Origin: Temnopleurus reevesii
Lineage: Eukaryota > Echinodermata > Echinoidea > Temnopleuroida > Temnopleuridae
DNA length: 64,000 bases
NCBI GenBank assembly: GCA_036244855.1
Contig: BQKZ01002453.1
Span: 27,203-91,202 of the forward strand
Direction: 5' to 3'
The translations under genes were made by a program, and so were the position numbers. The notes below the pieces were generated by a model that was not told the origin of the DNA, did no database searches, and saw nothing but the letters and a program-made list of their open reading frames with translations. Positions 1 through 64,000 of the stretch are shown here, in pieces (the stretch's first letter is position 1; each line of letters opens with the position of its first letter).

Positions 1-298
1 GACATAATCCAGGATATTTGAGCTGTATATATCGTAAAGTAATTCCCAGAGTTTTTTTAAAGTTTTTATATCGAGATAGAAATGACAACGATAACCAAGT
101 CTAAAGATCAAATGCGAAAAATAAAAAAAACATTGAAAGAAACTTGAGGGGAAAGTCAATGTAAGGAGAATACAAGATTCATGTAATGAGTGCATGGTGT
201 ATCTACCTCAGTGTTTTCTTTCCAAAACCTCGTTGCGCTAAGTGCACGCGGTGTGATTTATTTCGGCGCCTCAGTATCCTTCTGAAATCAAACGATCT

Positions 299-427
299 GG
301 GGCCCGTAACATAAAAGAAAATCAATCAATTTTGCGATCAATCGCAAACTTTGATACATGATTTCCCATAGACTTGCGATTGATTTCAATCGTACGATTG
401 ATTAGAAATCCTTATGTTACGGGCCCC
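299..427. mobile_element. MITE, 129 bp, TIR GGGGCCCGTAACATAA
   Basis: The first 16 bases and the reverse complement of the last 16 are identical. The interior is itself partly palindromic (ATCAATC / GATTGAT). No coding capacity. Two related copies lie at 5569 and 5825. Confidence 0.85.
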
Positions 428-2611
428 TCCTTGTCTTTGGCATGTCGGTGTACGTAATATACTTTCTAATTCATATAAGTGCTTTTTAGTTCATGCCTTG
501 TAAGGATTGTTGCAAGAAAAATGAGTATGAATATAGTTAATCATATCATTAATTGTTTTATAATCTTGATTATATTTGAATGGTTGAAGATTGACACACT
601 ATAACACGCTGCGTACATGCCATTCACACATCAGCAGAATATCACCACGCTGGAAAAGGTGATGAGTAACAAATTGTGTTGACAACAACAATCAAATTAT
701 TTCGTGAATAAACATTTTCCCAATAAAAAATGAAGGATTCTCATAATGGAGCAATATAAAAATAGTGTTTTGATTAGATTTTCATTTCAAATTTTCCCCG
801 TGCTTGTGGGAGACAAAGCCGTTTAAACCAGACAGCAACAGCGAGAATGACATTGTAGTGGAAATCTGCTGTGGTAAATGTTATTATTATTTTTTTTTAC
901 TCTTTTAGGTTATGTCTTTAGAAATAAAGTACTTATTTAGAAATGGTTAACAAACGATCAAATCTTTCGAGGAGAGCATCATTCGATCGGTTATTTATAA
1001 AGGGTATGTGAAAAATCATTTGGGATGTCAAGTTTGTAAGAGTGATGATCATGGGCTTGAGGATCGAGAGAGTCATCTCGTCTAGACTCCAAGACTAATT
1101 TTATTTCAAACCCAGTCCCCGTTGATGGGGAGATCTCTAAATGGTATATGATCGATTAGAAATAGCGGGAAACCTCCCTCAACCCTTCACCCATGAAAAC
1201 TAATTTCATTTTAAATTGGCGTAACTAACACCAGCACTTGCCGTTAATGAATGGCAAGCGAGCCAATTACCCCCACTATGAGAAGCGCCACCGCCTTCGT
1301 TTAGATGTATTTTTTAATAATATCTCCTGTCGTATCTTCACCAGTACCAAGACTTTATATATTTTTGGGGTAGAAAACACTTTTGAAAACAGCTATTTAA
1401 TGATTTTGAACAGGCATTGTTAACAATGTTAAGTTTCTTATGCAACAGTTTATCATATTTGTATTCTAGCCCCACCATGGAAAATTAATTGGAAACCCAT
1501 TGATGAATTCGCAATGTAAATTTTGTGCGGGCTGAACTCAGCAGTGTCAGAGTATAATGTTTTTAGGCATTTTTGTAACGTTTTCTTTTGTTTTTATTAT
1601 TATTAATGACTATTTTTCTGTCGTTCTAATAGTTATTGCTTGTTGTTTGCTTGCTGTTTACACCAATGTACATTATCTCTTTTGATCTTCTATTACATTC
1701 AAAAGGGACTCACACACGTATGGCTCCCTCCCCCACTCCCCCTCTCTCTCTTTTGACCAAATCACACGTAAGCTTAAATCAATTAATATATACGTGATCA
1801 AAAATTAAATAATAATTACGTTCATTTTTTATCAATCTGCTCGATATAAGTACATTGAAAAATGAACGGAACAAAATAAGATACAAACGGACAGAAGGTT
1901 TTCTTTGACGATAACAAACCCATCAGAATAAAAGAGCAAACATAAATTCATTGTGATGGACAACCGACCTCTCCTCCACTCATCAATTTCTCCCTTCTGT
2001 TGTTTGAACAATCAAGAAATTTCCCCGGTCAAGTTTGTCGACAAACGAAAGCGAAAGAGATGTTTTCTTTGGCGCGATGCTTTAAATGTAATTACTTGCA
2101 TTGCCTGCACAAACACTAGTAGGTGGGACCGCCGATGGAGCTGTGGAAAGATTTCTCCTCATTACTGATTAATAGTTTGGAGAGAAATTTGAATGTTGGA
2201 ATTTAAGAGAGAGAAAAAAACCTGAGTCAGTTGTCTAGGACGAATGTACGCTATAATCAAAATCAATTTAATTGGAGATTCTATATGAGGAAATCCTATT
2301 TTTATAAGAAATAGCTAAATATAAGACAATTAACATTGTGCTTTGTCCATGAAGTAAAATGGCATCGATTTGGTCCGAAGTTTGCAAGTTGTCTGGTTAT
2401 AAAGTGGAAATAGATCTGATGGGGTCTTTAAATTAAGGGTTCGAGTAAAGCCACGAATGAATAGAAAATTCATTAGTCTAGCTCTAATCATCATTCATAT
2501 ACATTACACAATTATATTTACATCTACTCAACGAACGACCACTCACCACATTCACATTTTGATACATTCAAGTATCAACGACGTTAGAGATTGGATAAAA
2601 AGATGGGTCCC
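428..2611. other. Intergenic, no recognised gene
   Basis: AT-rich DNA downstream of Delta. Frames of 60-70 codons occur by chance; no domain, RNA or long repeat is recognised. Confidence 0.5.
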
Positions 2612-2812
2612 AATTATTTCTGAATGATTTCATTCATTGGCCTCGCATGTATGGGCTTTTCCAATCTTCGCCATATTGTCTTCTTTTATAAACGATAGTA
2701 GATAAGATGAAAAAAAGATAATTATTTCTGAATAATTTCATTTATTTGCCTTGCTTGCATGGGCCTTTCGAATGTTCGCCCTATTGTCTTCTTTTACAAA
2801 CAATGACCAGCT
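2612..2812. repeat. Imperfect tandem duplication, about 108-bp unit
   Basis: Two adjacent diverged copies starting at 2612 and 2720, both reading AATTATTTCTGAAT and later ATTGTCTTCTTTTA. No coding content. Confidence 0.8.
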
Positions 2813-3540
2813 CATTAGGAAAATGAAATAATTCATCTGGCTGGAGTGGCTGGACTCAGTCATTCGATTAAGATCTCAAGGATTATGTGTTTTCCCTCAG
2901 ATCCACTGAGGATGCGGGTTATTTCCTCGACATCTTCCTCTGGTCTGCAGTGCCGAGGTTCAGGGGTGTAAACAACAAGGAGGGGAGAGGGAGAGGCTTA
3001 CCCAAGCTGCCAAGATGTCTATACTAGCTATAAATCTTCTTCATTTTTATGCGCAAGCTTGATAATTATACCTTATTAGAACAAGGGTCAATTACCCCTT
3101 CCCCGTATGAATAATTTTCCAACTATTTAGAGAAAAATAGGTCAACAAAAAAGGATTTTGTTGTCATACGCATTAAATTCTTTAAACAGCACTCTGGCTG
3201 CCATTTCAGTCCTTTCACAAAGGGTACCGGCTCGAGCCTTGACAGGGGTAACGTGTGGGCAACTTTTAGTTTGCACCCCCTTTTCATAAAAGCGCAATAT
3301 TAAAAGAAACCATGTATATACATGTATTTGAAAAATGTTGTAGTTGTGAGGTTTGAACCGCACCGTGAAGGGTTCCTTCATTCCAAGGCAGGCAGTTAAA
3401 CCGAAGCTGCTGGCTGATTTCGACCAAGAAATATCAAACATGGACTCCGATCCGTCAACGGTGAAAATTCATTTCCCATGAAAATATGTGAAAGTATTCG
3501 CTCGTATAGAGACAATTCTAATGACACAATGTTCCTCACT

Positions 3541-3640
3541 CACTGCCGATACACAGCTCAGTCGGTAAATCGTCCGCCCTAGAATGAGGCGAGCCTTCAT
3601 GGCATGCATGCCACGGGTTCGATCCCACAGCTGCCGCCAT
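3541..3640 (+). repeat. tRNA-derived SINE head
   Basis: ACAGCTCAGTCGGTAA resembles the pol III box A and ACGGGTTCGATCCCA the box B, about 55 bases apart, followed by CAGCTGCCGCC. The rest does not fold as a functional tRNA. A related 3' part is at 45465-45508. Confidence 0.65.
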
Positions 3641-4009
3641 TTCAAAATATTTCGTAAAATCTTGCACAGTGAGGAAAAAGAGAAATATTTCATTTTCCTG
3701 AAAGAAATGCAATATGCACCTTCTTTTTAAGTGCGCATAATACAATCCATGTATCTTCCAAGTAATTGATTGAATTCTACTCTTACTCACTTGAGTCGTC
3801 AATGAAATTTTCAATCCATTACGTCAGCTACGTTGCTGTTTTTCAGCTCAATTAGTGAGTTAACTTGAGGTGACAATGATCATTAGTCGTTCTTGAAAAG
3901 GGAGATGTTTTAACGTCACTTAGTTTCTGAGAAAATCTTGAACAGATCGAAAGCTATGTTCTTTTTTTTAGTTGCCACGCATGAATCCAAAAGGAAAAAA
4001 AATACATAA

Positions 4010-5090
4010 AAATGATGATAATAATAATAATAATAATTATATAACAATAATAATAGTTCTTATGTATCGCCTAAAACTGACTTTGTTCGAGCGTCTCTAA
4101 TAAGCGCTCTACAGTTTAACCCTATTCCAACTGGGGGGGGGGGGACAAATTTTGTGATCGCGCCGCCGCGCAAATATTTTTCACCGCGAGACTCGCTGAC
4201 TTTTTACTTTCAAGTCTTGCGCAACTTTTGAGACTACTTTCGCGAAAATCGGGCGTATGGTTACGTCGTCGCGCCACTTTCTGTACATGCATGTCAGACC
4301 GAAAATCGCTCAAAAACGTGATTTTGTGTACAAAGTCAATGTAAATTGGGATTTCAGTCTGAATTCATAAAAATGTAGTTATTTTCAATTTTATGGCTTA
4401 TAATTAATTCATTTTAGCATAAATATACTTCAAAAAAGTTCTGCAATAAATTTCATCCAAAAAACAATAGAAAACAAAAGGTAAAAAAAACAATGAAATA
4501 CATAAGAAATTCATAAAACAATAAAAAAAAAACATAAGAAATATCTGGTCACACCAAATTTTTTTTCCAGGTAGTATTGTGAGGAATAATATGGAGAATA
4601 TTCACACCAAAAATGAGCTTTCTAGGAGCTTCAATGAGTGAAATAGAACAGAAAATAAGATTTCATGCATAAATTTGCATAATTAATTAATTAAAAATAG
4701 AAATCATAAACTTTCAGAAAATTAAACTATACAGTCATATAGTTTACACTCTACACTATGCGCGTGCAAAATTTTGCGGCGATCGCGCGATCCACGGCCG
4801 AGATCTGAAGGGGGGGGGAAAAATTAACCCCCCCCCCCAGTATAAACTTGGTCTGAAAAAGCCCAGTTAAAATAGGGTTAACATGATTGCCTTAGATTCT
4901 AGAAGTGCAGCTGTAAGCAGCGCGCAGGATTTCAATGTACCCATTCAACTCACCTGGGTCAAGTGCAGCAGAAAGTGGATGAATATTTTGCTGACGGAAA
5001 TTAACGTCACGGATGGGATTCGAACCTACGACCCTCGAGTGGAAAGGAGAGAGTCGTAATAATTACATTAAGATGCTTCAGCAGAGTCTA
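4010..5090. repeat. Dispersed repeat copy split by a MITE insertion
   Basis: Left part 4010-4119 (AAT repeat, then TAATAAGCGCTCT) and right part 4878-5090 (CTCACCTGGGTCAAGTGCAG through GGGATTCGAACC) match the layout of the repeat at 41113-41420. The element at 4120-4877 interrupts it. The GGGATTCGAACC is an inverted pol III box B, so the family may be tRNA-derived. Confidence 0.65.
4120..4877. mobile_element. Non-autonomous piggyBac-like element (MITE), 758 bp
   Basis: Flanked by TTAA at 4116-4119 and 4878-4881, the piggyBac target. Terminal inverted repeats are CCCTATTCCAACTGGG and, reversed, CCCTATTTTAACTGGG (14 of 16 identical). Subterminal GC-rich inverted patches (GATCGCGCC at 4156; GGCGATCGCGCGATC near 4780) and G/C homopolymer runs follow. 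No transposase frame is present. Confidence 0.7.
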
Positions 5091-5568
5091 TCTGACTCCT
5101 TTTACCGTCTTCACGTCATAGATTATCTCGGATTGTGGGACTACTTTTTTTTTATATGCTTCCGTAGAAATTTCTTTTCCTTTATTTTCTACAATAACAG
5201 AAAATAATTTACAAGAATTCAAATTGATACAGTGTCATGAAATGCACATCTTTAACGATAGTAGAATATAGAAATATAATGTGTTTCTAAGAAGATGACT
5301 TTGTTTACAAAAAAAGAAATAAAAACGATGTTGTCTGCCGGGCAAATTTATTAAACCTGACACAGGTAGATACATAGGTCCAAGGGCATATAGACTAGGT
5401 GCATAGGTGATGTAGAACAGAAATCGATGCTAAGGCGGGAGTTACTACGAAGTGTATCTGGTCAAACAAAGTACAAGGGCATCATTTGGGTGCAAAGTGA
5501 CAATGCGATAAAGAGCTGTCGATGCGCTTCGTCGACCAAGGATCTTAGGGAAGGCAGTATCGTACATG

Positions 5569-5692
5569 GGGTCTGTAACATAAAAGATGCAATTAAACTT
5601 ACGATAAATATTAATCGTAAATATATGGCAAAAGGTGTACAAAAAAGATACGATTAATTGCAAAATTAATCGTACCTCTTTATGTAACAGGG
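5569..5692. mobile_element. MITE of the same family, 124 bp, with target duplication
   Basis: Ends GGGTCTGTAACATAAA and, reversed, CCCTGTTACATAAA, and is bounded by ACATG at 5564-5568 and 5693-5697, a likely 5-bp target site duplication. The interior has an inverted TTAATCGTA motif. Confidence 0.75.
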
Positions 5693-5824
5693 ACATGGTC
5701 TGGTGTTCATGACGTCGCGTGGGCACTGCATCATCCGTGATGAGAAATAATGAATTTGGCGTGTATTTAAGTAAATCAATATGATGATGTTTTTATAAAA
5801 AAAAATTGTATCATATCATATCAT

Positions 5825-5920
5825 GGGCCTGTAACATAAAAGAGATAAGATGAATTAAAAATCAATCGTATCTTATATGGTAAACGATTTACCATAGACT
5901 TATAGTCATGGTAAGTTTAA
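5825..5920. mobile_element. Partial MITE of the same family
   Basis: Begins GGGCCTGTAACATAAAAG like the other two copies and has the AATCAATCGTA interior, but no matching right end is found. The right boundary is approximate. Confidence 0.55.
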
Positions 5921-6218
5921 TTGCATACATTTATTTGCCTATTCATAACTAACATTTGATTGGAAATGATAGCCCCTTTTGCAAATAAGCTCTTCATAAA
6001 TTATGTAGGCATACATGTTGCGTTTTGGCGGATTTACTAAAAGATGCAAATATTATGCATATTTTATACACCAAGGTAGCTCACGATAACCTGACCGCTT
6101 GCCCGAAGATTGTCCGTCATGGTAACAAGTGCTGGTTGCAAACTAGATTCCAAGTATTGTAGTTTAACTGTTACTAATAGAAGCGTGCATACATTTGAAC
6201 GTATTATTATAAACATAA

Positions 6219-6586
6219 GCAACTCCATGAAGATAATGATGCGACATCTAGAACAACATTGGCACCACAACTGGTATCGAATTGGTGCCAATGTCGTTCT
6301 TTCGATACCGATTATGGTACCAATGTCGCTCTTTCGATACCGATTATGGTACCAATGTCGTTTTTTTGATACCGATTATGGTACCAATGTCGTTTTTTTG
6401 ATACCGATTATGGTACCAATGTCGTTCTTTCAATACCGATTGTGGTGCCAATGTCGTTCTTTCAATACCGATTGTGGTGCCAATGTCGTTCTTTCGGTAC
6501 CGATTGTGGTGCCAATGTTGTTCTTTCGATACTGATTGTGGTTCCAATGTCGTTCTACATTTGGTATCATTGTCTTCATGGAGCTG
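6219..6586. repeat. 32-bp minisatellite bounded by inverted arms
   Basis: About eight units of 32 bp (repeat starts near 6304, 6336, 6368, 6400, 6432, 6464 and on) built on GATACCGATTATGGTACCAA. The array is enclosed by arms 6219-6270 and 6535-6586 that are inverted copies of each other (CTCCATGAAGA...). The two opposed open frames of 99-141 codons through it are a by-product of the repeat. Confidence 0.85.
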
Positions 6587-7570
6587 CACAAAATTTGGCC
6601 CCCAGACGAAGATGAAAACATTGGCCCAGCTCAATGTTTTCATCTAACCCGAGGACTCTGAACTCACGATATGGACCTGACCTGGACCCACTCGGCAAGC
6701 ACGCCATCTGGTCGGGGCACACGACACCTAGCAATGGTGTGCTCGTGGGATCGCATGGGTTTTGACACGTCGCAAGGGTTGATCGAAGGCCAAAGCTTCC
6801 ACGATCAATCAGCAGTTTCCCAGCGAAAAAAAACCTTAGGTCTTTGGATCGATAAGTAGAGAAGGCCACTCACTGATCACGCTTTCCATGACATAAACAA
6901 AAGGAACCTGGTCGCGACAACTCAAACTACAAATCTGAAGCAAAAACTCTCTCACGGTTCCCACCACGATACACCGCAAGTTCTTCAGTGTAGCAAAATC
7001 AAAGCAGGCCTTTTACTATTATTTAAGCTGAGATTGATCTTCATAATCAGAGATCCTTAAGATTATAAAAGAATACTAAATTGCGTATTATCACTCAAAT
7101 CGGCCAGTTTACTCAATGAAGTCAAATGTACAACGTTATTATACATGTGCTATATCACAAAGAAATATTTTATCTACTCTAAATGCATTTTATACCTAAA
7201 GGATGTGGAATATTCATCATCACACAATATGAGTCATTTGCATACATCTCAAATAAAAGGACAATATCAAAATTATCATTTTCTTAAATGTATTATCTGA
7301 AGGAGACATGCGTATTTAAGCAGTAAAACCTCTTTTTCAGTCTAATTGAAAAATTAAAGGTATAGATATGTAATTGTCAGGACAAAGAAGTTGGTGTGAA
7401 ACAAGCTGACGTATTTACAAATAGCTTTACATGCATAAATATAAGTTTGCACAAAATTTCGATATTATTCTCGCACTTATTCTGGTATAATCTAGATTGA
7501 ATGTGACAAACAAAAGCCCTAACGATCACCATTTCGTCCCGCTGAAATACGTAAATAAAGGAAGACGATC

Positions 7571-8074
7571 TTTAAAGGGAAACCAACCCCTGGAATTATC
7601 GTGCTCTCATTGAATAAAGAAAAATCAATGAACAAACTCTGATAATTTGAGCAAAATCGGACAACTCCTCATTCACTCTGTATACAAAACTTCACATTTT
7701 CTCCTTTTTTTTTCGGAAAGTCAACAAAATGTCAATTTTCGGTTGGGGTGTAGCATTTCTGTATTGATTCCGCATGTATTTTGAGAAGATGCATGCTGCA
7801 ACCTTCCTCTAAATTTTACATTGATCCATTTTAAAAATTCTATGTACAAAGTGAATCATTGAGGAGTAGTCCGACATGACGTCACAGATTCCGTCGGTGT
7901 TGCCGATCGCACGGATCCCTATGAGCGTCAGTGATCGTCAAATCTCTGTGAATTTGAAAATTCATAACTTTTGAAAATATTGTTCAATTTTGCTCAAAGT
8001 TTTACAGTTTGTTCATCTGATTTTTCTTCATTCAATGATAGCACGATAATTCCAGGGGTTGGTTCCCCTTTAAA
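7571..8074. mobile_element. Palindromic MITE-like element, 504 bp
   Basis: Ends TTTAAAGGG-AACCAACCCCTGG and its reverse complement match at 34 of 35 bases, with weaker symmetry to about 100 bases each side (TTGAGCAAAAT in both arms). TTAA within TTTAAA at both borders could be a target duplication. The central part shares GGCAAC...AGAATCTGTGA-GTCAT and TTTGTACAT with the element at 38221-38610. Confidence 0.8.
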
Positions 8075-10588
8075 TAGGAAAATGTTTGGTATTCTAATGG
8101 TTTCATATAGCAGTATACCTTTCAGATATACGCTCACTCTATAGGAAAATGGGGAAATCCAAAACGTATAAAAAGATGATCGAATAATATAATCATATGA
8201 ATGCTCTGAATGTAATAATGATAATAATCAATTTACAAATGTGTTATCAACTTCTGTCAAAACCCGATATACGCATTGATGACGCAGGTCTAATCCAGGG
8301 ACCTAAAGCCTAAATAAACTTTCATGGGAAAAGGGGAAATCTGGTACAATCATACCATAAAATCGATTAGATTGTTTACTCTCTCGTATGGAAAACGTAG
8401 TGGAATCCATACATGAGCTTCACTTTCTATATTGAAATTAGCATTATAATGAATATTCTAACTGCATGATTATAATGGAAGTAAATGTGAATATGATTCA
8501 TGTGAATTTATTGAAAATTAATTGAATGACTGAATGAATGAATAAACAAATGATTAAAGCCTCGCAACGTCCGTGTAAGCTTTGTTCTTTTCCTTTTAGG
8601 GTGTTTTGGGTTTGTCCACAGTGGGTTTTCAAAATGGGTGGACGGAGGATTTAGGATGAGGGACAGTATGAAACGAGTGCGCACTTAATGTACGCATTAA
8701 ATGACAGTGTGCAACCGATATGCGCAGCTGATATACGCATCATTGGTTGCGCACTCGATTTTTTAATCGTCCACAAGCTTTTGTCCACTAATTTTGAAAA
8801 CTTTTAAAACTCACTAATAATAGGGCGAATACACCGGACCCCGAATCAAGATGGCGGTTTCTCCGTTGCACAAAACTCATCATTGAAGACAACTAAATTG
8901 ATGACAGTGCATGTGAAACAGCCAATCACCATCAAGGATACCACAGAACTTTACTATGACTGACAAAGTTTTCATCAATGGCACATTTTATACCACGGGC
9001 TCTAGAATAACCAGATTAATGAATCAAATTTTCAAAAACTCCAAACTGAAACTCTTCTGACAAATGGTGACCCAAATAATCTTATCGCACCAAATCGGAT
9101 ATCACAGATAGCTCTGTGAGTTATGAATATCCCTCTTTGTGTGTACTTGACCTCGAGTTCTGCTCGCTCTAGATACTTGCATGGGGTGTTGTCTTGCCTC
9201 CCTCCCATCTCAAGTCCAAAGCCTTTTAATCCCTCTATCGTAATCACTAAGCGCTGATAGATGATGATACCCCATACAAGATATCAAGCTCAGTCGAACT
9301 TTATACCCTTCCTCCGCCTGGGAAAGATCATATCAATATCATATTGCATTTTAAGACCCATCTTTGTAGAGAATGGATGGGGGTGTAGTGTGTGCGATTA
9401 GCATCACGTTCGTTTCCGTTTTGAAATCAAAGATTATCAAAATGAAATGAGTCGGTTCGTAATGAACTTCTCTCGTATTAATCCTGTGTATAATCACATA
9501 TCCATTTTATCAACTTAGATCTATATTATCCATGTCTTAAAGATAATCCTGACTTCCGAAAATGAGAGAAAATAAATAATTACAGTTTCGGACATAAACT
9601 CATTTAGGTTTCATTAATGCGTAATATCTGACAAAGGTTTCTCATTTACAATGTCATATAACTGAGCAAATTAATATAAAAAGATTAATTCATTATCGCC
9701 AATTTATTTTTTAAGATGTAGTCTCGCCGAGCATTCTATTAATGTTTGAGAAAAGAGAATAAGCATTCAATTAATTGATATAATTACATAAAATGTCATT
9801 ATTCATATGTTTTTTGTTGATCGAAATAACGAGCATGGTGGCCCTAATCGAGAGACAACGTTAGCATGGTTAGAGTAAATGTAATTGGTCTGTTCCGAGT
9901 TAACCCCGTTTGTCCCGCTAAAGAGCAAAATACTTTTAGTGCTAAGCAAATCCTGGAGAGTAACATTTTCAATAACATTATGAACCACAAACCCACTCAG
10001 ATTTGAAACCATAAAGAGTGCATGTATCAAACAAAGTTCATATGTTTTTGGCGCAGTCGCACACTTGCACGTTAATTTACGCCCTCTTCATTGACCTGCA
10101 ATTTTTTGTGTGTGAAGCTTTATACAACCTTCGGCCGGTGCCTCAAAGTTGGTCACTCAAGCCAAACAATCAATCGCACGTGGAATTTTAAAAAAACCAA
10201 GAAGAGCTTTTCATCTCCCTTCGCACCAATTCTTTTTTCAATAAAATAGATGCAGCAGATACCGTCTTGCCCTGAGACCATCGCAGATGGTGTGAAGCCT
10301 TGATCAGGGGTGATGATGATGGAGATGACATACCATATGCTCAATTATCATCTTTGTATTCACCCCGGTCACGATGTCCGATCTGGACAGTGAGATGGAC
10401 AAGCGAAGAAGGACTGCATCAATGGAAGAAGGGTGCTCTCAAATACAGGGTGTCACAAAAAGATAAGGAGCAAAATCAAATCGAGAACCTGAACTATAGG
10501 GCTTTTGGTAAACAATCATGTGTGTTTCAAGAAAGGTTATGTAACATGGACACAACGTAAAGACGACATTGCGCAATTTTCTTATTAA
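8075..10588. other. Intergenic, no recognised gene
   Basis: AT-rich single-copy-looking sequence; short frames only, nothing recognised. Confidence 0.5.
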
Positions 10589-10690
10589 TCATGTTAACCC
10601 TGTCACGTACCCACTCACCTCACCTGGGTAGAGTGGGGCAGAATGCGCATTACTTTATTGCTGAAGATAATTAATGTCATTAGTTGAAGA
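10589..10690. repeat. Fragment of the dispersed repeat seen at 4878 and 41113
   Basis: Shares CTCACCTGGGTxxAGTG, GCAGAATG and TTGCTGA followed by TTAATGTCA with the other copies, in the same order. Confidence 0.55.
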
Positions 10691-13480
10691 CATGTGAAGA
10701 GAGGGGGGGGGGGTAATTTTGATTTGATACTTTCTCGAGACACAAAGTTTGTTCTTGACATCTATGTTCGATGCCTGCCTAACATGGCGACGAGTAATGT
10801 AGCCAACTAAATTCCAAGTATTGTAGGTCAACAACAGGTTTGAGGAATACCACATAACTATGCTCGATGCCAAGAAACATGCATGAATTTTGATCTGTTT
10901 GTAAAACGGTCTATTCGAACCGCGAATATACTGTTGGTTCAAATGTTAAAGTCAGAACCACATCTCCACGGTGTTTCTATTCATGCGTGTTAACTTATTT
11001 CATTATGTTGTTCATGGAATTTTGAGGGAGTTAGAACAACCAGGATGATGGAACAACATCAACAGAATGTTCAGGACTGATGTTACATTTTGATTCGTAA
11101 CATTATTTTGTGTGTATGGACAAATGGGTTCCAAGCCAGTGATAATCTGAAACACACGTATGTGTGTAAGTATGTATTAAGTTACATTCCACAGGATTTT
11201 GTAGAAACTGGCTGGCGTATATAAGATTTGTGTCATTCTATAGAGCAGGTAGGTCTATGTATAGAGCAACCATTTCTATTTTCGAATCCGTGAGAAACCA
11301 GTGAGAAAAAGTCTCCCACACTTACCCTAAGTAATACCCGCATGTCTTCTCTATTATAAACTTAATGTACTTAATCCCGATTCAATATCCTATACCCATT
11401 ATCAAGTTTAATTAAAAAGAGGGCCTATACGGTCCAAACGAATACCCCTTACTATCATTTTCCATTCGGTTACCTGATGACCATACCTGCATATGTACCG
11501 ATTTTAACCATATTCCCATAAAAGATGAGCGATGTAATTTATGGTTGGAGCCAGATCAAATTTTGGCGCCGATTTCCGGAACTCCTTCATTTGGGCGGAG
11601 AAAGAACAGGCTATACCCGTTTCAACCCTTTCAGCTGTGTAATGTTTGATGAGAAGTCATTGAAATTGGAAGCTCATTCACAAATATTAGAGATTACAAG
11701 TGAAAATAACTGGGTGAATTATCTCTCATCTGTTTAATGTATTTTTCGTTTCTATCTTTTTATCGTCATCTGTCTCATTTAGCTGTTTGGTTGTCTCCGT
11801 ATCTGCCTCTGTCTTGTTTGTTACGGGTGCACATTTTTTTTTTTTGTATTTTCTTATTTATCTTTTTATTCATTGCTTTGTATCATTCGGGAAAAGAAAT
11901 ATATGAATAAAAATATAATCAATATTCCGAATTGTCAGAAAGTATTGTATGTATCGTTCTTTCAAACAGCTAGAAATTTGGGTCCTGAAATGTTGCCATT
12001 TATAAACATTTGTACTTTATCACATTACACCATATTGCATTACATCACATTACACCGAGTATCATGGCGATTGTCGCGTTTTTATCGCAATTAGACCTAA
12101 TCTCAGAAATTTTGCAATCATACTTTCCTCATTGAAATTGTCCGTCCCACATATTGTTGAATATGACAAGAGTATTCCCATCGAGTAGAAAGAAAACTAT
12201 TGATTAAAACACGACTTCAAACGTGACCAAGACTAATCTGTTTAATGTTGTATAGAATGACAAGACAATGTGCTATTTTACCTCTCTTTCATTCTTTCTT
12301 TTTCGTCCATTTATCTCTTCAAGCATCAAATGACTCAGATTCTCTATGGTCTGTTGAAGATCATACCGTGGGAAAATCTCAGCATTTGTTACTTCAGCCC
12401 ATTATTATGGAGCTTCTTCTACGGGGTTCAAAAGAAAACTGCTCTTTTCATGCCAGAACAGCGCTGTAAACAATAGTGCTCGGCTCGGTACACAGAAGGA
12501 AAGTAGAAAAGGTAAGTGCGCCATTCGGATGGTGTTTTTTGTTTGTATTGACAAACTATCATGTCTGTTGTATAACAGTTCACAGAGACGGGTCCTTTCG
12601 GGGAGGGGAGATAAATTGAGGTGATCTCAGGAGGATTTGGAAAATGGTCAAACGAGATCGGATTAGTAACACCTTTTTGAAAAGCCTTTGCGCAGATGTG
12701 GAAAAAGTCACAAGTACCTGGTTTCCGATCCTTGTTTTTCGTGTATCTTCCCAGTAAATTTTCAAAACATTTGCTAGCACATTTTAATGTTTGTAGTTTT
12801 GCGGCATAATTTGCTTTTCGAAAGAGACCTTTTCTCCTCATATTTGTTGTTTACGTGGGCCTATTTATCCTTGCTCTTTCTTCTTTTACCAATAACAGCC
12901 AATCATGTTAGTATTTTAAGGCTTCTTTTTTCGTCTTAAACATACTAAGAATTATCAAGGATTGTGTATATTCATTAGGTATGATTTGATCAGTAGGAAT
13001 AAGCCTATTCTTAATTTTTTGTTCATTTTGAATATTGTTTATTGTATTACCAGATTTTATACGGAAAGCAAACGATAGAATATGGATATGATAAATCACA
13101 AAGGATCTTGTTTTCAGACATAGAAGGTGGAATCCTTTCAGTGAAACAAGAACATGCATGGATAACGAAAATTTGGAAAATTTGGAAAAGTCGTTGAAGA
13201 GTTAGGAATTTCGGAAGCTTTTATGAGATAATTTTTGGTGTTCTCCCCAGCATCAACGATGCCACTTTGGACAGCCCTTTCTTCAGGGTAGATATGCTAA
13301 TCTATTTGGAATATGCATGGGAAACTATGGTTAAAATTTAAATGTGACCCTTCGAACAGCTGAACCAAATATCGTCGCATGAGAGAAAGCATAAAAATAC
13401 TCATTATCTCCCATGAGAAAATATTCAGCTCAGTGGTAAGGTAATTCACAGTCTAATTTTCCCCCATACATATTCTGGAA
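10691..13480. other. Intergenic, no recognised gene
   Basis: AT-rich with poly-T and poly-G runs. The longest frame (137 codons on the minus strand at 12428-12841) has no recognised similarity and ordinary intergenic composition. Confidence 0.5.
12367..12374 (+). promoter_or_regulatory. Isolated Su(H)/CSL-type octamer
   Basis: CGTGGGAA in the region downstream of Delta with no neighbouring Hes-type site. A chance match is plausible. Confidence 0.2.
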
Positions 13481-13483
13481 CGG

Positions 13484-13606
13484 TTGGCATATCTGCAAAT
13501 CGTATTTTTGTGTCTCGATCTTTCTCACTCCATCTGCCTCTATCTTCGCATCACTAAGATCTCTCTCTCTTCTGCTACCCATCCCCTACTCTTCATCACC
13601 CTCTGC

Positions 13607-13640
<34 letters not shown>

Positions 13641-13920
13641 CTCTCTCTTTGCTCATCCACTTGAATAGTATTCTCATCTTTTTCTCCATCTCTCTTCTTC
13701 ATTATCCATTCTCCTTTCCCTACATGCACATTTCCTTTTATATACCCAAACCCCTCTACGTCTCACATTTTCTCTCATTCACTCCTTCCCTTGTCTGTCA
13801 TTCGATTCCCTCATTTCTCGTATTCAACCCCTTCCCCTCCCCTACTTTCTTTCCTCCTCTCACTCTCCCTTTCTCTCATCCCCTCTCCCTCATTCACTCT
13901 CCACAACTTCTTTTCCCTAC
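13484..13920. repeat. Pyrimidine-rich tract with (CT)n
   Basis: About 430 bases of strong strand asymmetry (C+T on plus), including a CT dinucleotide run at about 13609-13648. It creates a 198-codon Ser/Leu/Phe/Pro-rich frame that is a composition artefact. Confidence 0.85.
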
Positions 13921-15470
13921 CAATCATTTCAACACATCATTACGGAAATATAAAGAGCAATACAAGCGAGTTCTCGGCGGTAACTTTTTTGCGTTTTCTT
14001 TATTCGATTTTTCGAATGCCAACAACAGTACCAAGAATAAGTGCTCAATGTACCACAAGAGTTGTTTGAAGTTGAATTAATTTTTGTTTTATCCACATTA
14101 TGTACAAACTGTACACTTCTGAGCTATAGAAATATACATAGCATATACAAAAATGACTTTAACAATGTGTAGTAAAATTGGCCAAGAGCGTGAACACTTT
14201 CATTTAGAACAATATTGTTGAATTTTCTTGAATCTCTCAAAAAACATTGAAATATTAATGTTTGTGATGAGTTGTATATGGCAAAGCTAACATTACGATT
14301 GCTCGCAAGATATGAGCACAACGACTTAAACATTTTGGTCCCTCTGCATAGCACAAATTAAGTTACAAAGTGAATTAACTTATATAAAAAACCACATGGT
14401 TTTTCCATATAGAAGCCTTCCATAGGTCTTCCATCAAGACACATTTTTGACGAACCAGTTTTATTTGATGGTTTCTTTCTGGATGCAATTTATGAGTAAT
14501 GATGGAAGACTAATAAAAACGGCTCAATATCATACGTTACAAGAGTACGATTAAACGTATGTTTCACATCATAACTTTTGTTTAAATAACAGAATCAAAC
14601 GAAAAATCTCAACTCACAAAAATATATAAAATATATCAAGAAAACTTTATATCTCAATAATTTAACACATCAGTAGTAGTAATAGTAGAAGTAGTACATT
14701 TTCTACAATGTGTACTTTAAAATTTTCTTATTAAATTTTTTTCATCATTTTTTTCTCATATTTAATAAATATAAGTAGCAAATTTGGAATACAAAAAACG
14801 ACTGCTACTTTTCTCTCTCTCTCGTATGAACTCTAGTGTGTATGAATAATTACGTACTGACAACCGGTGAGAAAGTCCAATAGAATGATGAATAATTTCT
14901 ACACGAGTTTTTAATGAAATTGGCAAGATTCTGCCTGATATTTATAACGTCACGTTTTGTCACACCACAGCTCCACTGGTAACATTCTAGCCTACAGTAT
15001 TTGAACGTTTGCAGAAACCGTAATATTGTGTTTATAATATGTTTCAGATACAGCACATTTGTGAAACTTTGTACACAGTAAGTTGTAATGATGAAAAATG
15101 CCAAGAACATAAAGATGTCTCGATGAATTATATCGTTTTCATCTTCATCTCTTATATATGATTTGGGCTATTGATATATTGGTGAGCGCCTGGTTTTGTG
15201 GATATTGGAGTGTGAATAATAATCATGATTAATTTTCGATTGCAAATTACAGATAACAATAACAATCATTTAAATATTGCTGCGTGTAAAAGAACACAAT
15301 AATTTAAATTCTTTTATCATAAGTCTTGTTATCTTTCCAAAAAGGCACACAATGGCTTTTTATCTCCAAAAAATTGTAGACAAATGGATACGAGAGCTGC
15401 TCGGCCAGAAACATCAGGCATGGCATGAAAGATTAAACGGTGCATAGAATTTGGTGGCGATAATTTGTCT
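13921..15470. other. Possible 3' UTR or intergenic, nothing recognised
   Basis: Directly downstream of the predicted Delta end. AT-rich with (AGT) interruptions near 14680; it could hold the rest of a long Delta 3' UTR but shows no decisive signal. Confidence 0.4.
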
Positions 15471-15479
15471 TAAAAGATA

Positions 15480-15485
15480 TTTATT
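15480..15485 (-). other. Candidate Delta polyadenylation signal
   Basis: AATAAA on the minus strand (TTTATT on plus), about 180 bases past the predicted stop. Such hexamers are common in AT-rich DNA and others lie further downstream, so this is only the nearest candidate. Confidence 0.25.
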
Positions 15486-15661
15486 TAGATTCAATTAGTT
15501 CGGCGCCCTCCATTTTGAATTATTTAGTCTCTTTCTCTCTCCTTTCTCTCGTTGGGTATACACAGTCTATGAGCGGCGCTGTACCATATGGCAGTGAGTG
15601 GTAGCGTTGAATACATAGCGCATGAAGGAAATAATATTGCAACATCTTCCCCGATCTTCTC

Positions 15662-15667
15662 TCATAC
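15662..15667 (-). CDS. Delta: Delta exon 10: last codon (Val) and stop
   Basis: The first good match downstream of exon 9 to an acceptor followed at once by a Val codon and a stop. The minus strand reads a long pyrimidine-rich tract (TTTTTTCTCACTTTG), then TCTCCTATGTACAG|GTA TGA. Joined in phase 0 to exon 9 it completes ATEV-stop. The 3' UTR would follow toward lower coordinates. The exon codes only one residue, so it rests on splice logic and the family C-terminus; another acceptor further downstream is possible. Confidence 0.55.
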   Translation of the reverse strand, partial: V

Positions 15668-18600
15668 CTGTACATAGGAGATACAAAGTGAGAAAAAACA
15701 TTTAGATGACTTCATCAAAATTCAAACCATTGCAGTACAGTGTGTTATCATAGGCGGTTAAAATTCAAATCTAAAATCGTTATTGTATCAAGGGTTTCAA
15801 GCAGTTACATTGGATTTCTATTTATTCTAGACGTCTCAAGATCTAATAAAACTCTCACATCGAATGTTATCGTCTCCGCTCAATATTGGACCAAAACATG
15901 GTCTTTCCTTGGGTTTGGATTTGCATATGAATGTTACGATAACAAACAAGCGTGCGGAGCGGCGAACATGAGGTGCGGAGCCACGCGATTGGTCTATACA
16001 ACGCTTGCACCTGGTCCCTCTAATGATCACGTGATCAAACCAATCTCTATTCAATCGCGCCGCGAGCGATGCATCAACAATATTGCCTTTGACATGCCCG
16101 TTTTCCCCCTCGATACCTTCCGTTAATACCAAACATTGGTCCACCTCCACGTTTCAAATTCGGATTGGATGCGTTCAATAGGATATGAATATTAAAAGAA
16201 ACTCTGAAATTTCCAATGTATGTTTACGAGGTTTCAAAAAATCAATATATTGATTTGGTGTGTGCAAACACTGTTGTAGTGGTATAGTTATGGTGGAAGA
16301 CTATTGTTCACTGAAGCAGTGATTTGTTCCAAGCCGACGTGCAGCGCGGAGTAACCTGACCTTACTCCCGTGGTTTGTGACCCCTTCTTATACCACTGAA
16401 ATATACCTCAAAGGGGCTTGTCGTATAAAGAAAGGGCACCATTCTTTTGACTAAAACTTTGAATGGTAATCGAATAAAGTTTGAGAGATAAGTTCGTTTT
16501 AACTTCTCATATTTTATCCAAAGGAACAACGCACGATACCAAGAGGCAATATTTCAATCATTTTTATATCATTTATATGAGATAACTTGTGGATATTTAT
16601 AATCCAAATAATCAAAAAGTTAAGCAACAAGGGGCTCCTTCATTCAATCATCCAATCCTATTACCATTGATATCAAACATGCTACCCCATCGCTTTATAA
16701 TGAAAGGCAGAATAAAGCATGACCAGTGCGGCAATAAGGTCAGTGCATCTCAACGACCTGCATTCCCGGCGTTCCGGTAGGCCTGTCTCACCCTATGGTG
16801 CTTTCCGTATCATCTCAACCCCAGTCGCCCTATCTATCACACTGATATTACACCCGCCCATCATGTCATCCATGTAACACTGTATCGAGAAGACATCCCC
16901 GGTCATATAATAACCATCATTTCATACACAGGCAATGATTGTCCGAGTTTAAACTATCATTACACCCACACCGTAATACAGCATAGCTTGAGATCATAAG
17001 CAACCCTACGCGGCAAGTAAAACAAAAGTGCAAGCATTGCTATTCGAAAGGCAGTCAAAACATTCACGAACTGACTGGATTTGTTTTGAAATTCGAACAA
17101 GGCGGATGATTGTACATCCTCAGATGAGAAGATTTGAATATCACAGTTTGAGCAACGGAGACCATCTTGGTACCAAAACATGTCGATCTTTCAAAAACAT
17201 GAACGGCCCCACAAAGGAACCGAATACAGATAACAAAAGTGCATGGCACTCTAAGTAGATAATCCAAATGTAAATGCTTGAATATTTCCTTTTCCATCCT
17301 AAGCCAAAAATATTATTGGAGCAAAAAGTTCAATGAGGAATGTATAAATACAAAAAAAATATGCGATGTGTTTATAATCGCTTAATGATAATGGAAGCAT
17401 TTATCCAACTTCAGAAAATATTTTTCTAAACTGGTTTCAAATGTATAAAAAAAATCATGGGTTACCCATTTGAGGATTATATTGAGTGACTGATACAGTC
17501 TTGGGTGTGTAAATCTCTTCCTCATATGAGAGGTCGGTAAAAGACCAGACCTTAATGGCATTGTATTGATTGATGCTAAGCTTGGAGATCAATGACGAAG
17601 TAGAAAAGATGGTTGATAATTACCTCAGTTGCATGTAATCTGAGCGGCGTTGGACCCGTCGTCCCCCTACTATCATCGACCGCAGCCCTGTCAGAGGAAA
17701 GAGAAATAAGAGAACATATGTTACTAGAATGAAGCTAATATGCACCCACTTGGCATAATATTGATTGTAGCTACCAAATTCTATACATACAATTATCATC
17801 TGATCATTTTTCACGTCACCATCCCCATCGTTTATGATCTTAATTAAGCGATCTTGTATGGTATCGTTTTCCGACTAACCCAAGATTCATAGAGATCAAG
17901 ATATAAAAAATATAATCATTTTCGATATATTTCATAAATACTGTCGATATAAGTACATGTGATACTTTTAGTATATATTTTTATCAATTTCAAGATTAGT
18001 CGTGATATTCATAATGATGGTTATCATTTTGTTCTGAAAGTGACCGTGATGAAAATACAAAATTGGATATTGCTACTTTATGAAATCACTTTAGTCAACT
18101 AAAAAAATTACTGATAATATGAGAGATTCACACTCCCCAAGGCAAAAGGCATAAATTATGCATTCAATCGTGAGCATCAATATTTGAGAGCCTCGTGCAG
18201 TATCTGTCCCCATCTCCGATCGAGTATATTTCCCTCTTTGATAACGGTAAAACTGACTGCTTGAAGCATTTTCATATAGCTTCGTCACGACTCCTCCGGC
18301 AACACATGGGGAAAAAACGAGCGAATTTTATGTAAATGACGACCCTTCACTCTCCCCGAACAATTCCAACAATCTACATCTCTGTGAGAACAAGTTGGAA
18401 TATGAAGATGCATTCCCTAATCGCGTTTAGTTGCCATGGCTACAGCATCTCTGCACGACCATATCATCTAAAGTGATCACACTCCCCTCTCGGTAAGTGA
18501 GAGAGTAGTGCGCTGAACTCTCCTATTTTCACCAAAAACAAGAAGTATGCGCTAAAAATATGCTCTCAATTGAATGCATAAATGCCGATTGATATATAAT

Positions 18601-21600
18601 TCTCCTTTCCCATATTTCTCAACTCATTAAAAGGTTTAATGAGATTTAATTTTTGGTAGCTATGTACTTAATTTCATCTGTCTTTGCACTTCATATTACT
18701 TTCCCCTTCGCTGAAATGCAAATACACATGTACACTTCATCGTTCTCCAGCCACGAGCATTTTTCATATCTGCCCTGAAAACAAATTTAACGATCATTTC
18801 CTCCAATCGATTTTGAAAACGTGACACATTATACACTGGTATAGTGTGAGCTCGTAGCTTGCATATAATTACAATGTGTGTACTTACGATATTTGTGAGA
18901 TTGGGCACGTCCCCGTGTGTCTCGGCGTACTTTGAGATGAAGAACTTTGACTAGGCGTTTGCAAAGAGTCTGTTCTCTTAAGTTGCACTGATTTTTCATC
19001 ATAATAATAATATTCTTCAGAGTCATATCTCGGATAAGAATGTCTTGCTTGTGGCACATAATGCATACTTGATGATGTTGGAATTATCATCCTTGAGTTG
19101 TTTACTGATGAAGGCGGCGGACCTTCGTACTCTTTAATTGAGTAGTCTTTATGATTAATTTTATGTTGCAAAGCAGACGACGTATTTTGCGAATTTGCTT
19201 TGCTATATGTGTCCAGCTCTTTGTTGCACACTTTTTCACTTATGCTCAAGAGAGGCAGTACTTTTTCCTCTTGCGAAAAATTGTCTTTATATGTAAGTCT
19301 ATTCCTGTTATTTGGCGTTGATGTCATGTTTGATTCCAAATCGTTTTGTCTCGGGTCCGTGTGTTGTTTCCTATACACCACAATAATCAGAATAATCACA
19401 AGCACAATCACGAGTAATCCAAATGCAATGTAGATGACCAGCTGCGTGGTATCGGATAATCCAAAGTTGGTGATAGGCGAACTGGTGGCACGGATATTAG
19501 GCCGTTGGGATCCGTGCTGCCACTCCGTCGAAGGCTTCGGTGTTAGCTCACCATCTGTCCAGATCGTACACGTTGTTCCCTGCCATCCTTCAGCACACTC
19601 GCACATGAATCCACCCCAGAAGTCGAGGAAACACGTCCCACCGTTCTCGCAAGGGTTATCTCCATCGCAGAGTCGGAAGTGGTCGCTGCAGTTGGGTCCG
19701 CCGAATCCGAAGGCACATTCGCAACGGTAGTCGTTGACAAGATCGATGCAGCGACCTCCGTTCTTGCATGGAGCGGCGACGCAGTCGTTGATGTTGTTCT
19801 GGCAGTGATCACCGTTAAATCCAAGAGCACACTCGCAGTGGACAGAGTCGGATTCCGCGCGGCAGGTACCTCCATTTTGACATCCGTGTGTAGCGCAGAG
19901 GTTCTCCTGACACTCAGCACCACGGAAGCCATCAGGACATCTGCACTGGTAGCCAACATTGTTGTTCAAGCATGTAGCTCCTGTAGGCAAAGAAGAGGAA
20001 AGATATGCATTCATCAGTCGAGTTTGCAATCATAAAAACCTCTAAAGATCTCTTATGCACGTTGTTTTACTTCCTATATATGCATTAGTTTTATAATTTG
20101 TATATGAAAACATTCTAAAAATGAAGGATTATAGCTACTTTTCTCAACTATTTTACCTGGCTCCATCAGTTCAGTTATACTTTTTTATGAATCTAAACTA
20201 TATCTACGGTCGAATGTAAGATAACGTACCGTTGCGGCAAGGCGATGATGCGCAGTGGTCACGGACCTCGCAGTGAGTACCGATGAATCCCTCTTGACAG
20301 GCACATCGGTAGCCCTCAGTCGTCTCCATGCAGGTACTCCCGTTGGCGCAAGTGTTGCTCTCACATCTGGATACCTGTCTCTCACAGTAGTCCCCGGAGT
20401 AGCCCAGCGGACAGAGGCACTCATAGCCATCAGGACCACTCTGAATAATGAAAGAAAAGAGAGGAGACATGTTGAGTCGATTGATTTATATCCTGGAGGT
20501 TTTAATCCATGTACTTCTTTTCATTTCAAGAATTCTTAGGGAAATTGATAAGGCATTGCATAATTTGTCTATGTACAAGCAGTTTGAACGTTGTGAAAAG
20601 ATAAATAGAATTTAATATTTTCTAAGAACTGTCGTCGTCAGAGGAAGTTGAAAGACTACTTCAGAAGTCAACTGCTGAGGTAAAATCTTGTACCTAATGA
20701 CAAATGTAACTTATTTGCATCAACGTCATATAAGGGTCATCCTCTGTCTGGTATAACACTGATCATTTTCGATGGTGAAGGGGAATTCTTACCTTACAAG
20801 TGCCCCCATTAACACAAGGACAGCTCTCTGCAGTTTCACAGTTCTGTCCAGTAAAGGCTGGTAGACAGGTGCAGCGGTACCCCAAGGCTCCCTCATTCGT
20901 GCAAGTCCCTCCGTTCATGCAGGGTTGCTGGTTGGTGCAGTAGTTGAGGTCTGTTTCGCACAGGAGTCCACCCCATCCTGTGTTGCACTTGCATTCGCCT
21001 GGCAGGTTGCAGGTTCCATGCACGCAACCCTGGTAGGGTATGCACTCGTCGCATGCAACTCCCCGGTACCCGCTGGTGCAACTATAAAGAAAACAAAACA
21101 ATAAAAGAAAAATTACCAATCTAATATCACAAGCGTCTTAGAAAATGCAGATGTTTTCACATGTGCAAGTTTAACCAAAATAACAGGTGAGTTGTAAGCC
21201 TGCTATTTATCCATCTTAATTCATTAAATTTGAATAGAATTTCCACAGATCGACTGAGTGTGTATGGGTTTATCATAAACGGCAGGTCCATGGGACAGAG
21301 GGATACTTCTGCATATGCCATCGACATTTCTGTGGGACCGCTAATGAAACAAGACGTGGGCATTTTAACCCTGCATCGCTCTCCTGTGTACCTTGTAATT
21401 TAATCAACGCCACGGCTTCAATCGCGACACGCGCGGCTTTTAATCTTTCATGGGGTTAAAAGGCGTTTGCGTTCGGCAGATATAATATTCATATGTTTTC
21501 AACACATCGACCTTGTTAACTACATGTACAGGGTATTAGATTCAAAAGAGAAGAGCAGAAGTGAAGGGATTTCTTAGGCAAGTACAAAAGTATGGTTTAA

Positions 21601-24600
21601 TCAATTTGTTGAGATTTTCTATTTATTTGTTTCTTAAATGATTTTCTATTTTCGTCATTCTCGAATTTTAAAGCATCTTTCACGATGAAGAAACGTTTTT
21701 ATTCGGTAAAGTTTACAGACTTTGACTTACCTGCAGGAATTGGGCGCTACACACTGACCATGTACACATCCTTCTGAACAGACGGCTGTAGAGGAGGGGA
21801 GATATGAGAAGAGAAAGAATAGATTAGACTTGATGAATGGAAATAAATTGCTGAATCAATGGTACATTAGCTATTCCGAAGAAAAATTGCCTCTGCCTAA
21901 ATTTACTGCGCATGCTCCGAGCGTGCAGGGGCTACCCTGGTGGTTAAATATAAGCAGTTATCAAAGTCCATTGACATAGGCCCTCGCTCTCTGGCGAGGC
22001 AGTACGATGTTTGTATTCGGCTCATGTTCAACATCCCAGCCTCTTTGCTAAGACCTCTTGAGAGTTCATGTTGCATCTAACCAAACACCCTTCACGTTCA
22101 ACATCTTTGAATTTGTCACTTTCATTGTCATCGAGTTTCTTCCCATCTTCCGTTTTCCTCTCACTTTCTTGCCTGGCTTTCCCCGCTTTTTTACTTTTTT
22201 CTGCGTGTATTTGGTAAGAAAGCTTGAATAAACGGTAAGATTGAATCGATGAGGAAAACCTGACTGACCTAAACGCTTACTATGAAATCCTCGGGGCTTT
22301 CCGTCACGGCGTGGGTGATAAGCTCAGCACCATTTTACGCCGAGATGAATTGGAAATGTGTTGGGGAAGAGTAGATCGAGGCACGCACTCTTAAAAGCGC
22401 GCCAAATCCCCATGCATCCTCTTCTGTATCCCTTTTAAATACAGCTGGAAGGGTTGTGTATGTTAATGAGAAGTCTTCTTCATCAATGAATCGGCACCCA
22501 CGCAAAACTGCATGAGGCAGTTGTGACATTTTCTCCCAGTACTACTTGTTGTAATGCTTGCCACAATACCGACTCAAGTTGTATATATACAAAAAGGTAT
22601 CGTTAACGATGGAGGAAATCTATAGTATAAACCCGCGAATGTTTTTCTTCTCGTTTGAGATATTGACATGGTGTTACAGGCAAATAATTTGAAATGATAC
22701 AAGGCATTATTATGAGAGCTTTTTATGAGCAGATGGTCATTTTTACCCCCTTTCCATGGTTTCCGCTATTTTGATGGGGGTCAAACCAAACCCCGACCGA
22801 ACAATACTTGAAGTGGTAAATGAATGAATCGAATGGCGGGCAGTACTTCATTATGCTAATGATATGCATAGCGAAATGGTGGTTTTAGTCAGGTCGCGTG
22901 TGTATGCATTCTAGTCGTGAGTCTGACTCGTGTGCATGGTCTGTGTAGCACACTACTCATCAATGCAGACAGCTAGCAGATGAGCCCTGGGGCGTTTTGT
23001 GGCCTCCATTTAAAATTGGGTCTTGAAAATTGGAATATCAAGTTTGCGTGTCTGCAGCTTCGCGATAATTTAGTGTCGTTTCTTCATCAACAACCAATGA
23101 TATTTCACTATTTTTAATGTCTCAATATTTCAAAACGTGCAATTTACAGAAGAAGATTATCGCAAATAGATTTTCTTATTCACGTGTTATTGTCTACCCC
23201 CAGGTCATAAAAGATTACCTGAATGTTTCTTTAATATAAAACGTCTAGTCGGCACGTGGTCTTAAAATTGGCGCGTTTTTCTTTCCCTTGAACTAACGTG
23301 TGAATCGCACAATAATTCCCGCGGAGCCGAAAAAATGTGCACTTGAAAAAAAATCTTAACATTGTGTGTTTGCAGCATTATGCCATTTCTAAAGACTGTT
23401 TCCATGCCAGCAAAAAGAGCATTTCTATGCCGTTCTTATGGCTTCTATTCACAGCCCATCACACGTGAACGGTACAATGGCAAAGGACCAGGTGCTCGCC
23501 ACGATCCTACAGATGCGCCCTCGGAATATAGAATAGGGATAGATCCATCACAATCTATGCACCAAAGCCATTCACACAGCCATGAATTTGAGGAAAATAG
23601 ATGAGTAGAAAACAATCCATGACTGTGCCAAAAGGTAATGTGTGTAATAAAAAGAGATGAGATGATCTCTCTCTGTGCCATCATTTTTGATGCAGATAAA
23701 TGTGGGAGAATTTGGATGGTAAGTTTGGAGGAGCGCAAGTGATAGCTTCGTTGGGTAATGTGTGCACTTTCAATCAATAAGACTTCTCGTATTTCGGAAC
23801 GAACGATAAAAGGAACTGATTTGAGAAAAGGGTAAGGGTATATGAATGCGGATTCGACTACAGCCAGTCATGAAAGGCATCAAGATCGCCTGCATAATGC
23901 AACCGTAATGTATACACAACTCAACCGTGCAAACATCAAAATTTACACGTCAATTCATCTCGATTTGAGCATAGAATTTCACCGCAGTCTGTTATTTCTT
24001 GGCGGCGAGTGCATCATTCAGCTTGCCAGACTGTCATATCTCAAAAGCTATTTAAAATAATCGATATTTGCTTATTAGCATGAATTTTGATGCATTTTCA
24101 TACTGGAAGATAATTCAAACCATAAATATGGACGCAAAGTGAACAAAATACTTTTCTAATCTTATCATGAATTGTATGCTCTTTGCATTTCACTAAACGT
24201 TTCGAAGTAATCAATTTTCATCTTCTAATTAATAGAAATTATATTTTCGTTTGTTTTTCATGAAGCCTGGGCTCAGATAGGGTAAAGCATATACTCGGGT
24301 CTAAATTGAATTTGGCAGCCAGCGGGTCGGACTCGTGCCAGTGGAGAGGGGCGACTATGCGCGGAATCTCAGCTACGATGTGCGATTTTATTTCAATCTC
24401 CCTCCACATCCTTCCAATTACCCTGGAGAAATGGCCAAGGATGGCATCCCTTCTGATGGAACAGGGATGAAAATAATCTACCCGTCTAGAAAAGAAGATC
24501 TCTGATACCTCTTCCCTATGATTGACTCAATTTGGAAGGCTTGATTTATTTTCATTCTTAATTTGAAAGCTACATATCTGGGGCACCCTATTTTCTCGCG

Positions 24601-27600
24601 TGTACAAGTTTAATAAAAAAATCATTTCAATGAAGTATTCCGTGGTAGAAAGATTATTTGTGATATTCCTGAAGTAAATGAAGCGTTATCTTTCCAAGTG
24701 CTTTAAGATAAAACATAATGTACCCATCTAACGCACAGCTAATCGTCTTTAAAACAAATACCCCGCCAATGCACCACCCTCCTTCGGCCTCTGATAAACA
24801 AACTCCAAATAAACATGTCGTTCTGTATTATCAGTCTCCGATTGATAATTATGTTTTGAAACAATTCAGTGGTTAATATTATCCTAAATACTCACCAACA
24901 TCACACCATGAGCCTTCCCATCCAGCCATGCAGACTCTCTCGCCTTGGCTATTGCACACGTAATGGCCGAACGGGTCATCTCGAGGCGTACAGGAAACTT
25001 GACACTTGGACCCGTAGAAGTTTTCCGCACAGACAACTCGGTAGGAGTAGTCCAGCGTGTGCAACGACGTCGGGTAGGTGTAGTTCGACCACGCAGTACT
25101 GACGTTCAACGATCTTTGGATCTGCAGCGATTCGAGCCGCCTTCTGGTACCTGGACGCAAAAGAAGATAAAAACACATGTTTAATAAGATAACGAATTTC
25201 AGTATTTTGTGATCATTCGAGCTCAAAACCAAATCTACTTGAGCTTGAAGTCATCGGGCACCACTTCCAATAATACAAAATTAATTTCGGCAAAATTTGA
25301 ACTGGTTAACATCTTAAAAAATCATCATCTACGGTTCTTGGTAATCTGCTAGGACAGAGCATACTGGCCTGGATTCAGACATTATTCTCCCTTCACTTCT
25401 TCATTTTGCTTCGCTCGACCTGACATTCACTCGGGCCAGCCAAGCGTTGTTGATATCGCTTACACGTGAAGTGAATTCAGGCATCAAAAAAGAAAATTAG
25501 CATGATTATTCTAGCACGTTGTGGACTACCGTCCTCCAATCTGCTCATAAAACTCATCCTCGTGGGAAAGGCTTCAAACAGGTACGTCTTAGAAAATAAT
25601 AAAAATAACCACATTTCTGCATCCTTTGTGTTACTTTTGTGATATAAAGGTTTATGCACTCAGAAAATACACAATGGTTCGCGATTTGTTAAATTTCAAA
25701 CTATTGAAAATCTGATAATGGACAGAAAATTTGGCGCGGTTTGGTGATCCATTCAAGGTCAAGTATTGATAATTGTGTATTTGGATCGCGTGTCTGTCGC
25801 GTGGTAAGCGTGCTACAAACTACACCTGTCTCCTCAAATGACCACCCTCCCCAATAGATCACATGACCTTGACCCCTAAATCACCCCTTCCTCCCATTAA
25901 CGCCTCTGAAATAAGCAACACTGAACATCAACAAACTGGGGCCAAACGGTCACCGGTTTATCTCGCATCGTCATAGATCTTTTCAAATTTCATTTTGGAG
26001 AAATAAATAATGAATAAACCATTGATTCTGCGTTCTATTCTTGGCCGTCTCGAGAAATTGCCTTATAAGAAGAGGGTGTTTGGTAGAGGAGGACTAGTGA
26101 ATGTATTTTCATTGCAAATAGACAGCATTCCAACACAAGCGACCCCAGTAGCTCTAGCCAATCATGCCCAGCCCAGCTGCTTCGCATTGGCCCACAAGAC
26201 GACCGTAAATCTACCAGCTTTGCAATTGGGCATTTTCTTCGGACTAAAAGTAATTGCCAAAATGAAATACAAACTCAGCGCGAGATCCGCTTATAGCTTG
26301 CTAAAACAACTTAAAACAGAAGCCTAAACATTTCCTTCCAACCCCAGAAACCCTGTTTTGGTAAAAAGCGCTTCCATGGTTTCGTACCAATTTTAATTAT
26401 CAAGACTTCACCTCGAATTTTCCCGCGCCCTTCAATCGCGCCGATCATTTTCATGAACATGTTACAAAATATGAGGATCGTTTCTCCTCTCTTTCTCATT
26501 CCAAATGGGTAGATTGGTTGTGTATATAAGTTCAACGGGTGAAGGATATGTGTGTGGCATACTGCAAATAATTATATCAGTTTAAAATTGTGTGGTTGCG
26601 GGCAGATGGCTTTATTCCCACGACTCTCTCATCGAAAACAAGTTGCGAACGATAATTTAAGGCACGCGAATGAAAAATGCACTTCACTATAAACAACTCG
26701 CAATGCTACACAATGGATGAATTATGACCCTGTTGTTAGACAACGTATAACATATTCAATCGTTGATAACAGAATATGATGAATATTTTATAAACTGCTG
26801 GTATACTGTCAATTATCCTATCAATCTTTCCTTCGAAATTTTTGGCGGGGAATATATAATTGATGTGTGAGTACCTGCTCGTAGACATTATCAATTCAAA
26901 TCATCTACGTGTGGATAGAATAACAATGTAAGTATTGATAACACTAATTATTAATCTCTAATACACATTATGAAAAAGCATCCACGTATTAGTAAATGCC
27001 TGTGAGATCGTTGTCCATTATATAGCGACTCTTCGTCGTATACTACAGAATATAGACCTCCAATATGTGACGTGTACTAGAAGTCGTATAGTTAGGCAAA
27101 AGAGGCTCTCCACATTACAAGTGTATTACGTAGAAACGGGCTGCCAATCACTTACATACTTCCTTCTCCAGGTAAAATTTCCTACTTTACATCAAATTTA
27201 GCCCAAGATTATGGAGATAAAATATCACTAGGATTGTATATCATAAATACATAATGTCTACATATATTTAACACTCTAAAATGGATTGTTTTTATACATG
27301 ATTTGCAAGTATGCTTGTTTTCCCCCAAATGCAGTGCATAAAAATCTATTTGACCTGTTTGTAATCCTAATTTAGGTGGTCTTTTCTACAATTTCCACCA
27401 CTTTTGCTGGTATCTTGGTATCGCCAGACAGAAGAAAACTCCCAACATCCGGTGTTTGAATAATTCCTCCAAAATAAACGAGTCGAGACACGAAGGGGTG
27501 CAGTGTGCGAACCATGTGTGTCAAAATTACACCCCTCGCTCCAAGAAACTGCGGGCAGGGGGTAAAAATTTATAACTCTGCAGGCGGAAGTCGTTGAGGA

Positions 27601-29849
27601 TTATCCATTATAGGGTGATCATGAAGAAGGAAATAAAAACAAGAACTTTTTGTGGAGGCTGCTGCATCGCGGGTCGGTAACATGAATCACGGTGGAAAAA
27701 TGGAAGGGCGTCCATATTGTATTCCAAGAGAAGAGTTGAGGAGATGCTAATTCGCTTAGCAAGTTGATATGTCACATCGTATTATTCCAAACATAGTCCA
27801 CGCGTGTGCCCATGCCAATTGTTGCCTGATGGTAGACAGTGTTGGTGACAATATAATAATAATCTACAATGAGCTGGTCCATGTAAGCTTGCAAGGATGC
27901 GAGTGGATACGAAGATGGCTCGATAACAGATGAGTGTCTCGTTATTGACATGACTTTTGAAGAATGTTTCCACAGCGGGGTGTGAGCCCCATACACGCAT
28001 GACTATCCAAGAAGGGGGGGGGGGTGTCTGGAATATAATTCCTCAATGGTATATCCGCTTGCATGTGCAGTTATAGTGATCCATTATAAGTATAAATCCA
28101 GAATTAATATTCCCGATGATTAGATGAATATCCGCGTATCCACGTTTCAAAAAGAAGCTATATATTCGTAGTCATCACCATACATTGTTGTTTTCATAAT
28201 CCAAAATATTATACAGACATAGTAATTGTACTAACTGTTGCTGTTGGGTGTTGCATGTCAAATACAAAACATACAATGAACATACAAGTATCTCAATTAT
28301 TGTGTTAAATCTGCAATGTACCAATCTTGAATAGAGTACAACTTAAAATACATCCCTATTAATTAATTCATTAGTTGTTTAATACGGTTTTGTATTAAGA
28401 AATCATTTAGAATTGAAATTATCTATAATGTCATATTGTACAATAAAAAATAGACTAATCGAGTAAAATTAAATTTATAACAAAATTATAAAAATGATTG
28501 GCAGAAATGAAGCAACAATTCTGGAAAACCAATGAATAAACATATCATGAAATCTGCAGTGAATGTTTAAAACTAATGTCAATAATATTGTTTGTATGTG
28601 AATAGTACATGTGCCCTTTGAAAAGATGGGCGTGTCAGATTGAATGTCTTAGCACCCTTGCCTAAAACTACACAACAAAACATGAAGAATCCTCACCATC
28701 ATGAAAACCCGAATTGCTCTCATCGTGCCATGCATCCAACGCGAGTGAAAAATCACCCTGTAAACGAGAAGAAAAAAAATGTTCATTATCACAATAGTAC
28801 AAATGAATACCTATTATTGCCTGATATCGGAGGTACCAAAAGTCGTTAACATTTTGAATTTGAGAAGACAACAAACAAGCACTATTCATCACCATGTTGC
28901 ATGCGAACTCTTTATGACATACCATGCACTGTGGATAAAACTAGGGCATCTTTTAATTGAATGAAAGACTTGGACTGGTATAATGAGAGATATACCCCCT
29001 TCGAAGATGAGCCGAGATTCATTAAAAGGAACTACTCAAGCATGAATGAATACAGTAGTGTTGCGGGTAAACTATACCCCCCCCCCCCCCCTTTACTACA
29101 GAAAACTTCAAGCGCATCCTTTATTGATTGCTCAAAGCACAATCTCAGAATTTTCACACGCTCATGGATTAAACAGCTCTACTTGGGATGTATATAAGAA
29201 AGAATTTGTCCAGGAAATAACTATGGAGTGGAATGGTTGTGTTATGTACGAAACGAAAATAAAACATTACTTACCGGCCAGTCAATATCAAACGCTATTT
29301 GTATTAATCCATCATGAATATCGAAAGAATTTTCTCCCAAAACAGACGTATTCCGGAAAGCAAATGTGCATTGTCCTGGCAAGGGTTCTTCGGGGATTTC
29401 ACGAAGAAAATGAAGCAAGCACACTGTGAAATATGTCCTACATGGTCCAACACATTGATCATCAGCACTTGTAATATTTCCACAACATTGTCCATTGATA
29501 TCCTTGGCTTGGTCGTTGGTAAAGGAGTTGAGGCGAAGTTCGAATATGCCTGCAGCTGTCGTGACCTGTATGAAAACACACAAAAAACGGGAAAAATATT
29601 AATACACCGATAATGACTTTCTGAAATGGATGCGGGAGCATCGCTCGGCATGCCGTATCTCTCGGCTGAGTGTGTAGCCGTTATTTGGCCTACCATTGTA
29701 CGAAAATGCTTCGTGCTACATAACGGAGATTCCAATTTTAGTACACGAGCTTAATTGAGATGGAAAAGAACACGATTTCTTACCTTTGAAATAATGCTAA
29801 TCCAATGCAAGGCAAAAATCACTGTATTACTCCAATTAAAACGCCCCAT
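15662..29849 (-). CDS. Delta: Delta, Notch ligand (ten coding exons, 796 aa predicted)
   Basis: Single-pass membrane ligand that activates Notch on neighbouring cells. Joining 29849-29784, 29565-29275, 28757-28697, 25150-24896, 21785-21731, 21081-20793, 20440-20230, 19980-18888, 17687-17624 and 15667-15662 gives 2388 coding bases plus a stop, in frame at every GT-AG junction. Domains in order: signal peptide (about 1-22), MNNL (23-139), DSL (160-222, six Cys at 180, 189, 193, 205, 213, 222), nine EGF repeats (227-547), membrane span (about 589-612), cytoplasmic tail (613-796) ending ATEV. EGF3-7 and EGF9 carry the O-fucose pattern C-x4-T-C. The tail has NxxN at 633-636 and 672-675, like Neuralized-binding motifs of Delta. 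The start has A at -3 and G at +4. Family assignment is near certain from the DSL cysteine spacing plus EGF array; exons 9 and 10 are less certain. Serrate/Jagged is excluded because there is no cysteine-rich region after the EGFs. Confidence 0.95.
15880..16105. promoter_or_regulatory. Intron 9 block with octamer, CCAAT and CACGTG palindrome
   Basis: Contains ATTTGCATAT (15919-15928), CCACGCGATTGG (about 15981; CACGCG plus inverted CCAAT), a perfect 14-base palindrome TGATCACGTGATCA (16024-16037) and ACCAATC just after it. It is clearly GC-richer than the rest of the intron and looks like conserved control DNA, but no coding potential is recognised. Confidence 0.35.
16106..17623. other. Rest of Delta intron 9
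   Basis: No recognised feature apart from moderately GC-richer patches near 16320-16400 and 16750-16860. The intron starts GTAATT at 17623. Confidence 0.45.
17624..17687 (-). CDS. Delta: Delta exon 9: penultimate tail exon ending A-T-E
   Basis: A 64-nt exon (1+63) found by following the exon 8 donor. The acceptor is strong: a long pyrimidine tract and CTGACAG|G. In the phase required by exon 8 it encodes 21 residues, starting A-A-V-D-D and ending L-H-A-T-E, and the donor is GAG|GTAATT. ATEV is the C-terminal PDZ-binding sequence of vertebrate Delta-like 1 and 4, so finding ATE in the right frame at an exon end is unlikely to be chance. Without splicing the frame would run on 14 residues to a stop. 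Confidence 0.72.
18888..19980 (-). CDS. Delta: Delta exon 8: EGF6-9, membrane span, most of the tail
   Basis: Residues 410 (split) to 774 (split). EGF6 ends at 433; EGF7 is 438-469, EGF8 476-507 (NINDC start, calcium-binding type, no O-fucose sequon), EGF9 514-547. A 40-residue juxtamembrane stalk leads to a Leu/Ile/Val-rich span (about 589-612) and a basic stop-transfer YRK. The tail is rich in Ser, Asn and Tyr, with EEYYYYDEKS near 731-740 and a Ser/Gln run after it. The exon is open to a stop at 18886-18884 (TCG TAA), but this overlaps the consensus donor C|GTAAGT at 18887-18882. Either product has Ser at 774. Confidence 0.95.
20230..20440 (-). CDS. Delta: Delta exon 7: EGF4 end, EGF5, EGF6 start
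   Basis: Residues 340-409 plus one base. It completes EGF4 (Cys 347, 349, 358), encodes all of EGF5 (365-396; CANGSTC) and starts EGF6 at Cys 402. Acceptor ATTATTCAG|AGT, donor AACG|GTACGT, phase 1. Intron 6 is 352 bp and intron 7 is 249 bp. Confidence 0.94.
20793..21081 (-). CDS. Delta: Delta exon 6: EGF1 end, EGF2, EGF3, EGF4 start
   Basis: Residues 243 (split) to 339. EGF2 spans 256-284, EGF3 291-324, and EGF4 begins at 330. EGF3 (CMNGGTC) and EGF4 (CVNGGTC) have the O-fucosylation sequon. Acceptor CTTTATAG|T, donor TGTAAG|GTAAGA, phase 0. A second possible donor four bases upstream (T|GTAAGG) would break the frame into exon 7, so the downstream one is used. Confidence 0.94.
21731..21785 (-). 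CDS. Delta: Delta exon 5: first half of EGF1
   Basis: A 55-nt exon (residues 225 split to 243 split) for the start of EGF1, C-SEGC-VHGQC-VAPNSC. Acceptor CTCTACAG|CC, donor TGCAG|GTAAGT. The 2+51+2 base layout fits only with exon 4 (phase 1) before it and exon 6 (phase 2) after it. EGF1 is short, as EGF1 and EGF2 are in Delta/Jagged ligands. Confidence 0.93.
21786..24895. other. Delta intron 4 with several E-box/Hes cores
   Basis: A 3110-bp intron. CACGTG occurs at 23181, 23253 (as GGCACGTGGT) and 23462, and ACACGCGACC (minus) at 22893-22902. No coding exon or repeat is recognised; whether it holds an enhancer is open. Confidence 0.4.
24896..25150 (-). CDS. Delta: Delta exon 4: DSL domain
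   Basis: Residues 140 (split) to 224. It carries the Delta/Serrate/LAG-2 domain that binds Notch EGF11-12. Cysteine spacing C-x8-C-x3-C-x11-C-x7-C-x8-C is exactly the DSL pattern, with YSYRVVC at the first Cys, NFYGSKC at the second and GWEGSWC at the last. N155 (NVS) and N162 (NYT) are possible glycosylation sites. Acceptor TTTGCGTCCAG|GTACC, donor TTG|GTGAGT, phase 1 both sides. Confidence 0.96.
25463..27806. promoter_or_regulatory. Intron 3 candidate control region (E-box, Su(H), Hes-type sites)
   Basis: Within Delta intron 3 (25151-28696) lie CACGTG at 25463, a perfect Su(H)/CSL site CGTGGGAA at 25561-25568, two CGCGTG cores 11 bases apart at 25787 and 25798, a second Su(H) site (minus strand) at 26615-26622, GGCACGCGAA at 26661-26670 and the palindrome CACGCGTG at 27799-27806. 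Su(H) sites are where Notch-activated complexes bind, and CACGCG/CACGTG sites are bound by Hes repressors. The motifs are seen; enhancer function is inferred. Confidence 0.4.
26661..26670 (+). promoter_or_regulatory. Hes class C-type site GGCACGCGAA in intron 3
   Basis: The only GGCACGCG inside the Delta transcription unit. It lies 39 bases from the Su(H) site at 26615-26622. Confidence 0.45.
28697..28757 (-). CDS. Delta: Delta exon 3: end of MNNL
   Basis: A 61-nt exon for residues 120-139 plus the first base of codon 140. It reads GDFSLALDAWHDESN, matching the conserved W-P-G-x-F-S-L-x-x-x-A-x-H that ends the MNNL module in Delta proteins once joined to exon 2. Acceptor CGTTTACAG|GGT, donor GATG|GTGAGG, phase 1. 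Intron 2 is 517 bp. Confidence 0.9.
29275..29565 (-). CDS. Delta: Delta exon 2: MNNL domain
   Basis: Residues 23-119, phase 0 at both ends; acceptor TTTCATACAG|GTC, donor CCG|GTAAGT. It encodes the N-terminal Notch-ligand (MNNL) module: G-I-F-E-L-R-L near the start, the paired cysteines NGQCC (49-50), then Cys 60, 64, 71 and 88, and FDIDWP at the end. Potential N-glycosylation sites are N52 (NIT) and N94 (NTS). In Delta and Jagged proteins this C2-like module contacts Notch and lipid. Confidence 0.93.
29784..29849 (-). CDS. Delta: Delta exon 1: start codon and signal peptide
   Basis: Residues 1-22. The peptide begins MGRFNW and has a short hydrophobic core (VIFALHWISII), as expected for a secretion signal. 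The donor reads AAG|GTAAGA, phase 0, and joins exon 2 to give the K-V-T-T junction. Intron 1 is 218 bp (29566-29783). Conservation of this short exon cannot be judged here, but it is the only nearby ATG with a hydrophobic stretch, a correct phase and a strong donor. Confidence 0.85.
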
Positions 29850-30008
29850 AGTTCCAGTAAAGATTGCACGCCAAAGAGGCAGTGCGGCTGAGAAACCCTT
29901 GTCCGTTATTCCTTTCTTATCACTCCACTCAATTCTGCGAGCCTGCTACGATCGACTTGATCGGCCAGCTCTCTTTGTCATTTTCGGCTCGACTTTACAT
30001 TTACTACG

Positions 30009-30061
30009 CTCCGCCCATAAGTGTGGCACGTCGACCAATCACAGCTCACCCCACACGCGAG
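30009..30061 (-). promoter_or_regulatory. Proximal CCAAT and GC boxes upstream of Delta ATG
   Basis: On the minus strand: GGCTCGCGTGTGGGG (CGCGTG core), GTGATTGGTC (inverted CCAAT), GACGTGCC, then GGGCGGAGC (GC box). They sit 160-210 bases upstream of the ATG and are locally GC-rich. They could be an alternative TATA-less promoter or control elements in the 5' UTR of the TATA promoter above. Confidence 0.4.
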
Positions 30062-30496
30062 CCTCCGTAGCGTTTGATGATAGCACACTGAGCAAATTAT
30101 CGCACGAGAGGGCGACAATCTACTTTTGTCACCGATGAAGTTGTCCTGTTGCAGAAAGTAGTATTGGAGACTGTCAAATTTGACAGTGGGCGTTTAGTTC
30201 AACTCCAATGTATACAAAATATTACGATATAATTCAATAAATATATTGTTCATGCAAATTATAAAACTGCACAAATGGGTAGAAAATCGCAGAAATTACT
30301 TGTTACACGAAGAAGAAGATTTCACTTGAGCGTATTCCGACTTGGGTATATTCCAAATATATTTCACTTGTTGCGAGATGGTATAGAACAGCGTGTAAAC
30401 TTCGCTGAAAGTATAGTTGAAAAGTACACGCAAAGTTTGGTTGCGTTCGCGAGGACAGATTCTTAATAAATAACCAAGTCTAACGAGGAACTCCGC

Positions 30497-30567
30497 TTTA
30501 TATACGAGACCTCGGCTCGTGCCGCTGTTTTGCATATGAATAGGATTATGGCCCGCTGTCGCGTGGG
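30497..30567 (-). promoter_or_regulatory. Candidate Delta core promoter with TATA box
   Basis: Minus strand, in order of transcription: CCCACGCGAC (about 30567-30558, Hes class C core), CATATGCAAAA (octamer-like, about 30538-30528), GGCACGAGCC (CACGAG, an N-box form), then GTATATAAAGCGG with the TATA near 30505-30497. A start about 30 bases on, near 30475, would leave a 5' UTR of roughly 620 bases before the ATG at 29849. The TATA sequence and orientation are clear; that it is the Delta promoter is inferred from position. Confidence 0.5.
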
Positions 30568-30582
30568 CTCGAGTTTTTTTCT

Positions 30583-30587
<5 letters not shown>

Positions 30588-30615
<28 letters not shown>
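30588..30615. repeat. (TC/GA)n tract upstream of the Delta TATA box
   Basis: A pure 28-base TC run on the plus strand (GA on the minus strand), about 90 bases upstream of the TATA box. GA tracts are common near metazoan promoters and also occur as simple repeats elsewhere in this window. Confidence 0.9.
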
Positions 30616-30617
<2 letters not shown>

Positions 30618-30845
30618 AAATCCGGATTATCTCGAGGCACGATCCACAGGGTCCAATGTTCTTTATCGATGTGCCTTCTTCAAAACAACCCAGGTCGATT
30701 TTTTTCTCTCTATCGTCTTGTTAGTTCTTCTTTTTTGTTGTTTGTTAACCAAAGTCTATTTTCAAGGGATAATTGTATGCTGGGTTGGAAATTTATAATA
30801 CTTTTTGTTAGCTCGAGCTACTTTGTCAGAGATAAAGCTTCAGTT

Positions 30846-30853
30846 CGCGTGCC
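30846..30853 (-). promoter_or_regulatory. Hes class C-type site, upstream of Delta
   Basis: Reads GGCACGCGAA on the minus strand, about 350 bases upstream of the candidate TATA box. Confidence 0.45.
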
Positions 30854-31319
30854 TCTAATTACCTATGAGCTCCAATTTGACTATCAATGGAACTTATAGT
30901 TCTTCTAAATCATACATGCTTATAATACTCAACTTCTGACAAAATGTACCTAAAATTATTTTGTTATATTAATTGCTTTCCAATGAGACACTGTCTATTC
31001 TGACACTGAAATAATAGCCTACTGAAATAACCGTTGGAATTTTATATCGAGAATTATGGTGGTATTTATGAATTATGTTCTGCCTCCGTCCAAAGTTGGC
31101 ATTTTCTGGTTATATAGTTACAAATACTCTTCAAATTCCATCAGTGCGATGCCATGAGTTGGTTATATTCCAACAAAGGCAAGGTAGAGGGGTGCCACAC
31201 GTATCACTGGCCTGGTCTTTATATTAGCCCAGTCCCTCACTTTTTTCTTTCCTCCCTGGTTCCCCCTCCACTCTTCCAAAGTTCTTTTGTTCGTCTCAAC
31301 CTCACCCTCGCCAGCAAGT

Positions 31320-31745
31320 GTGCTGCCATTGTACGCGACGCGTGCCTACAGTCAATAGTTTGAATAGGTCCACGAGAGGCTTTTTTCTTTCTTTCCACTA
31401 CGCTCTTTCATTCCATTCAAACTGTGTGGTCAGCTGTGTCCAAGCAACTTGCTTGCACCTGCGCTTCGTTTGTTAGCCTGCTATTGTTGTTCGGGTGGTT
31501 CTCTTGCTTTTTTTCCTCCCTACCATAAATTTGCCCCATTCGGTTGCCTGGTTTTACCATTAATTTCTGCTGGAGAACCCGCCCTGACCCGGGCGTATAT
31601 TCATAGATTCATGATCGTTCTAGCCAATCAGAGCGCGAGTTGACAAAGCGCGCGGCAAAAGCCGGAAACCCGTGCGTTTTATATGAATGAAGACTTCCTG
31701 GGTTGATATGCAAATATGGGGTCACCATTTACGAGCACGTGCCAT
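31320..31745. promoter_or_regulatory. GC-richer block upstream of Delta with Hes, CCAAT and octamer sites
   Basis: Contains GGCACGCGTC (minus, 31337-31346), GCCAATCAGAGCGCG (CCAAT box, about 31623), a GC-rich GCGCGCGGC patch (31650), the octamer ATATGCAAAT (31706-31715) and GCACGTGCC (31735-31743). It stands out from the AT-rich surroundings and lies 1.5-1.9 kb upstream of the ATG. No ORF of note. Confidence 0.4.
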
Positions 31746-32222
31746 CAATACTACAAGGTCATGACAGTCATAAATATCTACCAAAAACACAATTTTGTGT
31801 TTTCTCCCATTTGTTCACGTACCAAACATACCAATAGATATAGCAGGTGAAATACTTCATACTTGTTGCTCATGATAAATGCAAACTTTATACTTGCTGT
31901 CGGCGAAGGAACTCAGTGCTTATCACGATATTGCATGATAACATTAATGACTTTTATCTTTTTAAATATTATGAGCATCCGTCGGGGTTTCCGCCAGAGC
32001 ATATTTTCTAAACAATCGACAAGATATGTCGAATCATTAATAATACAGATTAAAACCTTAATGGTTGTTTATATTCGTTGCTGTAAACATGGTAACGTAT
32101 ACATGAAACATACCATACCCTAATGAAGCTAATAAATATATTGACATTGTTGTCAATATCTAAAGGATGTCCGGAAACACAGGAAATGAGATGGATAAAA
32201 GAAAGGCATCAAGAAAGAGAAG

Positions 32223-32228
<6 letters not shown>

Positions 32229-32260
<32 letters not shown>
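32229..32260. repeat. (GA)n microsatellite
   Basis: Pure AG run of about 32 bases, followed by a purine-rich tail to 32330. Confidence 0.9.
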
Positions 32261-32264
<4 letters not shown>

Positions 32265-32854
32265 GAGGGGCGGTAGTGAGAGGGTGGGGGAAGAAAGAAA
32301 ACCAAGATGAGGGAGCCAAGTAATTGTTCTGAAAGTTACTTTTATGAAAGGGAATAGTTTTGCAAATGTTAAAAGTTTTTAAGCTACGTTTAGACCTTAA
32401 TTTTATGTTTATTAGGATTAAGAGTTTATATCACTTTTATTCTAGAGTGCAAACAATGAGTTTCATTTTTGGACGAAATGGTGTTGGTATAATTGTCTAA
32501 TTTTCATCCCAAATCTATTTCATATACAAATTATTACTGCATGCGTTTGCTTTTCTTCCATTTTATTTAGGACGATTATTAGAGAGGGTAAAATAGAAAA
32601 CTGTTGAATTACTAGTTTCTCCATCTACTTCGCAATGTCTAAAATCACCCATTTAACAAATAAGCAACGATAAATCTGCAAACGATATTAAATGCTGTCA
32701 ACATGGTAAAATGATTGTACATTCATCCAAACGCAAACCATTGCATTTATTTGCCCGAAGCATAATTTGGAATTACTTCGGTTGTTACAAACGAATTAAA
32801 AGAAAAAAGGACTCAAATATAAGAAAGACTCGGGTGAACAAAACTATCATTTTG

Positions 32855-32862
32855 GGCACGCG
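32855..32862 (+). promoter_or_regulatory. GGCACGCG site, upstream of Delta
   Basis: Context GGGCACGCGCC. Surrounding sequence is unremarkable AT-rich DNA. Confidence 0.35.
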
Positions 32863-33980
32863 CCTCGACTTTCTTACTATAATCCATATACTTGTCCATT
32901 TTGCATAACAATAGAAGCAATTCTTTATGAAAATACTCTGAGCTCGACCGATGTTTGCGCGGTGAACAACAAAGCGGTGGCGGAAATCTTTGAAGTTTTG
33001 AGGTCTTTAAGAAAATGGGTAATTTACACCAACCTACACTGGTAGCACAAAGCAGATATCATCAGCATTATGCTTATCAAATATTCGAGGGATACTGTAT
33101 GAATTATTCTGATGATACATATAATGTAAATTTTCAACAGTCACCATCGCCTTTGATATTAAAAGTTTGGATAAAACGGGGAAGGGGCCATTCGCTTTGA
33201 GAAATTTCAACGCTTTTTATTTGTATACCCCCACATGCTCATCTGGGTCGCAAGAAATATTTATAAGAATAATGCTTATTGATAATATTTGTCCGGTAAT
33301 ACCCGTCAAAATTTTAGAATTAACTTAAGTGACAATATTTGATTTTTTTTAGCCCTATATTGTTTGCCTATTCCACAATAATGATAAAAGATTATGGTTG
33401 ATTTGGTTTTGAATCAAAGTTATAAAAACTTATATCCTTTTAAATTGTGTTTGTCTTGCAACATGCTGAAGTTAATAAGAATATTGAAGTACATTTACTG
33501 CGTGTGCCGACAATTCTGGGATGGCTCCATAAATTGAAAAATTTGCATTTTACACATTTTCGTTTGTCTAAGATGAAGATGCTAATGACTCCAGTTAAAT
33601 CAAGCTAAAGTGAAGTGAATAAATTTTATATGTCCGCGGTCTTCAATCATTTCGCTAACAATAAAAATAATTATGCTTAGCATTCTGTATGTATTGATGT
33701 CTTCTTTTCAAAAGTTAACAAAAATGAAAAATATTATGGAAAACTTTCTGCATCAAACTCAGATCACATAGCGAATAGGACTAGTAAATATATATGCAAG
33801 CAAAAGATGATTCAAATTTTTAGATCACATATTATTTAGTTAGTTTTATAATATTTGTGATACCGTGTTGATCTGCCCTAGGTGTTCGTTATACAGATGT
33901 ATAAAGACTCGACGGATTTGGTGCAGACTCACAATCATTAATTTCAACAGTGAATACTTTTCCTGAAATAATGACATGTT

Positions 33981-33988
33981 CGCGTGCC
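33981..33988 (-). promoter_or_regulatory. GGCACGCG site, upstream of Delta
   Basis: Context on the minus strand TGGCACGCGAA; isolated. Confidence 0.35.
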
Positions 33989-35005
33989 ATTTCGTAATTA
34001 AGCTAATTAATTACCATGATAATTCGGTATATACCAGTTGTTTAATCATAGTTTATTTGTAGGAGTCAAGATGGCAGATAGGGCCCTGATGATTGGTAAT
34101 TTCTCCCCCTTTAATCACGAAAGACCGGAAGCTCATTGTTCCACTATGTTTAGTTGATTTCTATAGCCTTCTTAACTATGCCATCTGCCACGCGCCCAAG
34201 TAATTTGAATAAGAAAAGAAACAAACAAAAGAGGTGTCTTCGAGACACTAACAAAGACGCCTTGCTGAGATGAATGATGTCAAAAGAACAACGGAAGGAG
34301 GGGAAACAGAAGATGAGTGTAAAATAAGTTTTCCTTGTTTTTTTCCTCTCCCCCTGTCTCTTCGTCAGTTCACTTTTTTGGAGTTCGACGAATTTAAGGC
34401 GTTGTGGACCGACTTGTTGAAAATTGTACGAAACCCAACCGCAAAGCCACAGCCACCGTATTTAATAAGTTAACGTATAATGTTGACATTGGAGACGAGG
34501 AATTATCGGCGCCAACGGTTTTGGGGATATTTTAGAGGGCTTTGATATTTAGGCCATCTAGTTAATTAATTCGACGGTATGATGTATGCCGTTGACTGTG
34601 TGGGTCATTACTTCGATAATGATGGACACAAATGTTTGCTAACATTTCATTTGATTTATCTCAAATAATTTTATCCTTTAAATATTCAATATCATTGCAG
34701 AAATCGTTATAATTTTTGTGGGGAGAATTTATAATCTTTCTAGCTAAATATTCGATTTTGAAAAGAAAATATGATCAATTCAATTATGAATAATTTCCTG
34801 TTCTTCGAATGTTATTCGTCAAGTTTAGCACAGACATGCATAGCGCATCCAATGAAAAGTAAAATACTTCCATTATTGAAAATTAATAATGTAATCTTAC
34901 TGTATAATATAGAGTGATTAAAGTAACAACTTTTTAATCGTCTATACTCGTGAGCAATATGAGTGGTAGATTGTAGAGACTCTAGTGTCATATTTTCTGC
35001 TTTGA

Positions 35006-35349
35006 CAATGCTTGCTTCCCTATTTGTTAAAGAGCTGAAGATGAGTTAGCATGCCAAAGGCCTAAAGCTCAACTGTGCTAACCCGCTCATAAACAAGTTC
35101 ATACCTCCGACAAATTATAGCCTCACTCAAGAATCACGCAAACTATACAAAATATTGGCCATGAACCATCCTCCAATGTCCAATGCTTGCTTTCTAATTT
35201 GTTAAAAAGCTGAAGATAAGTTATCATGTCAAAGGCAAAAAGCTCAACTATGCTAACCCGCTTATAAATAAGTTCATATCTACGACAAATTATAGCCTCG
35301 CTCAAGAATCACACAAACTATACAAACTATTGGCCATGAACCATACTAC
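35006..35349. repeat. Imperfect tandem duplication, 175-bp unit
   Basis: Copies start at 35006 and 35181 (CAATGCTTGCTT), and both contain GCTAACCCGCT and CAAATTATAGCCTC and end ATTGGCCATGAACCAT. About 90 percent alike by eye. Confidence 0.9.
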
Positions 35350-35480
35350 AGAGTTGACAAAATTGAAAATACACCCCCCCCCCCTCCATAACTCTTTCCA
35401 CCCTTCACCCAAATCAAGAGATCGCCAAATATGTAGCACACACGCATCGAGACCCACGTCTTGCTTGTAAATTTCCCAAC

Positions 35481-35490
35481 GGCACGCGAC
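35481..35490 (+). promoter_or_regulatory. Full class C site GGCACGCGAC
   Basis: Context CAAC-GGCACGCGAC-CAG, about 5.6 kb upstream of the Delta ATG, with CGCGTG at 35645 nearby. Confidence 0.45.
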
Positions 35491-36359
35491 CAGTTTCACG
35501 ACCGTCAACAGCGTCAATTTCATATTTGTATCTTTCTTTTATGATGGAATTCTTTAAGATGATACAATGAGGGTGTTTTGCACTTAGAGTTATCAATCAT
35601 TTCCGTCTTGCTGACATATTTTTGTAACGGAAAATATTTCTCCTCGCGTGCGTGAAATTCCTTTCAGCATCGCATCAGGTCGCTTATGATTATAATTACC
35701 ATGATTTTCAGACTTGAAAGGAGATGTGTCTCGCAAATGTATTAAACAGTTTGTTTTGGATGTGAAACAGTGATGGGTCATGTAATGACTAAAAATTTGC
35801 AATTTTTTTAGGATTAAAAATACATTGTTGTTCATAGTTCTTTCTTCATTTTTAACTGTCATGATTATCCCAAATGAATCGATGCAAATTTTAATGTTTG
35901 TATAGCTTTAATGATGTAATTTGGTCAAGATTTTGATGAATATTTTTTGATGAGTTTGCGCAAAATTCGAAGATATCGAACGTTTCATACTTCGCTGAGA
36001 ACTGGTTTTATCCAAAAAGAAATGAGAACATGCAGTCATGACTGGAATTCAATTTGCTCCCCATTTCAGAAAGGCATAATTTTTGTTTTTATCATGGAAA
36101 TTTATCCAAAAATATCTTTATTTATTCCTCAACAAGATCCATGAATATCAAACATATCGACACGGTTCACTGAGCACAGTACATAAAAAGTGAATGTTTG
36201 GCAGTATCATAAATTTGACAACTTATTTTTCTTTTTAGTTAAACTTGTTTTTATTTTGAGTTTAGTCGTTTGTAAATGATCATCAACCATCATCTTATCA
36301 AATGTATACCATCAGGAAGTTGTCACGCATCAATGAGCACTATTCATAGCCTTATTCTT

Positions 36360-36379
36360 TTATATATATATATATATAT
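36360..36379. repeat. (TA)n microsatellite
   Basis: Alternating TA run of about 20 bases. Confidence 0.9.
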
Positions 36380-37500
36380 GTATATTATATTCTTCTGAAT
36401 GCCATTTTAATATGCTCAATGAAGCGAAATAATTTTCACAATGATCTGTTTTTAAAAATTAAAGAGGAGTACGATTGATGCCTTAAAATTCTGAAATCTA
36501 CTGAAAAGCGCAGTAAAGATGCATAAGAAATTTTAGCTAAAATAAAATAAAATTTATAAGGAATTACTTTGATACTGTGATATAAGAAATTTGTAATGAA
36601 ATGTATAAAGAACCATATAAAACAACAGATCGAGTGTTCGTCACCAGAGATCTGGTTGAGAGCGGGGGGGGGGGGGGTACTCACCATCCCACCCATCATC
36701 CATCACCCCCGCCATACACCCAGTCCCACACTTCGCACACTTAGCCCCAAAGTCCAGCATAAAATAAATAAAATGATCACCTTCAAAATTTAAGGATTTT
36801 CATCAAATTTCATCTCCATTATTAATATCTGTATGACAGTGTTGGTATGCAGAATTATATTTATGTAACGAAGCAACGCCACGCTTGCCCATGCGCAGAT
36901 CAAATTGGTGAAGAGGCGGGAAAAGTTAATCTTTTCTTTGTTTGCGAACAATTTTATGATAATTGTCAGCAGCTGGAGATGTGTCGGTATTTAGAAGCTC
37001 ATCAATTCGAGTCGAGGTTTTTAAACGGGCGATAAATGGGCAAATTAAATGACAGATAAGGCAAGATCAGTCAAGTGATAATGATGGTATGTTCCGATGC
37101 GTAACGTTTTCAGCGTGACAATACACAGCGCGATAATCTGAGCGCATTCTTTGGGTTTGATGGACAAAGATGTACATTGCTAAACGCCACATAGCTTTGC
37201 ATACAGCTGTCATGGCTCTTTGAACATCATTTGCAAAAAGTACGTTTGAGTTAGGGAATGCACTTCTGAAGATTCATCGTCTGCAATGCCAATACAATCC
37301 CATTTTTATTTAAAAGTTCCCGCCCAAATTGTAATTGTAATCCATATAAATGCACGCAGCTGCATACCAACATAACATTTACATTGGTTATCTGTTTCAA
37401 TGTGTGTTTATATTCGTTTAAATGAAATAAATGATAAAGGAAGAACATAGAAAAGTGAAACAGTGAAAGGTCTGAAGAGTATTAATGTCTGATGATGGAG

Positions 37501-37562
37501 AGGGGGGGGGGGGGGGAAAAAAAAAAAAAAGGGGGGGGGGGGGGCCCGGGGGGGGGGGAGGG

Positions 37563-37591
<29 letters not shown>
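37501..37591. repeat. Poly-G / poly-A block, probable low-quality or artefactual sequence
   Basis: Successive homopolymers: about 15 G, 14 A, 15 G, CCC, 11 G, then 25 or more A. Such a chain is rare in genuine sequence and typical of collapsed or low-quality reads. Confidence 0.75.
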
Positions 37592-37593
<2 letters not shown>

Positions 37594-37622
37594 TACTAAA
37601 GAAACAGAATACTGTATCATTA

Positions 37623-38720
37623 AAAGGGAACTCCAACTAATTCATTTTATATGAAAAAATTATGGACTTTTATAACAAACACTAGTGACATGATCTTTTG
37701 GAAAATTGGCAACTTTGATGACGTCATGGTTGCACTTGTAACAACTTATCAATGGATAAAAATAGTGCATTATAATAATGCTTATTATAAAAATGTACAA
37801 AAGGAATAAATTCAGAGCATGGAGAAAACGATTTGAAACCTGCAACTATTTTATTTTCTCTTTAAACACACATCATTAGAATGTATATTTCATCTTGCAT
37901 TATATTAATTTATTACGGAAGTAAACTGATGATGATCAGCGCCAAATATCATTTTGCTCTGTTGCTGCTGCCAAGCAAATCTAGTATATTGTTACATAAA
38001 TCAATGACTTATGAAACTTCATGACCAAAAACTGTTCGATTATGCGTTACGTATATTTTCACCATGTCTCCTGTTATAGATATTCTTTATTTGTATTTCG
38101 AAGGGGTACTTCCTACAGACATTGATGATGTATGAACAAATGAAGAAAAATAAGATCAGCAAATTGTGAAGAATTTGAGCAAAATCGTACAATCTGTTCT
38201 AAAGTTATGTAATTTTCCACTGTGGAAATAAATGAAATGAACAATTTCAAAGTTCCCACGTACACCTGTTATTGGCATCCTTGATTCGGCAACTCTGCTG
38301 GTAGAATCTGTGATGTCATCATGGAGGACTCCCCATTCACTTTGTACATGTTGTACACAAAAGTTAACATTTTCCTCTTATCAAGAAAAGAAGACAACCT
38401 TTTTGTTATTTGAACATAATTGCCACATAAATCTGCAAGCGTTTAACACAAGATGACGCCTCATTTGAAATTTTGAAGTGATTCATTTCTAATAAGCCCA
38501 TGTACAAAGTAAATATGGAGTTCTTTATGTTGCCATAACAGATTGCAAAGTTGCCAACTCAGGGATGCCCATCGCAGGTGGAAATGTACACTTTGAAAAT
38601 GCATAGCTTTTTCATCAATGTCTAGCTGGAGGAGTTCTCTTCTTGATTTCTCAGTGGCATTGAAAAATAGCTCTTTGAAAATCTGGTGGCAATATGATAC
38701 TCCCTCGTAATATTATAATT
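37623..38720. mobile_element. Palindromic element related to the one at 7571
   Basis: Inverted arms at about 38221-38360 and 38495-38610, sharing TTCAAAGT, GGCATCC, GGCAACT and a CTTTGTACATG pairing around a short centre. The left border with AAAGGGAACTCC at 37624 is tentative. The arms also match the middle of the 7571-8074 element. No coding capacity. Confidence 0.6.
38253..38260 (-). promoter_or_regulatory. Su(H)/CSL-type site inside a palindromic repeat
   Basis: CGTGGGAA on the minus strand. It lies within the left arm of an inverted-repeat element, so it may be carried passively by the repeat. Confidence 0.25.
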
Positions 38721-39355
38721 GTAAATCGTATTTTTTTTATAATCAAGTAAACGTCTATTGGTTGGCAAACTAAAGTATAAAATAGATTTCTATAATTTAA
38801 GTGAAGGTATTGTGACAGCACTGAAGTTGTATGAATCGTTGTTTCATAATCACCTTAAATCTCAGCATAGTTTCATGCTTCTAAATCAAGCTGTCAATAA
38901 CCGATTATGATGGACGGCTGGGTGAATGTTTTTTGACAATTTTTGAGCACTTGAATGTTCTCCTAAATACTCTCCGCCAGATGGGCTGTTAAGAGCTTGT
39001 TAAAAAGAATATAAACTTGTAGAGTGAAGCCACACGTTTTCCACTCCACTATAAAGAGGTAAATCGGGACAAAGAAATCCATTCCACAACAAAGAAACTC
39101 ATATGGAAATTCCACCACAAAAGCGGGCAAAACTTTACCTCTCTCCTTCCAAGCTCCCTCATTCGATCAGATTTTCTTTGCTAACCCCTGACCATTTTTT
39201 TTCCTCTCCGTGATTTTCTTTCTTTACCGCTGTGTGTTTGTCCGTAAAGCCCAGACTGGCGCGGGTGTGTGCATTGTTTGCCTAAGAAACAGGTTGCACA
39301 CACGTCGCCCAAAGAAAAGGGCTGAAGAAAGAAAAAGTTTGCAGCTATTGTTCAG

Positions 39356-39365
39356 GTCGCGTGCC
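39356..39365 (-). promoter_or_regulatory. Full class C site GGCACGCGAC
   Basis: Minus strand context CTG-GGCACGCGAC-CTG, about 9.5 kb upstream of the Delta ATG, flanked by CAGCTG at the start and a non-repetitive block (39200-39450). Confidence 0.45.
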
Positions 39366-40095
39366 CAGCTGTTGTTGTAAAGACATTCATTCATACAGAA
39401 AGACAAGGTGTATGCAAAGGAGAGATTTGGATTGTAAATAGCCATACATCACACAAGACTACCTGTTAGTCGTGATTCAGACTGGGCTCGTTGGGATTAG
39501 AAAATAACCACATAAAAAGACAGGTCGAATTTGCAGGAATGTATGTATCAATACTAATTTACAAAACACGGTTGCAAATCTCATCACAGCTTTACTTTAA
39601 AAATCAAGTGTACCTCATTTTCTCGCATTTTGCTCCACCTGCGAGAGCGAGCACTCGCTAATATACCACTTGAACGATCGTTGCACTATCATAATACACA
39701 CTATTCTAGATTAAAAAATATAAATCTGAACTTCAAAACAGTTCGTCTCAATTTGTTCTTGCCCAATTTCCTCTTCTATGTATTACACGTGTATATCACA
39801 AAATACCTGACACGAATGAGACTAACAAAGTCTCTCAAGTTTCTTTGTATCGGAGAGAAAGTGCTTTGTGTCTGATGAAAACTTTTCTGATCGAGGGCAG
39901 GCTTTTGCTATGTCTTTATTCTTTTGTTTGAAATATCGTAGCGTTAGCACATGTAGAAATATTTTTGAGTACAGCAGTATAGTGTTTCAAGATGAAATGA
40001 TCTATTCATTTATGTCATTTATTAGATTTGCTCACAAATATAGTCAAGTAGCACAGTAACGATCAAGCTCATGTAAGTGAATAAAATTACAATAC

Positions 40096-40123
40096 ACCCC
40101 CCCCCCCACACACACACACACAC
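40096..40123. repeat. Poly-C followed by (CA)n
   Basis: About 12 C then about eight CA units. Confidence 0.9.
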
Positions 40124-40553
40124 TTCTCAAAGCGTTCCTGCCTTCTTTCATAAATTGATATGATATTTATTTAATTTTGCGTGCAACTATTTCAGAAGTT
40201 TTATACATGTAACTTCAGGACGAGTTGCCTGACAGGCCCCCGTTCTAAACATATCTGCCTTCCACTTAACATGCTTAATACGTTGGTATTTACAATCAAA
40301 TGATATTGACCAATATCCTGAACATTGTGTTTTGAACAATGTGTATTGAATCTTTAGAACACCAAGGTGTATATAGCACCGGATACTGGTAAACGATTTG
40401 CTTTTATATCCGGATTAAAGGAGTCTAAATAGTCTGAGCAAGCCGACTGCACTGCAAAAACTAAGGTGTTACTATTTCACCGACTCAATGCTCACAATTT
40501 TCAACACTATTATATACACGCGTTTCTGATGAACAACACAAGTGTGTACAGTC

Positions 40554-40629
40554 AAACCTGTCTATAGCGGCCAGCGAAGGGAAACAGCAAAAGTGGCCAC
40601 TATAGACAGGTGGCCACTATAGACAGGTT
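40554..40629. repeat. Inverted repeat AACCTGTCTATAGCGGCC with doubled right arm
   Basis: Left arm at 40554-40573. The right arm TGGCCACTATAGACAGG occurs twice in tandem (40594-40610 and 40611-40627), so one left arm could pair with either. Confidence 0.75.
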
Positions 40630-40673
40630 GGCGGCCATTTTGAATTTTCATAACATGAAACGGATGCATGTAT

Positions 40674-40698
40674 NNNNNNNNNNNNNNNNNNNNNNNNN
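40674..40698. other. Assembly gap, 25 N
   Basis: Run of 25 unknown bases directly beside the inverted repeat at 40554. True size unknown. Confidence 0.99.
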
Positions 40699-41112
40699 AG
40701 CCTACTACATCGACAATTTTCAAAATGAGGTTCGAGCTAGACATTTTTACTTTCACGCTCGCAAGATCGACACTGACAAATTATTTGCTTTGAGCCCGAC
40801 AGCACGCAAACAGACCTACAAGACCGACTAACGTAAATATAGTGCTGTCGGACTAATAGACCAATTTTACCTAGGCCTAGAGTCGGTCTAATTTGCAAAA
40901 TTTATGTTCGGTCGTAATCATGTGCGTTTTCATAATTTTGTCGGATTGATAAGTTGTCTGACTCTAATCCGTTTTTATGTAATGTCTATTTCGTGCACCA
41001 ATTATTCAAAATGTCGGCCTCGTGAGCTGTCGGACTCGTGGGCTGTCGGACTCGTCGGTAGTTCCCATATAACACCTGTGGAATGTTACACTTTCAGGAG
41101 TCAGATACACTG

Positions 41113-41420
41113 CAATGTTGGATAATAATAATAATGAAAATACACAACATTTATATAGCGCTTAATATATACAAAGTGTTTCTAAACGCTCTGTGCATTA
41201 TTACACGGCTAAAGCATGGCTACCATTTTGCGCTCACTACATTCAAGGAATTCCTTCCTACCAGCACCCATTCACATCACCTGGCAGTGCCTGGGTTGAG
41301 TGCCGCACAGTATGGATGAATTTGTTGTTAAAGGATATTTACACCATGGGTGGAATTCGAACTTACGATCCTCGGGTTGAAAGGAGAGAATCATTACCAC
41401 TACACCAAGACGCCTCCACT
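41113..41420. repeat. Dispersed repeat, most complete copy
   Basis: Starts with AAT units, then CATTTATATAGCGCTTAATAT, CACCCATTCACATCACCTGG, GGATGAAT and GGAATTCGAACTTACG (inverted box B-like), and ends near CACTACACCAAGACGCC. It resembles the split copy at 4010-5090. Confidence 0.65.
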
Positions 41421-41980
41421 ACATGCATGGCATATGCTGTTATACAAAATGAACTGATGAACACAATAAAATACAATATCATATTTCATCTCGAGAAATA
41501 TCAACAACCCCCTTCCCCATTTTACCCTTTTCTTATATCCTCTTCTTAAAAAAAAAACATTTGTATCGCACTTCTGATAGGAAATCGATCCGGATAAATC
41601 GAATGTGTATAAGTCCGGGTTTTATGAAATCTATCAATATCATATTTTAGTATAATTAAGGTCAAAAGAGCGGTAATGAACAATGTGTTATCTTTTATAG
41701 TCATCAAATAAACGATCTCTGTGTTTATAACGATATAGATATATTTATGCTATTTTGACTTTTTTAAAATAGACATTTGAACAATATATGTAGGTTTAAT
41801 TGCAAAGTCTTATACCACCTGATTTGGATGCAGACTGTACAGTTTGTAATATATTATGTAATGATGTAATTCTGGCGTGACTGAATAGGCATGTTTACGA
41901 AATACACAATATACAGATAGCATTGTTGTCAATACATAATTATTCAACCATGTTAACTGAATTGGAATCTGATTGAATCA

Positions 41981-42037
41981 TAAAGACTTTTAATCTGAGG
42001 GTCACGGGTTCGAGTCCCCTATCTGCCTATCGGGCGA
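41981..42037 (+). pseudogene. tRNA-Lys(TTT)-like 3' half
   Basis: AGACTTTTAATCT forms an anticodon arm with a TTT anticodon, followed by GAGGGTCACGGGTTCGAGTCC (variable loop, T arm and box B) and CTATCGGGCG, which resembles a lysine tRNA acceptor end. The 5' half is absent immediately upstream, so it is not a functional tRNA gene as it stands. Confidence 0.65.
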
Positions 42038-42310
42038 AGTCATTGTTTTTAAATCCCACTGTCTTTCATGATTCATCACTATCATCATGATCATCGTCCT
42101 CATCGCGAGAGCGCAGGCTTATTTTCAGACCACATTGGTTTGAGTGAGGTAATTTGTACATGTATTTTATAAGAGCTTGAGTGAAGTGACTACAATCAAA
42201 CGAACCTAAAGAATATCTAATAAACAAATATTGAATAATTGTTTCATTTTTACTGGATTAATGAAGAAGATCATTTGTATGTTTATTCTGTAGTAAAGGT
42301 TTCTTAATAG

Positions 42311-42402
42311 AACCCGGTTAGCTCAGTCGGTAGAGCACAATGCGTTAAACATGTTAAATGTGGGATTTATCGGTTAGCAGGTTAGAGTCCCTTATCTTGC
42401 AA
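42311..42402 (+). pseudogene. tRNA-like sequence with a good 5' half and decayed 3' half
   Basis: CCCGGTTAGCTCAGTCGGTAGAGCA is a near-canonical tRNA 5' half with box A, close to lysine tRNA. The middle does not fold as an anticodon arm, and the box B is altered to GGTTAGAGTCCC. The end, CTTATCTTGC, resembles that of the upstream piece, suggesting a tRNA-derived SINE family. Confidence 0.6.
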
Positions 42403-45226
42403 AAGTTATATTATTTTATTTTCCAGACGGTTTTCTATAAATGAATATAGGTTCATTTTTAAAACCAAGATATTATTCATTATAATTTCATAATCGTAAT
42501 CATCTTTATCAACCCGAAGTTCTTTTTCTCTCGAATATTTATTTATCTAAATTGCGGAGGGGTTTAATTAGGCATATGATCATATTCCTCCAAAATTTCA
42601 AAATCGGGTGTAGAGTTAGAATTCGTTCATATTCTTAGAACAGGTGATGAAATATCGTAACAAAATTATATAGCCTATAATCCTGAAAGTTGAAGTTCAA
42701 AGGTCAATGGCTGACACCAATTAGAGAGTGGTTGTAAAAGTATATGGGGCTTGATCGACGCTCACAATCATTCAATATCTAATGGCCGCAAGATATGGTA
42801 CGGACAAGTCAAACCATGCAGGGCTACTGCTGGAGTATTAATGCGTTACACATGGACCTGCGTCATGTGCGTGCCAGTAGGTTTTGCAAATGGACCCCCA
42901 AGAAAAAAAAGTAGGAAATAAAGTAACTAGAAATAAATAAATGAACTAAATATAACATAACTGAATAAAAAATAATAAAAAGAAGCGATAAATAAGATTT
43001 TTTTTTTTAAAGATATGTTCAATTATACATATCCCTCGCACCCCCCTCCCCCACACACACACACAAAAAAGAGGAGAGAATCTGCCACGTAGGTTTATGC
43101 TAAAACATTGTGATTGAAGAACTAAAAAAAAGTTTAGATGAATATACGAGTCACGTTTTAATTACCATGAATGTATTCAGATGGATGGAAAACTTCCCTA
43201 GAATGCTAAAATAAAGTTACATGAGTCTTGTCATATAAATGGTGTTAAATGAGAGGTTATTAATGACGTTTTTTTTTTTTTATCGTACATGACAAAAATG
43301 TAACGAAAGTTTCCCTTCACACGTCATCCATTCACTAAGTCTTGATATTCAGGTAATACGATTCATAAATTTATTAATCTTTTCATCCGTTTATAAAAAC
43401 ACAAACCGCCATCAAATTATTCACAAGCATCTTCATTTAAAGTTACAGAATGGATTTGGAATTGATCTCTACATATCAAGTTTTGTGATTAATTGCCCTT
43501 TTTTACTTTAAAAGAATACATTTCTCTACAAAGATCAACGGAGCATTGCTCCGTTAATAGTAACCATCAGTGTGCTTCTTTAAAAAAATGCAGACGAAAT
43601 CAAATATCCGTATATTTAGGACAATCATGACAATAGAATTTTGGTTATAATACGGCGGCAGCGATCATCAAATTTCACCGATCAATGTCATGATACATTC
43701 ATGTAGTTGAGGAAACTCAATATGAAATTAGTCAAAAGTTCAAAATTCAGGTCAACAATTGAAAATATTCAAAAGCTAACTCTTCCATTGTTTACTTTCA
43801 TTTCTATCGTTCTTTTCTATTGAAGAGCATGATTTGTTCTCGAAAGAAAAGACAGAAAATATCTACTTGTCCTGTATGTTAAAATCGAAACTGAACATCA
43901 GTGATATTTATATTTTGCAGAGTTGTGTAACCAAGTCCAGTTGAGGACTGTGTGTTCTAAAAGCATCCATCTCTGCATATTCTCTAACACTGAACACACG
44001 GTGTCATAACCTTCTGATCGTGCTTATCCCTCTGATCGCGTGAGGAAGGTGCTATCAGAACACACAGTCATCAACTGGACTACCCTTAACCCATGGTACA
44101 AGGCAACATGTTTGGTTGCCCGAAAGTGTCGTGAAAATAGAAAGACAAGTGAAATGCCATGTGAAAAGTCATTTTCATTTTTTTTTCACTCATTTTCTAG
44201 GACAACCACTCATATCTCATAATAATATTTAGTTAGCTACATGAGATTTTTCTTTTTTTTCAAATTTCGTAGTAAAAATGAGTCCTCTAGCCTTTCACGC
44301 ATACCAAATTATCATACACAAGTGTATATGTCTGATTTTGGCGCGCATTTATAATATTGTCACTTTTTTATTCACACCGTCGAACTATATTTCTGGGAAT
44401 GACAACAAATTCAGGTGAGAAAGGTTTCGAGCTTTTGAAAGGATGCCAAATTTAATTCAGCCCAAACTAATATAATTCCCAAACTTTGCTAAGTAACGTT
44501 TTTTCCATCCTGGTACACATACCGCAATATCCTTTCATCTTCCGTGATATGATAATAACTTTGGGGTTAGTTTATATTTCATGGGAACTATATGAATTTT
44601 TATCATTTACCGGACATATCAAATTATTATTATATAGTTTCTAGGAACGAAGTGGAAAAAAATCAGGTGGGAAAATTTTCAAGCTGAAATATATATTCGT
44701 TTAATCTAGTTATCATACTTTATCTACCTCGTCTGATATTTGGATGTTCTGGGTTAATGAGATACTGCATAATCATGAATATTGATAAAATGCATTTTAA
44801 AAAAGGAACATGCATGATATTGTTATGCTAAAAGTTTTCTCCCAGTCGAAACTGTGGCAACCAGCTGACCAGCAAAACTTATCATACACTTTTTCCCCTT
44901 TTCTATTTGCTGGACTTTTTTTCGAGGCTTATTTGTTTCGACAAAAGTAGTTTTGTAAGTCCTTCTATACCCAATTTTAGAGGATGCTTTTTTATCTTAT
45001 GATAAGGTGACATTTTACTCGGGGATTTATGAATTACTGTGAGATAAAATAACTTTTATCGTGTTGCAATCATTAATTAGACTCACTTTTCCCCCAAAGT
45101 GTAGGTTACATGCCCATTTCTTTGTTCAGTATAATGTGTAAAATGTATTGGCTCAGCTGGCTTTATATTTCATAGAAGGCCACTCAATATTTCATCAAGA
45201 TACATATTTCACATGAAACTTCGCTT
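42403..45226. other. Intergenic, no recognised gene
   Basis: AT-rich with a CA run at about 43048. No coding or RNA signal seen. Confidence 0.5.
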
Positions 45227-45285
45227 CATCCCAAGCCAGACACTCTACCGATTGAGCTATATAGACCCTCTTTTTGACCGATGGA
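45227..45285 (-). repeat. tRNA-derived 5' half (box A), inverted
   Basis: The minus strand reads GGGTCTATATAGCTCAATCGGTAGAGTGTCTGG, a tRNA-like D-arm and box A. No box B follows in the right place. Confidence 0.55.
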
Positions 45286-45464
45286 ATTTTCGTTCGCTAA
45301 AGTGAATAATTTGACTTTAATCATTTTGGAGTTCCGTTCCTCTTGAAGGATGGACTGGAAATGCGTTTCCACCATTCAGGAATACCATGCATACGGGGTG
45401 AATGTTTTGATGTATTATGGATCCGTCCATCGGTTGGAAGCAGCAACTGTTTGGCTTTGCCTTG

Positions 45465-45508
45465 AAGTGATCTCTCATGGCGTGAGGTCGAATCCCACCG
45501 CTGCCGCG
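45465..45508 (+). repeat. tRNA-derived SINE 3' part (box B)
   Basis: GTGAGGTCGAATCCCACCGCTGCCGC matches the box B end of the SINE at 3541-3640 (GGGTTCGATCCCACAGCTGCCGC). Confidence 0.55.
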
Positions 45509-45517
45509 TTTTTTTAA

Positions 45518-45589
45518 CCCATTGACCGCAGAATTATTCAATTCTCATTGACTTTTTGCATAGACTACCCGGTTCCAGTATTCAATTAG
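45518..45589. mobile_element. Short TTAA-flanked MITE, copy A
   Basis: TTAA then CCCATTGACC at the left, TTAA at 45590 on the right, with core GACTTTTTGCATAGACTACC and CCGGTTCCAG. Related copies at 49743 and 57061. Confidence 0.55.
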
Positions 45590-45638
45590 TTAATATTTTA
45601 TAGAATAGTAATGCACCCTGAAGAGGTGCAACATTGCA

Positions 45639-45764
45639 CTTGAAAGGCTGCTTCCAGTGTTGGAATATGCAAAATCATTCCTTGAAAGGCTGCTTCCAGT
45701 GTTGGAATATGCAAAATCATTCCTTGAAAGGCTGCTTCCAGTGTTGGAATATGCAAAATCGTTC
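45639..45764. repeat. Three tandem 42-bp units, nearly identical
   Basis: Units start at 45639, 45681 and 45723, each CTTGAAAGGCTGCTTCCAGT onward. They differ only at the last few bases, so the array is recent. The unit is a multiple of three, giving an open frame with a 14-residue repeat, but there is no sign of a gene. Confidence 0.95.
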
Positions 45765-46818
45765 CCCCTTTTTAACTATGCGCAGGAGGAATAATTTATT
45801 AATTCAAGCCATTTAAATCATCAGCGTATATCAATCAACAGCTAAAATCAAACGTTTAACTTCCCATCGAACAACCATTAATTGTATCAAGTCAATATTA
45901 TCATTAGCGGAATCGGTAGGGGACCCAACCGAATATTAATACTTGTTCATAGCGGGGTATCGGATGCCCTTAAAGAATACCGAACTTGACTCGATCAGAC
46001 CTAGGGCTGAATAAACCCTATTCTTTTTACAACCCTCAATAAGAAAATACTCAAATTAACAACACATTTCTTCGGTCACCTTCACGAACAGACCGATGTA
46101 TTGTCGATTGAATAAAAATATTATTTTTCTAAAATTCGTTGTCATATTACCCATACTACTTTTAAGTGCAAACTAGAGCCTTTTTCCTTTCTAAACTGAA
46201 TTACGCTGTAAATGTTAAAAGTGTTTTGAAAGGCTAATCGATTCGAAACGATATGGACATTGAATCAATTCATAACTTGTTATCATATGGAGAACTTCTA
46301 TAAAAGTAAATATGACTCTTGTCTATTTCATGCATTTCTGGCTGGAATTTGGAATTTATTCATTTGAACGTCATTGATATGTACAGCCAACATTTTGTTC
46401 TGATTACATTTTTTTTTCATACACATTGTGTTATATCAAAAAAATTATGCAAAATCAAGAAAATATAAATGATTTAGTAACAATAATGAAACAATTGTAT
46501 ATGAGATTAAATAAATATTTGACAACAACCAATCGAATCTATACAATTAATACATATTTATAGGTCAAATTTAAACAATTACAAATTATCATGGTTTGTA
46601 TGAGTTATATAAAGACCCCCGAACAGTAAAAGCGGTTTCTTCGAGCATTTGGAAAGAAATATTGGTGTAATAATGTGATATATACATATAGGTTAACTAG
46701 CATAAAGGCTGACGAAATAGATTAACCTGTAGCAGTTACTACATTACAGTTTAAAGTTCGTCGCCATCTTGACAGTTTTAATGAATTAGATATGTTATTA
46801 AATATTTCTGTAGATGAT

Positions 46819-46828
46819 ATTTGCATAT
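46819..46828 (+). promoter_or_regulatory. POU octamer-like ATTTGCATAT
   Basis: Perfect ATTTGCAT core in AT-rich DNA. The same ten bases occur at 15919 and, inverted, at 31706. Confidence 0.2.
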
Positions 46829-49742
46829 AAACGTCTTCAAACGTCGTTTTATTATTTTTTTAATTGAAAACATAAGATTAGAAGTGACACGGTTCTCAAG
46901 ATTCCAATTTCGTCATCATAATCTGTCACATTTATTGTAGTTACATTTCATGAAACCAATTTACGAGCTCAGAGTGGACTTATCCTGAAAGAGAGGCTAA
47001 ATCTTTTGCAAAGTAATGTAAAAATTTACCATTTTATGGTGTTCCCAAATATTTCATCAAAAGAGCATTGTAGCAATTGACCCAAACCAAATCATACTCC
47101 CTCTTTAAAGGGTCGAGAGACGTGTTGAACTCGAGGTTGGATAGCAATTAGTAGCGGTAGCCCGCAGACCCAGTAAAGGGCTACCGGTAGCGACCCCTTC
47201 AAGGAACATCCGGCGCCATGCAGTCCACTCACTCCCGACAAAGCAACACACCTTGGGTCACCTCAGGATACTCAGATATTCGCACAACTTGAAATGTTTC
47301 AGGTGATATTTATACCCTTGATCATGTTGATTCGAAAGGCGACACTACGAACACATGTTCGACCTTTTCCCCTCAAAATATGGCTCAAAAGGTGACCATG
47401 ATTTTGTGTTTATGAATAAGTCGTTCTCATTTAATTTAGCCAAATGCCTCACAAGGTTGAATACTTATGCCACATACACTGAATATATATGAAATAAATG
47501 ATTTATGTATAAAATTTAGCAGTTTATTAAAATGATTCTGGGAAAATGTCACATTGTAAAGAAATTGCTTTTTTTTTAAATTTCTAATGATTAGTATATC
47601 ATGTAACATGGGACCGCTAAACGGGAAGGGGTAGGGCAAGGGGCTTAAGCCCCTCTAAAAAAATGTGTGCATTTCGACGTGCGAGTAACGCATGTGCATG
47701 TAACGTTGGTCAACGATTGCGAATTTATGCAGTGCGTAAGAGCCGAGGTACACATGTCATACGTCGAAACTGTTCGTTTCACATTTTTTTTCTCTCGAAA
47801 CCTTCATCTTACAGGACGCTTGAGAAACGTACCCAAAATGCACGCCAACGTATTTGCCAAATTCTCTGTACGTCGGGCATACGCCAGCGAAAACGTCCTA
47901 ATTTGGCAGCCTCATAACATTCAGCTGTATAAATTTAAGATTTATTATCTATTAGCTTTTTTTAAAGTGCAAATTACTTCGATTTCTTCCTTTTTTATTT
48001 CTATTTAAAATGGAATACAGCTCCAAATGAAATGAACAAGGAAATGACTTTGAAACTCAAATCTGGCGATTTTCGACTGACAATACAACACATTTTTTTT
48101 AAAAGAACTGTATATCCATTTTTATGCATGCCTACTTTTCACAATCATAATTTTGTTCTAATTCATATATTATTATTATATTTTTTTTTTACTATTTCCT
48201 TCATCGTTATTTATAGTGGCATGGGAAATGATTATAAGGGACGCATGCTGAGCGCAATTAGATGGAATAAAGAAGGTTCTTTCAGTCCAACCCAGCATGC
48301 TGGTATACCGGCTGCTGGGTTGGATGAGCGGTGAGTGGCGGCCCTTTAACGTCACACGTTCTTTCACTCACTTTTCTTCTCACTTTTCTTCATCAAACTT
48401 CTATACCTCCAGGGCGCGTGGGACCCGATATTTTTGACAGCTTTTACTCCTTTATGTCTTTCTTGTAAAGATACATTTCTGGAAGAATAAAAAAAAAAGG
48501 AGCGTTATTTTGAAAACTTGGCGGCGTTCCGCGTTACGGCCATGATAAAGGGTGTTTATGCGTCGGTACCCGGAACGTGATATTAATGTTATGAATTCGT
48601 CAGGTGCGTGCGCGCGGGTCGTTTTCTTTTATCCCCTTTTCTGTTTGCTTTCTAACACGTTTTAGGGCTTGTGTTTTGCTAGAAGCAACTTTGGACACTT
48701 GCCCAAGTGCAAATCTAACACTATTCTACTTTTAAGACGGAATTTATATGAATGTCAGTATGTTTTACATTTTCTTATAATTATTTTAAAAGTCTGCGTG
48801 TTTGCATTTCATTAAGGTTTCACAACCAGATTCAGTTTAAGCTGATTTGGGGTCAATCCATAGTCAATTAACTGCTCCGGGATTTTGTGTAAATTCAGAA
48901 ATTGAGATCGAACGATTCAACAGAAAGTAGCAGATTATGAAATGATAATAATTTGAAAGGTAATGTTTAATAAAAACACACCAAATGCTTAATAAATGCT
49001 AAATAAGCCCTTTTGTAATATTTTATCGAAATCATTAAAAAATTATGTCTATTTTTACTCATTCATTTTGCGGTAATATTATTTGCTTTGGTCAAGGAGA
49101 AAAAGATTTAAACCACTTTTAAAATGGTATTAACTTTAAAAAGGTAACGACCTACTGAAAATGTAACGAAGTAACGACTTCCGATTATTATAGTAAGGCG
49201 GGGTATTTTACGGGGTATTTGCGGTAATTTGGGTCAAATTAATCGGAGGGTATTTATGAGGTGTGTATTTAATTTGCTTGATCTGCATAACTCTCTTGTT
49301 TGTGAAATATTAGGAAAATAAATGATCGAAAATGTGATGGACCATTGCCACAACTCATTATTTTGTGGCGTAATATGGGAATAGTTCATTTTGCTGGTAC
49401 GTCCTTGGGTAGAACCATATTTGTTTTTGCTACACCGCCCCAAAAACAGGAAAACAAATAGGCATTGAAGCATTTACACCAATAAGAAGAGCTTTGAACC
49501 ACAAATTATGCAAATTAAAGCCATCCAAAATTTATGGTCCTAAAATTGTAACTGTGGTAAAATTAGAAATAATTGATAAATGATCTGGTGGGGAACTTGG
49601 AAGAAATAAATGCCCACTGGAAGCAAAATATCAAGCTGAACAGATGGGTAAACATCTTTACAACAGTTACCCTCATGAAATCATTTCAACGCAGTTGCTG
49701 TTGAGCACTAACGAACTAGAAATCCTCAACAAGATGGTTTAA

Positions 49743-49812
49743 CCCACTGACTACTTCATTCTTTAATTCCAATAGACTTTTTGTGGACCACCCGGTTCCA
49801 GAATTCAATGGG
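49743..49812. mobile_element. Short TTAA-flanked MITE, copy B
   Basis: TTAA then CCCACTGACT on the left; TTCAATGGG then TCAA (one change from TTAA) on the right, making CCCAYTGA inverted ends. The core GACTTTTTGTGGACC and CCCGGTTCCAG match copy A. Confidence 0.6.
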
Positions 49813-52800
49813 TCAAATTGTTCGGGTTTTTTTTTAAAGAAAATAATTTTCATTTATTTGTTAACAACATCTATTTATTCTCGTTATCAAGTAATATGAT
49901 ATGTCAGTATTTAAAACAAGACGAAATATAACGTTGGATTATTACATGTATATGAATTCAAATGTCTAAAAGGGAAAAAAAATGTTCCCTCCCGCGCGCG
50001 CCAAAATGGTTCTAGGCTGACCAACCGTACCAAAATTATTAAATGCAACAACAACTGAGCATATTCATATCTAGCGTTGGGTTTGCTGTCTTAGGAGTAT
50101 CATTTACAATGGCTTATTAAAAAAATCTAAATGGAGGAGGGGTGTAGAGGGGACACACAAATAAAGTGGTAATGTTTGCAAGAAATATATACCGGTTTTT
50201 TTTATTGGCGCACTTGTCAATAATCATGACTCATATGAGGGTTTCATGGACCGGCTACAGGTCCCATAAAATAATATATTTGGACTTGGTCGAGTAAACA
50301 TGGGGTCGGTTTATAGACTGCAACCACAGACCCATTTCATACATATCACGTACTAATATATTGAGGATAAAAAAAATTGAATCAACATAATATGTCTAGG
50401 TCTATATAAGCCGTTATCAGTGAGTTTTTTTAGGCGTGTACCCGGCGCGTTCCCGGCGTGTACCATTTACTTTAGGCTATTAGACGTTGCTCCAGACTCA
50501 TTTATGCTCACAAAGTTGGCATGAGGTAAACTTCTGGGTCTGGGATTTGGTCTGTGATCCCAGACTAGTGTCGACCAGACACGAGCCCCGAATGCTCCAA
50601 CATTTAGGCCTTTTATGTCCGCTATTAGTTCAGCCGGCAGGTGCGCGAGCGTGCGCCTTTTGTTTGCAAACAACGGTGAGGTAGACAATAGAAGGGCCGA
50701 GGTCAAAGGTTAAAAGTTATGCGCTCCAAAGCTCAATGAGGAACGCATGGTCGGACCAGCTAAAATTTGAGCTCCAAAATAAAAGCTGGAAAGTATACGA
50801 TTCGAAGTTTATCGACAATGACTACTACCCCCTCCCCCGAAAAAAAAACCCACCCAAACAAACGAGCTCCAACTGCAGTGGCTCCAACACCTGTTGGAAT
50901 TAACTACAAGATCGTCGGTTCTTAATAATGATTCATGCACTGGTATCCAAGACAGAATACATTACATACATGATATTTGCTAATGTTTCATTGTGATTGT
51001 CATTTATGGATATTGTTTTTCATTATTCAAGTTGGTTATTTTGGTTCATACATCGGACATTGCGTGATAATACATTATGGATTTCCTTTCTAAATATAAT
51101 GGTTTTTGGTGTTCGATTTCCACGTTTGTAAATTGATGCTGTAAGAATAATCTTAGATCGATATCTTTAAAACAAATTGAGCGGTTATTTTCAAATACCA
51201 TAAACCCATTAGAAAATGCATTATAACATATTAAAAAGTATATGTATGAAGACGTGTAATGTCGATATACATTATGAATAGGTGGAGTTTTAAGGGGATT
51301 TCTTTCTAGATTGAATATCATACTAAGTATGTCTTATGAACGATATAACATGCTATCAATTCATGCATTGCACATACACATCATTTAATCTTGTAGCTCT
51401 CTCAGTGCAATCGACTTATAGCAAACAAATTATTAGTTCAACTTAAAAAGCAAATTCCTTTAGAGTCTTGTTCGATGAGATATGATATCATTGTGTCAAT
51501 ATTCAACACGAGCACGCTATGTCCCTGGACTAAATAAGTGTGCCGATTTAAGTCAATTATGAATCGGCATTTGAGCGCGAGGTTTGGGCAGACAGGTGCG
51601 CCTTTTATAATTTTGCGCGGTGCAAAGGTTGTTTTGTTGCGATTAAAACTGAGATATAAAAAGATGACCTGGAAAGTTTCCTCTCAAAAAGAGAATTGAA
51701 TTTTATCATTGCTTTTGCCAATTATTATGTGTAAATGCTACTAAAGTTTGAAATTCGAAATTTGTATTCTACAAAAACGGCCATTAGGATATTATACATC
51801 GTTAATCTTTTTCTTTTTTTTTAAATATAAACCAACAAATCCTCACGTTATAATATGTAAAGGTTTGATAGTTAGAAACCGTTCAAATTGTTTCCGTTTG
51901 CATCTGTTCATGAACGTATCCACAATTTGTCTGAAGGGGAAGGCAGCTGGAGTTCCGAGAGCTCCTCGAACCTCTAAAAGCAAAACCAAAAAAGTGAAAG
52001 AAAGAATAATAACGATAACATAGTAATTATAATAACAGTAAAGTATATTCAGGAATTTTGCGCTCGCTTTCCTCCACTTCGGGGTTGGGGTGAGCCCCTA
52101 AACCCCCACCTCATGATACGAACATGCTGGTTACAATCTTGGTGATTATTCAATATTCAATCACCTGATCAACCGCAACCCTATTTTTTCACTACTTGTA
52201 CATCAACTTATAAAAACTAAAATGATGTAAGATCATAGTGTTGTTCTTTGAGCATTTCTTTCTCCTTTTCACACTATAAGATGAAGCAGGGTCATTCGAA
52301 GTCAAAATTTTTTCATTCAATTTCGAAAAGCGACAAGATAAGATGATGTATGACTTTGGTTTTGATTTGAATTAGCAAATTTCTGCGGGCTTTGAATAAT
52401 CAGAATTAATTACGGGTATTCAGGTTACCACAAAATGTGTTACCCTTCCGGTGTTCGGCCTGACAAGCGATTGAGATTCATGGCAACAGCTAATTTCTCA
52501 TATTTTTGTTTATACTGGTGTTATTCTTACGTTGATTGATGGGCTTTGGTAAATAAGATTTGCTAATAATTATGAGATTATCTCGATTTGTTTAGTAATT
52601 GTGTAAAAGCAAAATGAATAAAGAAATACGTATTCATATAATAGACATTTATCTAAAATGATTTATATGTATATACAGCAACCAAATGAATTAAATAGGA
52701 CTGATAACAGGCCCAACACTAGGACGATTATTTTGCTTGTTTTGTTTTCCATTTTGTATAGGGGATGGGTCATCTAAAACGAACTCCCCCTCTCCCCTGT

Positions 52801-54238
52801 TAATGATAAATCCCTGCATTTCCAGTACATGAACGGGATTAACAAGAAGCTCATTTTCTTAGAGATAAATTTGGATTAAAGTTGGTATCGCTGTATCATG
52901 TTTATATTTTTGTAACGAGAAATGTCGTTTTATCAACCATTTTGTGATTATTTTCGGTTGATAATGAAGACCTGCGTTTGTGCTTGGGAATACTTCATCA
53001 CGTGCGGTACATGCATGTGTCATCCATTTGACCGTACTATTAAAGTCCTGTTTAAAAAAGGGAAAATATCACTATACATCCAAGCGTCCCCATTTTAATG
53101 CCATAATTTGCTCAACCAGCACCGGTTACAAAGGGCATTATTGCCGCTTCCAGTCAATAGTTTAACCAGTTTATTATCGGCAAACTGTGGAGCGACCACC
53201 ACAAGGATCCCACAAACTCTGGAAAGACCAACCTCGTTGGGCTGGAGGCATGACTAGATCGCGGGCAACAAGATGGGATCCATCAATCTTCATAATCCAT
53301 TTTACACCACCAAAATGGCGCTCGTGTCCATTGTGGAGATAATGAAACAAGGGGTCGTCCATCATTCTGCTTTAGAAATTTCAATAAAGAATGAAAATGA
53401 GATGAAAATGAGATGAACACGGGGTAATGTTCCGCTGATGGCACGATGGACATTAATCAAATCCAATCGCAGATTCTCATTTTTTATGTTGTCGAGTTGG
53501 TTATGTTATCTTGGAGATAAATCATAAACGAACGTTTCCAGTGTCGCCCCTCGGAATCTTATGATTATACGGAAAGAATGGTTCCTTTTTAGAGGATGAT
53601 GTGGGAGTTTTTTTTTTATTTTTATTGAAGAATGGTTTTTAATCATCACCATCATCATGAATGCCCCAAAGGAAGAACGCAGTTTCTGCATTATGCACAT
53701 GAAAAAGAATTATCTACTGACTTCCTTTATATGCAGAAAAGTAGAAAGTCGACAAAAATGCTAAATACTGCATTGCATGAAGTACATATACACATTTAGC
53801 ACAAATTATATGAAAATGCAACGAATTGGCTGGGATCACGTAAGAAGCATAGCTTGTGGAGCCTCCTCCCAAATCTGAGTCTGTATCAGTATACAACTCT
53901 TAGAAAATAAGACATTAATGTCTGAGGATAAATGAATTGAAAATGTCATTTCAAATAAGATCTCTATCATCTGATCATGTTTGATCACGGAGAAAGGAAA
54001 AGTCTGTCAACTTGAAATCTTGTTAGCCCCTTTCCGATTCGATTTTATCGTGTTTTTCATCTTAATTTTTGCCAATTGTCCTGCCCCATGAAGCACCCTT
54101 AGTGCTCGCGACAGGTGCACACCGTCTGAAGATAAAACCCAAATACCTTTGCCCTCTCCACACATGGCTACAAATTAGTCCAGAGATAAAGAGCGTCTCC
54201 CGTTCTAAAGATCAACATAAGATCAGAGGTGTTAACTC

Positions 54239-55065
54239 GGCACGCGACTTCGTGATCGGGGATAAGGTTTTTTCCCTCCATTTTTTTTTGTCAAGGAGAT
54301 GTCGGAATTAATTATGGGCTTGTATACGATCGGATGGACAGTCGTGAATGAGGCCCTGCCCACACACCCTCTTATGAATATTTAATTAGGCTGCAATAAG
54401 GAGTGACTTGGGCACGCGACGGCACGCGAAAGCTCTTATTGTCCAGCTGAAGGGTGATTGTCAACCAAACACGCTGGATTAGTTGGTCATTCGAAATACT
54501 CGATGAAGGGAGGGGTAAAAAGAATAAAGTATTTGCTCAACAATGCACGAAAGGGCTTTTACACCCATGATCCGAGGGGGGGGGGGGGGGGGGGAGCTTC
54601 TTCTAGCCACGTCTGTCATTATCCATCCACAGGCATCAATATATCTACATAACAAAAGCGTGTTAATAAAAACTGGGTATGGATTCTTCAAGGGGCACGC
54701 GACTTAAAAATGACTATTGATCTATGCTCTTTGGTGGGCCAATAAACCGTTGGAAGTCCAAACAAATAAAAAACCGGGCTTTTATTCACCGAAGCCATCC
54801 AAACAAGAGTAAAGCCCAACTGGAGTGGAGTTAAAACCTGGAGCGAGGTGACATCTGCATGCGTTCCCGAGATAGTTAACTTCTCATCTGCATATTAATG
54901 TAGAATGGGGAGGTTATAAAAGAAGAATAGGCACGCGAGGAGTCGTGTAAACATAATGTTAACCCGTAGCTCCCCTGTAGTAACGAGCTATTGTTTGAGT
55001 GACTTCTCCGACAATGGCGTTTTGTTGTCGGCACGAGCTTGGAGCGAGAGGGTGAGGGGCACGCG
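54239..55065 (+). promoter_or_regulatory. Cluster of six Hes class C-type sites (candidate enhancer/silencer)
   Basis: Six GGCACGCG octamers, all on the plus strand: 54239 (GAC), 54411 (GAC), 54421 (GAA, directly abutting the previous), 54694 (GAC), 54930 (GAG) and 55058 (GAG). Three are the full GGCACGCGAC. CACGAG at 55032 is a further N-box-like site. The flanks differ from copy to copy, so this is not a tandem repeat. Other possible sites include GATAAG (54260) and an AT-rich TTTAATTAGG (54380). About 25 kb upstream of Delta. No gene is recognised here. Confidence 0.5.
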
Positions 55066-55465
55066 AGGGCTCATGCCATCATGCGTATGGTACTTCTTTG
55101 TTTCATCACATTCGGGAGTAATTAGCTTTGTTCCATTCCGGGCTCGCTCGCGACTCCAAACGACTGGACGAGGTCGTATAAGACAAAGCCCCCGGGTGTA
55201 CCCCGTCACTCTTCGACAGACCCGTTGCATCGTTCGGCTCACTCTCTCTGGTCTAAAGCCCCACCCGAAGGGTAGCTTCTGTAAATGTTCACACCTTCAA
55301 TGTGTAACCCAAGATGGAGCTTCCCCAGAATCAATTATGATCTCGCATTTTGGAGCCAGTCTTAAAAAGCGGAGCTACTTTATAACACTGCCACTGAACG
55401 AATATTTTTGTTATCACCTAAAAAGTCACGTCACATTGGAACGGAACAACCTAAATTTGGATTAG
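55066..55465 (+). other. GC-richer stretch with an uncharacterised open frame
   Basis: An open frame of 169 codons (54956-55465) starts inside the Hes-site cluster and runs through here. It lacks any recognised domain, has scattered Cys and Arg and no clear signal peptide. Higher GC from regulatory DNA explains its length equally well. Could be a non-coding transcript or control DNA. Confidence 0.25.
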
Positions 55466-56094
55466 ATTAGGCTTAGATAGGTTACTGAACGACAAAAATA
55501 ACCCTAATGTTACAGCAGCACTATTATAGAACACTTTGACTTTGTTCTTTGTGTTCTTTGTGTTATGCTTTTGAAATTAGAATTTCACCGAGTATTTTGA
55601 GCTGGTGTGAGGCCGCACATGCAAATTGTTTCATTTTGCACCAAAGTAAATTTATGAAAATTACTAAAAATTATAATCAAAGTAACCAAATTTGTAATCA
55701 TCCCAATTGTATCTCATAATACTATATCTAATATGAATAAGACGTTTCAGACAATGCTTTGTGCTATTAATATTTTCACCTCCCTCTGATAATTTTCTTC
55801 CACATGAACAAATATAAAAAATCTACAACAACATGTACACAATTCTGATGAAGAAATGTCTACACAAACGAGAACTAGCAGGGATTTATCCATGATTGTA
55901 CAATTCCTCAGTCTCGCGCGGAAAACCAATTCGACCACTACATTGGTTTAGTAAACCACCTGTTAAAATGCGCAGATTCCCTTTCAGCGGACTGCTAACC
56001 AAAGCTGCGAAACGTGGTTCGTCCATTAAATCATCAACCCATTCTCCTTTTCTCAAAAAAACATTCCGATAATAAATTGATCTGCCAAAATGTG

Positions 56095-56235
56095 TGCTCT
56101 CTGATAAGACATCTCAACGACCCAAGGGTCGTGACCTCGTAGTGGAACGCGACTGCGGCGCATGCGCACGATAAACAAAACGAATAAGTCAACGTGACGT
56201 TGCACTTGACCTTCGACCTTTCCATGCTGAATGTC
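56095..56235. promoter_or_regulatory. Block with NRF-1/P3A2-type palindrome and nuclear-receptor half sites
   Basis: GGCGCATGCGCA at 56157-56168 matches the NRF-1 consensus; P3A2, the sea urchin NRF-1 relative, binds this type of site. Next to it are ACGACCCAAGGGTCGT (palindrome, about 56117), CAACGTGACGTTG (about 56190) and TTGACCTTCGACCTTTC (direct half sites, about 56207). It could be a promoter or enhancer; no adjacent gene is recognised. Confidence 0.3.
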
Positions 56236-57060
56236 AAACTTTATCTGATCAAAGTGAGCACTTTTTTCATTTCCCCCGATGCATCTCTATTTTGTCCATG
56301 TGTAAAGGGCTTAACCAGGAGGAAGATTTGTTTTCAGCATGCTTTGTTGTCCGAAAACCAGGAAAAATTGTGGATACCTTTCCCAAGACCAAATTCGTAC
56401 TCAATTTCACTTTCTTTGTTTCAGAATAGAAAATAGAACAGATCAAAACTGAAAAGTCAATAGCAAGACGATTAAGAATTAAAAAAAAAACGTACATTTG
56501 TATTGTATTTGCCCTAAATGTATTGGGCAAAAAGGCAAAACGTTATGATATTTCAGGAATTGCCTAACCTAATGAATAGTTTTCCATTTGCATTTGTGTT
56601 GTGGTATCTAGAATACGAATAAACTTTCATTTTCCCTCCAAAATGTAGCATTTGCTGCAAAAAGACAAACATACTCCTTGTGCTCACTGGTCAATACATA
56701 ACTCGGTGCTTCTAAATGAAATTGATTATTAGCCGATCGATAGGGCAATTTGAGCCGGTCGGTTTGAGCGTCGTTTGCAAGGTGAATTCGAAGATTACCC
56801 ATTAATAATGACCATTGTTCTGCCTCAGGTCATTAAATGGTCAAGTTTAAGAACATCTGGGCAGCATCTCATGCCAAAGGCAGTATAACAAGTAGTGACA
56901 CTCGGATGATCTAGTGAATAGTTTTTCAACATTGAATCACATTACATGGGCTTATCCTTTTGTCGCAATAATCATCCTGCTATCGTCTTTATCATTTGTT
57001 TTGGACAATGTTGGATCTTCAAATTTTCTTGCAGCGTACCATAAAACGGAATGAACAAGC

Positions 57061-57131
57061 TTGACTTCTGAATTATGCATTAATTCCTATAGACTTTGTG
57101 CATGGAATACGTGGTTCCAGTATTTACTGGG
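57061..57131. mobile_element. Short TTAA-flanked MITE, copy C (decayed left end)
   Basis: Contains ATTCCTATAGACTTTGTGC and GTGGTTCCAG like the others, and ends ACTGGG-TTAA. The left end is no longer recognisable. Confidence 0.5.
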
Positions 57132-58112
57132 TTAAGTTTGCTTGAAAGCTCTACCCTAGTACAGGGTCTATGTATTGATATTTAAAGGAAAGGATCTAAA
57201 CATTGTCCCTCTTTACCCCAAATGTCCCAGTACGTCCCGTTTAACGGTATCGGGCTAACCGAAAAGGAGTCTTATGGAAAGAAAACAAATTTACATGTAC
57301 GCATCTTGCATCTCCAAACCTATATTCTTAATCTTTGACAGAAAAATAACCATCATCTGTTCAGTTCGAGAATGAAATATTAATCACTAGGGAGGTCAAA
57401 GATTAGAGGTCAACCGGAAATGAGGACAATGTCGTCTAATCTGTGACTCCCAAATGCGTAGATTGTCATGTTGTCGATGAAAATAACCAAAATAAACCAT
57501 AAAACTGTCCAGTACACACAAGAAGAAAAAAGTTTGGTGTTTGAAATAATCTATTGGTTTGGTTAACGATATGGAAAAATCAAAGTAATTCCAATGAGTA
57601 ATAAAATTAGATATTTACGTCACTAATATGTCCACTGATTGTCTAAATTTGACCTTACATGTTTTGCCAATTCTTGTTTTTTTTTTTTTTTTAATTGGGG
57701 TACGAACTTTCACCTTCAATTAAATATATTCATACATTAATTTGTTTGTAACCAGTGAAGCTTGTTTTTGAACAATGTGATAATCTGTTTTTGTTTTGAT
57801 CCGATGCGTTTTACTTGCTTAATTGATACCTATTTGAAATATTAATGTCCGAAACCAGCAATAACAAAAACCGTGATTGTAGCTTCAAATAATACAAAAT
57901 TAGGTTTCCAAATCACACGTCCATGGCCCCTGGCAATCGTCAATCGTCATTCGAGTAAAACCAAAGAACAAAAAAAATCTTGTATTTCTCAGAGTGCAGA
58001 CCTCCGTTGCCGAAAGACGATCTGCAATGACTGGTTCTCCTGTTAAAGGATGGATTTGATGTTCAAGAAACAGAATGATACCTCTTTGTTTAGGGGTAAA
58101 GTATTTTCCATC

Positions 58113-58131
58113 TGATGATGATGACGACGAC

Positions 58132-58162
<31 letters not shown>

Positions 58163-58174
58163 GTGATGAGGATG

Positions 58175-58206
<32 letters not shown>

Positions 58207-58244
58207 GATGTTGGTGGTGATGATGATGATGACTACGATGATGT
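58113..58244. repeat. (GAT)n trinucleotide array
   Basis: About 130 bases of GAT with scattered GGT, GAG and GAC variants. It gives Asp, Met or His runs depending on frame and strand; none is a gene. Confidence 0.95.
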
Positions 58245-59301
58245 GTGCTCAAATTGCAGATGTAATGTTTCGAGTATTTAGATATTTTGGTAAACTACGA
58301 TTTCAATAGCATACTTGACTCAAGAAAATATAATTGCCAGAATACCTGCTAAATCTCTGATTTTTCTGCATAATCCATTTTAAAGGTGATTTTCCCTATT
58401 TTGTTTTGGTATACAAGTCACATCAATAGATCTGTAAATTCTGATTCACAGAATATAATAAAATTTTCGAGTCTATTATAGTTTTCCCCATTCAATGAAT
58501 ATTGGAGTACGGTTCCTATTATGTTTTTAAACCAATATTATGGTGCAATGCCTTCCAAAAATACTAGACAAATCCAGCCTTTTTGTAGCCAAAATCTGCT
58601 GTGTGTGCCTTTAAACAATCCGGCCATGGGTTTTGGTTTCAAATTTGTCCCATACTTAACGAATATGAGTCCCTGGTGGAATCATGTCAATTGAAAAGCT
58701 TTATATGGAAAGGACTGATAAGAAAGGCCGTACATTTTTCTACACGTTCTGTCAAGGACTGGTAATGAAAAGGAGTCCGAGACTTTGGCAATTTGTAATG
58801 TGACAATGGTACCATTTGGCCCAACGTTTGTAGTGTTTACTTCGTATCATTCAGTCCCATATATTGCATCTTATATACATGTTGCTGAAAAGGACATTTT
58901 TTTTAACCCCATTCATATCATCAGCTTTGTCTAATAATTGAAGTGCATTTCGATCATAATTGTATATAATTATGTTAACATTTCATTATCCTAATTTTTA
59001 CATAGAATAATCGAATTACACTAAAATTTTGGCAAATTTCACACATGGTTTTACATGAATGTTAATGTAAAAAAATATGCACGATGGTGACGATTATTGT
59101 TAATTCCTCCCCGGTATTAATGTATCCCTGGTATCATTTGTGGTGAATATGATCATATAAACAATAACAAACAGTAAACATGTGAACAATATACTAATAA
59201 AAATGGGAAGAAACAACAGCAAATCGCTTAGTTTTTGCCAGGAGTATAAATGGCGCCGTGTTTGGTCAACAAAATGCTACCAAGCATCTACTACACTCCC
59301 G

Positions 59302-59787
59302 CACGCGCAAAGCACACGCCCATTAGACCCACGCGCTCTGCTAATTAATCACCCCTCGTAGTAAAATGTTCATTAACTTGGTTACGTAACAACTCGGTTT
59401 ACTCCTCCTTCGCCATCTGTCATTTTCTAAGCGCAGGACAAGAACCGTGATTAGTTTTATTATGGACATCAAGACTGCTACCATCATGTTCATTGCGATA
59501 ATTAGCCGCCATGTTACAGGCTGAATGGCGTTATTTGCCAAGAGAAGTCACGTGGTTGCGATTGTCACAAAATCAAACAGAGGCTAGGCGTTATTCCTTG
59601 AAGACTCACAACCAAATCCTTCCAAGGAATTACTGTGGACGTCATCTGTTGAATCTCTGTGTAGAAGATGACAATCTCCTTTGTGATGATCACAAATTAG
59701 ACATCGGCCGTGCGCTGGGCACGCGACACAAATTTGTTTCTGTCATCATTATGAAACATTTGGAGGGGATTATTGAAAACGCGTGCC
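59302..59787. promoter_or_regulatory. Second cluster of CACGCG/CACGTG sites
   Basis: CACGCG at 59302 and 59330, CACGTG at 59549, full GGCACGCGAC at 59718-59727 and GGCACGCGTT on the minus strand at 59778-59787. An AGTATAAATGG (TATA-like, plus strand) lies just upstream at about 59243. The block is less AT-rich than its surroundings. A reading frame of about 105 codons crosses it but has no recognised similarity. Confidence 0.4.
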
Positions 59788-60365
59788 CTAGATCCATTCC
59801 AGCAGTGTATTACTATATCCACCAGTGATATCAGATATATACAGGGTGTCCAGCAAACATGGAACCTAAACGAACATCAATCTCATCGAAATATTCGGTT
59901 GATTATTATAAATGATTTTTTTTCTTCAGCATTGCTTCTGCGTTGATGCATTTTGGCTCATGGGTTCAGGTGTTGTTGACAACTATGCTGAAATTTTCAA
60001 GATACAGTTTTTTTTTAATGTAATGAATGAATCATTAAAATAAATAAATGAAAATGAATACATTAGGCAAACCAATAAAATGCTTATTATTGCACTTTTG
60101 TTCGTCATGCAAAACCAGCAATTTGCACCAATTTGCACCTTAATTTTCAAAAAATTATAACGACGTGTTTACATAATATTTAATCAATCGATTATTTGTT
60201 GACTGATTGATTGGATCGTTCGTTCGTTGGTTTATTTAATGATCAATTTGACCCCTGCATTGATCTAGTGATTGTTTATAGGAATCTTTTGTTTAATAAG
60301 AAAATAGTTTTAGTCCATTTCTGCAAAATTTCTCTAGCGACTGCAGGAATCCAACATATTTTATG

Positions 60366-60397
60366 GAAGAAGAAGAAGAAGAAGAAGAAGAAGAAGA
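60366..60397. repeat. (GAA)n microsatellite
   Basis: About ten GAA units. Confidence 0.95.
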
Positions 60398-61651
60398 TGA
60401 ATAAAATCTAAAAATTTGATAAAAAGGACTGTGTTCAATAATGCCATTGATTTACCTGAATGATTATGTATTTGCAGTTGTTGTCATGTACTTCATGATA
60501 CTATATTATCCGGGCGTAATAAATAATCACTCTGAATTTGGATAACGATGTCTGACATCATTATTCTGGGAAATACACCCACCTAATAAAGGACGGAAAA
60601 CTAAAAGCTACTCGCTTCCGTATTTACTTTTAGTTTATGCGACGTAATAAAACGATACCACAATCACAATCATAATCCTTCTCTTTGCAGCAACTGCTTC
60701 TTGCAACAGCTGGTTACAAAGAAGGCACATTTTCCTCTTAATTTTGCATGTTTCATATAGGTATGAAATTGATTAAAAGATAGGGAAGTATATGACTTTT
60801 ATGGCCCTTTGCATGCAGAAACTGCAACAGATGCGTGCAAGCTTAATCATGTTGATGGTAGTGCATGTGTAAAATTGGTTATCCAAAGTCCCTCCACTTA
60901 CTGACTTATCGAAGCGTTCCGTAGTCCTTGCTTTTATAGCTCTCTATGCAGGTGTATTACAAGTATAACGTATTTTCTCTTCTTTTTTTTTTTTTAGATA
61001 CATACATTTTGCTATTAAGTCATCAAAAATCACGATGTTTACAATAGCTTGTCAGTATGAAGACATTTCCATCAATGAGGTTGAACTTAAAAATTTGATG
61101 GTTCAAAATTTCATACAAGGGTGATCCAGGGAGTAGGGTATTTTCCCTCACTGGTCCGTGATTTCATATAGACAACAAAGATGAGGACATAAAATGCCTC
61201 TTGTTTCTTTTGGGTCTCTACACCCTATAGGATAAAAGGGGATGACTGATTATTACCAGCATAATTGATTTTTGACAGCGTAAACGGAATGAAAACATTA
61301 GACGTATTGAATTAAATTATTGAGTTAGTGTTCTGTGTGGCTTTAAAATGAACAACTTCCTCCAATCGCCAATCACACGGCTATAGAATTATGAATGCAC
61401 TACAGGAAATAATAATACGGATTAAGGTTGAGATATATTCGCAGAAACTGCCGATGACTTTGAAAGAGGAAGAGAGAATGGGCTGAGAAGAATGGAAATG
61501 GAAGGGTGAATATATAATGAAAGAGGAAATCGAAGAATGAAAAGACAAACAAGGGGAGGGGTGATAGAGTTAAATAGCATTATAAAGAGGAAGTAAGATA
61601 ATCAAAGGGATCGAGAAATAAAGAGAGATACCGGAAGAAGCTGATATCGAA

Positions 61652-61697
61652 AGATAGATAGATAGATAGATATATAGATAGATAGATAGATAGATAT

Positions 61698-61741
<44 letters not shown>

Positions 61742-61784
61742 ATAGATAGATAGATAGAAAGATAGATAAATAGATATATAGAAA
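61652..61784. repeat. (GATA)n microsatellite with interruptions
   Basis: About 130 bases of GATA with TATA and AATA variants. The reverse strand frame is an Ile/Tyr/Leu/Ser repeat, not a gene. Confidence 0.95.
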
Positions 61785-62348
61785 AACTAGGGAGTGAATG
61801 AGAACGCTTGGAAAGTGATAAAGCATGGTAAAGGGAAAGAGAATGGTTGGGGGATTGGGGGGGGGGGGGTAAACCCATGAATGAGGGAGTCGATGAGAAT
61901 GATGTCGTGGCCAAACTCACAAAAATCGAGTAATGATTGACCAATAGAACGCTAAACTTATGTTTTCATTCGATAATGAATTATATAGCGTCTAACCCCA
62001 ATGAGAATACTTGCAAGTGTTAAAGACGCACATATATATATTACCTACAAATCCTTATTCATGACTACTGAATGCAGGCATGAATAGCAAATTGGTATAA
62101 TTTCAGAACAGTTTTGTTCCAGGTTTACAAAATGGATTTTCCAAATGATTTCGTTTTTAAAAGTTGAGTGAGGTTCGTTGAAAGGAGGGAGGGAGTCATC
62201 AATTGACACCAATAAAGCACAAACTCGCGACCAGATACGGTCGGGTGTTATGGCCTGGTCCTGGGTCTGCTAGCATGTGATAAGGGGGAACTAGCCTACA
62301 CTTTCCCAGGCCAATTGACGATCACTGCCACTTCTTCCTGTAAAATAC

Positions 62349-62356
62349 CGTGGGAA
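62349..62356 (+). promoter_or_regulatory. Isolated Su(H)/CSL-type octamer
   Basis: CGTGGGAA far upstream of Delta; isolated, chance match plausible. Confidence 0.2.
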
Positions 62357-62739
62357 AGTTTGTTTTAATCTCCCTGCAAATAATATCACTTTTTACACAT
62401 TTTTCAGGAAGATAAACGGGATGTAAGCTAACAGTGGCTGCGGTTTTTTTTAACCAAAGACCAAAACAAACTAAAATCAATTGTTTTCAAATGGTTTATG
62501 TCCATGAATAGTGCAAAGCAATCACTGATATGTTTTGTTTACATAAAACGATGTGAAATTATGTTACGATTTGGAACATAAACACTTTAATTTTGTCTTG
62601 TATACAGGCGTATTCTGACACAAGCTTCTAACTTAAAGGGACCGTTGCCTTCTTCCATTATATTTTATGTGTACTCTCGAGAATAATTCTTATTTTTGCA
62701 TGACTCAAATTTGTAAATTTATATTTTTCTAAAGGAATA

Positions 62740-64000
62740 ATAATAACAATAATAATAAAAAGAACAACATGACTGTAGGGAACTTTTCCCCCCAATATCA
62801 TCGTCGGGTCATTACCAAACGTTCAAAGACCACCAATCGATTCCATTTTATAGGCAACTGCCCCCTCTTTTGCGGTTAGCTTTTTTATCATTATTTTTTT
62901 TATTAGAAGTACCACGCTCAGGAACAGGTCTTTAATAATTTGGCACTTTTGTCTGAAAATGTTCATAGAGGGGACTAGTGTGCCCCCCGTAGAGGGGTCG
63001 GGTACAGTGCGATTCTCGTGTTTGAATAAAGAACTAGTTCAGTGTAGTTCGAGGTATTAAATTCAATTTCCAGATCACTGGTCACATAATAATATATCAT
63101 TCATCTCCCCAGAGATGTTGATCTTATGGAGACAATAGAAAGAATAGAATGATATTCCATTTCCTCCTGTGATGATGAGGATGGGCAGGGGATGATGGTG
63201 GAGATGGAGGTGTTTAACGGACCATTGATAATACCAGAGTGACCGCCTACATCACAACACCTGCAGTGACCGTCTCGATAATCTTGGCTAAAATAATTCA
63301 AGTAATAAAATAAAATGCATGATAATTTTATGCTATATTAACATGAAGTGTTTTAGAGATGTAAAATATGCACCCACACAACCACCGGACGAACATACAC
63401 ACACTCACACATCCACGCACCTACACGTACAGCACTCAAACCAAATTATATTTATTTGCTCAAACACGAAAAAAATGGCAATTCTTCTTTTATCTTTTTA
63501 AAAGTATCAATCATTCCAGATACAAAATTTCTTAACAGGTTAGCTTATGCATGGAAATTGAATTGATCTGTCATTATGCTTGAGATATCAGACGAAATAC
63601 TAATCAGCTAAGAAGTGAGGATCCCCAAACAGTAAAATTATGCTTCTGGCCAATGGAAAACATTATATTTGAAGGTGTGCTGCAAAAGATTTATTGAAAA
63701 ATGAGACCTAATTTATTTGCTGTGTTTAGTACTAAAGACCAAGAAGACATGACACCAGAAATGTGATGCTTCTCAAAAAGAGTTTAAGAAATATGAATGC
63801 ATTATAAAATTTTGGTTTTTTTTAAATCAATTGATTTATCATTTTATTATTATTCTTTGATTTTTTTTTATACTCCACGATCACTTGCAGCTTTTTGTAG
63901 GAACTTATTTTTGTTTCACAGCCGATTGAACCATGGAATTAGGGGGTGAAGCTGTGCAGTGATAGCACCATGGGATATACATCTTGTCTCCTTTTTTAGG
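62740..64000. other. Window end, no recognised gene
   Basis: AT-rich with short homopolymers and a CA/CACA patch near 63390. No exon recognised. Confidence 0.5.

Follow-up and report, generated by a model that had tools for sequence, protein, structure and literature searches.

Delta and its surroundings

The window, by which we mean the whole 64-kb stretch of DNA analyzed here, corresponds to C2441:27203-91202 of an assembly of 558,132,977 bases in 10,433 contigs, and its end coincides with the end of the contig. It encodes a Delta gene on the reverse strand, placed as follows:

18887..29849, - strand: Delta gene, from ATG exon to last coding exon (Pfam domains and exon reading)
29784-29849, - strand: Delta ATG exon (exon reading)

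The open frames of this gene matched the Pfam families MNNL (E 3.8e-27), DSL (1.1e-18), EGF (9.6e-24) and EGF_DL_JAG (4.9e-10). Together with a transmembrane segment, which was read by eye, the MNNL domain, DSL domain and EGF repeats identify a Delta-type Notch ligand. One of the five frames scanned (20185-20520) is a wrong frame and had no Pfam match, and one exon of the N-terminal domain was searched for and not found. The closest protein to the C-terminal frame (18887-20029) is an unnamed one of 274 amino acids, 76% identical, from a 12.8-kb ENA contig.

A crude codon score, trained partly on the wrong frame of one exon, revealed no convincing coding frame in 30-64 kb, and its sole high value there falls on a simple repeat (58060-58278). 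Six frames of the window lacked Pfam matches, including three upstream of Delta (at 47.1, 55.0 and 56.0 kb). A coding gene at 54-60 kb was sought and not found, neither the codon score nor the Pfam scan indicating one. On the 3' side of Delta we noted an open frame of 140 amino acids (12428-12850, - strand) and a 32-base tandem repeat (6283-6556; 8.6 copies, 92% matches) whose unit contains GGTACC. Upstream of Delta are nested inverted repeats (38242-38601) with arms of 57 and 46 bases that are 75-80% complementary, resembling a small degraded terminal-inverted-repeat element. Two tandem copies of a 175-base unit (35006-35344, 89% matches) lie near the site at 35481 described below.

A cluster of GGCACGCG at Delta

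An exact count recovered 15 copies of GGCACGCG on the two strands of the window, 6 of which extend to GGCACGCGAC. These copies, with a related tandem in a Delta intron, are (all GGCACGCG and GGCACGCGAC entries are exact matches):

25787..25803, - strand: tandem class C cores CACGCGACAGACACGCG, 11 bp apart and without 5' GG, Delta intron
26661..26668, + strand: GGCACGCG, Delta intron
30846..30853, - strand: GGCACGCG, 1.0 kb 5' of the Delta ATG
31339..31346, - strand: GGCACGCG, 1.5 kb 5' of the Delta ATG
32855..32862, + strand: GGCACGCG, 3.0 kb 5' of the Delta ATG
33981..33988, - strand: GGCACGCG, 4.1 kb 5' of the Delta ATG
35481..35490, + strand: GGCACGCGAC, 5.6 kb 5' of the Delta ATG
39356..39365, - strand: GGCACGCGAC, 9.5 kb 5' of the Delta ATG, adjoining an E-box CAGCTG
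54200..55100, all sites on the + strand: candidate distal regulatory module with six GGCACGCG, 24-25 kb 5' of the Delta ATG
54239..54248, + strand: GGCACGCGAC, first site of the distal cluster
54411..54428, + strand: tandem pair GGCACGCGACGGCACGCG, 10 bp apart, distal cluster (exact match)
54694..54703, + strand: GGCACGCGAC, distal cluster
54930..54937, + strand: GGCACGCG, distal cluster, 7 bp 3' of TATAAAAG
55058..55065, + strand: GGCACGCG, last site of the distal cluster
59718..59727, + strand: GGCACGCGAC, far upstream pair
59780..59787, - strand: GGCACGCG, far upstream pair

A preliminary description of this DNA had listed the same 15 positions, six of them full-length, and had reported no copy in 1-26.6 kb; the recount agrees in every case. 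The array spans 33 kb, with no copies in 1-26.6 kb, seven in 26.6-40 kb, none in 40-54 kb and eight in 54-64 kb, and six of them lie within 0.83 kb (54.2-55.1 kb). One more copy lies in the 27 kb of contig sequence left of the window.

Where the preliminary description had expected about two copies or fewer per 64 kb, composition models put the number at 0.3-0.6. Simulations under Markov models of order 1, 2 and 3, and of order 1 in 1-kb blocks (200 runs each), averaged 0.30-0.61 copies and never exceeded 4. In the window, other 8-mers built from the same letters with two CpGs occur 0.43 times on average, and the 24 one-base variants of GGCACGCG occur 0-3 times each. Expectations calculated by formula rise to 1.0, 5.1 and 9.0 at orders 4, 5 and 6, because models of such order absorb the copies of GGCACGCG itself. 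Among words with at least 8 copies, and leaving homopolymer and microsatellite words aside, GGCACGCG is the most over-represented 8-mer of the window under the order 2 model.

Within 150 bp of the copies there is no clear excess of Su(H), Ets, Tcf, Runx, Gata or Otx sites; Su(H) sites number 1 against 0.4 expected, and so are not concentrated there. In the same intervals CAGCTG, which is palindromic and was counted on each strand, occurs 6 times against 2.3 expected, ACAATG 7 against 3.7, and CCCCC 25 against 9.5, mostly in a homopolymer run near 54.58 kb.

Density of the word across the genome

The assembly contains 1384 copies of GGCACGCG, or 0.159 per 64 kb. With 15 copies in the window against 0.16 per 64 kb genome-wide, the enrichment is therefore about 95-fold. 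The Poisson probability of 15 copies in 64 kb is 7e-25, or 6e-21 after multiplication by 8721 possible windows, and it is 1e-21 if 40 percent of the assembly is supposed to be N. The reversed word occurs 4898 times, so GGCACGCG is not a common word in this genome. Totals for the longer forms are 101 for GGCACGCGAC, 95 for GGCACGCGAA and 67 for GGCACGCGAG, and their reversed controls number 67, 94 and 187, respectively.

Plain GGCACGCG was compared by eye among the first 100 of the 1384 places (contigs 1-116), where no 64 kb holds more than three. Among 100 of the 101 places of GGCACGCGAC, the window has 6 and other contigs at most 2 within 64 kb. For ranking we used GGCACGCGA followed by C, A or G (GGCACGCGA[CAG]), a set that leaves GGCACGCGAT aside and for which 262 of 263 places are listed. 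Among these places, on 219 contigs in total, the maximum per 64 kb is 12 in the window, followed by 4 on one contig and 3 on two; the remaining contigs have two sites (20 contigs) or one (195 contigs). The numbers of windows expected by chance genome-wide are 0.0003 with at least 4 sites, 0.04 with at least 3 and 3.9 with at least 2. Thus, the Delta window was found to be the densest GGCACGCGA[CAG] cluster among the places listed genome-wide. Unlisted places, GGCACGCGAT, runs of N and incomplete contigs could shift the lower ranks but hardly the first. The preliminary description had asked whether random windows of this genome would reach the same density; the window lies far above the genome rate.

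Assignment of the distal sites

The sites at 54-60 kb could belong to another gene, or to a divergent transcript, instead of Delta. The sequence TATAAAAG at 54915-54922 on the + strand is a possible promoter, from which a divergent transcript would run away from Delta. It lies 7 bp before the site at 54930, and the contig stops at the end of the window, which puts the next gene beyond view. We nevertheless regard this assignment as unlikely, given that the crude codon score offers no convincing coding frame in 30-64 kb and that the three open frames between 47 and 56 kb lack Pfam matches. The seven copies in 26.6-40 kb alone, moreover, far exceed the 0.16 per 64 kb of the genome at large.

Other loci carrying the word

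We searched six families (Hairy_orange, HLH, kinesin, HMG, Ets and T-box); HMG was chosen with the neural-progenitor gene SoxC in view. The gene names given below rest on domain and similarity matches, and those of Hey and Hand on motifs.

The second-largest GGCACGCGA[CAG] group is on C2914, where four sites lie in 28 kb and an HMG-box gene is 1.5 kb from one of them. Its HMG box is nearest to those of SOX-11 (E 9e-40) and SOX-4 (6e-39), with SOX-2 at 6e-32, and we therefore call the gene SoxC. Three sites in 9 kb of C221 are 21-30 kb from a gene, on its expected promoter side, that we take to be of Hey type from an open frame ending near YRPW. Another three sites are on C6222, two of them 794 bp apart on opposite strands; these resemble a pair on C5423 and are therefore likely to be a repeat. 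On C9961, a zinc-finger gene with INSM1 as its best solved relative (E 1.4e-55) has two GGCACGCGAC on its upstream side.

At the Hes gene of C688, two GGCACGCG fall in 8 kb of sequence, over half of it N, and one copy directly precedes a TATA-like stretch (L033:5964). GGCACGCG was absent from the four other Hairy_orange loci, of 2.5-3.1 kb each. One gene, which we presume to be Hand and do not count as classically neurogenic, carries three GGCACGCG within 6 kb. Three more copies surround a SPRY gene (C2183; L015:4356-4373 and 8421), whose SOCS box was below the cut-off and which has a 10-bp class C tandem alongside.

Proximity to gene families was compared at 50 kb. HLH/Orange positions had a GGCACGCGA[CAG] site within this distance in 7 of 33 cases; these comprise 31 HLH and two Orange matches, with two contigs entering twice and some matches partial, and the remaining three Orange matches, already represented by HLH exons, were left out. 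Only 1 of 39 kinesin contigs did so, with matches reduced to one position per contig (Fisher P 0.015). The counts were 1 of 20 for HMG (from 30 matches), 1 of 11 for Ets (from 13) and 1 of 6 for T-box (from 21), the T-box case falling in duplicated DNA. Given the low rates for kinesin, HMG, Ets and T-box, proximity is not general for genes or for transcription factors; the last three point to an association confined to particular genes rather than one shared by transcription factors in general.

New here is that the second-largest group lies at SoxC, with a group of three on the Hey-type contig and paired or tandem sites at Insm1, Ptf1a and Hes. Textbook accounts of the sea urchin gene network include repression of delta by HesC. 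In sea star blastulae, perturbation shows that HesC represses delta, and the same is stated for the urchin (PMC7719182). The sites could serve only the early micromere double-negative gate, in which HesC bars delta outside the micromeres, and their neurogenic association would then be incidental. In favor of this view, the stated targets of HesC repression in the urchin include alx1, ets1, tbr, tel and delta (PMC7719182), and such a gate has been described in euechinoids (PMC10322840). We consider it rather improbable all the same, since SoxC, Insm1, Ptf1a and Hes genes are among the loci with the next groups, pairs and tandems. Ets and T-box positions, by comparison, are near a site in only 1 of 11 and 1 of 6 cases, counted as family positions and not as individually named genes, with alx1 outside the comparison. 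None of the contigs with the Ets and T-box matches found has three or more sites among the 262 of 263 places listed.

In the apical organ of the urchin, soxC and delta are markers for the onset of neural-progenitor specification, and expression of insm falls in the proneural period (PMC6371548). SpPtf1a shows transient expression in ectodermal cells (PMC6224346). The neighbors of the other sites favor a use in neurogenic lateral inhibition, with the HesC micromere gate as one possible use. Among the titles and abstract openings listed in a literature search we found no description of class C site clusters at sea urchin delta, and delta goes unmentioned in the available portion of a paper on urchin enhancers (PMC8527612).

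Which factor may read the word

The base 3' of GGCACGCG is A in 12 of the 15 copies, T in two and C in one, and the second base is C in eight. The published Hairy class C site is ggCACGCG(A/C)C, and GGCACGCGAC forms part of the achaete control oligo (PMC449821). An A after the GG-led GGCACGCG, with C next, fits this consensus (PMC449821), which stands above background in the window: CACGCGA occurs 22 times against 3.3 expected. The preliminary description had taken CACGCG for a Hes/E(spl) site, in accord with the Hairy site and with a review in which CACGCG appears as the Hes class C site (PMC449821; PMC12313500). Hes factors are said to bind N-boxes also (PMC12313500). In the window, the class B core CACGTG (20 against 17.8) and the N-box core CACGAG (20 against 16.6) are both near chance, and GGCACGTG (2 against 0.64) and GGCACGAG (3 against 0.6) show a weak excess at most.

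The genome encodes Hes repressors, with five Hairy_orange matches. Among their open frames, WRPW is found in three of the five, YRPW in one and neither in one; we take these motifs to class frames as Hes or Hey.

The loose XRE core is TNGCGTG. Since TCGCGTGCC matches this core too, the reader of CACGCG might be a different one, such as AhR/ARNT, another bHLH protein or a zinc finger. We think this very unlikely: the XRE form CACGCAA is at chance in the window (8 against 6.6), a result that leaves an XRE/AhR reading unsupported, against the 22 copies of CACGCGA where 3.3 are expected. The GG start and the following A also fit Hairy, and Delta, SoxC, Insm1, Ptf1a and Hes suit a Notch/Hes theme.

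Repeat and composition tests

The 200-base flanks of the 15 copies match one another only where the stretches overlap, bearing out the dissimilar flanks reported in the preliminary description. The distal module (54,200-55,100; 901 bases), on which alone the single-copy test was run, is single copy in the genome. The repeat family that the preliminary description had wished to see excluded was thus not found, and the copies have the unrelated flanks and, at the distal module, the single-copy DNA of a homotypic cluster. An origin of the excess in repeats or base composition has next to no chance of being correct: duplicated flanks do occur at four other contigs with two GGCACGCGAC each (C944, C3069, C3756 and C4303), but the unrelated window flanks and single-copy distal module reject a repeat, and the simulated maximum of 4 against 15 observed rejects composition.

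Tandem sites

Two CACGCGA in succession within 30 bases occur 37 times in the genome, hardly more often than in the reversed control (33), and collapsing families leaves 27 distinct tandems. Start-to-start spacing is 10-11 bases in 10 of these 27, against 1.7 expected (P 4e-6); this test is post hoc, because the idea arose from three of those loci.

We surveyed the surroundings of nine of the ten 10-11-bp tandems, C1406 being left out. Two of the ten sit in the Delta window, one is at the Insm1 locus, one is that of the SPRY gene and one is found 2.1 kb from the Ptf1a frame on its 5' side. This frame shares 89% identity with S. purpuratus, 87% with L. variegatus and 75% with Diadema, and on this one protein the sea urchin genome appears not to be that of S. 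purpuratus. For the tandems on C290, C2532 and C9439 there was no recognizable gene within 5 kb, the wrongly framed exon having been omitted from the codon training here. Another of the ten, an 11-bp class C tandem (L035:4928-4945), lies about 260 bp from a GnRH-receptor-like exon frame. The Hes gene of C1641 has a 22-base tandem between its HLH and Orange exons.

A proposed Hes-repressed neural-progenitor regulon

The clustering of GGCACGCGA[CAG] is thus greatest at Delta and second at SoxC; Insm1, Ptf1a, Hey and Hes are also marked, by groups, pairs or tandems. From the sequence excess, the genome rank and the neighboring genes, all of them observed, we infer a factor, a corepressor, a repressive effect and a tissue. 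Judging from sequence, the GGCACGCG copies are probably class C sites of bHLH-Orange (Hairy/E(spl)/Hes) repressors. The same word at SoxC, Insm1, Ptf1a and Hes would make Delta the main node of a Hes-repressed neural-progenitor regulon, and we hold both parts of this reading to be probable together. Several results weigh against it: the class B and N-box cores are near chance, Su(H) sites are not concentrated at the copies, the presumed Hand gene has three copies of its own, three of the nine 10-11-bp tandems surveyed had no recognizable gene nearby and two adjoin the GnRH-receptor-like exon and the SPRY gene, and tandems as a whole barely outnumber the reversed control. The other groups at nerve-precursor genes suggest a shared off-switch written in the DNA.

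In a cell that receives Delta, Hes would be made through Notch. Hes homodimers could then bind the putative class C sites in several stretches of Delta: one in an intron, six between -1 and -9.5 kb, a dense module of 0.9 kb at -24 to -25 kb and, at -30 kb, a pair. Bound Hes may recruit a corepressor such as Groucho, and Delta would be shut off in the cell that receives the Notch signal, as happens in lateral inhibition. HesC could use these sites as well, in the early micromere gate. The preliminary description had proposed a distributed Hes-repression landscape, citing HesC repression of delta in the micromere network. The landscape itself is strengthened by the published class C word and by the other neural-progenitor, Hes and Hey loci, whereas the micromere gate is not favored over neurogenic lateral inhibition.

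A wider version of this reading is also conceivable, though we advance it tentatively and with somewhat less than even confidence. Here GGCACGCGA would be a readable genome-wide code of the Hes-repressed regulon in sea urchins, the 10-11-bp tandems, spaced by one helical turn, would be cooperative platforms for two stacked Hes dimers, and Delta, through its 33-kb array, would be the most Hes-sensitive gene of the genome.

The result supplies exact candidate HesC/Hes sites and a 0.9-kb module at Delta, and GGCACGCG may predict further Hes targets from sequence alone. It also makes testable the question of whether the micromere gate and neurogenic lateral inhibition silence Delta via the same sites.

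Comparison with known systems

In Drosophila, achaete promotes neural fate. Its promoter contains a Hairy class C site with the same 10-base word as at Delta, including the GGCACGCGAC of the oligo (PMC449821). The achaete probe holds one such site, whereas the Delta locus has 15 GGCACGCG over 33 kb of a Notch ligand gene (PMC449821).

The sea urchin HesC-delta gate concerns the same gene, and a predicted Hes repressor is common to both (PMC7719182). In the accessible part of that source, the gate is described without named HesC DNA sites (PMC7719182). The HesC gate acts on skeletogenic targets, whereas the genome pattern found here points to neurogenic genes.

In vertebrates, Hes1 represses itself and acts with Dll1 in lateral inhibition. 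The Delta locus would differ from these systems in the density of its sites, in their distance from the gene and in its 10-11-bp tandems. What they would share is the silencing of targets by Hes factors at class C sites (PMC12313500).
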